The position numbers and the translations under genes are program-made. Below are positions 1-64,000 of a stretch of DNA of 64,000 nt, piece after piece. Position 1 is the stretch's first letter; every line of letters begins with the position of its first letter. The stretch is from a virus. The notes under the pieces were generated by a model. That model saw only the letters and a list, made by a program, of their open reading frames with translations. It had not been told where the DNA came from and searched no databases. Location: positions 1 through 64,000 of IMG/VR virus record IMGVR_UViG_3300017917_001342; one strand, given 5' to 3'.

Positions 1-1
1 A

Positions 2-3000
2 AACCAAAGTGTTCAGTTCAACGACAATGGCCTGTTTGGTGGACAAACTAACTTTATCTATGACAAAACTAATATTCGTCTTGGTATTGGTACTACAAAC
101 TTAACTAATAGTCTAATGGTGTTTTCTGCGACACCTGCATGGTTTAACACCACCAATGGCGCAGATCAACAGATCATCATCGGTAACAGCACTTCGACCG
201 GTACTGTAATTGGTTTCAATAGCAGTAGTGGTAGTGGTCTCAACACCAATGGTTACATCAGTGCCATCGGTGCAGCAGCAAGAAACATTTCTATTACCAG
301 AACTGGTACAGGTATTGGCGGTGTTACACTGCCGCAGAACACACTGGAAATTGGTGGTACTACTATCATAGGTGGTACTTATAGCGGTAATACCAACTTT
401 ATCAACCCACCTGCAAACGGGTTGTCTGTACAGGGATCAGTTGGTATTGGTACATTTACACCGATCAGTACACTCGATGTTCGCGGGGGCGGTGCATTTA
501 CCGGTGCAGTTAACATTGGCGGTACTGCTACTGTAAACGCATTAACTAGTAACGGTGCAGTGAGTGGCACTACGGGTACATTTACCAGTGCTCTATATGG
601 CAGTAGCTTCAACACTGCTGGCACTGCTACAGTAGCATCTCTAGTAAGTAACGGCGCAGTTAGTGGTACTAGTGGTACATTTACTGGTGCGCTGTACGGA
701 GCCAGCTTCAACACTGCTGGTACAGCTACAGTGGCATCGTTAGTAAGTAACGGTGCAGTTAGTGGTACTAGTGGTACATTTACTGGTACCCTATATGGCG
801 GTAGTGTTAACAGTGCTGGTGCTGCAATTGTTCAAAGGTTGAATAGCAATACCAACGTTGTTGCAACTAATATTCAATCAACCGGTGCTGCTACAGTTGC
901 TAGCTTAACAAGCAATGGTGCAATTACCGGTACAACTATAACTGGTACCACCGGTACATTTACTTCATTACAAAACAGCGGTACCACTACAACTAACGCA
1001 ATTGTATCAAACGTCTATGGCTTATTTGGTCAAAACGTAACTGTTAACTCAACTAACGCATCAACTAGTTCAACAACTGGTGCGTTGTTGCTTGCTGGTG
1101 GTGCTGGTATTGCAGGTAACCTCAACGTAGGTGGTGCTAATAACCTGTTTACTAACCGAGTTGGTATTGGTACTAGCAGTGTACTTGGTGCTCGTGCTAA
1201 TGTGTTAGCTGTATATGGTAATGCAGATGTATACGGCAATTTAGATCTTGCCAATCCTGCCGGCGGCACTAGTGGTATATACTTTAGTGACGGGTCATAT
1301 CAGACTACGGCTGCTGGTTCATCTACACCATACAGTAACACCAACGTAGCAAGTTACCTAAGTGGGCCTGTTCAAGTTGGCAACCTAACTATCAATAATA
1401 CCACAGCAAGTACCAGTACTCTAACTGGTGCTCTGCTTATGGGCGGCGGTGCAGGTATTCAAGGTGCTGTACATATAGGTGGTTTAATCTATGGTGCAAG
1501 TACATTAAACATAGCAGGTACCGCACAGGTTAACAGTTTAGTAAGCAATGGTGCTGTAAGTGGCACAAGTGGTACATTTACTGGCGCACTATACGGTAGT
1601 AGTTTCAATACTGCTGGTACTGCAACTGTTGCATCGCTAGTAAGCAATGGCGCAATAAGCGGTACTACTATAACTGGGACCGGTGGCACATTTACATCAC
1701 TACAAAATAGTGGTCAAACACTTACTAACTCATTGGTGTCAAACGTATTTGGTCGTTTTGGTCAAAACCTAAGTATTGCATCGACTAACGTTAGTATATC
1801 TACTACAACTGGTGCATTAGTTGTTAGTGGCGGTGTTGGTATTGCAGGTAACGTTTGGACTGGCGGCAACGTTGTTCTAGGTGGCGGTGCAGCAATTAAC
1901 CAGTTCTGGGGTAATAACTTAGACACGGCAGCACAACCTAGTTATTCTTGGATAAACAATACCAGTACCGGTATGTTTATACCTGCTACTAGTACTATTG
2001 GATTTAGTACAGCTAGCACCGAACGAGTACGTATTGATGCAAACGGTAACGTTGCCATTGGTACAACCACTGCTGGTGCACGACTTGTTGCATCGTATCA
2101 ACCAACTGTTCCAACCGCAGCGGCTGGAATACCTGCTGTACTGAACAGTTTTTTCCAGTTTGTTGCAGCAGATGGTAACTCAAACAGATTGGTATTAGAT
2201 ACAGCAGGCGGCGCAGCAGCATCTATTGTTGGCAGAGTATCAGGTGGAACCGCAGCATCACCATCTGCAACACCTTCTGGTGCAATCTTAATAACTATGA
2301 CAACCAGAGGCTACGGTGCAACTAATTGGCTATCAGGTACGATAGGTGCGATAAGTTTAAATGCCGATGCAACATTTACTGATACATCATCACCGACATA
2401 TATAAACTTTTCAACTACTCCAACTAACGCAGTAGCAGCCACCGAACGTATGCGTATAGATCCTGCCGGATTTGTCGGTATAGGTACTACTATTCCTCTT
2501 AGCACTCTTGATGTAAATGGTGTTATATCGGCAAGAACTGCATTTAGCACAGCAGGTAGTGCTACAGTTGCATCACTGGTAAGCAATGGTGCAGTTAGTG
2601 GTACTAGTGGCACATTCACCGGTGCTCTATACGGCGGTAGTTTCAACACTGCTGGTACTGCAACTGTTAATGCGCTAGTAAGCAACGGCGCTGTTAGTGG
2701 CACAAGTGGTACATTCACTGGCGCACTATATGGTGGCAGTTTCAATACTGCTGGCACTGCAACTGTTGCATCATTAGTAAGTAACGGCGCTGTTAGTGGT
2801 ACCAGTGGCACATTTACTGGTGCATTGTACGGAGCCAGCTTCAACACTGCGGGTACAGCTACAGTGGCATCATTGGTAAGCAATGGCGCTGTTAGCGGTA
2901 CTAGTGGTACATTTACCGGTGCACTATATGGTGGTAGTTTTAATACTGCTGGTACTGCAACTGTTGCATCATTAGTAAGCAATGGTGCAATTAGCGGAAC

Positions 3001-6000
3001 TACAATAATTGCCACTGCAATAACTGCAACAAGTATACAAAATAGCGGTCTTGAAAGATCCGCAAATATTGTCAGCAATACTTGGATTCATGCAACACAA
3101 AACCTAACAGTTGCTAGTAGTAATACCAGTACAAGTACTACAACTGGTGCATTTGTATTAAGTGGCGGTGCGGGTATTGCAGGTGCTGTACATATAGGTG
3201 GTTTGATTTATGGTGCAAGTACATTAAATATTGCTGGCGCTGCACAGGTCAACAGTTTGATCAGTAATGGCGCTGTTAGTGGCACAACTGGCACATTTAC
3301 TGGTGCTCTATATGGTAGCAGTTTCAATACTGCCGGTACTGCTACAGTTGCATCATTAGTAAGTAACGGCGCTGTTAGTGGCACAACTGGTACGTTTACT
3401 GGTGCATTGTACGGAGCCAGCTTCAACACTGCTGGTACTGCAACTGTAAACGCATTGGTAAGCAACGGCGCTGTTAGTGGTACAACTGGTACATTTACTG
3501 GTGCTATATATGGCGGCAGTTTTAACACTGCCGGTGCTGCGGTTGTTCAAAGTCTAAACAGTAATACCAACATTGTTGCAACAAATCTTCAGTCAACTGG
3601 ACAAACTACAGTTGCATCATTAGTAAGCAACGGCGCTGTTAGTGGCACAACTGGCACATTCACTGGTGCTCTATATGGTGGCAGTTTCAACACTGCTGGT
3701 ACTGCTACAGTTGCAAGTCTAGTAAGTAATGGCGCTGTTAGTGGAACGACCGGCACATTTACCGGTGCGCTATACGGAGCCAGCTTCAATACTGCTGGTA
3801 CAGCTACAGTAGCATCATTGGTAAGCAACGGTGCAGTAAGTGGTACTACCGGTACGTTTACTAGTGCATTGTACGGCGCAAGCTTCAATACTGCTGGTAC
3901 TGCTACAGTTGCAAGTCTAGTAAGCAACGGCGCAGTTAGTGGTACGACTGGTACATTCACCAGTGCATTGTACGGTGCCAGCTTTAACACCGCAGGCACT
4001 GCTACTGTAAACGCATTGACTAGCAACGGTGCAATCAGTGGCACTACAATAAACGGCACTGCTGGTACATTTACATCATTACAAAGTAGCGGTACAGAAA
4101 CCGTAAATGCACAGATAAGCAACGTTTATGGCTTGTTCGGACAGAACGTAACAGTTAACTCAACTAATGCAAGTACAAGCACTACAAACGGCGCATTTGT
4201 ACTTGCGGGCGGTGCAGGTATTGCAGGTAACGTCAATGCCGGCGGTACTAGAAACCTATACACTGGTGCAATCGGTGTTGGTACAACAACTGCTGCTGGT
4301 ATGATAGCAGGTGCAGGTGTAACCAATGACGTTTATGTTTGGGGTAACGTAAGAATTGCCAACACTGCTACAACCAGTAGCGGTATAGTATTCGCAGATG
4401 GTACTAGACAGACTACTGCTGCTACAGGTTCTGGTTCGGGTACTAGCTTTGGTGCCGCAGGTACTATACAATTTGCGGGTGCTGCTAACGCATTTACTGG
4501 TGACACTGCAAACCTTTTCTGGGATGATACTAACAATAGATTGGGCCTATTAACTACAAACGCACCGGCAAGCACTTTGGATGTACGCGGCGGAGTAGGT
4601 GTAACAGGCGCTTCTAACTTTGGCGCAACTGTCACAGTTTCAAGCCTTGTAAGCAACGGTGCAATCAGCGGTACTACAATATCCGGTACAGGTGCAACTG
4701 TTACTTCACTACAAAACAGCGGTACAGAAACTGTTAACACCCTAATATCAAACGTCTATGGCTTATTTGGTCAAAACGTAACTGTTAACTCAACTAACGC
4801 ATCAACTAGTTCGACAACTGGTGCATTGTTGCTTGCTGGTGGTGCAGGTATTGCAGGTAACATCAATGTAGGTGGCGCAAATAACCTGTTTACTAACAGA
4901 GTTGGTATTGGTACTAGCACTGTACTAGGCGCTCGTGCAAACGTACTAGCTGTATATGGCACCGCAGAGGTCTATGGTAACGTAGAACTCACTAACCCAG
5001 CTGGTGGCACTAGCGGCATTTACTTTGCCGACGGTACATATCAAACCACTGCGGCAGGTCAAGGTATTGTCAGACAGACATTTACTGCTACCGCAGGACA
5101 AACTACATTTACTGTGTCGTATGTACCAGGCGCTATAGACGTTTACCAAAACGGTAGTAAATTAAACGTAGGCACTGATGTAACTGCAACCAATGGTACA
5201 AGTATAGTATTGGCGATTTCAGCTGACGCAGGCGATACCATTGAAACCGTAACAAACACACTGTTTAACGTTGCTAACGCAATACCGTTAACTGGTGGTA
5301 CAATTAGTGGTCAATTGTCATTGACAGCAGGTACAGAATCTACTACAACAACTACTGGTACCATGGTAGTAACTGGTGGTGTTGGTATAAGTGGTAGACT
5401 TAACGTTGGTGGTACTACAAACACGTTTGCAGGCAAAGTTGGTATAGGTACTACAAACGTAGTGTACGATCTTGATATAGGTACTAACCAAAATGCTGCT
5501 ACAGTTCTTAGAGTTATTAACCAAAACTCTGGACCAAGCGCAGCAGCAGTATTACAATTGGCAGCAGGTTCAACTCCTGGTGGTGTTAACTGGACTTGTT
5601 TACCAACATATAACCAATTAGTTGGTGCTAATGGTGTAACTAGCAACTTCTTTGATTTTGATACACAAGTATGGAGAACTAATGCAGGCGTTGAACGTAT
5701 GCGTCTTGCATCAAACGGCAACGTTGGTATAGGATCAACTAGCCCTGCTGATTTCTTCCAAGTATACGGAGGTAATATATCTGTTGGTGACGTAAACGCT
5801 AACGTTACAGTTATATCACCTAGTTATATCACATTTACAACAGTTGGTAACTTACCTGTTACACCGCCGGCAGGTGATTTACAAGTATTCTCTAAAAACG
5901 TTGGCACTAGAGCAATGCTTAGCCAGCAAGGTCCTAGTGGTATTGACACTTCGATACAGCCGTTGCTCGGTAGAAACCGTGTATATCAATGGGCAGCACC

Positions 6001-6694
6001 TGGTCTCAACACCACAACTGCACCAGTTACATCATTAGGTGCTACTGCATTTACTGCTGTTGGTACTGCAACTGCAAGAGCATTTGCTACTACTAACATA
6101 CTAACTAGAGCTACTCGTGTTGGTTATGTCAGTGTAGCAACTGTAGGCGGCCTTGCATCTCTGAGAGTTGCAACCGCATGGTTAACAACTGGTACTGGTA
6201 CTGGTTTAGGCGGCTTCTTCTTTATATGCCGTTTTGGTGTAAGTGATGCTGCTACAGTTGCTGGCGCTAGAATGTTTGTAGGACTAAGTTCTAACACTGC
6301 TGCTGCAACCAACGTAGATCCTGCTGCACAGCTTAACCAGCTAGGTATTGCACAATTGTCAACTGACGCAACACAATGGTATTTTGTCTACGGCGGATCT
6401 GTTGCACAGACTGCTATAGCATTGGGTACCACATTGGGCGCACCAACTAATACTGCTACACTATGGGACTTGGCATTGTTCTCTTCACCGGGTGCGAACG
6501 GTGTTATAGGTTACACCGTAACCAACGTTGGTACAGGTGTAAGTGTAACTGGTAGTATAACACCTGGTACACCCGGTACACAAACACCAGCTAACACAAC
6601 TGCATTGACATTCCAAATGTGGCGAACTAACAACGCAACTGCACTAGCAGTGGGTATGGACTTTGCAAGTCTATATATTGAAACAGATGATTAA
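2..6694 (+). CDS. Giant repeat-containing tail fibre protein (5' partial)
   Basis: The reading frame is open from the window edge, so the true start lies upstream and more than 2,230 residues are visible. The protein is rich in Gly, Thr, Ser, Ala and Asn and almost free of charge. It is built from about 20 copies of a unit of about 33 residues (core SNGAVSGT, GTFTGALYG, FNTAGTATV), with fibre-type motifs between them (VGIGT...LDV; TGALLLAGGAGIAGN). Such repeats are typical of trimeric beta-structured fibres of marine T4-like phages. The last 400 residues are non-repetitive and may form the receptor-binding tip. The gene is followed 12 bp later by another fibre gene on the same strand. Host recognition is inferred. 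Confidence 0.85.
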   Translation, partial: NQSVQFNDNGLFGGQTNFIYDKTNIRLGIGTTNLTNSLMVFSATPAWFNTTNGADQQIIIGNSTSTGTVIGFNSSSGSGLNTNGYISAIGAAARNISITRTGTGIGGVTLPQNTLEIGGTTIIGGTYSGNTNFINPPANGLSVQGSVGIGTFTPISTLDVRGGGAFTGAVNIGGTATVNALTSNGAVSGTTGTFTSALYGSSFNTAGTATVASLVSNGAVSGTSGTFTGALYGASFNTAGTATVASLVSNGAVSGTSGTFTGTLYGGSVNSAGAAIVQRLNSNTNVVATNIQSTGAATVASLTSNGAITGTTITGTTGTFTSLQNSGTTTTNAIVSNVYGLFGQNVTVNSTNASTSSTTGALLLAGGAGIAGNLNVGGANNLFTNRVGIGTSSVLGARANVLAVYGNADVYGNLDLANPAGGTSGIYFSDGSYQTTAAGSSTPYSNTNVASYLSGPVQVGNLTINNTTASTSTLTGALLMGGGAGIQGAVHIGGLIYGASTLNIAGTAQVNSLVSNGAVSGTSGTFTGALYGSSFNTAGTATVASLVSNGAISGTTITGTGGTFTSLQNSGQTLTNSLVSNVFGRFGQNLSIASTNVSISTTTGALVVSGGVGIAGNVWTGGNVVLGGGAAINQFWGNNLDTAAQPSYSWINNTSTGMFIPATSTIGFSTASTERVRIDANGNVAIGTTTAGARLVASYQPTVPTAAAGIPAVLNSFFQFVAADGNSNRLVLDTAGGAAASIVGRVSGGTAASPSATPSGAILITMTTRGYGATNWLSGTIGAISLNADATFTDTSSPTYINFSTTPTNAVAATERMRIDPAGFVGIGTTIPLSTLDVNGVISARTAFSTAGSATVASLVSNGAVSGTSGTFTGALYGGSFNTAGTATVNALVSNGAVSGTSGTFTGALYGGSFNTAGTATVASLVSNGAVSGTSGTFTGALYGASFNTAGTATVASLVSNGAVSGTSGTFTGALYGGSFNTAGTATVASLVSNGAISGTTIIATAITATSIQNSGLERSANIVSNTWIHATQNLTVASSNTSTSTTTGAFVLSGGAGIAGAVHIGGLIYGASTLNIAGAAQVNSLISNGAVSGTTGTFTGALYGSSFNTAGTATVASLVSNGAVSGTTGTFTGALYGASFNTAGTATVNALVSNGAVSGTTGTFTGAIYGGSFNTAGAAVVQSLNSNTNIVATNLQSTGQTTVASLVSNGAVSGTTGTFTGALYGGSFNTAGTATVASLVSNGAVSGTTGTFTGALYGASFNTAGTATVASLVSNGAVSGTTGTFTSALYGASFNTAGTATVASLVSNGAVSGTTGTFTSALYGASFNTAGTATVNALTSNGAISGTTINGTAGTFTSLQSSGTETVNAQISNVYGLFGQNVTVNSTNASTSTTNGAFVLAGGAGIAGNVNAGGTRNLYTGAIGVGTTTAAGMIAGAGVTNDVYVWGNVRIANTATTSSGIVFADGTRQTTAATGSGSGTSFGAAGTIQFAGAANAFTGDTANLFWDDTNNRLGLLTTNAPASTLDVRGGVGVTGASNFGATVTVSSLVSNGAISGTTISGTGATVTSLQNSGTETVNTLISNVYGLFGQNVTVNSTNASTSSTTGALLLAGGAGIAGNINVGGANNLFTNRVGIGTSTVLGARANVLAVYGTAEVYGNVELTNPAGGTSGIYFADGTYQTTAAGQGIVRQTFTATAGQTTFTVSYVPGAIDVYQNGSKLNVGTDVTATNGTSIVLAISADAGDTIETVTNTLFNVANAIPLTGGTISGQLSLTAGTESTTTTTGTMVVTGGVGISGRLNVGGTTNTFAGKVGIGTTNVVYDLDIGTNQNAATVLRVINQNSGPSAAAVLQLAAGSTPGGVNWTCLPTYNQLVGANGVTSNFFDFDTQVWRTNAGVERMRLASNGNVGIGSTSPADFFQVYGGNISVGDVNANVTVISPSYITFTTVGNLPVTPPAGDLQVFSKNVGTRAMLSQQGPSGIDTSIQPLLGRNRVYQWAAPGLNTTTAPVTSLGATAFTAVGTATARAFATTNILTRATRVGYVSVATVGGLASLRVATAWLTTGTGTGLGGFFFICRFGVSDAATVAGARMFVGLSSNTAAATNVDPAAQLNQLGIAQLSTDATQWYFVYGGSVAQTAIALGTTLGAPTNTATLWDLALFSSPGANGVIGYTVTNVGTGVSVTGSITPGTPGTQTPANTTALTFQMWRTNNATALAVGMDFASLYIETDD
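520..4090 (+). repeat. About 99-bp coding repeats within the fibre gene
   Basis: Tandem and interspersed in-frame units of about 99 bp encode the 33-residue module. They fall in blocks, for example 530-800, 2560-3000, 3250-3540 and 3610-4060. The DNA of neighbouring copies is similar but differs at many third codon positions. A longer unit is also duplicated: about 1000-1320 resembles about 4730-5060 almost throughout. These are protein-coding repeats, not CRISPR or mobile elements, and they could recombine to change fibre length. Confidence 0.85.
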
Positions 6695-6706
6695 TAGGAA
6701 TACACA

Positions 6707-7639
6707 ATGACCAACGCAGCAACACTCTCTAGAGTACCGCAGTATCTATATCCAAACCCAACCAATGGTAACATCCTTATAGGATCAATTGGTGCTGCAC
6801 CTGCACCATTAGGCGGATCATCTACTGTAGTTGTTAGAGGTATAGGAACCAATCCAGGAGGTGTCCAGGTTCATAACTCTGGATCAGGAGGCGGCCTTAT
6901 ATCTGGAATAACCGGTTCGACCGCAGGTATGGCATTTAGCGTATATTCTGGTGCAATTGGTGCAGAAACCTATACTGAGGAAATGAGAATTACTTCAAAC
7001 GGTAATCTTCTACTCAATACAACTGCAACACCAGTTGGTGGGGGTGCCACTATTGTTGTAGGAAGTTTTGGTACAAACCCAGGTGGTATTGAGTTAGTAG
7101 GAGCCAGTAACAACGGCGGGGGTCTTGTATTGCCTGTAGCTGCCGGTGGTATTCAGTTCTACACATTTACTGGTGCAGCCGGTGCTGAAACATATAGCAG
7201 TGCATTGATGACGTTAACTAAACCTGGTACTAACGCTACAGGTAACCTAGCAATATCCGGCAACGTTACTGCAACATTGGAAATTACTGCATACTTCTCA
7301 GATATGAGATTAAAAGACAATGTGAGACCAATTACCAATGCAATGGACAAAGTTGCTGCAATCAACGGTGTTTACTATAATCCAAACCAAATAGCAGAAG
7401 AATTACTACAAGAAAGTCGCACTTCTACTAAAGTTGGGTTGATTGCACAAGAAGTTGAAGCAGTTATGCCACAGGTTATACGTGCTGCACCGTTTGATAT
7501 AAATCCAGATGGTACTAGTAAAAGCGGTGAGAATTACAAAACTGTACAGTATGAAAAGCTAGTACCACTGCTAGTAGAAGCTATTAAAGAACTTGACGCT
7601 AGAGTTGCAAAACTAGAAGCTAATCAACAACCGTCATGA
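6707..7639 (+). CDS. Tail fibre/spike protein with C-terminal Peptidase S74 chaperone domain
   Basis: This protein has 310 residues. Residues 1-190 are Gly-rich beta-type fibre sequence. Residues 196 to the end match the S74 intramolecular chaperone. The motif SDMRLKDN has Ser198 and, five residues on, Lys203, the spacing of the catalytic pair in endosialidase-type chaperone domains. It is followed by VGLIAQEVEAVMP and a closing coiled coil. The domain promotes trimer folding and then cuts itself off. The start follows GGAATACACA, 12 bp after the giant fibre gene. The gene ends tail to tail with the next minus-strand gene, sharing the palindrome TCATGA. Confidence 0.9.
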   Translation: MTNAATLSRVPQYLYPNPTNGNILIGSIGAAPAPLGGSSTVVVRGIGTNPGGVQVHNSGSGGGLISGITGSTAGMAFSVYSGAIGAETYTEEMRITSNGNLLLNTTATPVGGGATIVVGSFGTNPGGIELVGASNNGGGLVLPVAAGGIQFYTFTGAAGAETYSSALMTLTKPGTNATGNLAISGNVTATLEITAYFSDMRLKDNVRPITNAMDKVAAINGVYYNPNQIAEELLQESRTSTKVGLIAQEVEAVMPQVIRAAPFDINPDGTSKSGENYKTVQYEKLVPLLVEAIKELDARVAKLEANQQPS

Positions 7640-8065
7640 TAAAGTTTGCATGTCGTCAAATGACGGCATAGCACCATTCCAACTCAACATCCATAGCATA
7701 GTATCTTGATCTGTTAATGGCATGCAATATACGCCATTGTTGTCATGCCATAACATAAATCGATCTGTAAAATTATGTTCACACCAATACTCTAACGGCC
7801 CAAAATACGCAAAGAATAACCATTCTTTTACAGCTAGATATTTTTTAGCTCTAGCCGAGTTAATCACATCTGTATCTTTACATTGATCTAATAGTGCTTG
7901 CCAACTGATATGATATGGTCTACGTGTACCACCGTCGCCCATTAGGTTACGCTGTGTAGAATCAACAATTGGACCAGGGCTATGAATAGATCGATACACA
8001 GCCCTGGCACTGATTTCTTTTGCCCATTTGCGGACAAAATACTGTTTGAACAGATTAAACAGCAT
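7634..8065 (-). CDS. Hypothetical protein, 143 aa
   Basis: I do not recognise this protein. The N-terminus is basic (LFKQYFVRKWAKE). The rest is rich in Trp and other aromatics (WLFFAYFGPLEYW, MLWHDNN, MLWMLSWNG), which suggests a compact soluble fold. No membrane segment or metal motif is evident. The start overlaps the end of the upstream nucleotidyltransferase gene by 11 bp, so the two are probably translationally coupled. Confidence 0.6.
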   Translation of the reverse strand: MLFNLFKQYFVRKWAKEISARAVYRSIHSPGPIVDSTQRNLMGDGGTRRPYHISWQALLDQCKDTDVINSARAKKYLAVKEWLFFAYFGPLEYWCEHNFTDRFMLWHDNNGVYCMPLTDQDTMLWMLSWNGAMPSFDDMQTLS

Positions 8066-8942
8066 ACTTGTCGAGCACCGAACGAATATCTCGAACCATT
8101 GCTTCTACATTGACGTCGAGACTAACTGCGGCAGTGAGATTACCGTAGTGTTGCTCGAGGCAATTAAGCAGTAGTCGTTTGATTCGATCCTCATCTGGAC
8201 TGTGAGGCAGTGTGCTAGCAGCATAGGTTGCTTCTAGTGTACGCTCTTTTGTTTCAAAGTAGGTTTCTACTTGATCGATAGTCCATTCACCTCGACGGAT
8301 CTCTTTAAGCTGTTCTCGATTGCGTTGCAGATCAAGATCACCTTCAACAAGAATCTGTTCAACTTCGTTCAACAGTCGCACAATGTGATATGCAAACTTG
8401 AGATCGTAACCGTGTTCAGCAATGCTGGCTGCACGTTTTTCATTGTTGGCATTGACCTTGTTACGGATCTTTGCCATCTGTGCATAGGCATAGCCTTTGA
8501 ACTTGTGCCACGAACCTTTGTGCAAAAACAGTTTGCGATTTTCTCGAACAATTTCACTTACTGCGGTGCTGTGGATCACACAGTTGCGAGGAGTGAACAA
8601 GCTGTCAATCATGTTTGGGTTGTTTTCCATGCACAATTGAAAATACTTGACAATGCTAAACACAGCAAAGTCGTATTCAACCTTCTTGTTGGGATCAGAT
8701 ACGTGGTGTTCTTGCCACTGTTCGAATCGTTGAATTTGTCGACCAAAGCCAGGGATTTCACCTGCAAGGTGAGGAAACACAAGATCCTTCGGCGGGATAC
8801 AGAACCCGTAAACATCGAGGTCACTGTCGTCGCTGCTGACACCATAGGCCTGACTACCCATGATAGTCATATAGCTGACATTGTCCATGAGCCATTTAGG
8901 CGGATGGATTAGATTTTGTTTGTAAAGATTATTGAGCAACAT
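8055..8942 (-). CDS. Predicted nucleotidyltransferase (COG3541-like)
   Basis: The N-terminal part carries the Pol-beta nucleotidyltransferase signature GSQAYG (residues 29-34) followed by SDLDVYG (40-46), whose two Asp residues would bind metal. A third acidic position is likely in EYDFAVF. The remaining 200 residues are helical and charged, as in the phage and bacterial family COG3541. The substrate is unknown; transfer of a nucleotide to RNA or protein is possible. It is the first gene after a TTGACA-type promoter, with GAGG upstream of its ATG. Confidence 0.8.
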   Translation of the reverse strand: MLLNNLYKQNLIHPPKWLMDNVSYMTIMGSQAYGVSSDDSDLDVYGFCIPPKDLVFPHLAGEIPGFGRQIQRFEQWQEHHVSDPNKKVEYDFAVFSIVKYFQLCMENNPNMIDSLFTPRNCVIHSTAVSEIVRENRKLFLHKGSWHKFKGYAYAQMAKIRNKVNANNEKRAASIAEHGYDLKFAYHIVRLLNEVEQILVEGDLDLQRNREQLKEIRRGEWTIDQVETYFETKERTLEATYAASTLPHSPDEDRIKRLLLNCLEQHYGNLTAAVSLDVNVEAMVRDIRSVLDKYAV

Positions 8943-8970
8943 GTCGTCACCTCACAGTTGAGCATGGCAT

Positions 8971-8998
8971 ACAATAACATAAACTGCTGTGTTGTCAA
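8971..8998 (-). promoter_or_regulatory. Host-type promoter for the nucleotidyltransferase operon
   Basis: On the minus strand TTGACA (8998-8993), a 16-bp spacer and TATTGT (8976-8971) precede the gene starting at 8942. The same -35, spacer length and -10 recur at 56.0 kb. A weak inverted repeat (CAGTT/AACTG) brackets the -10. Confidence 0.6.
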
Positions 8999-9012
8999 TA
9001 GACAAATGCAGT

Positions 9013-9780
9013 TTACTTCAAACTGTTTGCAATTTGTGTTGCAACTGTTTTAGCAGTGTTGATACCAGGATGTGTCAAATCTCTTGCGTAATCATCTACA
9101 GTGATATAATCACACTGCAACATATTAGCAGTTTCTAAAAAGAACGACGCTTCATAGTATCTAGTTTTAGATTTACACAACAGTTTTGATAACAGTGCAT
9201 TAAAAAACATATGTGTGTTAGGGTTTTCCGGATATGATATCCAAGATCTATAGAATTCGGTGCTGATTGTGTCAATATGTCCGTGTTGAGCAGCAGTGTG
9301 GATTTTAACAACATCTGCTGTATACAACTCCATTCTGGCTAGTGCAGTCCATAACTGCACTATAGCATAGGGAGTAGGTAAATTGTTGCATAACATAGCA
9401 CTGTTATAAGAACTAAATGCAATACTGGTACCGGATACTCCTAGATTTACAACTGGACGATCTAACAATCTACTCAGTACACCTGATATAGTATCAGCTT
9501 CTGCAAGTCCTTCGCCTACTACATTTGAACATCCAAATATCACAACCGATTCTTGCCAGTTTATATCATTCCATTCACTGGTTCTATACCCTTGACTGTT
9601 GAATTTGTATTCAATTGATTTGTCAAAATAGATCCAACTTTGTTCATTGCTTCTAAATTTTTTAGAATTTTCTAAAAAACGTTCTTCTGAATCCATAGAA
9701 TAAAAGTTGAAATGTCTATTTGCCCAGTCTGTTGTTATCAACGGACCGGACAATACTGGTTTACTTAAATTTAATGTCAT
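9013..9780 (-). CDS. SGNH/GDSL-like hydrolase, putative
   Basis: This protein has 255 residues. A block FGCSNVVGEGL near residue 87 resembles SGNH block I, with Ser in a Gly-x-Ser setting. The motif DLTHPG near the C-terminus resembles the block V Asp-x-x-His pair. LGVSGTS between them could be the Gly block. Members of this fold deacylate lipids or glycans. The sequence is divergent, so substrate and activity are uncertain. The ATG overlaps the stop of the L7/L12-domain gene (ATGA). Confidence 0.55.
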   Translation of the reverse strand: MTLNLSKPVLSGPLITTDWANRHFNFYSMDSEERFLENSKKFRSNEQSWIYFDKSIEYKFNSQGYRTSEWNDINWQESVVIFGCSNVVGEGLAEADTISGVLSRLLDRPVVNLGVSGTSIAFSSYNSAMLCNNLPTPYAIVQLWTALARMELYTADVVKIHTAAQHGHIDTISTEFYRSWISYPENPNTHMFFNALLSKLLCKSKTRYYEASFFLETANMLQCDYITVDDYARDLTHPGINTAKTVATQIANSLK

Positions 9781-10166
9781 TCAACAATTCCGCCGTTGCG
9801 GCGGACTTCCTCAACAAATGTGTTGATTGCATCTTCGTTGTAGTTAGCTGTGTTGATACGCTGTGGTCCGTTGTCTCGCACACGGTCACAGAAATCTTTG
9901 GCTTCTTTAAGACCCCAACCGGTAAGCATGCGAACTGACTTAATGACATTAATAAAGTTGGGACCAGTTTCAGATACAACAATTTCATCGGTGTTTACCA
10001 GCATACCGAACATGATATCACCCGCAGCACGATCGCCTAGTGATTCACGAACTCGATCCCAGATGGCCATGCCTTGAGTATGACCATAGGTTTCACACAA
10101 GCTACGAATAAACGCACGGCAAGTCCGCACAACTGTCATGTTAGGTTTGTATTCGATCTCGTTCAT
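9777..10166 (-). CDS. Protein with ribosomal protein L7/L12 C-terminal-like domain
   Basis: This protein has 129 residues. Residues 62-129 resemble the C-terminal domain of ribosomal protein bL12: a beta strand, then INVIKSVRMLTGWGLKEAKDF with the hallmark GLKEAK at 85-90, then a helix and EEVRRNGGIVE. The bL12 C-terminal domain recruits translation factors to the ribosome. The usual bL12 N-terminal dimerisation domain is replaced by 60 unrelated residues. Phage-encoded bL12-type proteins have been reported in aquatic phages. Modulation of host translation is inferred. Confidence 0.75.
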   Translation of the reverse strand: MNEIEYKPNMTVVRTCRAFIRSLCETYGHTQGMAIWDRVRESLGDRAAGDIMFGMLVNTDEIVVSETGPNFINVIKSVRMLTGWGLKEAKDFCDRVRDNGPQRINTANYNEDAINTFVEEVRRNGGIVE

Positions 10167-10416
10167 AATTAACTCCTTTGGCCCACACTAACCTGAACAT
10201 AACACATTCGGATTCGCTAGTAAACCAGTATTTGTCGAACATTCTGTACCAGTTTTCTTCGCCTAGTACTTCATTACACCATTGTTCTATTTCAGTATGA
10301 TTATCAACAGTGTGCTTTTGACTCCAAAACAGTTTGTCAAGTTCTATTCGCGGATCATAGTTATGCCAACTGTTTCGCAATTTATATACTAAAGATTTTG
10401 GTGTCTGTGTGCTCAT
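10141..10416 (-). CDS. Small protein of the Phe-x-Leu-x-Trp-ending family (solitary copy)
   Basis: I place the start at the ATG at 10416, giving MSTQTPKSLVYK; the longer frame would overlap a plus-strand ORF with its own ribosome site. QWCNEVLGEENW corresponds to the family helix, and the end SESECVMFRLVW matches the terminal module of the arrays at 32-36 kb and 56-59 kb. A short tail (AKGVNYERDRIQT) follows. It overlaps the start of the L7/L12-domain gene by 26 bp. Function unknown. Confidence 0.65.
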   Translation of the reverse strand: MSTQTPKSLVYKLRNSWHNYDPRIELDKLFWSQKHTVDNHTEIEQWCNEVLGEENWYRMFDKYWFTSESECVMFRLVWAKGVNYERDRIQT

Positions 10417-10444
10417 GCTAAGTATGTCATAAAGGAGTTTAGTT

Positions 10445-10579
10445 ATGATGATTGGAATGATCGAATTTGTAGCTGACACAATAGTCGAATATATGATACA
10501 GCGTGAATCGCGCAAGCAAAATAAAACATCATTGCCTGTTAAAGAAACGACAACTCAATCAAACACGCAGCAAGGTTAA
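10445..10579 (+). CDS. Possible small plus-strand gene, 44 aa
   Basis: The ORF starts at ATG 10445 (a second ATG is at 10448), with AAAGGAG eight bases upstream, an excellent Shine-Dalgarno. The product begins MMIGMIEFVADTIVEYM, an amphipathic helix, and ends in a polar Gln/Thr/Asn-rich tail. It runs against its neighbours and overlaps the 3' end of the clamp loader gene by 41 bp. No homologue is recognised. It is real only if the ribosome site is not coincidental. Confidence 0.4.
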   Translation: MMIGMIEFVADTIVEYMIQRESRKQNKTSLPVKETTTQSNTQQG

Positions 10580-11474
10580 TTTCAGGCTCTGCTACTAATG
10601 CATGGTCCTTGAGACGATTTGCAATAATCACAATGGCTTGATGCTGTTTTGCTTCCTCGTTGCTCCACCAGTTTAGATTGCGATACAGCATACGATAGAT
10701 TTCCTCATAGTCTTCTACTTTAGCCTGCGCACAGATCACGTTACGTGCATCATGAATCTTGCCCTGTTTGAACAAATTAATAGCTTGAATCATATAATCC
10801 ATGCCACCCATACTACCGCCCTTGTTAGGACGGTTCAACTTGCCATTTGAACAGTTTTGTTGTAGCAGGTTAATACACTTGCGAAGATCCGGGTATGTAG
10901 CAATGGTGTATTCATCCAGAATTTCAAGATTTTCTTCTGTAAGATCAATGCCTTCCGCAATCAGAATAGTAGCAATGCGTGTAACGAACAGTTCTCTATC
11001 TAAATGCTCGATATGAAAGCCTTGACAGCGACTGTGCAATGCTGGTATGATCTTGTGCGGCACATTACAAGTAAGAACCCAACGGCACACATTGCTGTAT
11101 TCTTCGATCATATTACGCAACATAGCCTGTGCGTTATGAGACAGATAATCAGCTTCGTCTAGTAACACATAACGGTAATCGCCCATTGGCATTGTTTCCA
11201 CAAAGCCCTGTAATGCACGTAGATGATCAATACCAGTATGTTGACTTGCATTAACGTATTTGATGTCCGACTCAACAACATCAAGTTCGTTAAACAGACA
11301 TTTTGCCAGGGTAGTTTTACCTATGCCGGGTCCACCGCTTAACAATAGGTTAGGAATATCCCTGTCGGCAATCCAACTCTCTACTTGAGTTTTTTGATTG
11401 TCGTTAACCCATACATAATCTGCAATGCTCTTTGGACGGTATTTTTCAACCCACAAAGTATTGGTCTTGCTCAT
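10539..11474 (-). CDS. Sliding clamp loader ATPase subunit (T4 gp44-like)
   Basis: This AAA+ protein of 311 residues loads the sliding clamp onto primed DNA. Visible motifs are WVEKYRPKS at the start, Walker A GGPGIGKTT (47-55), Walker B VLLDEAD (103-109), sensor 1 LTCNVP (134-139) and the clamp-loader signature SRC (148-150). The length matches T4 gp44. A gp62-like partner and the clamp gp45 are not visible in this window. AGGA lies 9 bp before the ATG. Confidence 0.9.
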   Translation of the reverse strand: MSKTNTLWVEKYRPKSIADYVWVNDNQKTQVESWIADRDIPNLLLSGGPGIGKTTLAKCLFNELDVVESDIKYVNASQHTGIDHLRALQGFVETMPMGDYRYVLLDEADYLSHNAQAMLRNMIEEYSNVCRWVLTCNVPHKIIPALHSRCQGFHIEHLDRELFVTRIATILIAEGIDLTEENLEILDEYTIATYPDLRKCINLLQQNCSNGKLNRPNKGGSMGGMDYMIQAINLFKQGKIHDARNVICAQAKVEDYEEIYRMLYRNLNWWSNEEAKQHQAIVIIANRLKDHALVAEPEINLAACLIELSFL

Positions 11475-11475
11475 T

Positions 11476-11533
11476 CTGCTATCCTGTTGTTGTAATGCTT
11501 CTACAGTATGTTCTAACAGTGTCTAGCAGTCAA
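11476..11533 (-). promoter_or_regulatory. Host-type promoter with flanking inverted repeat, clamp loader gene
   Basis: On the minus strand TTGACT (11533-11528), a 17-bp spacer and CATACT (11510-11505). A 6-bp inverted repeat, CTGCTA/TAGCAG (11476-11481 and 11524-11529), encloses the -10 and ends between the ribosome site AGGA and the ATG. The loop is long (42 nt), so this is one of the weaker cases. Confidence 0.4.
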
Positions 11534-11541
11534 GGTGTAAA

Positions 11542-11874
11542 TTAGGTTTCTATAGGACAGTCTTTAGTAGATACCAATACTGCATCAGGCCAATCTACTT
11601 TTCTAATTGTAACCACATTACCAGTGCCGTCATTAACATCAATGCCGCGAGTCCATCGGCCATGTTTGATCAGTATCCAATCGCCGATATCAACTTCGGT
11701 AATGTCTTCGTGTTTGTTCCAAACCTGTGCCCAGCGTTCTCGAATACCACGTTCTTTACCATTATCATCTAAGATGATTATACCGTTTTTAGTTCGTTTT
11801 TCGCCTTGTTCTATGTTATGTACCAACACAGTATTAGGCATTGGAGTTATAGCAGTAAAATTTACAGTAGGCAT
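11542..11874 (-). CDS. GroES-like co-chaperonin (T4 gp31 analogue)
   Basis: This protein has 110 residues. The beginning ITPMPNTVLVHNI matches the first strands of GroES-type co-chaperonins. The mobile-loop region follows (EKRTKNGIIILDDNG). The later segment VDIGDWILIKHGRWTRGI matches the GroES strand that reads VKVGDxVLF. Phage co-chaperonins work with host GroEL to fold the major capsid protein. The ATG overlaps the stop of the upstream gene (TAATG). Confidence 0.75.
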   Translation of the reverse strand: MPTVNFTAITPMPNTVLVHNIEQGEKRTKNGIIILDDNGKERGIRERWAQVWNKHEDITEVDIGDWILIKHGRWTRGIDVNDGTGNVVTIRKVDWPDAVLVSTKDCPIET

Positions 11875-12239
11875 TAATTGTTATCCACTATTTTGCGACG
11901 GGGTGTATTGTTAGTTGGCTGAGGTGTTTCAACTGGTTCAAATCCCATGTCGTCACTGGTTACCTTTTTTGCTTTTGGTGCAAGAGCTTCTAATGCACGC
12001 TGTATACCATCGTCCTTTTTAAGATCAACAGTTTTAGTTTGTGCTTCTTTTTTAGCTCGCATTGCTTCCCATTCAGCTTCAATCTGTTCTTGTGTGCGTA
12101 TGACAACACCACCTGGACCTAATTGATCCCCTCTGGCATTTTTACCGGCATTGCCTAATGCTACCTGCTCTGCGTTGCTCATCTTGAGACGTTCCATGTC
12201 AATGACTTCGCCTCTCATGGTTATGTGTTTATTTGCCAT
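11874..12239 (-). CDS. Conserved T4-like phage hypothetical protein, 121 aa
   Basis: The N-terminus (MANKHITMRGEVIDMERL) and the motif NARGDQLGPGGVV recall a short conserved protein of T4-like marine phages. Those proteins also begin with a MRG-x-VIDM pattern and carry NARGD. The C-terminal half is charged and Pro-rich, probably disordered. No enzyme motif is seen. It sits behind a late promoter box, so a virion or assembly role is possible but unproven. Confidence 0.6.
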   Translation of the reverse strand: MANKHITMRGEVIDMERLKMSNAEQVALGNAGKNARGDQLGPGGVVIRTQEQIEAEWEAMRAKKEAQTKTVDLKKDDGIQRALEALAPKAKKVTSDDMGFEPVETPQPTNNTPRRKIVDNN

Positions 12240-12269
12240 TTTACAGTCTCCAAGTTGTTTATAGTGAGA

Positions 12270-12277
12270 TATTTATT
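12270..12277 (-). promoter_or_regulatory. T4-type late promoter box AATAAATA
   Basis: AATAAATA on the minus strand overlaps the stop codon of the DnaE-like gene and lies 30 bp before the ATG at 12239. The consensus in T4 is TATAAATA, read by sigma factor gp55. Confidence 0.5.
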
Positions 12278-12794
12278 TGAGGAATTCTTTGATATCTAAA
12301 TCAAATTGCATAGGATTGATTCTGTTAATACCTATCAAGTATAGTACATAACTACTTACACTACTTCCTCGGCCTACACCCCAAAATATTCCACGTTCTC
12401 TTAGAGTTTGTGTCATCCAAATCAAATGTTTTAATACTGGTATCATGTCTCGCTCTTCAAACAGTTTGTATTCTTCACAAACTCTAATGCGCTGATCATC
12501 ATCAGTACATTTTTCAATACAATAGTCTAACACACTCATACTGGCCCACGGTTCTGGTGTTGACCATTGACTGTACCATTGATATTCATTGAAACAGGGC
12601 CTATCAGAAATCAACAACGGATCTAGACCACAATCCATTATTTCATTTGAATTATTATATAACACAATTTCGTCATCTGGCTGAAATATAGCCTGTGATA
12701 GAGATTTGCCAGAATACAATAGTTCAACAGCAGCTTCTACATTGCAAAGCACTGTGCCATCGTCATAGATTGTTCTGTTATCTAATTTTAACAT
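12273..12794 (-). CDS. DnaE (DNA polymerase III alpha)-like fragment protein
   Basis: This protein has 173 residues. Its C-terminal 40 residues, WGVGRGSSVSSYVLYLIG then INPMQFDLDIKEFL, closely resemble the DnaE segment GRGSGAGSLVAYALGI...DP...FERFL. In DnaE this segment lies just before the catalytic PDIDIDF motif, but here the protein ends before that motif. HLIWMTQTLRERGIFWG matches the preceding DnaE helix. As built it cannot be a polymerase. It may be a decoy or regulatory relic. Its ATG shares one base with the helicase stop (TAATG). Confidence 0.65.
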   Translation of the reverse strand: MLKLDNRTIYDDGTVLCNVEAAVELLYSGKSLSQAIFQPDDEIVLYNNSNEIMDCGLDPLLISDRPCFNEYQWYSQWSTPEPWASMSVLDYCIEKCTDDDQRIRVCEEYKLFEERDMIPVLKHLIWMTQTLRERGIFWGVGRGSSVSSYVLYLIGINRINPMQFDLDIKEFLK

Positions 12795-13891
12795 TATGTT
12801 TGATATATGAGTACTTTAGTTTGTGCTCTAGTAATAGCAGTATACAACCAACGATTTGCATCTTCTCTGAAACACCAACTTTCATCTAGTATCAATACAT
12901 CATTCCATTGACTGCCTTGACTTTTGTGTGCAGTAATCGCATATCCAAAATCAAATTCCTGTGTGCCTTTGAGAAATTTCCACTCTGGTTTTGTAGTGCC
13001 ATCGAAAAAGGAATTGTGTATTCTAACCGACACGTTTTTATCAGCAGTGTCTATGTCTAGTAGTTTATATACGCCATACTTAGATGTTGGTAGTCTTGGC
13101 GGTATAACTGAATTCACAGTAAACATTTCGCCATTGAGAATACCAAGGTCTTTGTCATTTTTTAGGCATATCAGTCTGTCATTACTAATTGGTAATGTGG
13201 ACTCAAATCCCAGCATGTTTCTAACTACACTGTTAACTGTGGTTCTGCTGTTATTTCTACCAACAATGATTTGACTATAGGACGCAAATTCATCTGTTGA
13301 CGTGATATTAGCTTCGATAATGCTGTCTCCATATCGACCAGGTTTTAGTTTATTACCTTCTCTTACAGCGGTAGCAAGATAGATTATGGGATTATCTTTA
13401 GCCTGGCGATGTATTTCTGTTAGCATTACATCGGGTTCGGCATTGGTAAAATAACCTTCGCCTGTTACAGGCGGTAGTTGTGCCGGATCGCCTAGTACTA
13501 AAATAGGTACATTAAACCGCAATAGGTCATTTGCAATTTCATCATTGACCATAGAGCATTCGTCTATGATTAACAACGCAGCATGACGCAACGGACTGTT
13601 TTTGTTTAATTTAAAAACAACAGACCCATCTTTTTGTTCTTCTGCTTTATAAATCAAGCTGTGAATTGTGCTTGCACCATCACAGCCATTGTTTTGCATC
13701 ATCAGAGCAGCTTTACCTGTATATGCAGCATACAACACAACTCCATTGATAGATGCTGCAAATTCTTTTGCAAGAGTGGTTTTACCTACACCAGCATAAC
13801 CAAAAATTCTAAAAACCTGTTTACGTTTTTTAGACGTAAACCAGTCTCTAACTGCAAATAATGCAGCAGATTGTTGTTCTGATAAATTCAT
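12794..13891 (-). CDS. Dda-like SF1B DNA helicase
   Basis: This protein has 365 residues. Visible motifs are a Q-type start (LSEQQSAAL), Walker A GYAGVGKTT (31-39), motif Ia YTGKAAL, Walker B LIIDECSMV (107-115), motif III GDPAQLPPV (134-142), motif IV region RNNSRTTVN, motif V AITAHKSQGSQW and motif VI YTAITRAQ. This is the RecD/Dda family of 5'-3' helicases. In T4, Dda acts in origin firing and recombination. The length is somewhat below the 439 residues of T4 Dda. Confidence 0.9.
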   Translation of the reverse strand: MNLSEQQSAALFAVRDWFTSKKRKQVFRIFGYAGVGKTTLAKEFAASINGVVLYAAYTGKAALMMQNNGCDGASTIHSLIYKAEEQKDGSVVFKLNKNSPLRHAALLIIDECSMVNDEIANDLLRFNVPILVLGDPAQLPPVTGEGYFTNAEPDVMLTEIHRQAKDNPIIYLATAVREGNKLKPGRYGDSIIEANITSTDEFASYSQIIVGRNNSRTTVNSVVRNMLGFESTLPISNDRLICLKNDKDLGILNGEMFTVNSVIPPRLPTSKYGVYKLLDIDTADKNVSVRIHNSFFDGTTKPEWKFLKGTQEFDFGYAITAHKSQGSQWNDVLILDESWCFREDANRWLYTAITRAQTKVLIYQT

Positions 13892-13905
13892 ACTGGTTCT
13901 CTAAT

Positions 13906-14544
13906 TTAATCGTTTGTTATTATTTTTGGCTTGAACGGCGGTCTTATGATTTCAGCTGATTTCGATGGAGACTGTTGTTCTTCAATTGGAATAAGATCTT
14001 CCCAGGGAATGATTATATCTGGTGGATTTTTGAGATCAGCACCATCTGATGCAACAACATCTGCCATACCTGCATCTGACCTATGCCACCAGGGCTTGGT
14101 GAAGAAATGATTTGCTCCCATCCAATCGCTGTTGTCTGGCAACACATCATCTGGATCACCGTCAAATACTGTACCAAGTCCGTTGCTTATATCTGTAGTC
14201 ATGTGACTGGATGTTACAATAACTACGCCCTGTCCAATAGCATTTAGTTTTGCGTGTATCAAAATCTGCATTGTTACATCATGCGGCTCATCTGGACAAA
14301 ACATAATAGGATTGTTGAGATGTCCTAGCCAATCAGTTGAATACTCTCTGTTCATTGGCAATGCAATGCAGCCTTCTAAGCAGTTGTTTAACCAAAACTG
14401 CATACGCACAATGATATCAGCTTGCTTAAGCTTGTCTTGTCCTGGCAAGACTATCAAATTTAAATCCAAACTTGCATGAGTTACAACCAGGGTTTCCCCT
14501 AGAAGTCTCATAAAACAATATTCGCCACTAAGAGTGTTACTCAT
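13906..14544 (-). CDS. Hypothetical protein, 212 aa
   Basis: No family is recognised. The first 120 residues alternate beta-like and hydrophobic segments (GETLVVTHASLDLNLIVLPG, QGVVIVTSSHM). They are followed by acidic and aromatic stretches (FDGDPDDVLPDNSDWMG, FFTKPWWHRS) and a Pro/Lys-rich tail. It lies between the helicase and two small genes in one strand-coherent run, so it is probably co-transcribed with replication genes. Confidence 0.6.
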   Translation of the reverse strand: MSNTLSGEYCFMRLLGETLVVTHASLDLNLIVLPGQDKLKQADIIVRMQFWLNNCLEGCIALPMNREYSTDWLGHLNNPIMFCPDEPHDVTMQILIHAKLNAIGQGVVIVTSSHMTTDISNGLGTVFDGDPDDVLPDNSDWMGANHFFTKPWWHRSDAGMADVVASDGADLKNPPDIIIPWEDLIPIEEQQSPSKSAEIIRPPFKPKIITND

Positions 14545-14553
14545 GCTATTTCC

Positions 14554-14832
14554 TTATTTGTTTTTTGGTTCTGCATCTGTGTCAATTACCACAGGATTAT
14601 TATCTATAGGAGTTTGAATTCTACGCATTTTTTCATATTCTAAACCTTGTAACAACAGATCCAGCTGATACAATATGCTATAATCCATATTCATACGTTT
14701 AGCTGTATACCAACGCTGAGTTAACTGCGTAATACGCTTTTCAAGGTCGTCTAGTGTAAGTTGTGTCAGGTCGTTTGATAAAGGATGATTTTGTTCTGTC
14801 ATACGTAATTTTACGGTGTAATGCCGTAACAA
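14554..14832 (-). CDS. Small helical hypothetical protein (start uncertain)
   Basis: The body (LTQLTLDDLEKRITQLTQR, YSILYQLDLLLQGLEYEKMRR) is two amphipathic, probably coiled-coil helices. A TTG at 14832 directly follows the stop of the zinc-ribbon gene and has AAAGG at a suitable distance. The first ATG (14802, MTEQNHPLS) has no clear ribosome site. Function unknown. Confidence 0.55.
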   Translation of the reverse strand: MLRHYTVKLRMTEQNHPLSNDLTQLTLDDLEKRITQLTQRWYTAKRMNMDYSILYQLDLLLQGLEYEKMRRIQTPIDNNPVVIDTDAEPKNK

Positions 14833-15114
14833 TCAACCTTTACGCTTCAAACTGCTAATAACTGTTTCTGAGTTTGAAAACATAGGATTGCTAACATGAT
14901 AACCATGTCCGCAGGAACTGCAATAAAACTGTATGGTTTTGAAAATGAGATTAGTAAAATCAAATCCCGCAACTTGCTTACATTCTGGGCAAGTAAACGG
15001 GACTGTTCCTAATGATACATGTTGATGTGTTGGAGTTACTCGGTCAACTAAAACGTCTGTAAGTTTTTTCCTGCGTTTTTTAGGCGTTGGAAACTTAATG
15101 ATATTGTTAGACAT
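14833..15114 (-). CDS. Small zinc-ribbon protein
   Basis: This protein has 93 residues. A basic N-terminus (FPTPKKRRKKL) is followed by two Cys pairs, CPEC near residue 43 and CSSC near residue 65, a classic four-cysteine zinc ribbon likely to bind nucleic acid or a polymerase. AAGGAGG precedes the ATG. A late-type box and a possible stem covering the ribosome site lie just upstream. Confidence 0.65.
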   Translation of the reverse strand: MSNNIIKFPTPKKRRKKLTDVLVDRVTPTHQHVSLGTVPFTCPECKQVAGFDFTNLIFKTIQFYCSSCGHGYHVSNPMFSNSETVISSLKRKG

Positions 15115-15122
15115 TTTAGAAT

Positions 15123-15167
15123 TCCTCCTTAAATATTTACTATAGCAGTAACATATTGCGGAGAAAA
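15123..15167 (-). promoter_or_regulatory. Late-type box AGTAAATA with ribosome-site stem
   Basis: AGTAAATA lies at 15141-15134 on the minus strand. A stem of TTCTCC (upstream) with GGAGGA (ribosome site), including one G-U pair, would enclose the box. This is the geometry seen at stronger examples elsewhere in the window. Confidence 0.35.
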
Positions 15168-15177
15168 AGACTGTTTT

Positions 15178-15507
15178 TTAGGCACTAAATTCCAAACCAG
15201 TTGCGGTAAAACTGCAATCGCCGTTTGCAGTACTTACAACCACTTGATCACCACTGTTTAATGCAATACCACTTAGAGCAAACACACCGTTTCCTATAAG
15301 CGGGGTATTAAATGCAACGTATCTACTGAAATCGGGACTGGTATTAAATGGTAATATTTCTATGCTGAATCTATCAATTGTGCTGCTTTGATTAGCAATA
15401 AAAATACTCATTTGAGCTTGAGATGTATATGCAACAGTGAGCAACGTAGTTTCTATGTTTGCTACGGGCTTAACTTGTCCAAATATTCTAGGAGTAGTGA
15501 CAGTCAT
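15178..15507 (-). CDS. Small beta-rich putative virion protein
   Basis: This protein of 109 residues consists of alternating polar and hydrophobic beta strands (TTLLTVAYTSQAQMSIFIAN, SGDQVVVSTANGDCSFTATG) without Lys-rich or catalytic motifs. It resembles small tail- or capsid-decoration proteins. It is the last gene of the 15-24 kb fibre cassette, 9 bp after the neighbouring structural gene. The structural role is inferred from composition and position. Confidence 0.55.
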   Translation of the reverse strand: MTVTTPRIFGQVKPVANIETTLLTVAYTSQAQMSIFIANQSSTIDRFSIEILPFNTSPDFSRYVAFNTPLIGNGVFALSGIALNSGDQVVVSTANGDCSFTATGLEFSA

Positions 15508-15516
15508 TTTAATTCC

Positions 15517-16803
15517 TTATATGGTTATATACGTAGCATCTACTTTGACAACACTGCCATTTACTACACTGGCATATATCAGTTCCATTATGTTACCGTT
15601 GATGGCAGCAGTTGCAGTACCCAGTGTTGACGGACCTGTTCCACCACCTGTTGAATTTAAATTGGCATAGATATATTGGTACGCAGCACCGTTGTCGTGC
15701 ATTACTAGCAGTTTTGTAATTTCTATTACACCAGTTGGGTCAGTGACTTGTATAGTATAGTCTGCGCTGCGATAAACAGATATATCCCAACTATCTACAG
15801 TTACACCTACTATAGTAGTACTGTACGGAGCAACATTTGCAACACTTGGTAAAGTCCATCCAATGTTACCATCAACTTCTAATCTTAACAATGGGTTAGG
15901 TATGCCGATACCTACTTGTCCAGTAGTATCAACTGTAATAACCTGGCTACTATCATCTAAATTTGCGTTGTTATTAAGACCGGTGTGAATACTGAAATAG
16001 CCGTTTTGTCCAACCCTGATACCGACTACACTGTTTGCAATTGATTGTTGTAATGCAATACCAGCAGAGCTATTAATATCAGTAGTTGTAAATCTAATGG
16101 TATTGTCGCTGTTATTTTTTACAGACACAAATCGTGCAGTGTCGGATGATACTGCTTCGTAAACTTCTAATGCAACATTTGGATTAGATGCACCCAATGT
16201 GGATATATTACCTGCTGCCAATCCCTGTGCGTTCATTTTTACAGATGACGTACCGTTAAACTGAATGTTAAGAGGATTTACAGTTATTGCATCTGCATTG
16301 CTTACATTGATATTAGCCATACCAACATTGTTACTAGTAGTGCTTGTAATACTAATGTTGGAATACAATGGCGAATTGCTATGCATATCTATAGCAACAG
16401 GACCAGTATCACCGTAAATTAACACATTGTTGTGTATTTTAGCTTGCTGTGTATCTAAACTATACACAGTGTCTGGTACCTGGCCGCCAATAACAAGTAC
16501 TTCACTGGAAGACCATATCAAATTAGTCGTACCATCTAAGGTACCACTGTTGTTGAACTGTATTGATCTATCAGGAGTTGCAGCAGCGATGTTTGCAACA
16601 CTTACTATGGTATTGATAACAACGTCACCTGTGCCACCATCTATAATTGCATTGCCTCTTGCGTCGCCCTGTAGTACAATGTTTTTGCTTTGCAGATTTT
16701 CTATCTCTACTTTTATAGTAGAGAAATTGTCTCTGAAACCTTTACTACTTTGATCTATCCCTGGAATAGGATAGTTTGGGTTTACGTTGCTGCCTACAGC
16801 CAT
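15517..16803 (-). CDS. Tail fibre-like structural protein, 428 aa
   Basis: The first 50 residues (NPNYPIPGIDQSSKGFRDNF) share a module with the collagen-like protein encoded upstream, probably a common attachment domain. The rest is beta-rich fibre sequence with a VGIG-P-LRLEVDG motif, also found in the giant fibre at the window start. The last 120 residues may form the tip. A perfect TATAAATA late box lies about 23 bp before the ATG, with AGGA in between. Confidence 0.7.
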   Translation of the reverse strand: MAVGSNVNPNYPIPGIDQSSKGFRDNFSTIKVEIENLQSKNIVLQGDARGNAIIDGGTGDVVINTIVSVANIAAATPDRSIQFNNSGTLDGTTNLIWSSSEVLVIGGQVPDTVYSLDTQQAKIHNNVLIYGDTGPVAIDMHSNSPLYSNISITSTTSNNVGMANINVSNADAITVNPLNIQFNGTSSVKMNAQGLAAGNISTLGASNPNVALEVYEAVSSDTARFVSVKNNSDNTIRFTTTDINSSAGIALQQSIANSVVGIRVGQNGYFSIHTGLNNNANLDDSSQVITVDTTGQVGIGIPNPLLRLEVDGNIGWTLPSVANVAPYSTTIVGVTVDSWDISVYRSADYTIQVTDPTGVIEITKLLVMHDNGAAYQYIYANLNSTGGGTGPSTLGTATAAINGNIMELIYASVVNGSVVKVDATYITI

Positions 16804-16825
16804 ATTATCATCCTAATATATGCAA

Positions 16826-16833
16826 TATTTATA
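16826..16833 (-). promoter_or_regulatory. T4-type late promoter TATAAATA
   Basis: The minus strand reads exactly TATAAATA, the T4 late consensus, 23 bp upstream of the fibre gene starting at 16803. AGGA follows at a normal distance from the ATG. Confidence 0.7.
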
Positions 16834-16839
16834 TGTGTG

Positions 16840-20802
<3,963 letters not shown>

Positions 20803-20810
20803 GGTTTCAC

Positions 20811-20844
20811 TGCACTGCGTATCATGGATTATTTATCGCATGCA
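20811..20844 (-). promoter_or_regulatory. Late promoter GATAAATA in an imperfect inverted repeat
   Basis: GATAAATA (20837-20830) lies upstream of the collagen-like gene. Imperfect arms (TGCATGCG and CGCAGTGCA on the minus strand) surround it, similar to the perfect repeat before the neighbouring adhesin gene. No good Shine-Dalgarno is visible before the ATG at 20802. Confidence 0.5.
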
Positions 20845-20852
20845 ACTAACTG

Positions 20853-23657
20853 TCAGACAACGACATTGTGACCGCTTATTTGAGGAGTTGTGATACGCAG
20901 TAAACGTCTCAACAAAGTAATACTCTGAGTGGTTGGTATACCTTGATCAAACGTTGTACTATACAGATCAAAAATAGTAAACTCTTGATCAAAAATTGTA
21001 GTACCCCATGCGAGATAAGCTATTCCCTGCCATAATACATAGTCGTCGTCAAATCGAGTGTTGCCAAAATCAAAAATTTCTAAATTATTATCAAATATTG
21101 TGTCTTTTGGTTCTAACCATTCAGCAAAGAACGTGCCGCCGCCGTCCCATTGTGTTTGGCCGCCATCAAATGTAGTGTCGCCTGTCCAGTTGATGCCTTG
21201 CATTTCTATTATTGCATGCTGTAACGGCCATCGGTTGTAATAGAATTCTGCGTTGACTTCCGGAGTTTGTCTATTAACTACATCATCGCCATATGATGTA
21301 TACACTGTTCCAATACCAATATAAGGGAACCACGTTTTTTGCCATGATGGTAGTAACTCTTTGCCAGCAACACTAACTGATGCAGATGTATATCCTGCAC
21401 CACCATCTATTACTCTACAGTCCAATATGCCCAATTTAAATGTGACATCTGCAGGTAAGCTGTTAATATCGGTGTCGTTTGTCAAACGCATTATACCAAC
21501 TGGCCACACTGTGTAACTACCACCTGTGATTATTTCAAAATTTAAAATACTACCGTTTTCATCGACTTCGCTTACTTTGACAATTGCAGGACTATTACTA
21601 GTGTGGCTGATAGTAATTTCCTGTCCAACAGTCCAATTTGTACCAGGATAGTTGATTGTGTAACCGATTACAGTTAAATTACTTGAAATTGTAGCAGGTA
21701 TTGTGCCACCAGATACTACAATAGTTGGTTCATACAAATAGCCAGATCCTGGATTGATGATTTCAATACCAGTAATAGTGTTAGTACCGTAATCTATAAT
21801 AGCTTGTAATTCTGCACCAGATCCTTGCCCATCTGTAACCCATCCCAATCCAGAAATAAGATCATTACGTATGTTTTCGAGACTAGGAGGATATGTTGGT
21901 GCAAATTTTATTTGCCAATTGCTGTTTGTTCCTGCGCCACTTGTAAGTTGACTGTCTATTATGATAACGTAATCGCTGACAAATGTAATAGGACCCTGCA
22001 TCCAAACTGTTGGGTTATTGGTGTTAGATATACGTAGCTGAGTTCCTACAACAAGACTGCTGCTAGCTGGTAGCATAGTAAGAGAATCAAATGTCACTAG
22101 TCCTTTTGACACTGTAACAGTGTCATTGCTGACACCCAATACATCTGCAATTTGTGGTATTACAGAATCTGCACCGTCTGTATTATCTAACACAGAACTG
22201 TAAAAAAATGTAGTTGTTGGGCTAACTTCAACGTTGGTAACTGCACCTATCATTACTTCGCTTGTATGTAGATGTAGGTTTGCAAAATTAATAGCCGTCG
22301 ATGGATTATCTACTGAATAGTTTAATCCTGTTATCAATGGTATGTATGGTGTGTATTGAAGTTCTTGAGGTGTAACATTTGCATCAGGAACCCAGGAATA
22401 GTTGATCACAGTTCCGGCGTAATTGTAATAGGCGTTTTTGATATTGCCTTCTAGCGGTATCGTTAAATTTAAATACTGATATTTTACGCCGCGTTGAACA
22501 GACAGCGTGTATCTACGAGTTATAGTTTGTACACCATCATTTGCACTTATATCAAAATAATAGTCTCTATCTCTAGTTTGGAATTCTAAAAATCCACTTA
22601 TAAAACCAAACTGTCTATCAAGTATCAATGTTCTAGGTAAAATACCACCTACTAGATTGTAGTCAATTGTACCCGGCTGTGTAGTAATTGCACTGACATC
22701 AAATGCATGGAATCGACCATCTAAGACTGGACCCAGGTTTGCAGAACTGTTAGTCCATCGTAAGAAATCGCCAATGCTTGAAGGATTACCAATAATGTCA
22801 AATGTTCTAATAGAAACACCGTTGACACTTGTTGCAGCAACAGTAAATTGATACACAGTTGTAGTATATTCTACTGGCAAATTACCATAGATCAATGCTT
22901 GATTAGATACAGAAGCGTTGCTTACAAGTGTAAAAGGAAAACTAGGTGTGCTCGACACAATGCTGTATGATATAGGTACACCGCTGCTTTCATATGCAGC
23001 TATAGGTACTTCAACAAATTGATTTTCAAAATCCTCAGCTATTAACCCACTTGGTGTAACCCATGCAGGTGCATGCGGTATTGTCAATACTGAAATAGTT
23101 ACATCGAGATCGCTATAGACTGCACCAGTTGTTGCACGTATCGTAAATGGTGTGATCACATCTGACAACACTGTGGGAGCAATGTATGTTATTACACCAG
23201 TTTGCGAATTTATAGATAAACCCACAGGCGGTGTAAATTCTGGAATACTATACACAATAGGATATGCAGTGTCAGTTGTTGCAGACACTGTATAGGTTGT
23301 AGTAACTCCGCTAGATGCATAGCCTAAAAATGATCGTTGTCCAAACCAGCTAGGTGCATTAACCACCGGTGTGATTGCTATGGTAAATGTGCGGTCAGCT
23401 ACTTGATTTTGTGGATTAGTAATTCGCCATGTTATTTGGCTAACAGTGTTTATTGCAACGCCGTTACTTTCGCCTGTTATCACAATGGTATTGTTCTGTC
23501 TTTGCCATTGCAGTCCGGCTGGTAAATTACCATTTAGACGAGTTACTGTGCTGTCAGTTGGTGCAGAAAATGATACAGTCAACGGATTAATGTTGAAGCT
23601 GTAAGTTTCAATATACGTGCCTAAATTACCAGGCGTTATCCAAATAGGTACTGTCAT
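20853..23657 (-). CDS. Large adhesin-type protein with Ig-like (putative Ig/cadherin-like) domains
   Basis: This protein has 934 residues. The first half is a chain of about four domains of roughly 95 residues with the pattern of bacterial putative-Ig modules: pairs such as LPAGLQWQ, PVGLSINSQTGVI and LPRTLILDRQFGFISG. A long beta-rich region follows. The last 110 residues are aromatic and acidic (TIFDNNLEIFDFGNTRFDDD) with repeated FD turns. Cell-surface binding by a tail structure is inferred. It sits in the fibre cassette behind a late promoter. Confidence 0.75.
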   Translation of the reverse strand: MTVPIWITPGNLGTYIETYSFNINPLTVSFSAPTDSTVTRLNGNLPAGLQWQRQNNTIVITGESNGVAINTVSQITWRITNPQNQVADRTFTIAITPVVNAPSWFGQRSFLGYASSGVTTTYTVSATTDTAYPIVYSIPEFTPPVGLSINSQTGVITYIAPTVLSDVITPFTIRATTGAVYSDLDVTISVLTIPHAPAWVTPSGLIAEDFENQFVEVPIAAYESSGVPISYSIVSSTPSFPFTLVSNASVSNQALIYGNLPVEYTTTVYQFTVAATSVNGVSIRTFDIIGNPSSIGDFLRWTNSSANLGPVLDGRFHAFDVSAITTQPGTIDYNLVGGILPRTLILDRQFGFISGFLEFQTRDRDYYFDISANDGVQTITRRYTLSVQRGVKYQYLNLTIPLEGNIKNAYYNYAGTVINYSWVPDANVTPQELQYTPYIPLITGLNYSVDNPSTAINFANLHLHTSEVMIGAVTNVEVSPTTTFFYSSVLDNTDGADSVIPQIADVLGVSNDTVTVSKGLVTFDSLTMLPASSSLVVGTQLRISNTNNPTVWMQGPITFVSDYVIIIDSQLTSGAGTNSNWQIKFAPTYPPSLENIRNDLISGLGWVTDGQGSGAELQAIIDYGTNTITGIEIINPGSGYLYEPTIVVSGGTIPATISSNLTVIGYTINYPGTNWTVGQEITISHTSNSPAIVKVSEVDENGSILNFEIITGGSYTVWPVGIMRLTNDTDINSLPADVTFKLGILDCRVIDGGAGYTSASVSVAGKELLPSWQKTWFPYIGIGTVYTSYGDDVVNRQTPEVNAEFYYNRWPLQHAIIEMQGINWTGDTTFDGGQTQWDGGGTFFAEWLEPKDTIFDNNLEIFDFGNTRFDDDYVLWQGIAYLAWGTTIFDQEFTIFDLYSTTFDQGIPTTQSITLLRRLLRITTPQISGHNVVV

Positions 23658-23661
23658 GATT

Positions 23662-23689
23662 CATCCGATTGTATGATATTTATCGGATG
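23662..23689 (-). promoter_or_regulatory. Late promoter GATAAATA with 8-bp inverted repeat covering the ribosome site
   Basis: On the minus strand CATCCGAT, 12 nt, then ATCGGATG, immediately before AATC-ATG. The late box GATAAATA (23684-23677) overlaps the 5' arm. The 3' arm contains the GGA that would bind 16S rRNA. RNA started from this box would begin downstream of the 5' arm, leaving the ribosome site free. Confidence 0.6.
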
Positions 23690-24213
23690 GCTTTGACTAC
23701 CTCATCTTCTAGCCAAGCACGCTTTGCAAAAACAATGTTCTCGCTTAGTGCCAACTTAACGTGCAATAACGATTCGTCAGTTCGTAGATATAAACTGGTA
23801 CCACCGTAGGTGTGAAAATAATCTTGTTTATAAACACCTAGATTAGATTTGTACCAGTCTCTAATATCTAAATCGCCCTGTCGTACATATAGAGAGTATC
23901 TATACTTTTTGTAGTACAGTTGATCTCGTAATTCTAAAGTAAGACCTTGACGCAGTTGTTGTTCAGCAACTTCATTAAATGGTTTGCTGTAGTCTACTAC
24001 GCGATCACCAAAAATCTCAATTAGCTGATTGTAGCCAGATTCATTACAGTAAAATCTATCGTTTACCTGTTTCCTACTAAGACTGTGTGTGCGTTTTTTA
24101 TGAGACCCTGGCAAATTTTTCTTACACCATTCGACAGGATCACTGTCACCGTTTGCAGTGGCAATTTGAACCATGTGTGTGTATTTTTTATAGTAGAGTT
24201 CAGTAGTCCACAT
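23680..24213 (-). CDS. Two-module relative of the Trp-family small proteins
   Basis: The ATG at 24213 lies 2 bp after the HesB stop, so I prefer it to the longer frame. Two internal repeats are visible, ELYYKKYTHM...EWCKKNLPG and QLYYKKYRYS...DWYKSNLGV, each giving the helix-Trp-Asn pattern of the small-protein arrays. The C-terminal LLHVKLAL resembles their ending without the Trp. It may be a fused duplicate. Function unknown. Confidence 0.55.
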   Translation of the reverse strand: MWTTELYYKKYTHMVQIATANGDSDPVEWCKKNLPGSHKKRTHSLSRKQVNDRFYCNESGYNQLIEIFGDRVVDYSKPFNEVAEQQLRQGLTLELRDQLYYKKYRYSLYVRQGDLDIRDWYKSNLGVYKQDYFHTYGGTSLYLRTDESLLHVKLALSENIVFAKRAWLEDEVVKAIR

Positions 24214-24215
24214 GC

Positions 24216-24569
24216 TTAGTTCTTTAGATCTGTGGCTAACTGGAAGCTCTCGCCGCATCCACAGGTGTTGATTGCCAAAGGGTTTGACCATATTAATTGC
24301 GATTCAAATTCAGTTGTTTTTAGATCAAGTATGCTGCCGATAATGCTTAGAATACTTGCACCGTCTATTACTACTCGGCAACTATCCCAATTAACTACTT
24401 CGTCAAATTTACCGTATTGATCCCATTCGCAGAGATCGTAGGTATATTTGTGACCACTACAGCCTTTGTTGTTAACCCCAACACGCAGATGCTTGTTGGG
24501 ATTGTTTTTTAGTATTTCACTGATATACTGCTTGGCAGCAGGTGTAATTGTTATAAACTCTCGTGTCAC
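24216..24569 (-). CDS. HesB/IscA-type iron-sulfur cluster carrier
   Basis: This protein has 117 residues. It carries the three conserved cysteines of A-type carriers: Cys37 in NKGCSG and Cys103/Cys105 in CGCGESF at the C-terminus, with the ITPAAKQYISEIL opening typical of the family. Such proteins deliver Fe-S clusters to apo-enzymes. A radical SAM enzyme, which needs a 4Fe-4S cluster, is encoded 430 bp away on the other strand. The start is GTG, overlapping the previous stop (GTGA). Confidence 0.85.
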   Translation of the reverse strand: MTREFITITPAAKQYISEILKNNPNKHLRVGVNNKGCSGHKYTYDLCEWDQYGKFDEVVNWDSCRVVIDGASILSIIGSILDLKTTEFESQLIWSNPLAINTCGCGESFQLATDLKN

Positions 24570-24895
24570 TTATCAAATCCATCGCTAAGCATCATGAACA
24601 ACATCTTTTGTTCAATTGCTTCGTCGATGTTAGGCCACATTGACTTCAATTGATCAGCAGTGATTTCGACATACTGATTTTGAGCTTTTTTCTTTGCCAA
24701 CACATCCATTTGAATGCTGGGCTTCCAAGATGAATGTTTGTTGACACTGATAGTTTTGCCAACAATCGCCCAAAACGCAAATGCAACCTGTTGATAATTG
24801 CGCACATTGGTACCAGATGTTGGTACCATCCAACCCCAAATTTTATTACCGGGCTCGTAGTACATAACTTGTTTGATCTCGTAATTTGCGGTCAT
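24566..24895 (-). CDS. Hypothetical protein, possibly WGR-like, 109 aa
   Basis: I choose the ATG at 24895 over a TTG nine bases upstream. The pattern YEPGNKIWGWM...FWAIVGKTISV...ADQLKSMWP resembles the protein encoded at 36071-36364 (KLWGVLERV...FWCRRGAKMQF...LEQIYP). Both may be divergent WGR-type domains. No catalytic motif is seen. It begins the HesB operon. Confidence 0.5.
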   Translation of the reverse strand: MTANYEIKQVMYYEPGNKIWGWMVPTSGTNVRNYQQVAFAFWAIVGKTISVNKHSSWKPSIQMDVLAKKKAQNQYVEITADQLKSMWPNIDEAIEQKMLFMMLSDGFDK

Positions 24896-24916
24896 GGCAT
24901 CCAACTCAAATGTTGT

Positions 24917-24956
24917 TCATATGTCAGTAGTATATATGACTTTATCATTTTGTCTA
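24917..24956 (-). promoter_or_regulatory. Host-type promoter with 6-bp inverted repeat, HesB operon
   Basis: On the minus strand TAGACA (24956-24951), 16 bp, TATACT (24934-24929). TCATAT and ATATGA (24934-24939 and 24917-24922) flank the -10 with an 11-nt loop. Confidence 0.5.
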
Positions 24957-24964
24957 GGTATTAT

Positions 24965-24993
24965 TTGCAGATATTTTGCTGATCTGGCATAAT
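24965..24993 (+). promoter_or_regulatory. Putative promoter for the radical SAM gene
   Basis: On the plus strand TTGCAG (24965-24970), 17 bp, CATAAT (24988-24993). The -10 ends only 5 bp before the ATG at 24999 and no Shine-Dalgarno is present. If it is used, the mRNA would be nearly leaderless. Confidence 0.4.
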
Positions 24994-24998
24994 TTACT

Positions 24999-27113
24999 AT
25001 GAAAGAATTTGGAAAAGTCGACCATTCAGCTAGCACAACACGATTTGATTCTGACGACAGACATCAACGTATGTTGCAGGCAATAACACCGTGGGCTAAA
25101 AAGCTACCACAGAAAAATCTAACACCTGTTGAAGTAAAACCTGCAACACGTAAAACCAAGCTGCTCTTAATGTTGCTGCCAGAGTGGGCGCACAAGTTTC
25201 CGCCCTATAATCTAGCAAGACTTGGCAGTGTCACTAGAGCCGCTGGTTACGAAACTCATATCTGGGACATAAATGTAGCAGCGCGAAGAGATTTTATACA
25301 AAATGATTGGCCTAAAATAAACTACGATCCCTGGGATGGTATGAGAGACTGGCATTGGATGGCTCCGCAGTATTTTGACGATCTGCACGAGTATATGCAG
25401 CCATTGTTAGAAATGTATCTTAAAAAAATCTCAGAACTCAAACCCGATTTAATCGGGTTTACACTGTACTACTGTAATCAGGCTCCGACACTGTGGCTTG
25501 CTCAACAGATAAAACGTCGCTGGCCTCACATTAAAATTGCAGTGGGTGGGTCTGCAACACATCCGCAATATTATAAACCAGATCCGGAATATGATTATGT
25601 CATAAACGGCGAGGGCGAAAATCTACTACTGAAACTGTTAGAAGATATAGAGAACGGTGTAGAACACGTAACACCGTTGACTCTACGTCAACCAGAAAAC
25701 GAAAAGATGGATTTGGACAAATTACCTTTGCCAGACTACAGTTTTTTTGATTTTAATCAGTATGATATACCAAACGGTGTAAACAGTGAACTCAGTAGAG
25801 GCTGCACGGCTAAATGCACATTCTGTGAAGAAACACATTTCTATAGATATCGGCAACGTCAAGCGGGCAGTGTGCTAAAAGAAGTAACACATTTGTATGA
25901 TACCTACGGCATAGACACATTCTGGTTTATTGACAGCCTTGTTAACGGTAATCTAAACGAACTTCGTGCATTTTGCAAAGGTATAGTTGCAGCAGGTATG
26001 AATATACATTGGACTGGCTATGCAAGATGCGACGGTAGAATGGACTTAGACTATTACAAGGACCTTGCTGCCAGTGGATGTGTTGCACTAAACTATGGTT
26101 GTGAAAGTGGCAGTCAAGCAGTGCTCGATGCTATGGATAAACGTGTTAGCGTTGAGGAAATGGAAGCTAACTTTCGCAGCGGCAAACTAACTGGTGTCGA
26201 AGCATATACCAACTGGATAGTTGCATTTCCAACTGAAACACTAGTTGATTTTTCGCACACTATGACTATGCTGTGGAGAAATCGCAACAACAATATAACA
26301 GTTATCAGTCCAGGACAGGGATTTGGCGTAGGGCTTGACACGATTGTTGGACAAAACTTGCCCAAGTTTGGACTCAGTGACATTTACTACATGCGTCAAT
26401 GGATACGTAGCGATTTTACTATGGGTAAATTACATCGCATGATGCGTGTTAAAACCTTTAACATATTTTTAGACAATCTAGTAACAGAACAACCTATTGC
26501 TAAAAGCACTAGGCCCGAACTCAAAAAAACCTACACTATAGAATTTAACAATCCGCAGAGATTAAATGAAATCGAATATGAGTCGTTTGACTACAATATA
26601 ATAAGTGCAAATATAAATCCATTTGCTGATTCAGCGTTGAATGAAATTTGGCCGCTATTGCGCATGCTGTGGAGAACCCGCGGCGGCTATAAAACATATA
26701 TACGATTCAACAAAGACGAAGATTTCAAAGAGTTTGGTAGTAATACTGCATGCCCATTTGATGCAGAGTTTAATTTCGAAATTGACGACCACGGCAAATG
26801 GTCAGCAGATTTTTCATGGAATTTTGATCAGCCAGAAGATCCATGGATGATTGTTGACTATACTAGAGAAACAACCAATGCTAGTATACGTGCAAGACGT
26901 TTAGCCAGACCAGATCTTGCAGATCCAACCAATGCATTTAGTGAAGATGAATGGAACCAAAAAGTTCAGTTGAAACAGCAATATGAACAAATTGATTTGT
27001 CATTTTCACACACATGGTCCGGTCAAGGAAACTGGGGCAAAACTGCTCGTCTTACCCCAGATGAAAATGTCAGCTTGTTTACAGCTATGCTACGTAATAT
27101 TAAATCGCAGTAA
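24999..27113 (+). CDS. B12-binding-domain radical SAM enzyme
   Basis: This protein has 704 residues. Residues 50-240 form a cobalamin-binding-like Rossmann domain (LLPEWAHKFPPYNLARLGS, VGGSATHP, YVINGEGE). The radical SAM core follows with Cys269, Cys273 and Cys276 in GCTAKCTFC, which bind the 4Fe-4S cluster. A GCESGSQAVLDAMDK motif, common in this class, comes later. A C-terminal region of 250 residues is unassigned. Members methylate or rearrange varied substrates; the substrate here is unknown. It is the only plus-strand gene between 10.6 and 51.8 kb. Its 3' end overlaps the convergent Dps gene by 14 bp. Confidence 0.85.
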   Translation: MKEFGKVDHSASTTRFDSDDRHQRMLQAITPWAKKLPQKNLTPVEVKPATRKTKLLLMLLPEWAHKFPPYNLARLGSVTRAAGYETHIWDINVAARRDFIQNDWPKINYDPWDGMRDWHWMAPQYFDDLHEYMQPLLEMYLKKISELKPDLIGFTLYYCNQAPTLWLAQQIKRRWPHIKIAVGGSATHPQYYKPDPEYDYVINGEGENLLLKLLEDIENGVEHVTPLTLRQPENEKMDLDKLPLPDYSFFDFNQYDIPNGVNSELSRGCTAKCTFCEETHFYRYRQRQAGSVLKEVTHLYDTYGIDTFWFIDSLVNGNLNELRAFCKGIVAAGMNIHWTGYARCDGRMDLDYYKDLAASGCVALNYGCESGSQAVLDAMDKRVSVEEMEANFRSGKLTGVEAYTNWIVAFPTETLVDFSHTMTMLWRNRNNNITVISPGQGFGVGLDTIVGQNLPKFGLSDIYYMRQWIRSDFTMGKLHRMMRVKTFNIFLDNLVTEQPIAKSTRPELKKTYTIEFNNPQRLNEIEYESFDYNIISANINPFADSALNEIWPLLRMLWRTRGGYKTYIRFNKDEDFKEFGSNTACPFDAEFNFEIDDHGKWSADFSWNFDQPEDPWMIVDYTRETTNASIRARRLARPDLADPTNAFSEDEWNQKVQLKQQYEQIDLSFSHTWSGQGNWGKTARLTPDENVSLFTAMLRNIKSQ

Positions 27114-27558
27114 GTGCGCCGCCCACTGGATTGATAAGTGTTCTCAACTGCCAACGTGTCTTTGCATGCGAATCCAGTCGTTCTGCAATGTAGTTCATAA
27201 TAGCCTGATTGTCTGCAATCTCAGCAATTTCAAACAATTTGTTAAGGAACATTATCATACGTTCATGATCTTTTAACAGACGATCGATGTAGCCTTTTGC
27301 ATCCAATATGCCTTCTAAGTCATCTACTAAACTAAGAGACTTGTATTCTGCTAAGCTACCTGGTGCAAATGCATCTAGTTCGCGTATTTTTTCTGCAATA
27401 GTATCAACTTGATCAAATAGATCTTGATATTGCTCACCAAACATGCTGTGCAGTTGTGGAAAGAACATACCAGTTACGTTCCAATGTGCATTGTGTGTTT
27501 TGAGATACAATGCAAAATTTGTTGCTAAGAAAACTTTAAGTCCGTCTACAAGATCCAT
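27100..27558 (-). CDS. Dps-like ferritin (DNA protection during starvation)
   Basis: This protein has 152 residues. THNAHWNVTG and DTIAEKIRELD are the Dps signatures. His25, Asp52 and Glu56 have exactly the spacing of the ferroxidase residues His51, Asp78 and Glu82 of E. coli Dps. The shell would oxidise and store iron with peroxide and may bind DNA, although no Lys-rich N-terminal tail is present. It has a TATAAATA late box and CGGAG before the ATG. Confidence 0.9.
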   Translation of the reverse strand: MDLVDGLKVFLATNFALYLKTHNAHWNVTGMFFPQLHSMFGEQYQDLFDQVDTIAEKIRELDAFAPGSLAEYKSLSLVDDLEGILDAKGYIDRLLKDHERMIMFLNKLFEIAEIADNQAIMNYIAERLDSHAKTRWQLRTLINPVGGALTAI

Positions 27559-27570
27559 GATACAACTCCG

Positions 27571-27597
27571 CTGTGCTGATGATATTTATACACACAG
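27571..27597 (-). promoter_or_regulatory. Late promoter TATAAATA with short inverted repeat, Dps gene
   Basis: TATAAATA (27590-27583) lies between CTGTG and CACAG arms (27593-27597 and 27571-27575). The 3' arm ends next to the CGGAG ribosome site. The arms are only 5 bp. Confidence 0.6.
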
Positions 27598-27600
27598 TTA

Positions 27601-28419
27601 TTAATTTGATCCGCACTGTGTTTTTTTAGCTGTAGTCAATGTTTTGAAATTAGCTGGCCAAATCGTAGTTGATTTTTTATTTTTGTCAACAGTGTTTGGT
27701 ACAGGAAAAGTTATACCAGACAACTGTTCAATTTCACCGATGCTAACTGATACTGTGGATAAATCAGTACCTTGTCCTTCTCGTTGCGGAAACAAAAATG
27801 CCTGCGCCTGTTGCGTATTGTTGTCTATTATGATCTTATAGAGATAATCTGGTACAACTACAGAATTAGAACCTATAGTTTTACTTGTGCCAACGGTGTA
27901 AATGTTACCGGCATATACTGTATATGTGTGTTTAGTGGTCCACGCCCAGGTACGTTCTGTAGTTTCAAGTACTTTCCATATGCCTCTGTTGAGTCCTGGT
28001 AATTGCGGACTCATGTTGCTCAACAAAAAGCTTTCATACATTGCATCTTCATTGAATGCCATACTAGCAGCACTGGCAATATGCCCAATGTCATATCCAC
28101 TTTTAGCGTAGTCATCTAACTCTGATTGCTGCCAATCTGGTAAGCTACGGTCTTCTGCAAATGAATTGCTTCTTGGTATACAACCCACAGCACGATCCGG
28201 TGTTAATGTGTATGTTACCCAAATTGGAATTTTCGCAACAATGTCATATTCTAAAATGTATGCACTTCTACATATTAATGTATTACCAACTCGAGTACTT
28301 GGCATACCCCAAGGCGTTAGTGCAGCGCATTGTTCTACTGGTCGAGGTGAAGATTGATCCCATGCAAATGCATGCATAGGTGTAACCAACAGAAATATAG
28401 CGAGAATTTTTGATAACAT
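27601..28419 (-). CDS. Secreted DNA/RNA non-specific endonuclease (NUC1 family)
   Basis: This protein has 272 residues and a clear signal peptide (LSKILAIFLLVTPMHAFA, cleavage near residue 19). The active-site motif is DIGH (110-113), corresponding to DRGH with Arg replaced by Ile; His113 is retained. LSNMSPQ (133-139), the metal-ligand Asn144 and the following W-x-x-LE fit the beta-beta-alpha metal nuclease family. Export to the periplasm suggests digestion of incoming or released DNA, or lysis-related scavenging. The start is controlled by a hairpin and late box. Confidence 0.8.
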   Translation of the reverse strand: MLSKILAIFLLVTPMHAFAWDQSSPRPVEQCAALTPWGMPSTRVGNTLICRSAYILEYDIVAKIPIWVTYTLTPDRAVGCIPRSNSFAEDRSLPDWQQSELDDYAKSGYDIGHIASAASMAFNEDAMYESFLLSNMSPQLPGLNRGIWKVLETTERTWAWTTKHTYTVYAGNIYTVGTSKTIGSNSVVVPDYLYKIIIDNNTQQAQAFLFPQREGQGTDLSTVSVSIGEIEQLSGITFPVPNTVDKNKKSTTIWPANFKTLTTAKKTQCGSN

Positions 28420-28423
28420 TTAA

Positions 28424-28448
28424 TACTCCGTTTATCGGAGTACTTATC
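28424..28448 (-). promoter_or_regulatory. Late-type promoter GATAAGTA inside a hairpin that hides the ribosome site
   Basis: On the minus strand TACTCCG, ATAAA, CGGAGTA, then TTAA-ATG: a perfect 7-bp stem with a 5-nt loop. Its 3' arm is the Shine-Dalgarno CGGAG. GATAAGTA (28448-28441; 6 of 8 matches to the late consensus) overlaps the 5' arm. Transcription from it would begin in the loop and leave the ribosome site single-stranded. Confidence 0.6.
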
Positions 28449-28674
28449 ACGGAATATAGTGAGCGATCAGTTCCATACCCAAATGATTTGCAAGCCATTG
28501 TCCAGGTCTGTTTGACATGCGATTGAAAATCACTTTGGTATTGGCAATGATTAGAGTAATGGTTTTACCATCTTTGCTGGTTCTATCGAGAATAGCATCG
28601 ATGGTTTTGTTGGTGTTGCTGTTAGTAACTTTGACCTTGCGAGTATTGTAGTCTTTAGTACTAATATCGCCCAT
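28447..28674 (-). CDS. Small hypothetical protein, 75 aa
   Basis: This small basic protein (KDYNTRKVKVTNSNTNK) has a beta-like centre (GKTITLIIANTKVIFNRM) and a hydrophobic end. No family is recognised. AAGGGA lies about 8 bp before the ATG, and the gene follows its neighbour by 4 bp. Confidence 0.5.
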   Translation of the reverse strand: MGDISTKDYNTRKVKVTNSNTNKTIDAILDRTSKDGKTITLIIANTKVIFNRMSNRPGQWLANHLGMELIAHYIP

Positions 28675-28678
28675 TGAA

Positions 28679-28909
28679 TTATTCCCTTAGCAGTTTGAAC
28701 ATTACGGATTCAGTTGGTACTATCAATATATCTTTGGGATATCGTAGCACAGTGTATTCAAGTTTCCTAGATTTTAATGTGATCATTTTTGGATTTATTT
28801 TTTCAACTAGGAATATTCTTAACGAGTTACTTTCAAAAGACACTGCATATTGACCCAATGCAATTTCTTCACCAAATATATCTCGATGTGCAACAAGTTT
28901 TTTAGCCAT
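28679..28909 (-). CDS. Small hypothetical protein, 76 aa
   Basis: The sequence shows beta-strand periodicity (LGQYAVSFESNSLRIFLVEKI, LKSRKLEYTVLRY), suggesting a small barrel. No motif is recognised. It overlaps the end of the phosphomannomutase-like gene by 8 bp, which implies coupled translation. Confidence 0.5.
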   Translation of the reverse strand: MAKKLVAHRDIFGEEIALGQYAVSFESNSLRIFLVEKINPKMITLKSRKLEYTVLRYPKDILIVPTESVMFKLLRE

Positions 28910-29600
28910 TTAACCCTCGCAATATGCTCCATGTTTCTTGCCAGTTTTTTACATGATAACAAATGCCAAGGTTATTGTCCCAGATAGCTTTAGCTAAGGA
29001 ATAATCATTGCCAGCTTTGTCCATACGGTCACCAAAGAAGTGCAGAGGTTGCTGGATAGATTCGTGATCAACTATTTGACTTTTACCACAGCCGCGTTTG
29101 GATATGTCAAGCCCGGTTTCGCCTGCAACACCTACTTCGATGTCTGGCCATTTACTGCGTATTTCAGCAGCAACTCTAAGTCGTTCACCCTCTACACAGT
29201 CATATTCATAATAGGACTTGCGTTCTTTTAATGAAGCATTACGTCCTACTATGCTGAAATTGCACAGTCCTACACGTTTTTCAATATGCTTACCTGTTTT
29301 GATCGACCATTGGCTTTCCTGTAGTTTTTGCTCTAAAAACTGCTCAAGATCACTCGGCAATGTCCAGTCGCTTCGGTAAAACTCTTTGCCGTGTTTGAAT
29401 ATGTGATTGCCAGAACAGTTATAGACTACTGTGCTGTTGTAGAGTTCGTCGCCTATTTGTTCTCTAGTCTTTGCTGGATCAGATCCTGTTACTAGAACAA
29501 AGTCCTTTTTTAAATCGCGTAATAGCCATAGTCTGAACTGTTCATCTATACGGCCTCTACTAGGAGTCAGTGTACCATCTACATCAAATATCAATAGCAT
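28902..29600 (-). CDS. HAD-superfamily phosphomannomutase-like enzyme
   Basis: This protein has 232 residues. DVDGTLTPSR (6-15) gives the catalytic Asp pair. RVGLCNFSIVGRNAS (109-123), GLDISKRGCGK (163-173) and FFGDRMDKAGND (188-199) match, in order, the conserved blocks of the eukaryotic-type phosphomannomutase (HAD class IIB). The family interconverts mannose-6- and mannose-1-phosphate, feeding GDP-sugar synthesis. A sugar role fits the GalE-like and FkbM-type genes further along. Confidence 0.8.
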   Translation of the reverse strand: MLLIFDVDGTLTPSRGRIDEQFRLWLLRDLKKDFVLVTGSDPAKTREQIGDELYNSTVVYNCSGNHIFKHGKEFYRSDWTLPSDLEQFLEQKLQESQWSIKTGKHIEKRVGLCNFSIVGRNASLKERKSYYEYDCVEGERLRVAAEIRSKWPDIEVGVAGETGLDISKRGCGKSQIVDHESIQQPLHFFGDRMDKAGNDYSLAKAIWDNNLGICYHVKNWQETWSILRGLNG

Positions 29601-29609
29601 TGTGAGCCT

Positions 29610-29840
29610 TTACACTAATATTAATCCAGCTACGTATACTGCAACCATACCAGCATTCAACACTACTAAACTGCGTTCTTTCCATAGTACACCTGTGATT
29701 GCCCATAGACTGTTAGCAATGATAAACGGTACATGATGCCAGTGCCAGTCTGGTACAAAGCTGGCTAATATTGCAGCAACTATCAGTCCTGCTGTAGCTA
29801 GCCAAGCTAGCCATTGGTATGGTTTAGTTTCAGTGTTCAT
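29610..29840 (-). CDS. Small membrane protein, 76 aa
   Basis: Three hydrophobic segments are visible: residues 9-28 (LAWLATAGLIVAAILASFV), 37-52 and 57-76 (LVVLNAGMVAVYVAGLILV). A short His/Trp-rich loop (DWHWHH) sits between the first two. This is an inner-membrane protein of unknown role. It overlaps its upstream neighbour by 11 bp. Confidence 0.6.
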   Translation of the reverse strand: MNTETKPYQWLAWLATAGLIVAAILASFVPDWHWHHVPFIIANSLWAITGVLWKERSLVVLNAGMVAVYVAGLILV

Positions 29841-30195
29841 CGTTATCTTTCGTTAATGTTAATAACAGATCCATTTGATCTCGCAGAGATTGCAAGCCGG
29901 AATTTTGTTTGATTTTAGTTAATTCTGTAGCCCAACCTGTTGCACCGGACCAACCGTCAACACCGCCATTGTTGCTCCACAATGCCCAGGCTTCTGGCAA
30001 GTACTGCTCATACCATTCAGTGTCGTTAACTGTGACCATTCCGAAAAATGCATTACCATCTAGCATTGCTAGAGTTTCAGCAATCGGTCGCAGATACTGT
30101 TTTTCTTCATCAGTGAAGGCTGTACGAAGCGGCAATTTTGCATGCAGCTTGTATTCAAAAACATGCCGTTCGTCTTGTGTTTCTACGTCTATCAT
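29830..30195 (-). CDS. Hypothetical protein, 121 aa
   Basis: This is an acidic soluble protein with a helical N-terminus (DEEKQYLRPIAETLAML), an aromatic Gly-rich middle (WALWSNNGGVDGWSGATGW) and a helical end. No known family is recognised. It is preceded by a small AT-rich gap with no clear promoter. Confidence 0.55.
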   Translation of the reverse strand: MIDVETQDERHVFEYKLHAKLPLRTAFTDEEKQYLRPIAETLAMLDGNAFFGMVTVNDTEWYEQYLPEAWALWSNNGGVDGWSGATGWATELTKIKQNSGLQSLRDQMDLLLTLTKDNDEH

Positions 30196-30219
30196 GTGTT
30201 GATTATACCGTGGTATTTG

Positions 30220-31308
30220 TTATATGTCTAGTAGAATTGATTTTACAGTGTTTTCAAACTGTTGATATTGTGTGTCATACAATGCAAATTTCAACTTGAT
30301 GCAGAGATCATAGTTGTAGTCAAATCTATGAAGCTGTGATAACTTATAGTCAATTAACCGGTTCAATGGCATTTGACAAATCTGTTCCAATTGATCAATT
30401 GCCATAGTCATTCGTCGAATTGGATCTGATTCATTATCGTAACTGTGATCAATTATGTCGTCAAATAGATCAAACCCTAGATCTCTAGCCATGTTGGCCT
30501 GACCTTTTGCTGCAATCCATATTGGCAATTGCTTTAGAAGGAAACACTTTTCAGTTTTTTCTGTTAAGAACGGATCGTTCCATGCTGGTACATTCCATTC
30601 ATGTGATGTTTCTAATATCACATTACATGCTGCACCAGTTACTTCTGGCATCGTTATAGGACCTTCATGTTGCTGTATGCCGTCCACATAACCATCTAAC
30701 AGCATAGGAAATCTATGCTGCCATCGTGTTGGTACATGTTGCTCATATGGGGCTCTAGAGTTTTCGCCATGATAACCACACCCACAACTCATATAACCAT
30801 AGTGATCTAAGTTTCTTTCTAATATCAGCACTGCGGCTTTAATACGATGTATTCGAGGAATTCTTCCAAGCATTACAAAGTGATGCGTTGGACAAAGTTG
30901 CGGTCTGGCATTCTGCTCAGCAACGTTGTTTAAAAATATATCGTGTGTAGTAACGGTCTTGATAGGCAACTGACAAACAGTTTTAGCACCGCTCCACAAT
31001 ATTATGCGTTGTGGATCAATGTTGTAATTGTTACACATGTGCTCAACTGTGGTGGCAATTTGTAACCATCCTGGGCCTTCACTATGCGCACTTAGTATTA
31101 CTATGGGATTGCGATCTAACACGGTCTCAAGCTGAGACCATCTGAAATTCTGCTTTATTGCAGTGCAGAGTATGTGTCCTATATCGTGTATAAAAAAGTA
31201 AGCGTTGGGAAATAGGTAATTGATGCGTTGCATGTACGGTTGCCACATGTGATTGGCAGTACCGTAGTGATATTGATAATTGTCTTGTTGCTCAACGTTT
31301 AATAGCAT
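30220..31308 (-). CDS. Putative glycosyltransferase-like protein, 362 aa
   Basis: The C-terminal third contains a segment with a FLTEKTEKCFLLKQLPIW pattern, then LGFDLFDDIIDHSYDNESDP-R. It resembles the fucosyltransferase-like block (SEKTxK...P...LGFxTFD...SYD) found in many aquatic phage proteins. The N-terminal part is unassigned, with several His/Cys residues (CGCGYHG). Sugar transfer is inferred from this one block. It overlaps the Nudix gene by one base (TAATG). Confidence 0.5.
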   Translation of the reverse strand: MLLNVEQQDNYQYHYGTANHMWQPYMQRINYLFPNAYFFIHDIGHILCTAIKQNFRWSQLETVLDRNPIVILSAHSEGPGWLQIATTVEHMCNNYNIDPQRIILWSGAKTVCQLPIKTVTTHDIFLNNVAEQNARPQLCPTHHFVMLGRIPRIHRIKAAVLILERNLDHYGYMSCGCGYHGENSRAPYEQHVPTRWQHRFPMLLDGYVDGIQQHEGPITMPEVTGAACNVILETSHEWNVPAWNDPFLTEKTEKCFLLKQLPIWIAAKGQANMARDLGFDLFDDIIDHSYDNESDPIRRMTMAIDQLEQICQMPLNRLIDYKLSQLHRFDYNYDLCIKLKFALYDTQYQQFENTVKSILLDI

Positions 31309-31724
31309 TATACAAATATAGTACGCAGTACTTTTGTAAGATCTCTGTTCAACATCTTAAATGCTGTATCATAATCAACAACTGCATAGTTGTCCATCTC
31401 CGGCGTCATTACACCATGATAGTCAAATAGACTAGGACAATGCAGTGTTTTAACATCCGGCATTTGCTCAACACTGTGTTTGAATAGCACAATTTGTTTG
31501 TTGTGTTTATATTCGTATTCACCTAGAAATTCAATTTGATCTATAGTCAATTCAATGCCGGTTTCTTCTGCTAGTTCACGTACAGCAGTTTCGGCAAATG
31601 ACTCACCGGGATCCTGTCGGCCTTTGGGAAGGTTCCATGTGACATTGTGTGTGGGATGGCAAATTAGCAATTGTGTACCATTGGTGATCAACACACCGCA
31701 GGTGATCTGTTTTGGTTTATTCAT
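31308..31724 (-). CDS. Nudix hydrolase
   Basis: This protein has 138 residues. It has a perfect Nudix box: Gly35, Glu41, Arg49, Glu50, Glu53, Glu54 and Gly56 fit GX5EX7REUXEEXGU. NLPKG precedes the box, as in RppH and diadenosine-polyphosphate hydrolases. Removal of pyrophosphate from RNA 5' ends or nucleotide cleanup are candidate roles; the substrate cannot be fixed from sequence. Confidence 0.85.
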   Translation of the reverse strand: MNKPKQITCGVLITNGTQLLICHPTHNVTWNLPKGRQDPGESFAETAVRELAEETGIELTIDQIEFLGEYEYKHNKQIVLFKHSVEQMPDVKTLHCPSLFDYHGVMTPEMDNYAVVDYDTAFKMLNRDLTKVLRTIFV

Positions 31725-32022
31725 ACGTCACGGGGCTCCATAGTGCTTTGAATTGTTCGGCTGTGTCTGACGACCTAAACAACACAGCCCCGCTAGGATG
31801 AATCAGATACTCTCTCGGTGAATGCTCTTGGCACCAATCCATAATAGCTGCGTGAGGATGCGTTGCATGATCATACAGTACAGCATACTTATAGCCCTTG
31901 TCAAGCCAAACATCATGAACTGCTATCTGACCATCACAAAAGAAACGATGTGCAATCCAACCCCTTGGCCTATGTATCCATTTGCTTTCAAAAATCTCAG
32001 CACCGAAAATTCTTACTCTCAT
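31717..32022 (-). CDS. Trp-family small protein, array 1 member 1
   Basis: This protein of 101 residues is clearly paralogous to the gene at 35482-35841: RFFCDGQIAVH versus RYFCNDRVAIH, MDWCQEHSPRE versus LGWCSEYAPGR, and endings EQFKALWS versus MQFALLWS. The two lie at opposite ends of the array, so one probably arose by duplication. The ATG overlaps the next stop (ATGA). Function unknown. Confidence 0.65.
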   Translation of the reverse strand: MRVRIFGAEIFESKWIHRPRGWIAHRFFCDGQIAVHDVWLDKGYKYAVLYDHATHPHAAIMDWCQEHSPREYLIHPSGAVLFRSSDTAEQFKALWSPVTYE

Positions 32023-32282
32023 GAATACCTCAATACAAATGCCATACGTTGTTCAGCACTTTTAAACTCTACACTGCCTTTGTTGTCTATTAACTCTGCA
32101 TCATATTTTGCCAATTCGTCATCTGCAAGACTTCGCCAATAACGAAACGGCATACCGCTTCTACGAGTCATACCGTCGTAGTCTGCTATAATAGCAAGTT
32201 TAAAATTATCCCATAGGTCAGTGTCGACTATTTCAACAGTATAATTGTGCTTGGTAATACTGTATACTGTAAGTGAGTACAT
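32019..32282 (-). CDS. Trp-family small protein, array 1 member 2
   Basis: I take the ATG at 32282 (MYSLTVYS), as the upstream TTG lies inside the previous gene. The body is helical (DLWDNFKLAI, DDELAKYDAEL) and ends SVEFKSAEQRMAFVLRYS, in which Tyr replaces the family Trp. No catalytic motif is seen. Confidence 0.6.
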   Translation of the reverse strand: MYSLTVYSITKHNYTVEIVDTDLWDNFKLAIIADYDGMTRRSGMPFRYWRSLADDELAKYDAELIDNKGSVEFKSAEQRMAFVLRYS

Positions 32283-32302
32283 ATTGACTTTTAAAGCTAA
32301 TA

Positions 32303-32551
32303 TTAACCCCAAATTAGTCTAAAATGCACAGCATCGGTAGGATCAGTAAATTTCATGTCTGTGACTAAAACTGTCGATTCACCTGGTTCGAGGCGTGAAT
32401 TTTTAAAATCAAAAAGTACATATTCTTGTGGTACAAAGCTTGGGCAATGATCTATTGCCCACTGTATAGCCATTCCTATACGTATTTTACCGTTTGTGCG
32501 GCCTTTAGAAGTGTCGAGTTCAAATTTCAAAGTTGTCATTTTTACATCCAT
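32303..32551 (-). CDS. Trp-family small protein, array 1 member 3
   Basis: This protein has 82 residues. MAIQWAIDHCPSF is the helix-Trp block, and PTDAVHFRLIWG is the terminal block. The ATG lies inside the last codons of the upstream gene (10-bp overlap). An in-frame ATG 12 bp later is an alternative. Confidence 0.6.
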   Translation of the reverse strand: MDVKMTTLKFELDTSKGRTNGKIRIGMAIQWAIDHCPSFVPQEYVLFDFKNSRLEPGESTVLVTDMKFTDPTDAVHFRLIWG

Positions 32552-32742
32552 GTTAATTTAAATAGTGTTGCAAATTCATTAGTACTAAAATAGAAAGTTG
32601 CTGAACCACTGAGGTCGTAAGTGTAACTCCAATCTCTAACACTTTCACCGATATTGTCCTTACACCACAGTTTCATTTCGGTTCGTTGATCCATAGATAC
32701 GTTAATCACTGTAACAGGAAAATTATGATAATATACCATCAT
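32542..32742 (-). CDS. Trp-family small protein, array 1 member 4
   Basis: This protein has 66 residues. The start is the ATG that overlaps the previous TGA (CTATGATGG). It contains EMKLWCKDNIGESV, then FYFSTNEFATLFKLTWM. This is close to the minimal form: one helix, a beta hairpin and a terminal helix. Confidence 0.65.
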   Translation of the reverse strand: MMVYYHNFPVTVINVSMDQRTEMKLWCKDNIGESVRDWSYTYDLSGSATFYFSTNEFATLFKLTWM

Positions 32743-32948
32743 AGCCAAACCAGTTTAAACAGTGTTAGATCCTTTTGGCTAGTGAAATGCAATTCATATA
32801 CATAATCACTTGTTAAGCTAACGTCACTGACGTCAACAATTTTAAAACCATGGTAACAGCTACAGTTGTCTTTTGCCCACTGATCTATAGCTGACATTTC
32901 AGTAAGAGAAAACTGTGTGTCACTGAGATAGTAATCAATTACGTCCAT
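32739..32948 (-). CDS. Trp-family small protein, array 1 member 5
   Basis: This protein has 69 residues. AIDQWAKDNCSCYHG is the first block and LHFTSQKDLTLFKLVWL the last. Its final codons, TGG CTA TGA, also supply the ATG of the next gene. The double Cys after the Trp block (NCSC) is unusual within the family. Confidence 0.65.
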   Translation of the reverse strand: MDVIDYYLSDTQFSLTEMSAIDQWAKDNCSCYHGFKIVDVSDVSLTSDYVYELHFTSQKDLTLFKLVWL

Positions 32949-33172
32949 TTTAACACAAACTCAAACCATTTGTCATCGTCGTCGAACTGTATAAAGCGTT
33001 TGCGATTTTCCTGTTTAACAACACCGCCATGTTCAAACAACCAGTCTTCAAATTCATTAGTATGATGATGTCTTGACATACGTTGATATGAATAATGATA
33101 GTATGTGTTAAATCGCAGCGCCCGCCAACGATTATACACAGTGTCTAATTGATCGGGGGTTGTACGCTTCAT
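32939..33172 (-). CDS. Trp-family small protein, array 1 member 6
   Basis: The ATG at 33172 overlaps the previous stop (ATGA). The product has 77 residues. A basic His/Tyr-rich stretch (YYHYSYQRMSRHHH) precedes EDWLFEHGGVV and the end DDKWFEFVLKWT. The His cluster could bind metal but is not conserved in the neighbours. Confidence 0.6.
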   Translation of the reverse strand: MKRTTPDQLDTVYNRWRALRFNTYYHYSYQRMSRHHHTNEFEDWLFEHGGVVKQENRKRFIQFDDDDKWFEFVLKWT

Positions 33173-33369
33173 GACAGACACGTTAATCTAAATGCAATAA
33201 GTAGATCTTGATTTTTGAAATAGAATACACGGCCAAGTTGAAGCCAATCTTCATACTCACAGTTTTCTGTACACCATGCAATCTGCTGCGGCGTCACAGA
33301 CGGTACATTGATATAATACCAACCTTCATCGTGCTCTATTACACCACGGTCATGATCTTCTGGGCTCAT
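33169..33369 (-). CDS. Trp-family small protein, array 1 member 7
   Basis: This protein has 66 residues. PQQIAWCTENCEYEDW is the helix block. The ending is FKNQDLLIAFRLTCLS, in which Cys takes the place of the conserved terminal Trp. Both ends overlap neighbours by ATGA. Confidence 0.6.
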   Translation of the reverse strand: MSPEDHDRGVIEHDEGWYYINVPSVTPQQIAWCTENCEYEDWLQLGRVFYFKNQDLLIAFRLTCLS

Positions 33370-33641
33370 AGCAGTTTCAATCGAAATTCTAATAGCTGTT
33401 CTTCGTTATCAAATTCAATATACGGTCTTTTAACATCATTCATATAATTACCGTCGCTTATAAATCTAGGTGCTACTACAGTTATTTTGCAGGTGTAAGT
33501 GTCATTGAACCATCGCTCAAGTCCATAATAATAATTTGCATCTAACCATACACGCCGATTTGTATATTTTGCAATGTGATATGCGTCTTTTATTTTTTCG
33601 TATAGTACAGGATGGTCCTTTAATAACAATACAACAGTCAT
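33366..33641 (-). CDS. Trp-family small protein, array 1 member 8 (divergent)
   Basis: This protein of 91 residues starts at the ATG overlapping the previous stop. LERWFNDTYTCK corresponds loosely to the helix block, and EEQLLEFRLKLL ends it with Leu for Trp. A hydrophobic start (MTVVLLLKDHPVL) is unlike the others. It belongs to the family by position and ending only. Confidence 0.5.
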   Translation of the reverse strand: MTVVLLLKDHPVLYEKIKDAYHIAKYTNRRVWLDANYYYGLERWFNDTYTCKITVVAPRFISDGNYMNDVKRPYIEFDNEEQLLEFRLKLL

Positions 33642-33922
33642 GACCACCTCAACTGAAATGCCAGCAGTGCAGCATCATCCTCAAACTTCAAATACCAATC
33701 GCCGTTGTCTTTAACCATTCTTCTCAACGACAAATTATAGACTTTACGGTCAGATTTTGTATGTCTGCACAATGTAACTTGATACGGTTCCTGTGCTAAC
33801 ACACTGTTAATATCGTCTTTGTGCAGTGGTCGTTTTAGTCCTGCACATTGTTGATGTATAAAATTTTGATAAGGCTTTGGTGATACTGCAACACCTGGCC
33901 CGAGCTCTAGTATTGCAACCAT
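33638..33922 (-). CDS. Trp-family small protein, array 1 member 9
   Basis: This protein has 94 residues. The first half is unlike its neighbours (GPGVAVSPKPYQNFIHQQC). The C-terminus, GDWYLKFEDDAALLAFQLRWS, is a typical hairpin plus terminal helix. Fusion of a new N-terminus to the conserved ending is one reading. Confidence 0.55.
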   Translation of the reverse strand: MVAILELGPGVAVSPKPYQNFIHQQCAGLKRPLHKDDINSVLAQEPYQVTLCRHTKSDRKVYNLSLRRMVKDNGDWYLKFEDDAALLAFQLRWS

Positions 33923-33923
33923 G

Positions 33924-34172
33924 TTAACTCCACGCCATTAGAAACATCAAACGATCAGCTTCTGTACGAAATGCATACCCGGGTCGTTCACGCTGGCCAG
34001 TTTTGTCTTTTATACGCTGCATTTCAATCCCTGCTTCTTCTGCCCACTTCTCCATGCTGTGAGAATAGATATAACTGAACGCTAACCATCCCATACCTGT
34101 TGCTCTTGCAACATAAGAGAATTCCTCGTCGATGTCAACAATGCCTTCTAGTCGAAATTTTAAGATGCCCAT
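33924..34172 (-). CDS. Trp-family small protein, array 1 member 10
   Basis: This protein has 82 residues. SHSMEKWAEEAGIEM and AFRTEADRLMFLMAWS are the two blocks. The gene starts inside the end of its upstream neighbour and ends one base before the next ATG. Confidence 0.6.
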   Translation of the reverse strand: MGILKFRLEGIVDIDEEFSYVARATGMGWLAFSYIYSHSMEKWAEEAGIEMQRIKDKTGQRERPGYAFRTEADRLMFLMAWS

Positions 34173-34402
34173 GTTAGTGTAAACAGCGTAGCGTCCTCTG
34201 CGTTTTCAAACAGCCAACGATCGTGGTATGCTCGCCAATCTCCCTGTATGTTTTTCATCCAACTGCCAATGTCTTCTATAGCAACTTTATTTTGCACCAG
34301 TGTCCATCCGAGATTCAAGTAGTGCTGTGTACGAATTTCAGTCAGTACTTCTTTGTCGATTTCTTCTTGCAGTATTTTAGCGATATCATCTTCTATTGTC
34401 AT
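34160..34402 (-). CDS. Trp-family small protein, array 1 member 11
   Basis: This protein has 80 residues and an acidic helical N-terminus (IEDDIAKILQEEIDKE). DIGSWMKNIQGDW and ENAEDATLFTLTWAS follow. The start is the ATG overlapping the preceding stop. Confidence 0.6.
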   Translation of the reverse strand: MTIEDDIAKILQEEIDKEVLTEIRTQHYLNLGWTLVQNKVAIEDIGSWMKNIQGDWRAYHDRWLFENAEDATLFTLTWAS

Positions 34403-34719
34403 AACCAAGTTAACTTTGCTAATGTCGCAGCAGCACCTTTGCCTTTGCGTATCTTTATTAATGCTGCATTATTTGCATCTGTTGGCACATTGAGAATGTA
34501 CGCATTATATCGTGGATGTATAAACCATTGCCAATCAAAGCCTTGACGACCAACGTGCTCATCAAACCACGGTTTATAAACATCGTCTGGTGTAGTTTCT
34601 CTTACTGTGAATTTACTGTGATGTACCCAACCATTGGGCCATGGTAGCAGTAACTCGTAACCCGTCATGTATCGCCACCATAGTCTATGTCGCAATTGAT
34701 GTTTTAATAAGGTAACCAT
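34399..34719 (-). CDS. Trp-family small protein, array 1 member 12
   Basis: This protein has 106 residues. The N-terminus is Trp/His-rich (HRLWWRYMTGY, WPNGWVHH). YKPWFDEHVGRQG fits the helix block. The usual hairpin is expanded by a basic insert (IKIRKGKGAA) before the end ATLAKLTWL. Confidence 0.55.
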   Translation of the reverse strand: MVTLLKHQLRHRLWWRYMTGYELLLPWPNGWVHHSKFTVRETTPDDVYKPWFDEHVGRQGFDWQWFIHPRYNAYILNVPTDANNAALIKIRKGKGAAATLAKLTWL

Positions 34720-34931
34720 GTTAGCCTAAAGTACATGGCATCAGATTCTTTTTTAAAACGCCACCAACAGATGTTGGAAATGTTGTCGTTATAACAACTC
34801 CATTTGCCTCTGACATTTGCCCGCAGCCAATTGGTTACACGAAGCAGCACGTCTTGGTCATCAACTGATGCTGCAAACTCTATCCAACCTTCTGTATAGT
34901 CTGGAAACATCTGTTCTTTAGTCATCTTCAT
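34704..34931 (-). CDS. Trp-family small protein, array 1 member 13
   Basis: This protein has 75 residues. VTNWLRANVRGKW and KKESDAMYFRLTWLPY are well-kept family blocks. It overlaps the tail of the frameshifted upstream gene by 14 bp, so its translation may be affected by loss of that gene. Confidence 0.65.
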   Translation of the reverse strand: MKMTKEQMFPDYTEGWIEFAASVDDQDVLLRVTNWLRANVRGKWSCYNDNISNICWWRFKKESDAMYFRLTWLPY

Positions 34932-35210
34932 GATTCATCTGCATCCAGCTGAGTTTAAAGTAGGTTTCTGTTTCATCGTCTTTGAAACTGAGACGCAGAC
35001 TGTCTACGCTTTTGTCTATTTCAACAAACCAATCTCGATTAAATTCACCAATGTTAGCTTCTAGCCATGGCTGAGTTTTTTCATAAATTCAATGGCCAAA
35101 CTCAATTGCCTGTAACTCAATTCACTTTCAGCATAACCAAAATAGTTTGCTGGAATACGACCTAATTGAGCTTTTACTATTTCTTCTCGTATTGTATCTG
35201 TTATCCCCAT
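34918..35210 (-). pseudogene. Frameshifted Trp-family gene (single-base loss in an A-run)
   Basis: The ATG at 35210 opens a frame (MGITDTIREEIVKAQL) that stops after 49 codons at 35061. In the neighbouring frame the family sequence continues without a break: TQPWLEANIGEFNRDW, then KDDETETYFKLSWM. The two halves join perfectly if the run of six A (minus strand; T at 35076-35081) had seven, giving one protein of about 95 residues. This is either a sequencing or assembly indel or a genuine recent disruption. Confidence 0.75.
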
Positions 35211-35482
35211 ACCATCAACTCCTCAAAAGTAGTATACTGCCATTTGCAACTAGTGCGTCGATATTCTGCCCAACCATCTTGCCAAGTAATCTGACGGCGC
35301 ATCACAGTTTTCAACCACACAGTTTTACCCATTTTCATAGGATGGTCAACTGTAAAAATTTCATCTGTATACCAGTAAATCACTGTAACAGGCCGCCATG
35401 CAAACCATTGCTGCCACGGTCCAAATTCAACAGTGTTGTCTTGGTATATATGGCGATATAGTGTGTCTAGCGTATACGGCAT
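35201..35482 (-). CDS. Trp-family small protein, array 1 member 15 (divergent)
   Basis: This protein of 93 residues starts at the ATG in TAATG overlapping the previous stop. It is very rich in Trp (FGPWQQWFAWRPV, TVIYWY, ITWQDGW) and ends YTTFEELMVWG. The ending is only loosely like the family and the helix block is missing. It may be unrelated but carried in the array. Confidence 0.5.
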   Translation of the reverse strand: MPYTLDTLYRHIYQDNTVEFGPWQQWFAWRPVTVIYWYTDEIFTVDHPMKMGKTVWLKTVMRRQITWQDGWAEYRRTSCKWQYTTFEELMVWG

Positions 35483-35841
35483 TATGACCACAACAACGCA
35501 AACTGCATTGCAACAGTTTGATCCATAAACATTATCACATGCTGTGGATGTGATACATGCCTGCCAGGTGCATACTCGCTACACCAACCAAGAACATCTT
35601 GCCAACGATGAGTTTTATTATAAAACACAGGGTATTGATAACCTTCGTTATACCAAGAAATGTGAATTGCCACACGGTCGTTACAAAAATAACGATAGTA
35701 TGCTGGCAATTTATCTTTGAGACTTACCCACATGCTGTCTATACCAAACGTAACAACAGCACCTGGTTCGTCTACATGTATTTTACGAATATCTTTCTGT
35801 GTGAGATTTAGTCTTGCGGCACAGTGTGAAGTGTAACCCAT
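35482..35841 (-). CDS. Trp-family small protein, array 1 member 16
   Basis: This protein has 119 residues. The C-terminal 75 residues align with the protein at 31717-32022 (WYNEGYQYPVFYN versus WLDKGYKYAVLYD; LGWCSEYAPG; MQFALLWS). The first 45 residues are extra, with DKLPAYYRYFC leading into the shared part. It is the first-transcribed member of the array. Confidence 0.65.
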   Translation of the reverse strand: MGYTSHCAARLNLTQKDIRKIHVDEPGAVVTFGIDSMWVSLKDKLPAYYRYFCNDRVAIHISWYNEGYQYPVFYNKTHRWQDVLGWCSEYAPGRHVSHPQHVIMFMDQTVAMQFALLWS

Positions 35842-36071
35842 TTTACTTCAGGCTCCCATTTGCAGTGAAAGAATTCATGGTCGTCTTCTTCACCCCATAC
35901 ATGTACTACAGGACCCACATCCATAGACTTGCCTAGGAATACTGTATGTGTAATCAGCCAACTAGGATCTGTATCGTGACGATAACCTAGTGTGTCTAAG
36001 TCTAGTTGCACAGCAGACTCAATTGCCGTAACATCGCCCGAAGGCACATTATGCCATTTGAATTTATACAT
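35808..36071 (-). CDS. Hypothetical protein, 87 aa
   Basis: This small acidic protein is rich in Trp, His and Val (YKFKWHNVPSG, VVHVWGEEDD, FHCKWEPEVKWV). It does not show the array ending and is not recognised. It overlaps the next gene by 34 bp and shares one base with the stop of the upstream gene (TGATG). Confidence 0.5.
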   Translation of the reverse strand: MYKFKWHNVPSGDVTAIESAVQLDLDTLGYRHDTDPSWLITHTVFLGKSMDVGPVVHVWGEEDDHEFFHCKWEPEVKWVTLHTVPQD

Positions 36072-36364
36072 CAGCGTACCGTCCCTGCGAAAATGCCAAA
36101 GATTAATTGTGTGTTCGCTTCGTCCATGAAGCCAGGATAGATCTGTTCTAGTGTGTCAACATCAATTGATTTGTACCCACTGTTGGATTTGTGAGTATAC
36201 TTTTTGTTGTTGCCAACGTGTTTGAACTGCATCTTGGCACCGCGACGACACCAAAAGTTATAGTAGGTCATTACGTTGCCATCTTCGTCTACACGTTCAA
36301 GCACACCCCACAGTTTGTCGGATGTGCCTTGTTTGTACCAGCCTGCCCAATATACGTTAAGCAT
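36071..36364 (-). CDS. Possible WGR-like domain protein, 97 aa
   Basis: The sequence YWAGWYKQGTSDKLWGVLERV...YYNFWCRRGAKMQFKH...LEQIYPGF resembles a phage protein type that pairs an aromatic core with a W-G motif. It also matches the protein at 24566-24895 in pattern. WGR domains bind nucleic acids in other proteins, but the assignment is weak. The ribosome site AAGGAGC is strong. Confidence 0.5.
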   Translation of the reverse strand: MLNVYWAGWYKQGTSDKLWGVLERVDEDGNVMTYYNFWCRRGAKMQFKHVGNNKKYTHKSNSGYKSIDVDTLEQIYPGFMDEANTQLIFGIFAGTVR

Positions 36365-36373
36365 GATTGCTCC

Positions 36374-37018
36374 TTAGAGGTTAGCGCAGTAGTCGTTGAA
36401 TTCTTGATCTTCTTGAATACCTGCTTCGCGCAGTTTGCCACGAGCAGCACTAGGTGTACCGTCATACATGAAGATATTATCACCGAGATTTTCAAACTCA
36501 AACGGTAGATCAATACGGCATTCTTCAGTGCAGCGTTGACGATGTTCATTCCAATAGCGCACTGGTACAATGTAAACAGCAGTAACTCGTTTGCCTAGCA
36601 CTGGAATTTTACTATAGGTAGCATAGAACAGATATTCTTCTGGGTCAACACTTAGCCAGCTACGTTCACCGTAGATAAATCCATCACCTTCAGTTTCTTC
36701 TGGCGGCATGTGTGCTGCGACAGGTTGCGTAACATCATCTGTATCATCTTCACTTGCAGAGTCGTCGGCATCTGTATCAGCAGCTTCATCTTCGGGATCA
36801 GGTAGATACTGATCTGGGATATCAAAATCGTGAATAGTCATAGGTTCTAGATCTTCAGTGCGGTAGCCAATGTCCGGATTGGTTTTGCAGAGTAGATCGA
36901 TACGTTTCTCTCGAGTAGCAGAATCTGCAAACACTTCGATCGGCGAATAGAAAATGTTGCAGTCTTCACGGTTACCGTGATCGTAGTCATAGATAAGAAC
37001 GTAAATCTTAGTAGTCAT
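36374..37018 (-). CDS. Hypothetical protein with acidic linker, 214 aa
   Basis: The ATG at 37018 has GAGGAAC in front and is preferred to an upstream TTG. The N-terminal domain of about 65 residues (TKIYVLIYDYDHGNREDC) is followed by a very acidic, probably disordered linker (residues 73-105, rich in Asp and Glu). A C-terminal beta domain follows (KRVTAVYIVPVRYWNEH). The linker could mimic DNA, but this is speculative. Confidence 0.55.
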   Translation of the reverse strand: MTTKIYVLIYDYDHGNREDCNIFYSPIEVFADSATREKRIDLLCKTNPDIGYRTEDLEPMTIHDFDIPDQYLPDPEDEAADTDADDSASEDDTDDVTQPVAAHMPPEETEGDGFIYGERSWLSVDPEEYLFYATYSKIPVLGKRVTAVYIVPVRYWNEHRQRCTEECRIDLPFEFENLGDNIFMYDGTPSAARGKLREAGIQEDQEFNDYCANL

Positions 37019-37379
37019 GGTCTTGTTCCTCAAGTTCTTTCACACGTTGTTGAGCAGCTTCTAGTGTTGGGTAACAGTCGTCAAAGTAAGGGTCGTTTTC
37101 AAAGTAGTATTCTACGTTGCCAGAGCTTTTATATTCGAAGTAATATTCATCCTGCTGGTCTTCCGGATTTGTTATCTTACCACGGCAGATTTTTACCACT
37201 GAGCCAACATACATGAGTTCATGTATTTTGTAAAGCCATGTAGGCCTATCATATCTATGCCATTCTACACCGTTGGCATCGATCATTTTTATTTTATGTC
37301 GTGTGAGTATAGAATTGATGTGTTCGATATGATATATCACATCGCCAAACTGCAATTTACCCAGGTCTATCATAGCCAT
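37008..37379 (-). CDS. Hypothetical protein, 121-123 aa
   Basis: Two in-frame ATGs (37379 and 37373) exist; the second overlaps the previous stop (ATGA). The sequence begins with a beta barrel-like start (LGKLQFGDVIYHIEHI), has a middle KICRGKI, and ends with a charged helix (LEAAQQRVKELEEQ). No family is recognised. Confidence 0.55.
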   Translation of the reverse strand: MAMIDLGKLQFGDVIYHIEHINSILTRHKIKMIDANGVEWHRYDRPTWLYKIHELMYVGSVVKICRGKITNPEDQQDEYYFEYKSSGNVEYYFENDPYFDDCYPTLEAAQQRVKELEEQDHDY

Positions 37380-37801
37380 ACCATTTCGAACAGCAGATGA
37401 TCGTTGCGTTCTTTAAATGCAATTACAAAATGTTCTGCACCGCCTTGCACGGATGTAATATAAGTTGATGCGTTAAGGATGGTGTTTTTATCTCGTTTTA
37501 GTATTTTAACATCAACTCTGAATTTACCAACGCAGTTGTCTTTGCACCATTGTTTGATTTCTTTGTACTGATCATGATCAAAATCAACACCATGAAATCC
37601 ATAGTCTTTCAGTTTGGCACGAATCACAGTGGTATAACTATACCCATGATATTGTGTAGCAACAGTACCAAAGGATTTGTTTATGTCAGGGTCATAGACG
37701 TAGTGATACTCTTCCCAAGTAGAAACATTATGCCTTTCAAGAAATTTGCGTTCCTTGTAGGCATTGATATACCCGAGGATTCGTGCAAACCAGTTAGGCA
37801 T
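37370..37801 (-). CDS. Trp-family protein with N-terminal extension, 143 aa
   Basis: The C-terminal half has the family blocks EIKQWCKDNCVGKF and FKERNDHLLFEMVWL. The first 70 residues are a separate basic/aromatic segment (WFARILGYINAYKERKF). The last codons TGG CTA TGA again overlap the next start. It lies 1.5 kb from array 1 and may have spread from it. Confidence 0.6.
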   Translation of the reverse strand: MPNWFARILGYINAYKERKFLERHNVSTWEEYHYVYDPDINKSFGTVATQYHGYSYTTVIRAKLKDYGFHGVDFDHDQYKEIKQWCKDNCVGKFRVDVKILKRDKNTILNASTYITSVQGGAEHFVIAFKERNDHLLFEMVWL

Positions 37802-37979
37802 ATGCGTTGATCACAAACGAAAGCTGAATGGCACCTGCAATCATCATGGCGAATGCCGCAGATTTACTGACAAATTTCAAAATGCGATTGGTGATTGCAT
37901 CAGATGCCGCAGACCAATAACCTGCTGCTACGATACAAAAAATTCCCAAGGTAATATGAGCAACGTCAAGATAAAGCAT
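37794..37979 (-). CDS. Small two-helix membrane protein, 61 aa
   Basis: The ATG at 37979 has AAGGAG at ideal spacing. Hydrophobic segments lie at residues 6-24 (VAHITLGIFCIVAAGYW) and 42-59 (AAFAMMIAGAIQLSFVI). It is likely an inner-membrane protein. No holin signature can be claimed. Confidence 0.65.
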   Translation of the reverse strand: MLYLDVAHITLGIFCIVAAGYWSAASDAITNRILKFVSKSAAFAMMIAGAIQLSFVINAYA

Positions 37980-38000
37980 GTTAGTTCTCCTTTTCAAGTC

Positions 38001-38029
38001 AACATAACAGAAATGCGTAGCTGTGTCAA
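38001..38029 (-). promoter_or_regulatory. Host-type promoter TTGACA-N17-TATGTT
   Basis: The -35 is at 38029-38024 and the -10 at 38006-38001. It drives the small membrane gene at 37979. This promoter has no clear inverted repeat around the -10, unlike most others. Confidence 0.55.
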
Positions 38030-38443
38030 CTAGTGATTAGTGTCTTCGGTTTTTACTGCAATAGAATCAAATTGCCAATCGCTCCATTGTGCATCAAGAC
38101 CGTTGCGAGTTTTACATTCAACAGCAGTTTGCGGAATAACAGTGCCTTTGTAGTTTACCTGCACTTCAATTTCTTGACATTCTTTAAACTGTGCGTTCCA
38201 TCGCATTGGATAACTTGCAACAAACAGCCCGCTGACAAAACAGCCAATAAACGTTACCACTGTAACCATACCCAACACTGGTGCATATTTGCCGCCGTCA
38301 AGTGTAAGCTTAAAAAACAATGCAGGGAGCAGTGCTGCAATTGCTGTACCTATAAACAACATGGCAATTTCTACCAATGGTGTAGCAGGTGCACCGTAGA
38401 GATAAGAGTTGGCAAAATAGCCAATCACAGTGTCAAACGTCAT
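38030..38443 (-). CDS. Membrane protein, 137 aa
   Basis: The ATG at 38443 follows AAAGG. Hydrophobic segments lie at about residues 26-48 (VEIAMLFIGTAIAALLPALFF) and 56-78 (APVLGMVTVVTFIGCFVSGLF). A soluble tail of 55 residues contains three Cys (CQEIE, VECKTRNG). The tail is probably periplasmic. No family is recognised. Confidence 0.6.
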   Translation of the reverse strand: MTFDTVIGYFANSYLYGAPATPLVEIAMLFIGTAIAALLPALFFKLTLDGGKYAPVLGMVTVVTFIGCFVSGLFVASYPMRWNAQFKECQEIEVQVNYKGTVIPQTAVECKTRNGLDAQWSDWQFDSIAVKTEDTNH

Positions 38444-38447
38444 AGAC

Positions 38448-39113
38448 TTAACCTTTCTTAGTTGTTCGATTGTTCCATTGTGTAACTGTAGCACTGGCTT
38501 CACAGTTTTCGCAATGCACATAATACTCTGCATTACCACTGCGCATTACCGCAAGATCACTGCTGGCACAGAACGGACAGGGTTCAAGCGGAATGTCCCA
38601 GGCATATTGATCAAGTGCTCTAAGCGCAGCAACAAAATCACTTGGCCCAAACCAAGTGCTGATAGATTCTCTATGTGTGTTGTTTGCCCAAGCATCGTTA
38701 GCAATGTTGTCAAGTGCAAACTCTGCAAATGGTTGCAGTGCAGCTTTTAGCCTAGCGATGACATCATCTTGGCTGCGCTGCGGTGTATATGCAGCAGTAC
38801 CATTCAACAATGAAACTGCACTACTATAGGCAATACTACCGTATGGTAAATCAAGTGCGCGAAACTCTTCGCACATTGCAGCGAGCATAGCAGTTAGTTC
38901 ACTGTTGCGCTGAGACAATTCTGACACTGCTTGATTGCGTGCTGTGAGAATTGTGTTGTTGTGATGCAGTTGCGCACTGTTGCGAGTTTCTTGATCGGTC
39001 AGTGCTTGTCGCAACGCTGTTAGCTTGTAGATAGTTTCATTGGCATACTCGTTGCCATAAACGTGCAAGGCAGTACAGAGTTTCTTAACTGCGTCTTCGC
39101 TAATATCAATCAT
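38448..39113 (-). CDS. Coiled-coil protein with Lar-like zinc domain
   Basis: The ATG at 39113 is chosen because the longer frame lies inside the next gene. Residues 1-150 are helical and coiled-coil-like (TARNQAVSELSQRNSEL). Residues 180-220 carry CPFCASSD...YYVHCENCEASATV...WNNR. This matches the restriction-alleviation (Lar) zinc ribbon, which modulates type I restriction in the Rac prophage. Anti-restriction is inferred from the domain only. Confidence 0.7.
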   Translation of the reverse strand: MIDISEDAVKKLCTALHVYGNEYANETIYKLTALRQALTDQETRNSAQLHHNNTILTARNQAVSELSQRNSELTAMLAAMCEEFRALDLPYGSIAYSSAVSLLNGTAAYTPQRSQDDVIARLKAALQPFAEFALDNIANDAWANNTHRESISTWFGPSDFVAALRALDQYAWDIPLEPCPFCASSDLAVMRSGNAEYYVHCENCEASATVTQWNNRTTKKG

Positions 39114-39408
39114 CGTGTTTCTGCGCTTTCCATTTTGCCAATTGTATACGAGCCTGTTTACGATGTTCAAGTGGCGTTGTCATCACAGTGACTATAACAT
39201 TGTCTTTTACTGCGAACAATAGATCATTGTCACCTATGTAGATCATACTGCGATGCAGTATGCCCTGGCGGTCAATGTAGCGTTTAAATCTTCCAGCAGT
39301 TTCATTACCTGGCATACTGCTTATTGCTTTGTTAATAGTAACGTCTACAGCACTTTTAACAACACCGCCACGTTCTCGCAAACGTTTCTCTGCATGTTTG
39401 GTTTTCAT
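39106..39408 (-). CDS. Hypothetical protein, 100 aa
   Basis: This basic protein begins KTKHAEKRLRERGG. Beta strands (GDNDLLFAVKDNVIVTVM) lie between two charged helices. The layout resembles RelE/BrnT-type small toxins or DUF4258-like proteins, but no diagnostic residues can be cited. ATGA overlap with its upstream neighbour. Confidence 0.5.
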   Translation of the reverse strand: MKTKHAEKRLRERGGVVKSAVDVTINKAISSMPGNETAGRFKRYIDRQGILHRSMIYIGDNDLLFAVKDNVIVTVMTTPLEHRKQARIQLAKWKAQKHDD

Positions 39409-39764
39409 CGTTCGGCCTCACGTAATGCAACCTGCGCTCTAACTACCCACGATGGCATTGCTTCACCCGACATGCTGTCTACGGCACTGCGTAGTATACT
39501 GCGCAACAACACAGCTTCGGTTATAGCACTGTCTCTCTGCTTTTCTGCATCAATTTGTGCAACATATGCGTCATGAGCCTCACCCATACTGGAGAGACTC
39601 TGCATAACAGCTTCACGTTTTTCTGCTTCTATTTTTTTAACTGCATAATAAAGCGCAGAAACATGATCGTTGTATTTGACCCAATCACCGTCGTCGCTAA
39701 GAATGAAGTTTATTTCATCGGCATTGTTGATAGCGTAGCGAGGCAATATGTATTGGTCAGTCAT
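39405..39764 (-). CDS. Hypothetical coiled-coil protein, 119 aa
   Basis: The mostly helical middle (DHVSALYYAVKKIEAEKRE, VAQIDAEKQRDSAITEA) follows a short beta start. It probably oligomerises. No family is recognised. One base separates it from the next gene's stop region. Confidence 0.5.
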   Translation of the reverse strand: MTDQYILPRYAINNADEINFILSDDGDWVKYNDHVSALYYAVKKIEAEKREAVMQSLSSMGEAHDAYVAQIDAEKQRDSAITEAVLLRSILRSAVDSMSGEAMPSWVVRAQVALREAER

Positions 39765-39765
39765 G

Positions 39766-40347
39766 TCACGCTCTTTCTAATTTAAAGTAACCATAATCTT
39801 TGTAGTCTACTGTAAAATTCTTAGACTGTTTGAATGTAAGTGCAGGCCAAACATCACGAATAAATTCCGCAATCACTGTGAATGGTACCAGTGCATTGCT
39901 TAGTGCTGCAACAGATAGTTCTGTTTGTCGACCTTCAATACCTATTGCAATAGTTCTATTAGCACCATTCAATAGTTGCAGGCAAGCATTGCAATCTAGG
40001 TTGCTTGTTAGACTAATTGGAATGTAAGACAGGTGCTCGTTTATACGCCGATCGCCTTTATATGTATAATAATATGCAGTATCGCATTTTGAACGATCAT
40101 ACATAAAAGTATCCAATCTAGACTCTACATCGTCTATTGAACTTGTACCAGATTTGAGCATACGTTCTTTAACGTTAGTGCGTAGACTAACAAGATCAAC
40201 AGCTTCTCGCTTACAGCCGTTGATTTCACAAAGCACACCTAGCGCACTATAGCGACCTTCTGGCTGCCAGAGATTGTTAGGATTCATACCCTGTTTAAAA
40301 TAGCCAGATTCCAGTGCATCTACCCAGTCTTGAATCCACGGTGTCAT
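39766..40347 (-). CDS. Conserved phage hypothetical protein, 193 aa
   Basis: The N-terminus WVDALESGYFKQG...YSALGVLCEINGC is a pattern common to many phage proteins (W-x-x-AL-x-SG-x-Y-x-QG...LGVLC). The remainder is unassigned. The ATG at 40347 lies 2 bp after the RNA ligase stop; the longer frame runs inside that gene. Function unknown. Confidence 0.6.
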   Translation of the reverse strand: MTPWIQDWVDALESGYFKQGMNPNNLWQPEGRYSALGVLCEINGCKREAVDLVSLRTNVKERMLKSGTSSIDDVESRLDTFMYDRSKCDTAYYYTYKGDRRINEHLSYIPISLTSNLDCNACLQLLNGANRTIAIGIEGRQTELSVAALSNALVPFTVIAEFIRDVWPALTFKQSKNFTVDYKDYGYFKLERA

Positions 40348-40349
40348 AA

Positions 40350-41495
40350 TCAGTCCCCACCTTTCAGCAGGAACTGATTTGAGATTGTCTTGAAGCTGAA
40401 GCTTGGGTCGTCGTTGCACTTCCAAACAAGACCTTCGCGGATCTTGTGATTGATGCTCGGACCTTCAGCAACTGCAAGACCTTCTTCGACACTGCTAGGC
40501 GCAGTCCAATCTTCGCCAAGAACAGGAACGTGATCAAGCCCCATCGTTTGGCAATGATTGCGCCGAGCATACGGAGGGAGATATTCATGTTCTTCAATAT
40601 CGAAGATGTCAAACACAAAGAACTTATGCTCAGTAAAGCCTTCACGGTTACCCTGGATACCCGGACCCATCAGTTCTCCTTGCAGCGCATAACCATGCCT
40701 TACTTTATCAGCAAGTTTTAGAGCCATAGCAACAAAGGTATTGTCAGCATTCTCTTCGTTGATTTTCAGTTCTAGGTTGCGGCTGCAAACACGAAGCTCA
40801 TCCTCCCAACGGAAGATCGTGCAGCTTGAGCCATCCAGCTTCATGGTGACTTCGTAGGTCGGCTCGGCAAAGTCTTCCGGCAGAACAACTGGATGTTCTT
40901 CGAGAGTCTGAGTCTCAGCGTTCCAGACTTTCTCAGTGGCGAACCGCTTAGCCCGCTTTTGGATCTCACCGAAGCAGTTCTGAATACGCTCTTGATCCGT
41001 CTTAGGAATGAGCGAAGTCGGGAATGTACCGGCAGCTTGACCCTGAAGCTGAGCAGGAATAAGTGCTTCCCATTTTTGGATATTGAGCCGTTCAGTCACG
41101 TCTTCGCCTTCAAAGATGAATTCAACGTAATCTCCATCTTCTACAAGACCAACTGCCCAACGATTGCTATCGTTGAAGAAATTTATCACAACTTCACCGA
41201 ATGTGTTCGGTGATAGAAGAAGACCTTGCGAAACCTGTCCCCTCAAGCGAATCGTCCGCAGACGTTCACCTTTCACACCATTGTACTCGCGAGGCTCTTG
41301 GCCTTTCGAGAGGAACGGAGCGAGTTCATGAGGAACCCATGAGTCGATCTCAAGGTAAACAGCAAGATCGCCGACCTTGAACTCATCTTTCTTTACAACA
41401 ACTTTCCAGCCATCGATAGTTGCAACTTCAATAGCATCTGCACCCTCGATGGGTTGTACGTCGGCAATACGACGGATAGTAGCAAGTTTACGCAT
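40350..41495 (-). CDS. RNA ligase, DRB0094 (Rnl5-type) family
   Basis: This protein has 381 residues. Residues 1-140 form the N-terminal OB-like domain typical of the Deinococcus DRB0094 ligase. The nucleotidyltransferase domain follows. Motif I KLDG has Lys219 as the AMP-accepting residue. Then come SRNLEL (238-243), motif III GELMGPG (273-279), EGLVWK (354-359) and KTISNQFLLK (369-378). It seals nicked or broken RNA. With the kinase at 53.6 kb it could repair host-cleaved tRNA. Base composition is slightly more GC-rich than its neighbours. Confidence 0.85.
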   Translation of the reverse strand: MRKLATIRRIADVQPIEGADAIEVATIDGWKVVVKKDEFKVGDLAVYLEIDSWVPHELAPFLSKGQEPREYNGVKGERLRTIRLRGQVSQGLLLSPNTFGEVVINFFNDSNRWAVGLVEDGDYVEFIFEGEDVTERLNIQKWEALIPAQLQGQAAGTFPTSLIPKTDQERIQNCFGEIQKRAKRFATEKVWNAETQTLEEHPVVLPEDFAEPTYEVTMKLDGSSCTIFRWEDELRVCSRNLELKINEENADNTFVAMALKLADKVRHGYALQGELMGPGIQGNREGFTEHKFFVFDIFDIEEHEYLPPYARRNHCQTMGLDHVPVLGEDWTAPSSVEEGLAVAEGPSINHKIREGLVWKCNDDPSFSFKTISNQFLLKGGD

Positions 41496-41692
41496 TATTC
41501 TTCTCCGTAGATTTCGAAACCAAGCGTCCTGGCTTCATTACGTGCATCATAGTAGTTGTCGGAGTTCAGCAGTACCTTTTGATTATGAGGTACCGTGCAC
41601 CATCCTGTGGTATGCGGACGAACATGTGCTTTGCAATACACCCACTTGTCGGCACCAAAGTGCAGTTCGTCATCTGTTTGTCTATCACACAT
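41495..41692 (-). CDS. Small hypothetical protein, 65 aa
   Basis: The ATG at 41692 (MCDRQTDDELHFG) lies downstream of a good promoter; the longer frame would read through it. The product has Cys and His residues (YCKAHVRPHTTGWC) that could bind zinc. It overlaps the RNA ligase start (TAATG), so it is the first gene of that operon. Confidence 0.55.
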   Translation of the reverse strand: MCDRQTDDELHFGADKWVYCKAHVRPHTTGWCTVPHNQKVLLNSDNYYDARNEARTLGFEIYGEE

Positions 41693-41712
41693 GTCAGTGT
41701 CTCGCTGTTGTT

Positions 41713-41751
41713 CTACGCTTACACATATAGCATAAGCGTAGATATTGTCAA
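41713..41751 (-). promoter_or_regulatory. Host-type promoter with 8-bp inverted repeat around the -10
   Basis: TTGACA (41751-41746), 16 bp, TATATG (41729-41724). CTACGCTT and AAGCGTAG (41741-41734 and 41720-41713) enclose the -10 with a 13-nt loop. It heads the RNA ligase operon. Confidence 0.65.
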
Positions 41752-41768
41752 CCGCTATCTGCATTGTT

Positions 41769-42686
41769 TTAAACTACCATCATCAGTGCAACGTATACTG
41801 CATATGCACCCAACAGCATATAGCCAGCAGTTCGTGATAGCTTGCCAATTGTAAGTGTAATTGCAGTCAGTGCTAATGCAGTTGCAATAACCCACACAAT
41901 GTCTTGCGACATAAATCGTGCATCTACGCTAAGCGGCGACAGCAGCGATGTAATACCAAGAATACCTGCAATGTTAAAGATGTTTGAACCGATAATGTTA
42001 CCGACTGCAATGTCAGTTTCACCTTTGGCTACTGCGCGAATTGAAGTTGCAAGTTCTGGTAGCGAAGTACCAATTGCTACAATAGTCAAACCAATGATAG
42101 CATCAGAAACACCAAGTGCAGTAGCAATGGTTACAGCAGCGGACACTAACCAGTTTGCACCAAGAACCAGTGCAAATAGTCCAACAGCAGCTAATGCCCA
42201 GGCTTTATGTACAGGCATTGTGTTTGCCAGTTGATCTATTTCAACATTGCGATTCCGCAAAGACAGCCATAGATAAGATGCTAGCACTGCAACTAATACA
42301 ACACCGTCAAGTCGTCCAACATAGCCGTCTAGCATAAAAATAGCAAGAAGAATAGACACGCCGACCATGTAAGCTAGATCACGAGATAGTTTAATCCTAT
42401 CTAGCATAATTACGCCTAGCACAGCAGTTGCACCTAGGATCAACAGTATATTACCTGTATTAGATCCCAACACATTGCCTAGTGCAATACCAGATTGTCC
42501 ACTCCAAGCAGCTTGTAGTGATACCAATAGTTCGGGCGCAGATGTGCCAAACCCTACTACTGTCAGACCAACTATTTGCGGAGTGAGGCCGTATTGCAGT
42601 GCAATTGATTTTGCACCGTCTACAAGAAAGTCACCGCCTTTATATAACAGTGCAAGTCCGGCGATGAGAAAGAATACAGTTAGCAT
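41769..42686 (-). CDS. Sodium/calcium antiporter-like membrane protein (CaCA superfamily, YrbG-like)
   Basis: This protein of 305 residues has about ten membrane segments in two inverted halves. Each half carries the alpha-repeat of Ca2+/cation antiporters: GFGTSAPELLVS (45-56) with GNVLGSN (70-76), and AIGTSLPELATS (204-215) with GNIIGSN (229-235). Glu52 and Glu211 are the expected ion-binding residues. Length and layout match bacterial YrbG-type exchangers. A complete transporter of this kind is unusual in a phage. Confidence 0.85.
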   Translation of the reverse strand: MLTVFFLIAGLALLYKGGDFLVDGAKSIALQYGLTPQIVGLTVVGFGTSAPELLVSLQAAWSGQSGIALGNVLGSNTGNILLILGATAVLGVIMLDRIKLSRDLAYMVGVSILLAIFMLDGYVGRLDGVVLVAVLASYLWLSLRNRNVEIDQLANTMPVHKAWALAAVGLFALVLGANWLVSAAVTIATALGVSDAIIGLTIVAIGTSLPELATSIRAVAKGETDIAVGNIIGSNIFNIAGILGITSLLSPLSVDARFMSQDIVWVIATALALTAITLTIGKLSRTAGYMLLGAYAVYVALMMVV

Positions 42687-42702
42687 TATGACTACCTTTG
42701 TG

Positions 42703-42879
42703 TTAGTTGTTGGTATTTTCTATTTCGACGTTTGCAGGGTGTGTCATGTTTTCATTGCCATCTGCCCAACGCACTGTGATAACAGTTTCATTGATAGGAT
42801 TAAGCGCAAAGCCAGTGACATGGCCCCAGAGATTCTTTTGTTTGTGACGTACAACTGTACCAATCTTAAACTTAAACAT
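42703..42879 (-). CDS. Small beta-barrel hypothetical protein, 58 aa
   Basis: This gene is short but well supported. AAAGGAG lies 7 bp before the ATG, and a promoter with a long inverted repeat precedes it. The product (FKFKIGTVVRHKQKN, ETVITVRWADGNE) resembles a small SH3- or Tudor-like barrel. Function unknown. The antiporter follows 16 bp later. Confidence 0.6.
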   Translation of the reverse strand: MFKFKIGTVVRHKQKNLWGHVTGFALNPINETVITVRWADGNENMTHPANVEIENTNN

Positions 42880-42896
42880 CGCGCATCTCCTTTCTT

Positions 42897-42942
42897 AACC
42901 AATGCAGTGTTCTATATTAACACACTGCACCTGGTTATTCAA
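42897..42942 (-). promoter_or_regulatory. Promoter with compound inverted repeat (8 + 5 bp)
   Basis: TTGAAT (42942-42937), 17 bp, TAATAT (42919-42914). TGCAGTGT and ACACTGCA (42929-42922 and 42910-42903) surround the -10 with an 11-nt loop. An outer AACCA/TGGTT pair extends the stem. Confidence 0.55.
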
Positions 42943-42947
42943 GTCTG

Positions 42948-43301
42948 CTAGTCTCTGTTACGAACAAACGCAGTCATCGGAGTGCTGTAGCGAACATCAT
43001 TGTGAAGATCGCCGCCGTTAACACTGTCGCGCAGGTAATCCATTTCAGTATAGCCATAGCGATCAACACCATTGCCTGCACCGACATAATCACCGTCGAT
43101 GTCAAATGCACTGTAGCCGTAGCTGTCAAACCCTTCGCTGTCATAATCATCGAACATGGTTTTTTCATTGTATTCAACACCGGCATCTTTAACTGCTTTG
43201 CTCCATTCAACCGGAGTTTCGCCATAGCAGTTGAAACGGAACATGTCCCAGCCAGGAGTGTTTGCATGCGGGCAAAGCGGGCTGTATTTTCCAGTGCTCA
43301 T
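42948..43301 (-). CDS. Hypothetical acidic protein, 117 aa
   Basis: The ATG at 43301 is chosen because the longer frame crosses the promoter; AAGGA precedes it. The sequence has many Asp-Gly-Tyr repeats (FDDYDSEGFDSYGYSAFDIDGDYVG) that could bind calcium or be disordered. No family is recognised. Confidence 0.55.
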   Translation of the reverse strand: MSTGKYSPLCPHANTPGWDMFRFNCYGETPVEWSKAVKDAGVEYNEKTMFDDYDSEGFDSYGYSAFDIDGDYVGAGNGVDRYGYTEMDYLRDSVNGGDLHNDVRYSTPMTAFVRNRD

Positions 43302-43314
43302 TGCAGTAGTCCTT

Positions 43315-43361
43315 GTGTTGTTTACAAGTGAAGATATAGCTGACAACACTGTGGCTGTCAA
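43315..43361 (-). promoter_or_regulatory. Host-type promoter, near-palindromic, with 7-bp inverted repeat
   Basis: TTGACA (43361-43356), 17 bp, TATATC (43338-43333). GTGTTGT and ACAACAC (43349-43343 and 43321-43315) enclose the -10, the latter next to AAGGA. The opposite strand reads CTGACA, 17 bp, TATATC over the same bases, so the element could fire both ways. Confidence 0.6.
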
Positions 43362-43391
43362 CTATATCTTTTTGATTATTGTGATTATTTT

Positions 43392-43727
43392 TTAGTCCAT
43401 ACGCGAAGCAGCATGAACAGCATAGCCAGCTTCTTGCATCAGCTTGGCATAGGCTTCGGCACCAGCTTCTTTCACATCCATGTTCTGAGTGTTGTGGCGC
43501 GACGGGTTCCACAGTTGCCAGGCTTTGCCAGTATAGTCTTTCTTGAACCCAATGCTTTCAAACAGCTTGCGTTCAGCTTTACCGGCCGCAGTGTTGCCCT
43601 TGTTCTTGGGATAATAGGTAACCCAAGCAAATCCGCAGGGGTAACGTTCACCAATCTTACCGTAGAGTTCATCAGCCGCAGCGCGAGCAGCAACAGTGGC
43701 CTTTTCGTGCAGTTCCTGGATATCCAT
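43392..43727 (-). CDS. Widespread conserved phage hypothetical protein, 111 aa
   Basis: The pattern PCGFAWVTYYP...KGNTAAGKAERKLFESIGFKKDYTGKAWQLWNP and DVKEAGAEAYAKLMQEAGY is a widely shared small phage protein type. Its function is not established. AGGAG lies upstream of the ATG, with its own promoter. Confidence 0.7.
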   Translation of the reverse strand: MDIQELHEKATVAARAAADELYGKIGERYPCGFAWVTYYPKNKGNTAAGKAERKLFESIGFKKDYTGKAWQLWNPSRHNTQNMDVKEAGAEAYAKLMQEAGYAVHAASRMD

Positions 43728-43766
43728 TGTGTATCTCCTGTGTGCAGTGTTAGCGTCTATGCGTTA

Positions 43767-43794
43767 TACATAGCATCTAGTATTAGGTTGTCAA
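43767..43794 (-). promoter_or_regulatory. Host-type promoter TTGACA-N16-TATGTA
   Basis: The -35 is at 43794-43789 and the -10 at 43772-43767, ahead of the gene starting at 43727. A short CTATG/CATAG pair brackets the -10 region. Confidence 0.55.
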
Positions 43795-43809
43795 CAGGGT
43801 TTTTAAAAA

Positions 43810-44031
43810 TTATGCCCAAGCAGTCCTGATAATTTGGCCAGCAGGTACGTCTGCCAATTTGATACGCTCTGCACGGCGGCAATCAAATGCAACAGACCCA
43901 CACGCCGGACAACGATCTTCATAGTAACAAGTATGCGAATAATATCGCACATCGCCACAATATTTGCAGGTTAGACGCAGTGGATTAGTTTGATCAAACA
44001 GTTTAAGACTTTCCCATCTTGACATGGTCAT
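43810..44031 (-). CDS. Small zinc-finger protein, 73 aa
   Basis: Cys pairs CKYC (residues 22-25) and CPAC (residues 41-44), with a further His-x-Cys between them, predict a zinc ribbon. The C-terminus is basic then aliphatic (CRRAERIKLADVPAG). The ATG overlaps the previous stop. Confidence 0.6.
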   Translation of the reverse strand: MTMSRWESLKLFDQTNPLRLTCKYCGDVRYYSHTCYYEDRCPACGSVAFDCRRAERIKLADVPAGQIIRTAWA

Positions 44032-44336
44032 GCGTTAATACCTGCCATACGAAAATCTTCGTCATCAACTGACCAATTGTTGGTAGACTTTCTACGTGCA
44101 ATTATCTGTTCCATTAGCCATTGGTTAAGCTTGCAATCGTTAACAGAGATTCGTAGTTCTGGCGCAACTGCTGCAACTTCAGCCATGTGTTTGTGATAAT
44201 GTCGGCTGTTGGCAACATGATCGTCTGTCATTGTACCAAATGTAAAGACTGCACCTCGCATGGTACCCCATGAGATGTTTTCAAATACACCGTTGGCACG
44301 AGTAATCATTTCAGTTAGTTGATTTTCAAAATCCAT
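44028..44336 (-). CDS. Hypothetical protein, 102 aa
   Basis: This helical protein begins FENQLTEMITRANGVFENI. It contains a His-rich stretch (SRHYHKHMAEV) and a Gln-Trp-Leu motif (LNQWLMEQIIARR). No known family is recognised. TAGGAGG precedes the ATG. Confidence 0.55.
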   Translation of the reverse strand: MDFENQLTEMITRANGVFENISWGTMRGAVFTFGTMTDDHVANSRHYHKHMAEVAAVAPELRISVNDCKLNQWLMEQIIARRKSTNNWSVDDEDFRMAGINA

Positions 44337-44352
44337 CGCAGCCTCCTAAGGC

Positions 44353-44634
44353 TTAGTCGGTTGAATTTAGCTGTGCTTCAAGCGCATCAATACGTTCTTG
44401 ATACAGTTCTAGCAAGCCGCGAACGTCATCTTCTGTATAGAGACGCACAGGGAATTCATGTTCGCCGGGCGTACTCCAATGTTCACTGTAGTTGTGAATC
44501 ACACGCATCTTACCGAATACACTGCGAGCTTCTGGCGTATCTGGTAATGCGCGATGTTCACGATATGCTGCAACCGGCATACCGTGCCAATACTCATGTG
44601 TAGCAGTTCTAGTAATTGGTGCATCAGTTGTCAA
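44353..44634 (-). CDS. Hypothetical protein, 93 aa (TTG start)
   Basis: The TTG at 44634 has GGAG seven bases upstream; the first ATG is 18 codons in and has no ribosome site, so TTG is preferred. The product has polar segments (YSEHWSTPGEHEFPVRLY) and a C-terminal helix (LLELYQERIDALEAQL). Function unknown. Confidence 0.55.
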   Translation of the reverse strand: MTTDAPITRTATHEYWHGMPVAAYREHRALPDTPEARSVFGKMRVIHNYSEHWSTPGEHEFPVRLYTEDDVRGLLELYQERIDALEAQLNSTD

Positions 44635-44658
44635 AATTCATCTCCGTAATTGCAGCAC

Positions 44659-44814
44659 TTAGTCATCGTAGCCATCCCAATCTGCTTCATCAAAGTCATC
44701 GTCAAACTCATCTTCGCTGATATCCGCAGCAAGACGCTGCAAATAAGCTTCGCAGGCTTCGTAATAGCCATCGTATTGGTCTTCGGCATAGCGTTCTTCA
44801 TAGGTAACAGACAT
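44659..44814 (-). CDS. Small acidic protein, 51 aa
   Basis: The ATG at 44814 overlaps the stop of the preceding gene (TTATGCA region). The product is extremely acidic, with Tyr and Asp/Glu runs (YEERYAEDQYDGYYEACEAY, DEFDDDFDEADWDGYDD). It could act as a DNA mimic, but nothing proves this. Confidence 0.6.
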   Translation of the reverse strand: MSVTYEERYAEDQYDGYYEACEAYLQRLAADISEDEFDDDFDEADWDGYDD

Positions 44815-45032
44815 TATGCAATCTCCTTGAGATCATCGGTGACACGAACAATTTCTTCATTGAGGTCGTTGATGGTTACTTGACCACCAACAAAACAGTT
44901 GTAAAGCGCATCCGCTTCACGAGTTTTCATTTTTTCAGTTGCAGGAAAACCGATAACTGCGTCCATGTATTCAAAGCGAAGCGTAACCAGTTTGTTGATA
45001 AGATACTTTGCAAGTTGGCGATTATCAAGCAT
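44814..45032 (-). CDS. Small helical hypothetical protein, 72 aa
   Basis: The protein begins LDNRQLAKYLINKLVTLRFEYM and ends in an acidic helix (INDLNEEIVRVTDDLKEI). No family is recognised. It is the first gene of a short operon behind a TTGACA promoter, with AGAGGA upstream. Confidence 0.55.
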   Translation of the reverse strand: MLDNRQLAKYLINKLVTLRFEYMDAVIGFPATEKMKTREADALYNCFVGGQVTINDLNEEIVRVTDDLKEIA

Positions 45033-45045
45033 TTTGGTATCCTCT

Positions 45046-45091
45046 GTGCTAGTGTTGTGTTACATGTAGCACCGGTACTGTATAGTGTCAA
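45046..45091 (-). promoter_or_regulatory. Host-type promoter with 6-bp inverted repeat
   Basis: TTGACA (45091-45086), 17 bp, TACATG (45068-45063). GTGCTA and TAGCAC (45072-45067 and 45051-45046) bracket the start region with a 15-nt loop. The 3' arm ends beside AGAGGA. The -35 lies within the end of the GalE-like gene. Confidence 0.5.
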
Positions 45092-45957
45092 GCAGTATTC
45101 TTGCCTAATTCTAAACGGTATTGATCAGCACACATATCTTCTAGTGTTTTAGTAAGCGTAACACGATCACTTAGTTTATCTACGACACATATCTCAGCAT
45201 CACCTAGTCGTCGTGGTGCAGAGACTGTGGGTATGCTGTGACCTGATACAGTACGCATTGCATCAACAACTTCTAACACAGTGTACCCACGATTACTGCC
45301 AATACATTCGTATGGAGTATTAGCAGGACCTAGGTCAACAGCATTGGTAATAGCGTTTGCAAGATCAACAACATGGACGTAGTCGCGGATAGCAGTCCCA
45401 TCCCTAGTAGGATAGTCCGTTCCGTAGATCTCAAGCCGTGCCAATTTATTCGCAGCAACCATAGCAGCAACCCTGATGAGATGAGTAGCATCACCAAGCT
45501 GCCTGTTTGTTCCGTCAGAACCGCTAACATTGAAAAAACGAAATATAGTGTATCCACTGGCCTTTTCCTTTATTACATCTTCTGCTGCAACTTTGCTGCG
45601 AGCATAAGGCGATTCCATAGCCCAAGCACTACTGGTACTGGCAAATATCATGTGTGGTGTTTTAACACGTTCTACAATGTTAGCTGTGCCCATTGTGTTA
45701 ACACGATAGTATTCTGTTGGCTCTAATAGACTCTGTGGCACTACACTGCGGCCTGCTAGATGCACAACAGCGTCAAACTCACCACTTATTCGATTTGTTA
45801 TATCGAAATTGTAAAATTCATCACACCAACTGCGAATGTCATTGTGTTCACCATGTATATTACGATCCCAGCCTGTGATGTAATGGCCGCGGTCTTTGAG
45901 AACCCTGCAAACATGACTGCCTATATAACCAGTTGCACCTGTAACTAACACTTTCAT
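45088..45957 (-). CDS. NAD-dependent sugar epimerase (GalE-like)
   Basis: This protein has 289 residues. It has Rossmann motif GATGYIGSH (7-15), HLAGRSV, the Ser-Ser-Ala at 109-111 and catalytic Tyr118-x-x-x-Lys122 (YARSK). FRFFNVSG, GTAIRDYVHV and the C-terminal ECIGSNRGYTVLEV match UDP-glucose/galactose 4-epimerases, though it is shorter than the usual 330-340 residues. It would supply sugar nucleotides for glycan or DNA decoration. The ATG overlaps the FkbM methyltransferase stop (ATGA). Confidence 0.85.
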   Translation of the reverse strand: MKVLVTGATGYIGSHVCRVLKDRGHYITGWDRNIHGEHNDIRSWCDEFYNFDITNRISGEFDAVVHLAGRSVVPQSLLEPTEYYRVNTMGTANIVERVKTPHMIFASTSSAWAMESPYARSKVAAEDVIKEKASGYTIFRFFNVSGSDGTNRQLGDATHLIRVAAMVAANKLARLEIYGTDYPTRDGTAIRDYVHVVDLANAITNAVDLGPANTPYECIGSNRGYTVLEVVDAMRTVSGHSIPTVSAPRRLGDAEICVVDKLSDRVTLTKTLEDMCADQYRLELGKNTA

Positions 45958-46718
45958 GATTTTGGCTTTTTACAAAAACGAGTGTTGCAATATATCACAT
46001 TGGCTTCCATATCGTGTGCAAGGTGATAAGCAGATTTCAACTCCCAAAATCCTAGTGTTTTGAGATACGCATCTATGTTTGGTTTAAGTGCTTGTCCTTC
46101 GTAGTAGGGTTTAATTCCAGCTTCTGTCATAACGACTTTGGTGTTTAGTAAGGTGTTTTTAGCACCTTTTAACACATCTAGTTCTGCACCCTGTACATCC
46201 ATCCATATGGCATCAATATCAGGTATGTGGTATTGCTTACGCCAATCGTCTAGAGCATAGCCCCAGACTTTTACAGATTTCTGTGCCCAATGTTCGTTGA
46301 TAAAACTGCCTTCGAGCCCTGGTATTAGTTTGTACTTGCTACCAACACCGCGATTGTATTTGGTTTCACTACGCTCTAAATCAACTGCGTTAAATTCCAA
46401 TATACCTGTGTGATCGTTGCCAGCCATGTTCCACAGCTTGATACGATTTTTAACTTCTGTGCGATTGATGTTTGCGTTACAGATAGGAATGTTATCTGCT
46501 GCTGCTTCAAATATGTGTATCTGTGCTGTTGGTAACAGTCTTGCTATTTCAACACTGTCTAATGCATCCCAACTGCCAATTTCCATTACAGTTTTTAAAC
46601 TGTCAAAATCGACTATGTCTGCAAGATGTTGAAAGCGGTCTTTAACTAAAACAGAATTGCTACCTGATTCTGCATATGTGCCCGCTGCGGCTAACCGTGC
46701 TGTGTATTCTTCGTTCAT
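45954..46718 (-). CDS. FkbM-family methyltransferase, copy 1
   Basis: I choose the ATG at 46718 (MNEEYTARL) because CGGAG lies 6 bp in front and a 9-bp hairpin just upstream looks like a leader; a longer frame opens with TTG at 46772. The SAM-binding start is VMEIGSWDALDSVEIA. IWMDVQGAELDVLKGA and VVMTEAGIKPYY match the FkbM type, which methylates sugars. It is about 45 percent similar by eye to the protein at 48449-49198. Confidence 0.75.
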   Translation of the reverse strand: MNEEYTARLAAAGTYAESGSNSVLVKDRFQHLADIVDFDSLKTVMEIGSWDALDSVEIARLLPTAQIHIFEAAADNIPICNANINRTEVKNRIKLWNMAGNDHTGILEFNAVDLERSETKYNRGVGSKYKLIPGLEGSFINEHWAQKSVKVWGYALDDWRKQYHIPDIDAIWMDVQGAELDVLKGAKNTLLNTKVVMTEAGIKPYYEGQALKPNIDAYLKTLGFWELKSAYHLAHDMEANVIYCNTRFCKKPKS

Positions 46719-46728
46719 CAACATCTCC

Positions 46729-46772
46729 GAGTTTGATACTACAGTGTAATCAAACTCAGAGTCGAATATCAA
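46729..46772 (-). promoter_or_regulatory. 9-bp hairpin and possible promoter before the methyltransferase
   Basis: On the minus strand GAGTTTGAT, 11 nt, ATCAAACTC, directly followed by GGAG. A possible promoter, TTGATA (46772-46767), 18 bp, TACACT (46748-46743), puts the -10 in the loop, the arrangement seen before other genes here. Confidence 0.45.
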
Positions 46773-46936
46773 TTTTTCTTGTAATAGGTATACACAAAAT
46801 ATATTGTAGCAATTACGACTACAATCAAACCTGGTATTGTCATAAACAGATAGGACATTAACACTGCAACAGTTGAAATTCCTATCACAACGAGACTGTA
46901 TATTCCATAGAGTATTGCTGCAATTGCAGTTAGCAT
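46769..46936 (-). CDS. Small membrane protein, 55 aa
   Basis: The product is almost entirely hydrophobic, with two segments (ILYGIYSLVVIGISTVAV and FMTIPGLIVVVIATIYFVY), and ends in Lys-Lys-Asn. It starts 3 bp after the upstream gene's stop. GGGG lies a few bases before the ATG. A holin role is possible for any such protein but is not supported specifically. Confidence 0.55.
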   Translation of the reverse strand: MLTAIAAILYGIYSLVVIGISTVAVLMSYLFMTIPGLIVVVIATIYFVYTYYKKN

Positions 46937-46939
46937 TGG

Positions 46940-47338
46940 TTAACCCCTACGGCTTTTGCTACCGACGGTGGTAAGATCAGTACCCGGTGTTGCATATTGC
47001 AGTCCACCTTTGTTGTAGAGCGGCATCACACGACTAGCTTTGTCAAGGATAGCTTTTTGAGTCTCAGGTGATTCTTTATGAAGATTTTCCATAATACCGT
47101 TTTTGTAACCATTACCAATGGTATTACCCAGAGGCACAGTGCTACGCTGATCTGCACGGTAATCAGGAATACTGTTAGGTGATGCTACACGTTTTTCGGT
47201 TTTGGTCTTAGTGCCAATACCCTGCTTCTTAAGCCATGCTTCATGTTCTTCTAGCGCACGACGCTGTTTGGCGTTGAGTTTAGTCTTGCCATTGTAGCGT
47301 GTGGTGGTAAGATATGGTCCGACAAGATGCATAGACAT
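46940..47338 (-). CDS. Conserved phage hypothetical protein, 132 aa
   Basis: The opening MSMHLVGPYLTTTRYNGK and the following basic helix (KLNAKQRRALEEHEAWLKKQ) are a pattern I know from many phage genomes, without an assigned role. The middle is Lys-rich and the end contains VPLGN and a basic tail (SKSRRG). It probably binds nucleic acid or a structural protein. Confidence 0.6.
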   Translation of the reverse strand: MSMHLVGPYLTTTRYNGKTKLNAKQRRALEEHEAWLKKQGIGTKTKTEKRVASPNSIPDYRADQRSTVPLGNTIGNGYKNGIMENLHKESPETQKAILDKASRVMPLYNKGGLQYATPGTDLTTVGSKSRRG

Positions 47339-47352
47339 AGTAAAGTTCTCTG

Positions 47353-47676
47353 TTATTTAGATGCTGTTTTAGAGTTTGTGCTGTGATCATTAGCACGTTT
47401 AATTTCGTTTGCCAACTGTTTTTCTGCTAGCTTTCTACGAATATCGTGATTATAGATTTTGCGTTCTTCTGTTTTGATTTGTCGATATGCAAGCACGACA
47501 GAAATCACAGCCAATACCGATAATGGCAATACTATAGTCATGCCTGCAGGACCAAACATCACGGCAAGTACATACACTGTACCAATGATCGCAGCAGACG
47601 TTAAAAAGATAGCTGCTGTCATCAATGCCATGTTTTTACACGACAACCATGTTAGACGTTTAAAGTTAAATGACAT
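47353..47676 (-). CDS. Membrane protein, 107 aa
   Basis: The ATG at 47676 (MSFNFKRLTW) follows GGAGG; the longer frame lies in the neighbouring gene. Two membrane segments are visible at about residues 16-38 and 44-64 (GPAGMTIVLPLSVLAVISVV), then a charged helical tail (RQIKTEERKIYNHDIRRKL). The tail probably faces the cytoplasm. Confidence 0.6.
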   Translation of the reverse strand: MSFNFKRLTWLSCKNMALMTAAIFLTSAAIIGTVYVLAVMFGPAGMTIVLPLSVLAVISVVLAYRQIKTEERKIYNHDIRRKLAEKQLANEIKRANDHSTNSKTASK

Positions 47677-47698
47677 GCTTGGCCTCCAATATAGCAGT

Positions 47699-47956
47699 TT
47701 AGTCGTCATAGCCTTTGCTGAGACTACGCAGAACACGAGCTTGATCACGTTCTTCTGAATCCAATCGCATTTTAGCAATGCCAAAGGTTGAATAACCAAT
47801 ACCGCCGACGATCAGTGCAATCACTGCGACGATGCGGTAGATTTCAGGGAGTAGCGAAAGTACATAGACAAACCCTAGTCCAACAACACATACCATCACA
47901 AATGACAGATAGGTTTTTGCCCAAATAATCGCTAGCCGTTTAGTGCGTTGCTGCAT
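47699..47956 (-). CDS. Membrane protein, 85 aa
   Basis: The ATG at 47956 has GGAG six bases upstream and is preferred to one 12 bp earlier. Two membrane helices (TYLSFVMVCVVGLGFVYVL; IYRIVAVIALIVGGIGYS) precede a charged tail. It resembles the next protein in layout and may act with it. Confidence 0.6.
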   Translation of the reverse strand: MQQRTKRLAIIWAKTYLSFVMVCVVGLGFVYVLSLLPEIYRIVAVIALIVGGIGYSTFGIAKMRLDSEERDQARVLRSLSKGYDD

Positions 47957-48011
47957 GATCTGCTCCATATGTTGATTTATTATACAATAGCAGATCACGC
48001 AGCAAAGTCAA
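47957..48011 (-). promoter_or_regulatory. Host-type promoter with 8-bp inverted repeat reaching the start codon
   Basis: TTGACT (48011-48006), 16 bp, TATTGT (47989-47984). GATCTGCT and AGCAGATC (47996-47989 and 47964-47957) enclose the -10. The 3' arm fills the space between GGAG and the ATG at 47956. Confidence 0.65.
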
Positions 48012-48017
48012 TGAAAA

Positions 48018-48437
48018 TTATTCAGAAGGTGTATCTGCTTTAGGCTTGCGAGGTGCACGAGGCTTTTTAACAGCAGGCTTTTCAGCAACTGTGGGTTCTG
48101 CAACGGTTTCAGCCTTGGCTTTAGCAGTGCGCTTCTTAGTAGCAGCTTTGACTTCTTCAACTGTTTCGCTGAGATCTTCGGCAGCCTTTGATGCTACAGC
48201 AGCTACGTTCTTAGCAGTGTTTTCAGCAAGCTTTGCCGCAGCAGGAGCAATGTCGTTAGTGACTTTGTCGGCAACCTGTTTGGCAGTTGCAGTGACTTGC
48301 TCGGCAGCTACACTGGCAGCAGCTTCAACTTTGGCATAGACAGATCCCACTGCGGCCTGTGCTTTTGCAGCTTCAGCTTCAACTGCGGCAGACTGTTCAG
48401 CGGTTAGACCTAGTAGTTTTTTAATAGAATTCCACAT
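48018..48437 (-). CDS. Ala/Lys-rich helical protein, histone- or phasin-like
   Basis: This protein has 139 residues. The first 95 form continuous Ala-rich amphipathic helices (AAVEAEAAKAQAAVGSVYAK, TNDIAPAAAKLAEN), as in phasins and LEA-type proteins. The C-terminal 45 residues are Lys/Pro/Ala-rich (KKRTAKAKAE, VKKPRAPRKPK), like bacterial histone H1-type tails. DNA compaction is a possibility; composition is the only evidence. Confidence 0.6.
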   Translation of the reverse strand: MWNSIKKLLGLTAEQSAAVEAEAAKAQAAVGSVYAKVEAAASVAAEQVTATAKQVADKVTNDIAPAAAKLAENTAKNVAAVASKAAEDLSETVEEVKAATKKRTAKAKAETVAEPTVAEKPAVKKPRAPRKPKADTPSE

Positions 48438-48448
48438 AGTAGTGTTCC

Positions 48449-49198
48449 TTATGTTTGTTTCATAAATTTAGTGTTGACGTAGATTGCATTGACTTCGTAT
48501 TCGTGTGCTTGTTCTCTTGCAGATTCAAGTTCTACAAAACCCTTGCTTGCCAAATATTGATCAATATCAGGTTTCAGTGTATGGCCATGATAGTAGGGTT
48601 TCACACCAGCTTCTGTCATGATCACTTGAATATTTGCAAGTGTGTTCTCTGCGCCACGAAGTACATGCAATTCTGCACCTTGTACATCCATCCATATAGC
48701 ATCAACTGTTTCAACATTGGTTTCTCTGCACCAATCATCTAGTCTATAACCCTGTACAGTTGTAGACATCTGTGCATTGTGTTCCCATGGCCACATGTCT
48801 GGATTTTCCAGTTTTAGTAAACTACCCATACCAGTGTTGATTTTACCTTTGACTTCAGCAGCTTTGACTTCATCTACTGCATTGAATTCAATTGGACCTG
48901 TTGTGTCAGTTAGCGCAACTTGACTAAGACCGATTCGACTACGCACATGTGCAGGCTGTAGCATGTAGGTTTTTACGCAGCGTTCACAGTTTGCAATGCT
49001 GGGTTCAAATGCATGTACTTTGGCATCTGCAAACACTCTTGCAAGGTTTACACCTTCCCAACCATCCATTGCACCAATGTCTAGTATGTTACGCCAACTG
49101 TCGAGGTCAACTATTGGTAGTAGATGTTGTAGTCTTTCTGCTAGAACTGGCATGTTATAGCCAATGGGTGTTCTAATAAGTGCTTCGGTAATAGGCAT
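48449..49198 (-). CDS. FkbM-family methyltransferase, copy 2
   Basis: This protein has 249 residues. ILDIGAMDGWEGVNLA is the SAM-binding loop. IWMDVQGAELHVLRGA, VIMTEAGVKPYY and the C-terminal EVNAIYVNTKF closely parallel copy 1 at 45954-46718. The two probably arose by duplication and may methylate different sugar positions. TAATG overlap with the next methyltransferase gene. Confidence 0.75.
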   Translation of the reverse strand: MPITEALIRTPIGYNMPVLAERLQHLLPIVDLDSWRNILDIGAMDGWEGVNLARVFADAKVHAFEPSIANCERCVKTYMLQPAHVRSRIGLSQVALTDTTGPIEFNAVDEVKAAEVKGKINTGMGSLLKLENPDMWPWEHNAQMSTTVQGYRLDDWCRETNVETVDAIWMDVQGAELHVLRGAENTLANIQVIMTEAGVKPYYHGHTLKPDIDQYLASKGFVELESAREQAHEYEVNAIYVNTKFMKQT

Positions 49199-49878
49199 TA
49201 TGCTTTCCTTCTAAATGCAGCGATGCCAAAATCTGTTGAGTCAGTACAGCATCTGATTTTTTCGTAGAGATTTTCGTCTACAGCTTCGAACAGTGCTGCA
49301 CAACCAGGATGACTGTTACTGTCGTGAAGTAATACCATACCGCCCGGTCTCAGCATGTCTGTGTATCGCCAATCATTTACACAGGTGTTAACGCTGTGCC
49401 AACCGTCAATAAACAGTAGATCTAATTGTGTAATACCTTTGTCAGACAAAAAATTTCGTATGCGTGTTTGATCATGGCTATTGCATTGCAGTGTCCATGT
49501 ATTGTTATCGGGATCATTGAGGTAGCTTTTATCATCAAGGTCAACACCGAGATAAAAAGATCCCTTGGGTCGTCCTTCCATTATGATTCTACTCATACTG
49601 CGTTCGTTACTGCGGTCTACACCAATTTCCATTGCAGCACGCAGAGACTCGCCAAAGTACAACATAACTTGTCTAACCGACTCTCTATTGCAATCAGATA
49701 TTTCTTGCTGCCCGGTCCATCCAAAAGGTGGTGCATCTTGATCATTGTTGACCTGAGGTTCAAGATCTGGAAAATACTTCAACCCTTGAATTGCAGTAGG
49801 TCTTGGTTTAATTAATTCTACAATTTTAGTATATGCGTCTAACACTGCAAACCTTTGTTTTAAAAATGGCAACACCAT
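49198..49878 (-). CDS. Class I SAM-dependent methyltransferase (CmcI/Methyltransf_24-like)
   Basis: This protein has 226 residues. LRAAMEIGVDRSNE is the SAM site. LDLLFIDGWHSVNTCVNDW and LRPGGMVLLHDSNSHPG match the class with an IDG-x-H metal/active-site block, seen in CmcI and sugar O-methyltransferases. The substrate is probably a glycan precursor. The start codon lies inside a 14-bp hairpin. Confidence 0.75.
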   Translation of the reverse strand: MVLPFLKQRFAVLDAYTKIVELIKPRPTAIQGLKYFPDLEPQVNNDQDAPPFGWTGQQEISDCNRESVRQVMLYFGESLRAAMEIGVDRSNERSMSRIIMEGRPKGSFYLGVDLDDKSYLNDPDNNTWTLQCNSHDQTRIRNFLSDKGITQLDLLFIDGWHSVNTCVNDWRYTDMLRPGGMVLLHDSNSHPGCAALFEAVDENLYEKIRCCTDSTDFGIAAFRRKA

Positions 49879-49919
49879 AGCCTAACTTTATATTATGCTA
49901 TGGTGTTGCCGATTGTCAA
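49868..49919 (-). promoter_or_regulatory. Promoter with 14-bp perfect inverted repeat containing the start codon
   Basis: GGCAACACCATAGC and its complement (49910-49897 and 49881-49868) flank a 15-nt loop. TTGACA (49919-49914) lies before the 5' arm and CATAAT (49897-49892) begins the loop, 16 bp apart. The ATG (49878-49876) is in the 3' arm. Confidence 0.65.
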
Positions 49920-49936
49920 AATTTTAGTGTACTGTT

Positions 49937-50419
49937 TTATGCAGCAATTGCACGTAGACTTTTGAGTCTATCAGCAGCATAGCTTGCAGCAAATGCTCGC
50001 GGCTTGACGAATGGGATTACGTTACAAGTACCACGAATGTAACCTATGGCCTGTTGAACAACACAGCTTGAACCATGCTTTTCATTTGGGTTAATGTCTA
50101 GGTGTACATCAATTACATGATCTGACAACAGTTCACTTAGCTTGAGGTAAAGTTCACTGACACGATAGACTTCATTCATCAATCGCATTTGAGGCTTGTC
50201 TTTTCTTTGATCGTAATCGATCTCGCGGTTTACGCTACCAAAGATCCTACAACCCTTATTGCCGTTAATGTGAACAACTACAGCAAGTGTGTAGTCCGCA
50301 TGCCAACGTCCGTCAACTCTTACACGTTCGCTATCGCAACCGATGTATAGTTTTGTTTCTGGTCCGCAGCTATCTACGAATTCTTTGATGTCGTTGAGGT
50401 TTATTTCACTTGGTAACAT
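49937..50419 (-). CDS. RNase H-like DUF458 (YkuK-type) protein
   Basis: This protein has 160 residues. LYIGCDSERV, DYTLAVVVHI, LMNEVYRVSELYLKL, VIDVHLDINPNEKHGSS and KPRAFAASYAADR match the DUF458 pattern, a predicted RNase H fold. The Asp residues of CDSE and DVHLD and the Glu of NEVYR could form the metal site. The role of the family is not established. AGGGGGA precedes the ATG, 150 bp after a late box. Confidence 0.75.
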   Translation of the reverse strand: MLPSEINLNDIKEFVDSCGPETKLYIGCDSERVRVDGRWHADYTLAVVVHINGNKGCRIFGSVNREIDYDQRKDKPQMRLMNEVYRVSELYLKLSELLSDHVIDVHLDINPNEKHGSSCVVQQAIGYIRGTCNVIPFVKPRAFAASYAADRLKSLRAIAA

Positions 50420-50569
50420 GTTTTGGTCCCCCTTTCATGGGCCGTTTGTATCTATGCCATTACCATGGTCATACATCCTAAGGACTGTGGTTTCGCATTT
50501 GTACAAAAGATTTGCACAATGCATTGGTCGAGCAGTCCAAAGACTCGACGCAATGACGTTAATTGTGAA

Positions 50570-50577
50570 TATTTATC
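50570..50577 (-). promoter_or_regulatory. T4-type late box GATAAATA
   Basis: GATAAATA on the minus strand lies in the 173-bp non-coding stretch 50420-50592. A small interrupted stem (GTCG...AGTC-TTTG-GACT...CGAC, about 50530-50553) follows. The distance to the gene at 50419 is long, and no other gene is seen in the stretch beyond a weak 29-codon ORF. Confidence 0.45.
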
Positions 50578-50592
50578 TGCTGCTTTAACTGT

Positions 50593-50799
50593 CTATTCAG
50601 AAACAGCAGTCTCTGCGGCCAATGCTTTGCGAATCCAACGCATGAACAGCATGGCCTTGTCTTCAGGATTGAAGGTTGCATCCGCAGTATCATTCACAGG
50701 TACAGGGAACACGAATCCGTTTTCACAACGGTAATAGAGTTCACCCTTACGATAGAATTGAAATGTTACTCGGCCTTTGATGCAATCCTTGATATCCAT
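50593..50799 (-). CDS. Conserved small phage protein, 68 aa
   Basis: The ATG at 50799 is chosen because the longer frame would run into tRNA-Ser. The sequence MDIKDCIKGRVTFQFYRKGELYY, then FVFPVPVNDTADATF and AMLFMRWIRKAL, is a pattern common in phages, without known function. It probably lies in the tRNA transcription unit. Confidence 0.65.
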   Translation of the reverse strand: MDIKDCIKGRVTFQFYRKGELYYRCENGFVFPVPVNDTADATFNPEDKAMLFMRWIRKALAAETAVSE

Positions 50800-50822
50800 G
50801 ATATTGTTCTTTTCTAAAATTA

Positions 50823-50912
50823 TGGCGGAGGGTGTGGGATTCGAACCCACGAGGGGCTTTCACCCCTGACGGTTTAGTAGACCGCTGTTTTCGACCGCTC
50901 AACCAACCCTCC
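50823..50912 (-). tRNA. tRNA-Ser, anticodon ACU
   Basis: This is a 90-nt type II tRNA with encoded CCA. The acceptor is GGAGGGT/ACCCTCC with discriminator G. The D-arm is GTT/AAC. The anticodon stem is GCGGT/ACCGT with a CTACTAA loop. The long variable arm is GGGG-TGAAAG-CCCC, and the T-arm is GTGGG-TTCGAAT-CCCAC. U33 is followed by ACU, which reads the serine codon AGU. Bacterial Ser isoacceptors for this box normally carry GCU. The fibre genes use AGT very heavily for serine. Confidence 0.9.
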
Positions 50913-50914
50913 AT

Positions 50915-50950
50915 ACTGTTACTTATAGCAATAATTCACAGTGCTGTCAA
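50915..50950 (-). promoter_or_regulatory. Host-type promoter for tRNA-Ser
   Basis: TTGACA (50950-50945), 17 bp, TATAAG (50927-50922), ending 10 bp before the tRNA 5' end. ACTGT/ACAGT (50942-50938 and 50919-50915) flank the -10. It lies just after the sirtuin stop codon. Confidence 0.65.
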
Positions 50951-50953
50951 CTA

Positions 50954-51691
50954 TTAATCGTTCATCCAACTTGATACAACTAAATCAATTGCCGCAGCCT
51001 GTTCACTAGCCTTGCCCAAGAACACATGATCGAAATAGTCTTCGTTGATGTATTCGCTAGACTCTAAGTTATTGAGAATCTTCAGTGCTTTGCAATCAAA
51101 CAATAGACTATTCACATCAATAACTAGTCCACTAGTACCAACTACCACAATGCAGTCCTGTGGACGCAGTGCAGAAATAGTGTGATACATTACGCTGTAC
51201 AATGGTGCAGCTTCGTGAAAGAACACAATCTTAGGCCTGGTACCTTTGATGCTTTGACACTTACCATCTCTACCAGGACAACGATCAGTTTCACCTACTG
51301 CATCATAGCCAACTGACCATACATGACCGCAGGCATCGCAACGCATCTTAGTGAGTTCACCGTGTAGATGATGTACAGTTTTACAACCAGCACGTTCCAG
51401 TAGATCATCAACATTCTGTGTGAGAATCACTGTGTTGTAACTCTGTTCCCATTTAGCAATTTGTGTGTGCATTGCATTGGGTTTAACTGACGCAAGACCC
51501 TGCCTACGTGCATTATAAAATGTACGTACAAGATCCCAGTTCTTTTTCCAAGTGCGACCGTCTGCTACCTGTGTAACATCATAGCCTTCCCAGAGTCCAG
51601 TTGAACCACGAAAGGTAGCAATGCCACTGTCAGCACTGAGACCTGCTCCGCTTAGCACAACCAATGATGGTTTTCTGGGATCTGTTGTCAT
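50954..51691 (-). CDS. Sirtuin (Sir2/CobB-like NAD-dependent deacylase)
   Basis: This protein has 245 residues. The NAD-binding GAGLSADSGIATFRG (15-29), TQNVDDLLERAG (91-102), catalytic His110 in LHGEL, zinc ligands Cys118, Cys121, Cys138 and Cys145, and VGTSGLVI (184-191) are all present. It should be an active deacylase. The bacterial-type GAGxS and 245-residue length fit CobB. It may remove acyl marks from host proteins during infection. It lies between the two tRNA genes. Confidence 0.9.
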   Translation of the reverse strand: MTTDPRKPSLVVLSGAGLSADSGIATFRGSTGLWEGYDVTQVADGRTWKKNWDLVRTFYNARRQGLASVKPNAMHTQIAKWEQSYNTVILTQNVDDLLERAGCKTVHHLHGELTKMRCDACGHVWSVGYDAVGETDRCPGRDGKCQSIKGTRPKIVFFHEAAPLYSVMYHTISALRPQDCIVVVGTSGLVIDVNSLLFDCKALKILNNLESSEYINEDYFDHVFLGKASEQAAAIDLVVSSWMND

Positions 51692-51707
51692 AACGATTCT
51701 CTAATAA

Positions 51708-51784
51708 TGGCGGCCACGGTAGGACTCGAACCCACAACCTTCTCCTTAGGACGGAGCAGCTCTATCCAGTTGAGCTACGTAGCC
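51708..51784 (-). tRNA. tRNA-Arg, anticodon CCU
   Basis: This tRNA has 77 nt with encoded CCA. The acceptor is GGCTACG/CGTGGCC (one G-U pair), the D-arm GCTC/GAGC, and the anticodon loop GTCCTAA with CCU, reading AGG. The T-arm is GTGGG/CCTAC with TTCGAGT. G at position 32 and a mismatch at the top of the anticodon stem (27-43) are unusual but do not disrupt the fold. Confidence 0.9.
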
Positions 51785-51795
51785 ATTTGTATTTT

Positions 51796-51831
51796 AATTT
51801 AGCATAGACTGATGTGTACTGTCAAGTACAC
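51796..51831 (-). promoter_or_regulatory. Host-type promoter for tRNA-Arg and sirtuin, with hairpin at the -35
   Basis: TTGACA (51825-51820), 18 bp, TAAATT (51801-51796). A 7-bp inverted repeat GTGTACT/AGTACAC with a 4-nt loop (51814-51831) overlaps the -35. The region is divergent to the amidoligase gene. Confidence 0.45.
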
Positions 51832-51844
51832 TGTGCAATTTGCC

Positions 51845-51852
51845 AATAAATA
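51845..51852 (+). promoter_or_regulatory. Plus-strand late box AATAAATA
   Basis: AATAAATA lies 24 bp before the ATG at 51876 of the plus-strand amidoligase gene. CAAGG precedes that ATG. Confidence 0.5.
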
Positions 51853-51875
51853 TCACATAATCGTCAAGGTATGCT

Positions 51876-53402
51876 ATGAAAATCAACGAAGTCAAAACCA
51901 CATTAAACACTCTGCGAGCCATTACAGCAGGTAGCAGTGCCAGAGTAGGTATAGAATTTGAATTGGTTATTAATAACGAAACTGGCGATTTTAGCGTATA
52001 TCCAGAACCAGATTATGAAGAAGATCAATATGTTGAATCTTCTAACTGGGAATCAATGTGTGACGACATTACGAATTTCTTTCAAGGCGAATACAACACT
52101 CGCAGTGAAATAAAAAGTGTACTAGACAATGCTAGAGAACCATTTGATGAATGGGTATTACAACAGTGGTTAGACTTAGTTAAAGATGAATTTGATGACT
52201 GGAAAAAAAAGAAATATCCAGATGACGATGATGTAGACGAAGATACATTCTACAACGAAGAATACGATGACTGGTACGACGAAGGCAAACTACTAAAACA
52301 ATACTTAGAAGAAAATGGCCTTGACCAGATGAGCGGCTGGCAAAGTCTCGAATGGCCTTATTACGCAGATCCAGAAATTCCAGTTGATGTTGATCATGTT
52401 GCTGCATCATTTCGTCGTGCTACTGGTATGCGAGCAAGTCTACAAGGTGGTTCAAACGAATACAAAATAGAATCTGACAGCAGTATTAAACCAACCAATA
52501 GCGATGATGCTGGCTTGGAATTTATCAGCCCGCCGCTCAGCATAAACCAAATGATAGACCAACTGCATAAAGTCAAAGCCTGGGCACTAGAAGGCAATGC
52601 CTACACTAATAAAAGCTGTGGGTTGCATATTAACATAAGTGTGCCTGGTTACAACATGGCAGATTTAGATTATATTAAATTAGCATTGTTTTCCGGCGAC
52701 AACTACATACTCGATACATTTGGTCGTACGGCTAATGATTATACTAGCCCTGCAATGGAACTGATAAAACGCAGAATAAAAAACAGTACTGCTAACGTAC
52801 CGCTGGCATTAGATATGCTGGCAGTTAACTTGTTGAAAAAAGCCAGCCAGACTATACACAACGGCTACGTTAACAAATATACCAGTATCAATCCCAAAGA
52901 AGACTATGTGGAATTTCGTGCAGCGGGCGGCGATTGGCTAAACATGGATCTTGACAAGGTGATAGAAACCATGCTGCGTTATGTTGTTGCATTGCAGATA
53001 GCACTTGATCCCAATGCGTATAAACGAGAATATGCAGCAAAACTCTACAAGGTGCTAAGTCCGAACAAACAGGATGATGCTGTTGCGCTGTTTGCTATGT
53101 GGAAAGCTGACAACATAGATTCGGCAGATCTCAAATCACAGTGGGCAAGAAAAATATTGTTTGCCGATCCTGAAAAAACGTTCTCACCAGAAAAAGAACG
53201 ACTAGCTGCAAACATACTCGCTAAAGAAAACCTATGGTTGATACGCGATGGCAGAACTGGTTCAATTCAACGACAGATTCGTGCTGCTACCAAAGCAGAT
53301 GCAGAAAAGAAATACCAGGAATGGTTAGATCTGTTCAGCAATCCTAGCAAGCCATACTATCTACAGAGCATTGCAGATTATCGCCGCACAAAAGTCACTT
53401 AA
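51876..53402 (+). CDS. Amidoligase-like protein (putative amidoligase/ATP-grasp-related family)
   Basis: This protein has 508 residues. RVGIEFEL (Glu27, Glu29), LEFISPPL (214-221), SCGLHINIS (247-255) and YVEFRAAGG (near 350) follow the order of conserved blocks in the predicted amidoligase family related to glutamine synthetase. Between the first two lies a long acidic insert (residues 40-160). Such enzymes are predicted to join amines to carboxylates, perhaps on peptides or cell wall. It is the only plus-strand gene here and has a late box. Confidence 0.7.
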   Translation: MKINEVKTTLNTLRAITAGSSARVGIEFELVINNETGDFSVYPEPDYEEDQYVESSNWESMCDDITNFFQGEYNTRSEIKSVLDNAREPFDEWVLQQWLDLVKDEFDDWKKKKYPDDDDVDEDTFYNEEYDDWYDEGKLLKQYLEENGLDQMSGWQSLEWPYYADPEIPVDVDHVAASFRRATGMRASLQGGSNEYKIESDSSIKPTNSDDAGLEFISPPLSINQMIDQLHKVKAWALEGNAYTNKSCGLHINISVPGYNMADLDYIKLALFSGDNYILDTFGRTANDYTSPAMELIKRRIKNSTANVPLALDMLAVNLLKKASQTIHNGYVNKYTSINPKEDYVEFRAAGGDWLNMDLDKVIETMLRYVVALQIALDPNAYKREYAAKLYKVLSPNKQDDAVALFAMWKADNIDSADLKSQWARKILFADPEKTFSPEKERLAANILAKENLWLIRDGRTGSIQRQIRAATKADAEKKYQEWLDLFSNPSKPYYLQSIADYRRTKVT

Positions 53403-53580
53403 CCAGTGATTCGATCCAGGCAGCAAATCTCTCTTGACGTAGTTCTTTTATTTGACTTTCTGTCATAGACACATATTCAATTGGACTTAGCGTAACAGAG
53501 TCTCGATGTGTGACGCTGTTATGTGCAAAATCAAAATACACAGTCCACCAACCGTCTGGACGTTGTGTTGCACCTAACAT
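53395..53580 (-). CDS. Small hypothetical protein, 61 aa
   Basis: The protein begins MLGATQRPDGWWTVYFDF and ends in a charged helix (TESQIKELRQERFAAWIESL). No family is recognised. It converges on the amidoligase gene with an 8-bp overlap. A hairpin and late box precede it, so it is probably a late product. Confidence 0.55.
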   Translation of the reverse strand: MLGATQRPDGWWTVYFDFAHNSVTHRDSVTLSPIEYVSMTESQIKELRQERFAAWIESLVK

Positions 53581-53582
53581 CT

Positions 53583-53621
53583 ACTGAGCTCCAATTAACT
53601 GTATATTTATTGAAGCTCAGT
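53583..53621 (-). promoter_or_regulatory. Late promoter AATAAATA in the loop of an 8-bp inverted repeat
   Basis: ACTGAGCT (53621-53614), late box AATAAATA (53611-53604), and AGCTCAGT (53590-53583), which overlaps the GGAG ribosome site and stops 2 bp before the ATG. RNA begun from the box lacks the 5' arm. Confidence 0.65.
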
Positions 53622-54087
53622 GACGATTTGCGTAGATGATTTCCACAAAGCCTTCATCGTGTGTGGGTTCTTCAAGCTGGCTCTTCATACCCATCACAAT
53701 GTTTGCAGGAATAGTCTTGCCAGGACGATTTGCAAGACGACGATTCAGTTCAGTGTCATCCGGAGTAGTAAAGTACACCGCAACAACGTCGTAGTGTTCA
53801 GGCACAATGGCCAGTTTCTTTTTGCGAGTTTTTGCAGTGATATTGGTTTGATCCCAGATCACAGTGCGATCAGCGGCAAACGCATCAGCAGCGTCTTTGT
53901 ACATCTGCTTTTCAGCAGCAGCAATTTCTGCTTTGAACACATCGTTGTAGGTCTTACCCTGCGCAGCCGCAGCAGCTTCGATCTTGTCGTCAGTGCTAAG
54001 AACCGTTTCGCGATCAAGACCCATGAACTTGAGCCACGTGCTTTTGCCGCTACCCGGAACGCCAATCAACATATACAGTTTCGGCAT
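53617..54087 (-). CDS. Polynucleotide 5'-kinase (P-loop kinase, Pnk-like without phosphatase)
   Basis: This protein has 156 residues. P-loop GVPGSGKST (9-17), STDD (31-34) with the likely general-base Asp, WDQTN (78-82) and the lid RRLANRPGKTIP match the kinase half of T4 Pnkp. The T4 enzyme's C-terminal phosphatase half is missing. It phosphorylates RNA or DNA 5'-OH ends, and with the ligase at 40.3 kb it would heal broken RNA. A strong promoter lies upstream. Confidence 0.85.
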   Translation of the reverse strand: MPKLYMLIGVPGSGKSTWLKFMGLDRETVLSTDDKIEAAAAAQGKTYNDVFKAEIAAAEKQMYKDAADAFAADRTVIWDQTNITAKTRKKKLAIVPEHYDVVAVYFTTPDDTELNRRLANRPGKTIPANIVMGMKSQLEEPTHDEGFVEIIYANRH

Positions 54088-54103
54088 AGTGTATCTCCTT
54101 TGT

Positions 54104-54138
54104 TGCTAGTGTTATAGCAGATTATGTTTCAGTGTCAA
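54104..54138 (-). promoter_or_regulatory. Strong host-type promoter TTGACA-N16-TATAAC
   Basis: The -35 is at 54138-54133 and the -10 at 54116-54111. A short inverted repeat TGCTA/TAGCA (54119-54115 and 54108-54104) brackets the -10. AAAGGAG then precedes the ATG of the kinase gene. Confidence 0.7.
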
Positions 54139-54328
54139 GACCCATTGGTCCCTGCATGAATTTTAAAAATCTCAAGTTGCCGTCAAGTTCTTCTTCGCTG
54201 ATGCCGCAACTCCATGCATGCAAACAGTTGGGACTATTGGTTTTACAGATAGGGCATTCCCATCCATAACTGTGTTTGAATTCATATAGTACCAAACACT
54301 TTTCACAAACCGGCGGGCCCAGTCCCAT
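54122..54328 (-). CDS. Small zinc-binding protein, 68 aa
   Basis: CEKC (residues 8-11) and CPIC (25-28), with later Cys and His residues, predict a zinc ribbon. The end, ISEEELDGNLRFLKFMQG, parallels the protein at 54303-54566 (LSDQQLESNLIFLAAIKG), so the two adjacent genes look like a tandem duplication. Confidence 0.6.
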   Translation of the reverse strand: MGLGPPVCEKCLVLYEFKHSYGWECPICKTNSPNCLHAWSCGISEEELDGNLRFLKFMQGPMGLDTET

Positions 54329-54566
54329 CTAATTTAATTCCTTTTATTGCAGCTAGAAATATCAAATTGCTTTCTAACTGCTGATCCGATAATCCACTTT
54401 CCTCAATGTCAAATTGCGGGTCACCGTTGCCGCAGATTGGACAGTTGATATAAACACCCCCGTCGTCGAAGTATAAATTGCAGACTACGGAGCAATGTTC
54501 ACACACTGCTCCGCTAGGTCTTAGATATTCGCCCCTGATGTAATTATTGAGTTGCAACCATTGCAC
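54303..54566 (-). CDS. Small zinc-binding protein, paralogue of its neighbour (start uncertain)
   Basis: CEHC and CPIC pairs and the C-terminal helix match the adjacent 68-residue protein. There is no in-frame ATG before the first Cys pair. Candidate starts are GTG at 54566 or TTG at 54557, both inside the ClpP gene and without a clear ribosome site. The frame clearly codes, but the N-terminus is unresolved. Confidence 0.5.
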   Translation of the reverse strand: MQWLQLNNYIRGEYLRPSGAVCEHCSVVCNLYFDDGGVYINCPICGNGDPQFDIEESGLSDQQLESNLIFLAAIKGIKLDGTGPAGL

Positions 54567-55152
54567 GCTTGTCAATGACTTTATCAGCAAGACCGTAGGC
54601 AACAGATTCGCTGGCAGTTAGGAATGTGTCGCGGTCCATGTCTTTTTCAAACTGTTCGTAGGTTTTGCCTGCGCTGTTGTGATCAACATAGATCTGCGTA
54701 AGTTCAACTTTCATACGTTCGATCTCCCTGTAGGTGATTGCAATGTCGCTGACCATACCCTGTGCGCCACCGCTTGGCTGATGAATCATGTGACGAGCAT
54801 GTTTCATAATATAACGATGACCAGGCTCACCTGCCTGTGCTAGTAGAGAACCCATACTAGCAGCTTGACCCATTACAAATGTGTGTACAGGACTCTTGAT
54901 AAACTGCATGGTATCATAGATGCTCATACCCGCAGTAACCGATCCACCTGGGCTGTTGATGTAAAAGTTAATCGGCGCCTTGGCATTTTCACTTTCGAGC
55001 AGCAGCAATTGCGCAACAATCAAACTGGCACTGTGATTATTAACATCAGTGTCCATAATGATAATACGGTCTTTGAGCAAACGGCTATAGATATCATAGC
55101 TGCGTTCGCCACTGGCACTTTTTTCTACTACAATAGGCACTAGATTAGGCAT
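54544..55152 (-). CDS. ClpP-like serine protease
   Basis: This protein has 202 residues. YINSPGG (64-70), GQAASMGSLL with catalytic Ser99, MIHQPSGG with His124 and DRDTFLTASESVAYGL with Asp175 reproduce the ClpP active site and handle region. It should form a barrel protease. In phages such proteins may serve prohead maturation or interact with host Clp ATPases. No ClpX or ClpA partner is seen here. Confidence 0.9.
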   Translation of the reverse strand: MPNLVPIVVEKSASGERSYDIYSRLLKDRIIIMDTDVNNHSASLIVAQLLLLESENAKAPINFYINSPGGSVTAGMSIYDTMQFIKSPVHTFVMGQAASMGSLLAQAGEPGHRYIMKHARHMIHQPSGGAQGMVSDIAITYREIERMKVELTQIYVDHNSAGKTYEQFEKDMDRDTFLTASESVAYGLADKVIDKRAMVATQ

Positions 55153-55175
55153 AGATTTTCCTTTGTTTATTTTTC

Positions 55176-55208
55176 AGTATAAATGCCGCCGACAGTTTTG
55201 TCAGCGGC
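55176..55208 (-). promoter_or_regulatory. ClpP promoter and GC-rich hairpin (possible terminator of the preceding gene)
   Basis: CTGACA (55204-55199), 17 bp, TATACT (55181-55176). The -35 and spacer lie within a GC-rich hairpin, GCCGC-GACA/TGTC-GCGGC with one mismatch (55185-55208). The hairpin contains the stop codon of the small upstream gene. A weak T-rich stretch follows, so it may also end transcription. Confidence 0.5.
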
Positions 55209-55365
55209 AAATTTGATTAATTTCGTCTGCGCTGCGATCAGACATAGCATAGCTGGCAAGACACTTGGATTGTTTTTCAGCTTTGGCATACTCGCTAACA
55301 GCAAGGCTACTAAACATTGCTATAATTGAAATAGCAGTTGCTATCATAAACCATTTAAATTCCAT
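55201..55365 (-). CDS. Small exported or membrane-anchored protein, 54 aa
   Basis: The N-terminus EFKWFMIATAISIIAMFSSL is a membrane anchor or signal sequence. A short polar domain with two Cys (KCLASYAM, NQICR) follows and would lie in the periplasm. The start is close behind the previous gene. Function unknown. Confidence 0.6.
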   Translation of the reverse strand: MEFKWFMIATAISIIAMFSSLAVSEYAKAEKQSKCLASYAMSDRSADEINQICR

Positions 55366-55366
55366 C

Positions 55367-55738
55367 TTAACGTCCTTTCAAACTTTCAACATAGCGATGA
55401 ACAAAATCGCAGAGGCTGTCGAATTCACTATAGACTTCGTTCAGGCCGCCACTGTGACCACGACTGTAGGCTTCGCCCCAAATCACACCGAATTCACTAT
55501 CGCAGAGTCCGTAATCTGCTTTGAGACGATCTTCAAATTCGCTCAGACGTTTACCAGCAGCAGTGCTGGCCGCTGCGCGAGCAGCTTCGTATTCTTTGAA
55601 TGCAACTTCGTAGGCTTCCAGTGCATCTGCATAAGCCCGTGCTTCGGCAGCCGTTGCACCATGTGCGATGCGCGGCTTTGTGGGTTTGGTAGGGTACACA
55701 ATGTCACGAGCATTGTAGTAGTTGAAATCGTAGCTCAT
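55367..55738 (-). CDS. Hypothetical helical protein, 123 aa
   Basis: The protein begins SYDFNYYNARDIVYPTKP. It then forms long Ala-rich helices (EARAYADALEAYEVAFKEYEAARAAA) and ends VYSEFDSLCDFVHRYVESLKG. This is reminiscent of small phage helical proteins, but no family is assigned. It lies 10 bp after its upstream neighbour. Confidence 0.55.
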   Translation of the reverse strand: MSYDFNYYNARDIVYPTKPTKPRIAHGATAAEARAYADALEAYEVAFKEYEAARAAASTAAGKRLSEFEDRLKADYGLCDSEFGVIWGEAYSRGHSGGLNEVYSEFDSLCDFVHRYVESLKGR

Positions 55739-55748
55739 TGTAGTCTCC

Positions 55749-55967
55749 TTATTCGCTCAGCGCAAACTGCATAAACAGCGGAGCAAGTTCGTGTTGCAGA
55801 GGTTTGCGAACACCGTAGGCAATGCAGCCAAAGCGAGTGTCCATGTCAATCTCATCTTTACCAACAGTATAGAACTTACCGTTGATACATTCAAGCACAG
55901 TTCCTTCGGGAATCTGTTGGTATTCATCAGGTGTAAACAACCACAGTTCTTCATCCCAACGCTGCAT
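55749..55967 (-). CDS. Conserved small phage protein, 72 aa
   Basis: The pattern ELWLFTPDEYQQIPEGTVLECINGK...GKDEIDMDTRFGCIAYGV is common among phage hypotheticals. It suggests a small beta domain. AGGAG lies before the ATG, and a promoter with an inverted repeat precedes it. Confidence 0.65.
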   Translation of the reverse strand: MQRWDEELWLFTPDEYQQIPEGTVLECINGKFYTVGKDEIDMDTRFGCIAYGVRKPLQHELAPLFMQFALSE

Positions 55968-55977
55968 AGCTTTCTCC

Positions 55978-56020
55978 TATGTTGTTACTTGCACAATACA
56001 ACATACTATGCGATTGTCAA
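55978..56020 (-). promoter_or_regulatory. Host-type promoter with 8-bp inverted repeat around the -10
   Basis: TTGACA (56020-56015), 16 bp, TATTGT (55998-55993). TATGTTGT and ACAACATA (56005-55998 and 55985-55978) enclose the -10 with a 12-nt loop. The 3' arm runs into GGAG. Confidence 0.7.
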
Positions 56021-56091
56021 CCACATATAAAACAACGATATAAGAAAAAATCTGTTAATGATTTCAATGTGGTATTTTTATACTATTTGAT

Positions 56092-56382
56092 TTATAGCCA
56101 ACGCAACGCAAACAGCATTGCATCTTCTTTTCGATAGAACATAAACAGTGTACCACGGCCAGATTTATCTCTGGACGTCCACGGATATTCCGCACTCAAC
56201 GACCGCCATTGATTTTTCTTGTACAAGTCTGCCATTGCACCTATGTTATCTATTAGCCAACCTCGGCAACTGGCATTGTCTTCAGTCATTGGCAATATGA
56301 CTTTGTATATTGGACTGTCAGACAGACTAACAACTTCAACTGTGTTGCTAGGATATTTGATCAGTTTGGGGTCTAAATCCAT
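56092..56382 (-). CDS. Trp-family small protein, array 2 member 1
   Basis: This protein has 96 residues. CRGWLIDNIGAMADL is the helix block and FYRKEDAMLFALRWL the end. About 110 bp of AT-rich DNA separates it from the next gene downstream. It is the last-transcribed copy of the array. Function unknown. Confidence 0.65.
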   Translation of the reverse strand: MDLDPKLIKYPSNTVEVVSLSDSPIYKVILPMTEDNASCRGWLIDNIGAMADLYKKNQWRSLSAEYPWTSRDKSGRGTLFMFYRKEDAMLFALRWL

Positions 56383-56624
56383 CGCAGCATAAACTCCATG
56401 TATTCAGATTCACGATCAAATTCCAGTGTGTAGTTGTTTCTGTTACGATGTATAAACGTAATAAAACGTCCATAGGGATGCGATTCTGCCCAGGCTCGCA
56501 TTGCATCTATTGCAGCATCGTCGGCAAAACTTTCTGTACCGAGATACACAGACCAACATTCAGGACTTACTGTGTTCAGGCGTTCGAGTACGGTTCGCGG
56601 ATAATGTCTAGTAACAGTTATCAT
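56373..56624 (-). CDS. Trp-family small protein, array 2 member 2
   Basis: This protein has 83 residues. AMRAWAESHPYGRFI corresponds to the helix block. LEFDRESEYMEFMLRWI is the terminal module. A basic start (TVTRHYPRTVLERL) replaces the usual acidic one. It overlaps both neighbours. Confidence 0.65.
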   Translation of the reverse strand: MITVTRHYPRTVLERLNTVSPECWSVYLGTESFADDAAIDAMRAWAESHPYGRFITFIHRNRNNYTLEFDRESEYMEFMLRWI

Positions 56625-56857
56625 GCATACCTCATCATAAACATCAAATGAGACTCAGCGTTTTCAAACCGCAATATGTAAAGATTAATTCTAGTACGCT
56701 CTAATGTTGCACAGTATTCGTCTTTTAATCTACGGTGCAGTACAGCACTTATATCTTTACACTTTGGATTTTCGTCGTCTAGTTCGTGAACAAAACGTTG
56801 CCACCATTCTGGGGCATCCATTAATGTACCTTTCATCTGATAACTGATTATAGCCAT
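56621..56857 (-). CDS. Trp-family small protein, array 2 member 3
   Basis: This protein has 78 residues. APEWWQRFVHELDDE pairs it with member 5 (VPQWWQRFIEHN), a subgroup with the Trp block near the N-terminus. It ends FENAESHLMFMMRYA, with Tyr for Trp. Confidence 0.6.
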   Translation of the reverse strand: MAIISYQMKGTLMDAPEWWQRFVHELDDENPKCKDISAVLHRRLKDEYCATLERTRINLYILRFENAESHLMFMMRYA

Positions 56858-57057
56858 CGCAACATAAACTCAACACGTTGTTCATCACTATCCCATTTAA
56901 CTTTTTTACCCAAATGACATCCTTGTGCAGCTAACCATTGTTCCCTGTTTGCATAATATACATTTGCATTAGCAACCTCACTATGCATCTTGTAATAATA
57001 ACGATGATATATCCGACAAATCAGTTTGCGTTCGGCATTGGGGTCAAGGCTACTCAT
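56848..57057 (-). CDS. Trp-family small protein, array 2 member 4
   Basis: This protein of 69 residues starts at the ATG overlapping the previous TGA. REQWLAAQGCHLGKKV is the first block, then WDSDEQRVEFMLRWL. It includes a Tyr-rich segment (IYHRYYYKMH). Confidence 0.65.
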   Translation of the reverse strand: MSSLDPNAERKLICRIYHRYYYKMHSEVANANVYYANREQWLAAQGCHLGKKVKWDSDEQRVEFMLRWL

Positions 57058-57308
57058 AGCCACTCCATCATGAATAACATATGTCCTTCATCTGATGCAA
57101 ATTCCAACAGATGAGGTTTACCAAATATACCGTAGTCATAATATGCATCGTAGCGCAATTCAATCACAGAGTTAATATATTCAGCAAATTCTCGAGTATT
57201 ATCAACATTAATTTTAAGGTCTATCGCGTCTTCAACGTTATGTTCGATGAACCGTTGCCACCATTGCGGAACATCCCTGCGGCGAGTGTCTAACGTGTAG
57301 GTGATCAT
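57054..57308 (-). CDS. Trp-family small protein, array 2 member 5
   Basis: This protein has 84 residues. VPQWWQRFIEHNVED near the start matches member 3. The middle is a longer Tyr-rich linker (IELRYDAYYDYG) before FASDEGHMLFMMEWL. The start ATG overlaps the preceding stop. Confidence 0.6.
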   Translation of the reverse strand: MITYTLDTRRRDVPQWWQRFIEHNVEDAIDLKINVDNTREFAEYINSVIELRYDAYYDYGIFGKPHLLEFASDEGHMLFMMEWL

Positions 57309-57532
57309 GACCACTCCAACATAAACAGTGTGTACAAACTTTCATTTGTGAATTTAACACATTCTTCGCCGGCATCTACTACTGACTGGTATCGAGTCAA
57401 TAATACATGATCAACATATCTCTCAATATTTTGATCTCTTGGCACAGTGTCTTGGCAATGTTCAATAAAATTAATCCACGGTTTTGGACATTTGTAGAGA
57501 TTATCTGGTAGCTGTATTAATATCATAGCCAT
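57305..57532 (-). CDS. Trp-family small protein, array 2 member 6
   Basis: This protein has 75 residues from the ATG at 57532; a second in-frame ATG at 57526 overlaps the previous stop. KPWINFIEHCQDTVP relates it to members 3 and 5. The ending is FTNESLYTLFMLEWS. Confidence 0.6.
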   Translation of the reverse strand: MAMILIQLPDNLYKCPKPWINFIEHCQDTVPRDQNIERYVDHVLLTRYQSVVDAGEECVKFTNESLYTLFMLEWS

Positions 57533-57783
57533 GTAAGAAGGAACTGTGTCCGTTCTCCCTCTGTATTGAAGTATGCTAGATTGCTAATATTCCAAACACC
57601 ATGTTCATCGAGCCACTGTTTGATCTCGTCCATACGCTGTGCTTCTTCACTGTTGACACCAGCTTTGTATTCAAAGCGTATGCCAAACTGTTCAGGGCTT
57701 GGCTCAACTACCCAGACATCTTCTTCAACCTGATGTGGTGTTTCATTTTCAGGTAGATAAAATTTTACAAACTTAATTGCCAT
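57523..57783 (-). CDS. Trp-family small protein, array 2 member 7
   Basis: This protein has 86 residues and an acidic, Pro-containing start (FYLPENETPHQVEEDVW). EIKQWLDEHGVWNIS and FNTEGERTQFLLTWL follow. Three bases separate it from the stop of the next upstream gene. Confidence 0.65.
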   Translation of the reverse strand: MAIKFVKFYLPENETPHQVEEDVWVVEPSPEQFGIRFEYKAGVNSEEAQRMDEIKQWLDEHGVWNISNLAYFNTEGERTQFLLTWL

Positions 57784-57786
57784 TGT

Positions 57787-57996
57787 TTATAACCATCTCA
57801 ATTTAAACAGCGTAGCAGTGTCCTTGTTTACAAATTCAAATACTGCACGATCAAAGTCGAATGGATGATACCGCCACGACCCCCATCGGTTAAACCCTTG
57901 CTCAGCCAACCATTCACAAGCACTTCTAACATCACTGTCGGCAATTACAACCTGATATCTATGTGGAGACGTAGTCCAGTAATCATTTGCAGTCAT
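57787..57996 (-). CDS. Trp-family small protein, array 2 member 8
   Basis: This protein of 69 residues starts at the ATG overlapping the previous stop. ACEWLAEQGFNRWGSW and FVNKDTATLFKLRWL are among the clearest examples of the two blocks, which makes it a good search seed for the family. Confidence 0.7.
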   Translation of the reverse strand: MTANDYWTTSPHRYQVVIADSDVRSACEWLAEQGFNRWGSWRYHPFDFDRAVFEFVNKDTATLFKLRWL

Positions 57997-58385
57997 AGCC
58001 AACTCATTTTAAACGCTAACGCATCTTCTTCATACGCAAACCAGAACAAGTTGTTTCTATATACAACAGAACCTAGTTTGCAGTTGTCTCGTATCCACCC
58101 TTGATAATCTGGGTAAGGGTCGTCGCCCCATCGCCATTGAACTTGCACGTATGAGTATCCAGCGGTTTTCATATCATCAACCCAATGAGTGCGCCTGCGA
58201 TTATTAAGACGCAGAAAGTGTTGATAATTCTGTTTAGTGAATTGCATACCGGTTTCATCAATATGGATTATTTTAGCAGGCACTATTGTATGACTATACA
58301 AGCTGTTAAGATCAAAGTTTAAGATATAGTTTTGTGCATGCTCTGTGATTTGAGTTGCAATTGAAGGATCATATAGCTGTGTCAT
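57993..58385 (-). CDS. Trp-family protein with basic helix, array 2 member 9
   Basis: This protein has 130 residues. A subgroup block YQHFLRLNNRRRTHW (also in the next two genes) precedes YQGWIRDNCKLGSVV and AYEEDALAFKMSWL. The added basic helix could bind nucleic acid. The N-terminal 55 residues are unassigned. Confidence 0.65.
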   Translation of the reverse strand: MTQLYDPSIATQITEHAQNYILNFDLNSLYSHTIVPAKIIHIDETGMQFTKQNYQHFLRLNNRRRTHWVDDMKTAGYSYVQVQWRWGDDPYPDYQGWIRDNCKLGSVVYRNNLFWFAYEEDALAFKMSWL

Positions 58386-58777
58386 AGCCAATGCATCTTA
58401 AACAGTACAGCATCGTTGTCATAGGCAAACCAAAAATAATTGTGTCCACTGACCCAGGTACCTGGTTTGAGGTTTGTGTTGCACCAATCGCGTTGTGCAA
58501 TATAACCGTTTGAAGTTTTAACATAGCTGTAACCCGCAGCTTTCAACTCGTCAAACCGCTGACGTTTTTTACGATTGTAGAGTCTTACAAAATGTTGATA
58601 GTGTGCTTTTTCCATATCAAATATTACAGCTATTTCATTTTTAAAAAATTCGTTCCAAAAATACAGTACCTGTGTTACACTCTTGCCAAGGCCTCTACTT
58701 TTTAAAACAGTTATCGTATGCGGCTTCATACCCTGTGTGGTCGGCATGAAGTAATCGCTTTCTATGTCTATTATCAT
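58382..58777 (-). CDS. Trp-family protein with basic helix, array 2 member 10
   Basis: This protein has 131 residues and is closely similar to its downstream neighbour across the last 75: YQHFVRLYNRKKRQRF, AQRDWCNTNLKPGTW and AYDNDAVLFKMHWL. The pair looks like a recent duplication. Confidence 0.65.
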   Translation of the reverse strand: MIIDIESDYFMPTTQGMKPHTITVLKSRGLGKSVTQVLYFWNEFFKNEIAVIFDMEKAHYQHFVRLYNRKKRQRFDELKAAGYSYVKTSNGYIAQRDWCNTNLKPGTWVSGHNYFWFAYDNDAVLFKMHWL

Positions 58778-58778
58778 G

Positions 58779-59042
58779 TTAGCCCCACACTAACTTAAAC
58801 TGTAACCTATGTTCTTCAGTGGCAAAATAAAATCGCAGCCAGTAACGTATCCACGATCCTTCTGGTAGATTTTCACTTGCCCAAGTATATGCGTCTCTGG
58901 TATTTCTAATAGACACTTTAACACAGGGATACTGATTGTCAATTAGATCTTGTATTACAATTGATTTGCGACGATTGTTAAGCCGTAAAAAATGCCTGTA
59001 GTATTTCTTACTAGCTAGTCTGGTGTCAAACTGTTTGGCCAT
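58779..59042 (-). CDS. Trp-family protein with basic helix, array 2 member 11
   Basis: This protein has 87 residues. YRHFLRLNNRRKSIV, YTWASENLPEGSWIR and FATEEHRLQFKLVWG give a compact version of the two preceding proteins without their N-terminal extension. It is the first-transcribed copy of array 2. Confidence 0.65.
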   Translation of the reverse strand: MAKQFDTRLASKKYYRHFLRLNNRRKSIVIQDLIDNQYPCVKVSIRNTRDAYTWASENLPEGSWIRYWLRFYFATEEHRLQFKLVWG

Positions 59043-59043
59043 G

Positions 59044-59706
59044 TCAACTCCACCATTGAGTTACAATCGGGCGCAGTTGATTGACTCCTTCGTTAAACAT
59101 AATACCATGTTGTGTGAGATACCAACGAATTTCAGTAGGCACTCCTGGTATCCAATCGTCGCGGCGACGCAGTAACTGATAATGTTCCCAAGGAATAGAT
59201 TTGCCGTTGCGGTCCATGATGTAGTTTGCCCATGGATAATGCCCGAAGGTTTTGTACACTGTGAAGTTGCGAGGACCAAATCCTTCTTCACTTTCACCTG
59301 GTTCACCCCGATCACCGCGAATACTTTCAAACGCATAGTCCATGTCGTCGTCGCTGCGATACCAACGTTTTCTAAAACAGAGATTTGGGTAGAACACAAT
59401 ATCACCGTAGTCGTCACCGTCGAAGGTAATACTAAAGAGATTTTCAGCTCTATCTGTTTTGCTTGTAGTTTTGAGATCTTCGTAGTCTGTTGCTAGCAAA
59501 CGTTTTTGAAAAACAAATGATGCACCGTCGTCACAAAACAGCGCACGATACAGTTTGGGATCAATTGTGAGATCTTCATCGGTTAATGCATTGAATGTGT
59601 TATAGAGCCATTCACTAACGTCTTTAACGTCTGGAGCACGACACAGTTCAACAAACTGTGCCCAAGGCATACCCCAACCCATGCTGCGTTTAATACGATA
59701 GTCCAT
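59044..59706 (-). CDS. Hypothetical protein, 220 aa
   Basis: The protein begins DYRIKRSMGWGMPWAQFVEL and contains acidic stretches (DDGASFVF, DGDDYGDIVFYPN) and a basic/Trp-rich section (CFRKRWYRSDDD). The C-terminus (EIRWYLTQHGIMFNEG) has a helix-Trp look like the adjacent array but no Trp ending. No family is assigned. Confidence 0.55.
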   Translation of the reverse strand: MDYRIKRSMGWGMPWAQFVELCRAPDVKDVSEWLYNTFNALTDEDLTIDPKLYRALFCDDGASFVFQKRLLATDYEDLKTTSKTDRAENLFSITFDGDDYGDIVFYPNLCFRKRWYRSDDDMDYAFESIRGDRGEPGESEEGFGPRNFTVYKTFGHYPWANYIMDRNGKSIPWEHYQLLRRRDDWIPGVPTEIRWYLTQHGIMFNEGVNQLRPIVTQWWS

Positions 59707-60020
59707 TATGCTCTCCTTGGCTTTCGTAGTTCACGTTTTGAACCACGATTGGTTGTGCCCTGTTTGATCAATGCTTGTCTATGTGCTTTGGCTTCAATTT
59801 TGTTTTTCACATGCTCACGACGATTGAGTTCTTCATAGAGTAGATCAACTACATGCATGTGATCCAAATCGTAATTCCAATCCCAAGAATGTCGCATAGC
59901 CATCAGTTTGCGAGTGTGCAACTTTGCAAACTCTTCTCGAACTTTTCGTCGCTGTGCAACTTCTTCCACTGTGAGGTTATCGCACAGCAATTCCCAAAAA
60001 TCGTCTGTAACTGTATTCAT
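59706..60020 (-). CDS. Hypothetical basic helical protein, 104 aa
   Basis: This is a charged, mostly helical protein (VEEVAQRRKVREEFAKLHTR) with a strongly basic C-terminus (TNRGSKRELRKPRRA), suggesting RNA or DNA binding. It shares one base with the stop of the downstream-transcribed gene (TAATG-type junction). Confidence 0.55.
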   Translation of the reverse strand: MNTVTDDFWELLCDNLTVEEVAQRRKVREEFAKLHTRKLMAMRHSWDWNYDLDHMHVVDLLYEELNRREHVKNKIEAKAHRQALIKQGTTNRGSKRELRKPRRA

Positions 60021-60037
60021 GATTCACTCAATGCCAT

Positions 60038-60460
60038 TTACGAGTTTTGTTGTAATCTGTTTTTAATTTCGATTTTCACATGTTCTGGTATATTAGGTAC
60101 AAAATTGAAAGTGAATTTTTTAGAATGAGTCTCGTAGGCCTTCCTGTATGCTCTATCGACTTGACTTTTTAACACGTCATTTGACGTCCATAATGTTACA
60201 AGTTTGTCAATTTCATTTTGTTCGTGTTCTATCAGAAGTTGTGGTGCACTTAACTCGTTGAGTTTTTTAACACGACTTTCATGCCATTCTAACTTATCTT
60301 TTATTTCTTGAATGGTAAATTTAATCGGTGTTTTAAATTTTGCCATATGACTATTGTACTGCTGATCATATTCTTGGTGCATACGATCAAATTCGGCATC
60401 GTAACTGGTCTGGTCTATTTCATACCAATAGTAATCTTCTGGGGGTGGTAGCATTCGCAT
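60038..60460 (-). CDS. Hypothetical helical protein, 140 aa
   Basis: The N-terminus is Tyr-rich (PPPEDYYWYEIDQ). The rest is long charged helices (IQEIKDKLEWHESRVKKLNE) and a basic end. It probably forms a coiled coil. No family is recognised. Confidence 0.5.
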   Translation of the reverse strand: MRMLPPPEDYYWYEIDQTSYDAEFDRMHQEYDQQYNSHMAKFKTPIKFTIQEIKDKLEWHESRVKKLNELSAPQLLIEHEQNEIDKLVTLWTSNDVLKSQVDRAYRKAYETHSKKFTFNFVPNIPEHVKIEIKNRLQQNS

Positions 60461-60482
60461 TATTATGTTCCTTTATTATTAA

Positions 60483-61304
60483 TTAATCCCAGGCTCTCAA
60501 TGCAGCCGCACTTACCGCAGCGACAATAGCATCAGTATCGCTCTGATACAAGCCACTACTGGCAAAACTATTGAATTCTCCTATACGAGCACCACGTTCT
60601 TCGCAGAGAAATATATCAACTGTGTACACAGTATCTAGTTGCCACGGTGCAGCAGCAACACGTTCTGCAAATGCCAAACAGTCTGGATGCAGATCGATAC
60701 GAGTCATTAGTACGTCATCCCAGCGATATTGGGATCCTGTAACTACACGGCCTTCACAGATTACAAAACGATTTTCGCATTTGATAGGTCTAGCCTTTGC
60801 AACAAGACACATTTCATTGTGAAACACATTTTTAGTTTGTTTAAGCGCAGACAGTTCAAAATCTAGTTTATCCAGTGTAACATCAAAGCCAGTAAAGCTT
60901 TTAAAACCACTGTCTGGTCGAATGAAAATATGATCGCCAAACAGATCGTGCAGCATTGACTTGCTGCGACTGATCATACCAAATGGCATGTAGACACAGT
61001 GTTCGTTAAAGTACCAATCACCTGGAAGCTGTGTCATATAAAAGCTAGTATCAGTATCACGTTTGAAACCGTATGATCCTGGCGTATAGCCTCGATCTTT
61101 TTTGCGCACAAACTGTATAGGACCATAGAGTACTACACAGTTAGTTACATCGTAGGGAATGTCTGCGTATTCTCTAGTTTGCGGATTAAATTCGCTTTGG
61201 AAATATTCAATGCCTGCACGTTCGAGCGCAGCATCAATCTGTGGTGAACCTGGGCGACGAAATATTTCTGTGCTAATTGCCCATTTTACTCGATCTGGTT
61301 TCAT
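60483..61304 (-). CDS. ATP-grasp domain protein (DUF4343-like)
   Basis: This protein has 273 residues. IFIRPDSGFKSFTG, VAKARPIKCENRFVICEG and EFNSFASSGLY match, in order, the ATP-grasp blocks: a Lys/Arg on the phosphate loop, the central Arg/Glu strand and the metal-binding Glu-x-Asn. The YRWDDVLMTRIDLHPD linker is typical of phage DUF4343 proteins. It would ligate a carboxylate to an amine, substrate unknown. The ATG overlaps the next stop (ATGA). Confidence 0.75.
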   Translation of the reverse strand: MKPDRVKWAISTEIFRRPGSPQIDAALERAGIEYFQSEFNPQTREYADIPYDVTNCVVLYGPIQFVRKKDRGYTPGSYGFKRDTDTSFYMTQLPGDWYFNEHCVYMPFGMISRSKSMLHDLFGDHIFIRPDSGFKSFTGFDVTLDKLDFELSALKQTKNVFHNEMCLVAKARPIKCENRFVICEGRVVTGSQYRWDDVLMTRIDLHPDCLAFAERVAAAPWQLDTVYTVDIFLCEERGARIGEFNSFASSGLYQSDTDAIVAAVSAAALRAWD

Positions 61305-61858
61305 GTGTTTGTGTCCTCGGCTCGATTGCGATTGATGATCTGCATACAGCGTTGCACACCGATGATCTGTTGATGCGCATCTACTAGTGCATTGTGCAGG
61401 CCACTGACGTTTCGGTCTCGTAGATCACCAACCGTTTTAAATAGTGTACGACTGTCTCGCACTGAATTATATCGCCATGGTTTACGCAGACCAATTTGTT
61501 GGTACAGATGTTCAAGTATTTTCATATCAAACTGCGGACCCTGTGCCCATACGGCACCAGCACCTTTGACAAAATCACCTAGCTGTGTCATTGCAGCAAC
61601 TACAGGCACACGATCATAAGGTGACCATGCTTCTTCTCGCACATCTGCTGACTGTGTGTCCCACCATTTTAGCGTAGCTTCACTGGTGCAACGTCCTAGT
61701 TCACGCTGTTCATCAATGTCAATACGCATATAGAGACTGTCGCCGGGCCCGCTAAGATCGTTGGGATTGAACTTAGCAGCACCTAGTGTCAGTACGATAC
61801 AGTTGTCCGAATCGCCAGCAGTTTCGATGTCTATCATTACATCGAAATTATTCGTCAT
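61301..61858 (-). CDS. DexA-like 3'-5' exonuclease (DnaQ fold)
   Basis: The ATG at 61858 is chosen because the longer frame lies within the neighbouring gene. The product has 185 residues. MIDIETAG gives Asp10 and Glu12, QFDMKIL gives Asp111, and HNALVDAH gives His155 and Asp160: a complete DEDDh active site. The order and length fit T4 exonuclease A and similar phage enzymes that degrade host or damaged DNA. Confidence 0.85.
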   Translation of the reverse strand: MTNNFDVMIDIETAGDSDNCIVLTLGAAKFNPNDLSGPGDSLYMRIDIDEQRELGRCTSEATLKWWDTQSADVREEAWSPYDRVPVVAAMTQLGDFVKGAGAVWAQGPQFDMKILEHLYQQIGLRKPWRYNSVRDSRTLFKTVGDLRDRNVSGLHNALVDAHQQIIGVQRCMQIINRNRAEDTNT

Positions 61859-62831
61859 CTTCGTAATCTTCTTTAAAGTACAATTCGCGAGCATCCATTA
61901 CCGCAGTGGAGATTTTGTTGAGAACACGATATGCATCATACTCTTCACTTTGGCTACCCATGTGCATTGCAGGCAACCAAATCTTGCGAGTGCTGTTCAT
62001 CATGCCATCGACCATGCAGCCTAGCAGTGCAAGTCGCAGCAGTTCTGCCATAGCAGCACGATCGTCTGCATCTGCTGCACATTCCAGTGTATACTTGAAA
62101 TCAAACGCATCCCAATGGTTATGGAATTCCATATGACGTAGATAACGATACAGAAGATTATCGTCTTCTTTAGGCATGATCTGCTGAGCAAGTCGGCGAT
62201 ATGCAGGCGATTTCATAAATTCCCAGTATTCATCTGAAATGTTATCAGGTCGGTCTTTTGGTGCTCGCGGCATGTTGTATGCAGCAACGCAGCGATCTAC
62301 ATACGCAGGAATCTGTTCAGCCAAACGTGCATAGGTCATATTACGTTCATATGCATCATTTGGATCGCTTGCTTTACCATCGCCTACGTAAACGTCAAAT
62401 TTCCAATCAGTCCACAGTTGATCTACAACGTCTTTACGTACCATAGCAAAGTACACAGCTTGATTTTTCTTGCCCCAGCCTTTGACAAACATGCGATTTT
62501 CATGCACTGCTTCAAAAAATTTGTCAATGTCAAATCCGTCTTTGACAACAGGAATATCGTGGTATTCGTTCTCACCCTGTTCAAGTTCGACCATACGCTG
62601 TTTCAAACCTTCAACAAACAGCGGCAGTGCAGCACCAGTGCAGTCTTCGCCCGCACCATAGTCATTGTACACAGCTTCAAATGGTGTCAACACAGGCTTG
62701 TACAATGCATGAGTTTCGCAATGACTGCGATAGTCGCTAAGGTCTTCTTCCTTTACAGGGAACACATATACAGCTTCGCCTGAAATGATAGGAAGGTTAG
62801 TAAGTCCGCAAGTGTTATTCCAGCAGCCCAT
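61848..62831 (-). CDS. Conserved phage hypothetical protein, 327 aa
   Basis: The N-terminus MGCWNNTCGLTNLPIISGE, with two Cys, is a start shared by many phage proteins of unknown function. Central segments (FDIDKFFEAVHENRMFV, RYLRHMEFHNHWDAF) are unassigned, and the end is very acidic (DYEDDE). The first Cys pair could bind metal. No catalytic motif is clear. Confidence 0.6.
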   Translation of the reverse strand: MGCWNNTCGLTNLPIISGEAVYVFPVKEEDLSDYRSHCETHALYKPVLTPFEAVYNDYGAGEDCTGAALPLFVEGLKQRMVELEQGENEYHDIPVVKDGFDIDKFFEAVHENRMFVKGWGKKNQAVYFAMVRKDVVDQLWTDWKFDVYVGDGKASDPNDAYERNMTYARLAEQIPAYVDRCVAAYNMPRAPKDRPDNISDEYWEFMKSPAYRRLAQQIMPKEDDNLLYRYLRHMEFHNHWDAFDFKYTLECAADADDRAAMAELLRLALLGCMVDGMMNSTRKIWLPAMHMGSQSEEYDAYRVLNKISTAVMDARELYFKEDYEDDE

Positions 62832-62834
62832 GAT

Positions 62835-62990
62835 TTAATCCTTTTGAAAAAATACAGAATATCCAACCTGTTTACCTTTGTAGTAAAGAGGTTTGACAGT
62901 GACGGCTTTGCAGCCTTCTGCACGTTTTTGTGCAGCGTATCGGTTTGCTTCAGGTAACGTGTTTAGTGAGTATCGTGATATGTTAATCAT
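62835..62990 (-). CDS. Small hypothetical protein, 51 aa
   Basis: This short gene overlaps its upstream neighbour's stop by a few bases. The product (NISRYSLNTLPEANRYAAQK, KPLYYKGKQVGYSVFF) has a basic helix then a beta hairpin. No family is recognised. Confidence 0.55.
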   Translation of the reverse strand: MINISRYSLNTLPEANRYAAQKRAEGCKAVTVKPLYYKGKQVGYSVFFQKD

Positions 62991-63177
62991 TTGTTTTACA
63001 CAACATCATAGCGAAAATTACTATCAGTACAGGCCAACTAAGTGCCAACTTCAATTTATTACTATATTTGATAAATTCGTCAGTTTTGCTCATTGCCAGC
63101 ATCTTTATGTAAAGAACCGCTGCAATTACGATGTATACGACTACAATTATAGCCGCTGTTATTGCTGCTGTGATCAC
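62983..63177 (-). CDS. Small membrane protein (GTG start)
   Basis: A GTG at 63177 overlaps the previous TGA (GTGA) and has AAGG upstream, so I prefer it to a TTG 9 bp earlier. Two membrane segments (AAIIVVVYIVIAAVLYI; ALSWPVLIVIFAMMLC) flank a polar loop with Lys and Asp. Function unknown. Confidence 0.55.
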   Translation of the reverse strand: MITAAITAAIIVVVYIVIAAVLYIKMLAMSKTDEFIKYSNKLKLALSWPVLIVIFAMMLCKTND

Positions 63178-63497
63178 GGCGCCCAACCTTCATCATATTC
63201 ATATTCGTATTCATCATTTTCTTCGTCATACTCACCGCGAGCTTCTGCAACCCAATCTCTATAGCTTTGTGTGGGTTCACCTGTGGTAAATCGCAGTTCG
63301 GCATGGCCATTGTCCCAGCGTGCTTCTTTACAAATCACAGGTGTACCATGCAGGATACGAGCAACTTGATCCAGCACCCATGCTTTATGATGAGCACCAT
63401 CGATACCACCGTAATACATAATATACTTTAGAGCCCATTGCTCTCGAGTTAGATCGTTACCTTCGGCTGTGTCAAATTCGCCTAGATAGCCTTGCAT
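63174..63497 (-). CDS. Conserved phage hypothetical protein, 107 aa
   Basis: The protein begins MQGYLGEFDTAEGNDLTREQW. The segment YIMYYGGIDGAHHKAWVLDQVARIL...AELRFTTGEPT recalls a common small phage protein. The C-terminus is very acidic and Tyr-rich (DEENDEYEYEYDEG). Function unknown. Confidence 0.6.
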   Translation of the reverse strand: MQGYLGEFDTAEGNDLTREQWALKYIMYYGGIDGAHHKAWVLDQVARILHGTPVICKEARWDNGHAELRFTTGEPTQSYRDWVAEARGEYDEENDEYEYEYDEGWAP

Positions 63498-63532
63498 AGT
63501 TGTGCCTCGTGATTGTTATTCAACTGTGACAC

Positions 63533-63573
63533 TAGCAGACTGTTTTGAAAATGTCAATGTCTGCTACTAAATA
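63533..63573. promoter_or_regulatory. Divergent promoter region with 8-bp inverted repeat
   Basis: TAGCAGAC and GTCTGCTA (63533-63540 and 63559-63566) are 18 nt apart between divergent genes. On the minus strand TTGACA, 17 bp, TAGTGT serves the gene at 63497. On the plus strand ACTAAATA (63566-63573), a late-type box, precedes the ATG at 63579 by only 5 bp. Confidence 0.45.
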
Positions 63574-63578
63574 TTCCC

Positions 63579-64000
63579 ATGCGTGTAGATGAATTTTTCA
63601 ATCCTATAATAGCGTTGCTGCATGGTAACATGCTGCTTAGCGAAGCCCCTATTGGCACTGCGATAGTAAATCGCAATTGGCGAGAGTATGACCTAGGTGG
63701 GAAACCCGATCGTGATTTTAAACTGTTAGGAAAACTTGGTAGATTTAAGATCGGTGTACAGCCCGAATGGAGTGATTCCATAGACTATGCAGTTGATGTG
63801 TTGATACTTGGTTCTAAAAATACTGTAGTTGGCAAAATCAACATTACTCGAGACGACCGATCGAATAGAAAGATTGCATTTTGGTCTATACACCAATCAA
63901 TACTACACAAAGACCTGCAAGGTCGAGGCATAATGCCTAAAGTCTATGCGTTTTTAGTAAACCACGGCTATAACCTTCGTGCTGACAGTGAACAAAGTGC
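63579..64000 (+). CDS. GNAT acetyltransferase-like protein (3' partial)
   Basis: This plus-strand frame is open to the window edge (about 140 codons). The segment AVDVLILGSKNTVVGKINI, followed by DLQGRGIMPKVYAFLVNHGYNL, resembles the acetyl-CoA-binding loop and following helix of GNAT enzymes (Q/R-G-x-G). The first ATG (MRVDEFFNP) is nearly leaderless with respect to the late box; a later ATG (MLLSEAPIG, residue 18) is possible. The substrate is unknown. Confidence 0.55.
   Translation, partial: MRVDEFFNPIIALLHGNMLLSEAPIGTAIVNRNWREYDLGGKPDRDFKLLGKLGRFKIGVQPEWSDSIDYAVDVLILGSKNTVVGKINITRDDRSNRKIAFWSIHQSILHKDLQGRGIMPKVYAFLVNHGYNLRADSEQS

Follow-up and report, generated by a model that had tools for sequence, protein, structure and literature searches.

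Inverted repeats centred on the -10 element of early promoters in a phage genome: probable RNA hairpins that may insulate genes from read-through transcripts

Results

The window, by which I mean the whole 64,000-nucleotide stretch of DNA analysed here, corresponds to positions 1-64000 of a virus record 518,643 bp in length (IMG/VR IMGVR_UViG_3300017917_001342), from a giant phage of the T4-like kind. It encodes T4-type proteins, namely a Dda-like helicase, an RNA ligase and tail fibre proteins, and a late sigma factor (phrog_12791, E 6e-84) is encoded elsewhere in the record. Late boxes of the form NATAAATA are therefore expected, and the presence of the late sigma factor supports those described below. 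A preliminary description reported inverted repeats enclosing the -10 hexamer or the late box at twelve named gene starts, and all twelve are present, each on the minus strand.

The longest perfect stem (49868..49910, minus strand) has 14 bp, GGCAACACCATAGC/GCTATGGTGTTGCC, and a 15-nt loop that contains the -10 (TAATAT, 49895-49890), with TTGACA at 49919-49914. Because ATTTTTAA follows, the stem is terminator-like as well, and the element looks like a terminator fused to a promoter. The gene start originally placed at 49878 is probably the GTG at 49845, since the collinear relative L022 keeps AAAGG..GTG and its 3' arm contains no ATG; for the same reasons the arm in the window is unlikely to extend over the start.

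Other stems surround sigma70-type -10 hexamers. Upstream of the start at 46718, which belongs to an FkbM-type methyltransferase gene, a 9-bp stem (46729..46757, minus strand), extended by a T.G wobble and CTC/GAG, encloses the -10 TACACT, and its 3' arm adjoins GGAG. The stem at 47948..48005 (minus strand) runs over 17 positions with one G.U and contains 9 perfect bp rather than the 8 first reported; its 5' arm lies between -35 and -10 and its 3' arm covers the Shine-Dalgarno, the ATG at 47956 and codons 2-3. At 55978..56005 (minus strand), 8 bp and a 12-nt loop surround the -10 TATTGT, and the 3' arm ends beside GGAG, 11 nt upstream of the ATG at 55967. The stem before the start at 41692 (41712..41742, minus strand), first given as 8 bp, has 10 bp and an 11-nt loop, TGCTATATGTG, with an extended -10; TTGACA lies upstream and the Shine-Dalgarno outside the hairpin. 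The Shine-Dalgarno is also free at the start at 42879, where an 8-bp stem (42903..42929, minus strand) holds the -10 TAATAT in an 11-nt loop. Before the start at 43301 the reported 7-bp stem exists, but a better one has 9 perfect bp and continues inward to 15 positions with one wobble (43331..43370, minus strand); TTGACA lies in its 5' arm and TATATC in its 3' arm.

The remaining repeats are associated with late boxes or are short. An 8-bp stem (53583..53621, minus strand) surrounds the late box AATAAATA (53611-53604), its 3' arm ending 3 nt upstream of the ATG at 53580, and another 8-bp stem (23662..23689, minus strand) overlaps the late box GATAAATA (23684-23677), with its 3' arm 5-12 nt upstream of the ATG at 23657, the start of a gene for a 934-aa protein with a weak Hc2 match. 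At the Endonuclease_NS gene (start 28419), a 7-bp stem with a 5-nt loop (28424..28442, minus strand) carries a partial late box, GATAAACG, and not a full one. The 6-bp stems at 45046..45072 (start 45032) and 24917..24939 (start 24895), both on the minus strand, are at chance level, as several equally good pairs occur within the same 170 nt.

To place these cases against chance, I sampled 244 kb of the genome including the window and then held out a further 80 kb, 324 kb in total. Genes were called with a home-made caller and promoters by consensus matching, so that both are computed; a sigma70-like promoter was defined as TTGACA (at least 5/6), a spacer of 15-19 and TAnnnn, upstream of a called gene start. 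A stem was counted in the 324-kb test when its centre fell within -6..+11 of the -10, and expectations came from dinucleotide shuffles of each flank with the -10 kept, a model that leaves out the spacer constraint. Twelve of the 46 sigma70-like promoters have a perfect stem of 7 bp or more with its centre at the -10 (1.4 expected), 8 have 8 bp or more (0.38 expected) and 5 have 10 bp or more (0.02 expected). The earlier estimate that 8-bp arms would arise by chance in only a few percent of regions was of the right order of magnitude. Among early promoters that can be recognised, roughly one in four lies inside an inverted repeat; the majority have no such stem. In the first own-genome set, stems of at least 8 bp occurred at 8 of 29 promoters, with 0.62 expected and a maximum of 3 in 40 shuffles, whereas hexamers inside genes gave 3 of 134 against 1.4 expected and, in a second count, 2 of 134 against 0.93. 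Since the range of centres had been picked from these first data, four fresh 20-kb stretches (the held-out 80 kb) were tested, and the excess recurred: 5 of 16 promoters had at least 7 bp (0.62 expected) and 2 of 16 had at least 10 bp (0.00 expected). The repeats at sigma70-type promoters are real and far above chance, as the preliminary description had anticipated for a comparison with shuffled controls.

Other sequences gave similar results. No close relative of this phage was found in the phage collection searched, and P0001 and P0006, tried as anchors for finding relatives, yielded none; IMG/VR relatives were found with RNA ligase identities of 68-81%, among them one short collinear contig (L022/L047/L052). 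Stems of at least 7 bp at the -10 were present at 6 of 65 promoters in near relatives (1.5 expected), at 21 of 168 in a far set whose sequences are mutually non-independent (7.4 expected), and at 20 of 96 in loci around one orthologous gene (2.4 expected). An E. coli control had few qualifying promoters and was uninformative. In the own, near and far sets alike, the centres of the repeats are most frequent at -5..+10 from the -10 hexamer, with a second peak near -40 that fits terminators or stems around the -35. Across the 244 kb, stems of at least 8 bp are over-represented at loops of 3-12 and 15 nt, and in the window 34 of them have loops of 8-26 nt; 15 of these 34 fall between genes, although intergenic sequence makes up only about one fifth.

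Conservation at individual sites is mixed. At 53580, L047 has its late box in the same place and the arms GTAGAAT/ATTCTAC in place of ACTGAGCT/AGCTCAGT; the arms differ along their whole length, and both versions pair; around the -10 at 49895, L022 retains 13 bp with two compensated pairs; and at 47956, L024 retains 11 bp, start codon included. The stem is missing in relatives at 23657 (L050), 43301 (L025) and 46718 (L049), and at 28419 the orthologue in L050 lacks a late box and carries an unrelated stem of 6 bp across the start.

Covariation is also seen at the promoter of a far-set gene (MSNDLA...), which was sought and not found in the genome described here, and for which 53 distinct upstream regions were available. 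The 21 regions with a homologous promoter resemble one another in their flanks; their arms belong to several unrelated families, almost all palindromic around the -10. As a MAFFT alignment of all the orthologous promoters put these arm families out of register, covariation was scored on an ungapped subset of twelve (A4). The named stem scored 0.506 against 0.253 in shuffles (0/500 as high), with eight pairs changed on both sides, and the same stem slid out of place scored 0.06-0.21; the arms do covary, as had been proposed. When arms were swapped between orthologues, pairing fell from 8.55/10 to 6.76, a comparison weakened by the arms that several orthologues have in common. Within this promoter family, then, arms are replaced entirely and complementarity is retained. 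Such differing arms between otherwise similar promoters would fit exchange between phages.

These replacements bear on the idea that the repeats are palindromic DNA operators for dimeric repressors. A site over the -10 is a classical position for repression, and a few arms have GCRTAGA-like ends in common, but there is no common half-site, and from one site or orthologue to the next the arms are unrelated yet still pair. The mismatches within the stems also count against it. In RNA, G.U on the message strand forms a good pair, whereas selection on the opposite strand would favour A.C. In a set of 182 distinct -10 stems, 16 of the mismatches with pairs on either side were G.U on the message strand, 1 was A.C and 11 were other, where composition predicts about 0.87 G.U per A.C; 17 mismatches underlie this ratio, and the control regions also tilt towards G.U (10:4, 3:2 and 10:3). 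A one-strand G.U bias is unexpected for DNA, and it suggests that selection has most likely acted on RNA transcribed across the promoter, that is, RNA started upstream. An RNA hairpin is thus most likely what is selected, and operators are a very unlikely explanation. A cruciform or single-strand hairpin that aids melting or marks the promoter at the DNA level would account for the symmetry centred on a -10 in the loop; given the same strand asymmetry, and loops of up to 24 nt that extrude poorly, I regard it as very unlikely. The upstream gene is co-directional, as read-through requires, at 51 of 52 palindromic promoters and at 218 of 234 others, which is not a significant difference.

Hairpin position goes with the promoter. 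The standard deviation of their centres is 5.6 nt relative to the -10 and 11.2 nt relative to the ATG, so they track the -10 more than the ATG. The predicted transcript start falls after the 5' arm, with the -10 in the loop, as originally described. The further claim that in most cases the 3' arm covers or abuts the Shine-Dalgarno or the ATG is borne out for roughly half. Taking every locus whose stem has at least 8 bp, the 3' arm stops short of the ATG by a median of 12 nt; it ends within 12 nt of the start in 50% and within 20 nt in 79%, and it reaches the ATG in 3%. The Shine-Dalgarno zone is reached by about half of these arms, and the other half end before it. For read-through and local RNA I compared how much energy opening the ribosome site (-16..+6 of the start) is predicted to cost. 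From local to read-through RNA the median rise was 9.5 kcal/mol with stems of at least 8 bp and 1.8 kcal/mol without a stem (P 2e-6). In the window the predicted rise is large at 46718, 47956 (+19 kcal/mol), 53580 (+17), 23657 (+10) and 28419, and moderate at 55967 and 45032. It is small or absent at 41692, 42879, 43301 and 49845, where the site is predicted to be about equally open in both RNAs. With large and small rises side by side, a translational switch is plausible for about half of the sites.

Transcription termination also has to be weighed. The 8 nt after the 3' arm contain on average 2.95 T against 1.67 in controls, and counts of 5 T or more occur there after 21% of stems of at least 8 bp against 4% of controls, with clear T-tracts at 49895 (the ATTTTTAA noted above) and at L134 7067 (TTTTTTGT). 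A single design that closes the ribosome site, as first proposed, is therefore not supported for the set: the hairpins follow the -10, about one fifth carry a terminator-like T-tract, and several are predicted to leave the ribosome site about as open as in local RNA. Conversely, 79% of stems of at least 8 bp lack a T-tract, mean stem GC is 0.36, and the loops are AU-rich and often long.

Late boxes contribute little to the pattern. In the phage's own genome a stem of at least 8 bp is found at 3 of 25 late boxes against 0.5 expected (P ~0.02), and over all loci at 6 of 127 against 3.6, with an excess solely at 10 bp or more. At 23657, 53580 and L011 7825 the late box lies inside or next to the 5' arm of a hairpin over the ribosome site; most late boxes have no such stem. 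Late boxes were dropped as the main class because their excess is weak, which leaves a handful of late genes, as in T4. Of the proposed design shared by early and late promoters, the early part is far above chance and the late part is a small set resembling T4 e.

Discussion

Hairpins at late promoters are known from T4 e, soc, 49, I-TevI/II/III and segB and from Aeh1 mobE, and for T4 e and I-TevI the mechanism has been established (PMC3014915, PMC2988022). There the late box lies in the 5' part of the hairpin, read-through RNA conceals the ribosome site, and late RNA made locally is without the 5' arm (PMC3014915, PMC2988022). The late cases of this phage match these genes and homing endonucleases, as the comparison with T4 e in the preliminary description had suggested (PMC3014915, PMC2988022); folding predicts that at 23657 and 53580 the ribosome site is closed in read-through and open in local RNA. 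Unlike the single late genes of the T4 e type, the elements described here also occupy sigma70 (early) promoters, many per genome, and their 3' arm often ends short of the Shine-Dalgarno. A parallel in position is seg43 of Aeromonas phage 25, where a very stable predicted hairpin lies, as do some stems here, just upstream of the ribosome site and not over it (PMC2988022). It is a single homing-endonuclease case with a putative effect, in contrast to the many promoters here.

The arrangement at early promoters is also present in T4 and RB49. In T4 the early promoters before dmd (GACAAGACTA tggtatag TAGTCTTGTC) and motB (GGGACCA gagtataa TGGTCCC) have the -10 in the loop, but T4 by itself shows the weaker excess: stems of at least 7 bp occur at 3 of 21 promoters (0.95 expected), two of at least 10 bp (0.04 expected). 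RB49 has at least 7 bp at 6 of 19 (0.54 expected), for example TTGACAtgcaaaGGGAGTATgctataATACTCCC. In RB49, phi1 and other T4-like phages, promoter-early stem-loops (PeSLs) have reportedly been described as promoter-terminator composites that promote recombination. With the arrangement present in T4 and RB49 and PeSLs already described, the design is not new in the sense claimed; the principle, known from single T4 genes, is probably used widely here.

PeSLs also provide a competing explanation, in which the hairpin stops incoming transcription, the embedded promoter restarts it and translation is not targeted. The fusion of a sigma70-type early promoter with a stem-loop is common to both, and RB49, where PeSLs were described, has -10-in-loop stems of the same build; the raised T content after the 3' arm and the clear T-tract cases point the same way. 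But PeSLs are reportedly terminators, and most stems here lack a T-tract; mean stem GC is low and loops are often long, while the ordinary terminators of RB49 are found upstream of the -35 and have UUCG-type loops and T-tracts. As a general account I find termination rather unlikely. An RNA processing or stability element, cut in the loop or protecting the 3' ends of upstream messages, would agree with the AU-rich loops and the RNA-level signature; it leaves the exact placement on the promoter unexplained, and is very unlikely.

Beside the observed enrichment, register on the -10, covariation and message-strand G.U bias, the reading I favour, and hold to be fairly probable, is that these are composite promoter/hairpin elements that insulate the next gene from read-through RNA. 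The 5' arm would use the unconstrained sequence that separates -35 from -10, the loop would carry the -10 or late box, and the local transcript would begin with the 3' arm. RNA started at the promoter, without the 5' arm, should stay open; RNA started upstream should fold into the hairpin. Insulation would act mostly by closing or crowding the ribosome site (about half of the cases) and by termination in a minority.

More tentatively, hairpins with the -10 in the loop may form a general system across T4-like phages that makes early expression depend on local initiation, although I would not yet expect this to hold. Under such a system each gene in a tandem early run would obey its own promoter and not the read-through of its neighbours, which would explain why many short early genes inside co-directional runs have promoters of their own. 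The covariation supplies clear base pairs with which to test it. If true, phages with dense tandem genes would keep own-promoter control by RNA folding and not by terminators alone, and the T4 late-gene trick would be one case of a wider rule that covers early sigma70 promoters.

In addition to the repeats centred on the -10, I identified a second class whose centre lies at about -40 relative to the -10, and whose members include two stems with TTGAC within one arm, at 16429-16474 of L132 and 19604-19635 of L134, both among the stretches scanned. Perhaps this class represents terminators fused with the -35. Within the window, a minus-strand hairpin (TGCCGCTGACA/TGTCGGCGGCA) at 55184-55209 overlaps the -35 CTGACA, occupies the spacer ahead of TATACT and is followed by TTTAT. 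It resembles spacer hairpins of the T4-like phage RB49 at 43008, 33312 and 25315.

The plus-strand gene at 24999-27113 in the window, oriented opposite to its neighbours, encodes a 704-aa protein whose sole match, a weak one, is to a PHROG of unknown function. With its CxxxCxxC motif (CTAKCTFC), this protein is possibly a radical-SAM enzyme. The called coding fraction is low in L133 (0.46; G000:C1:124001-144000) and L005 (0.63; G000:C1:150001-170000), perhaps reflecting tRNA or other non-coding regions. Finally, the RNA ligase gene of L024, a relative from IMG/VR, is apparently split by an ORF, seen in the sequence upstream of 5811, that resembles a GIY-YIG-type endonuclease and may be a homing element.
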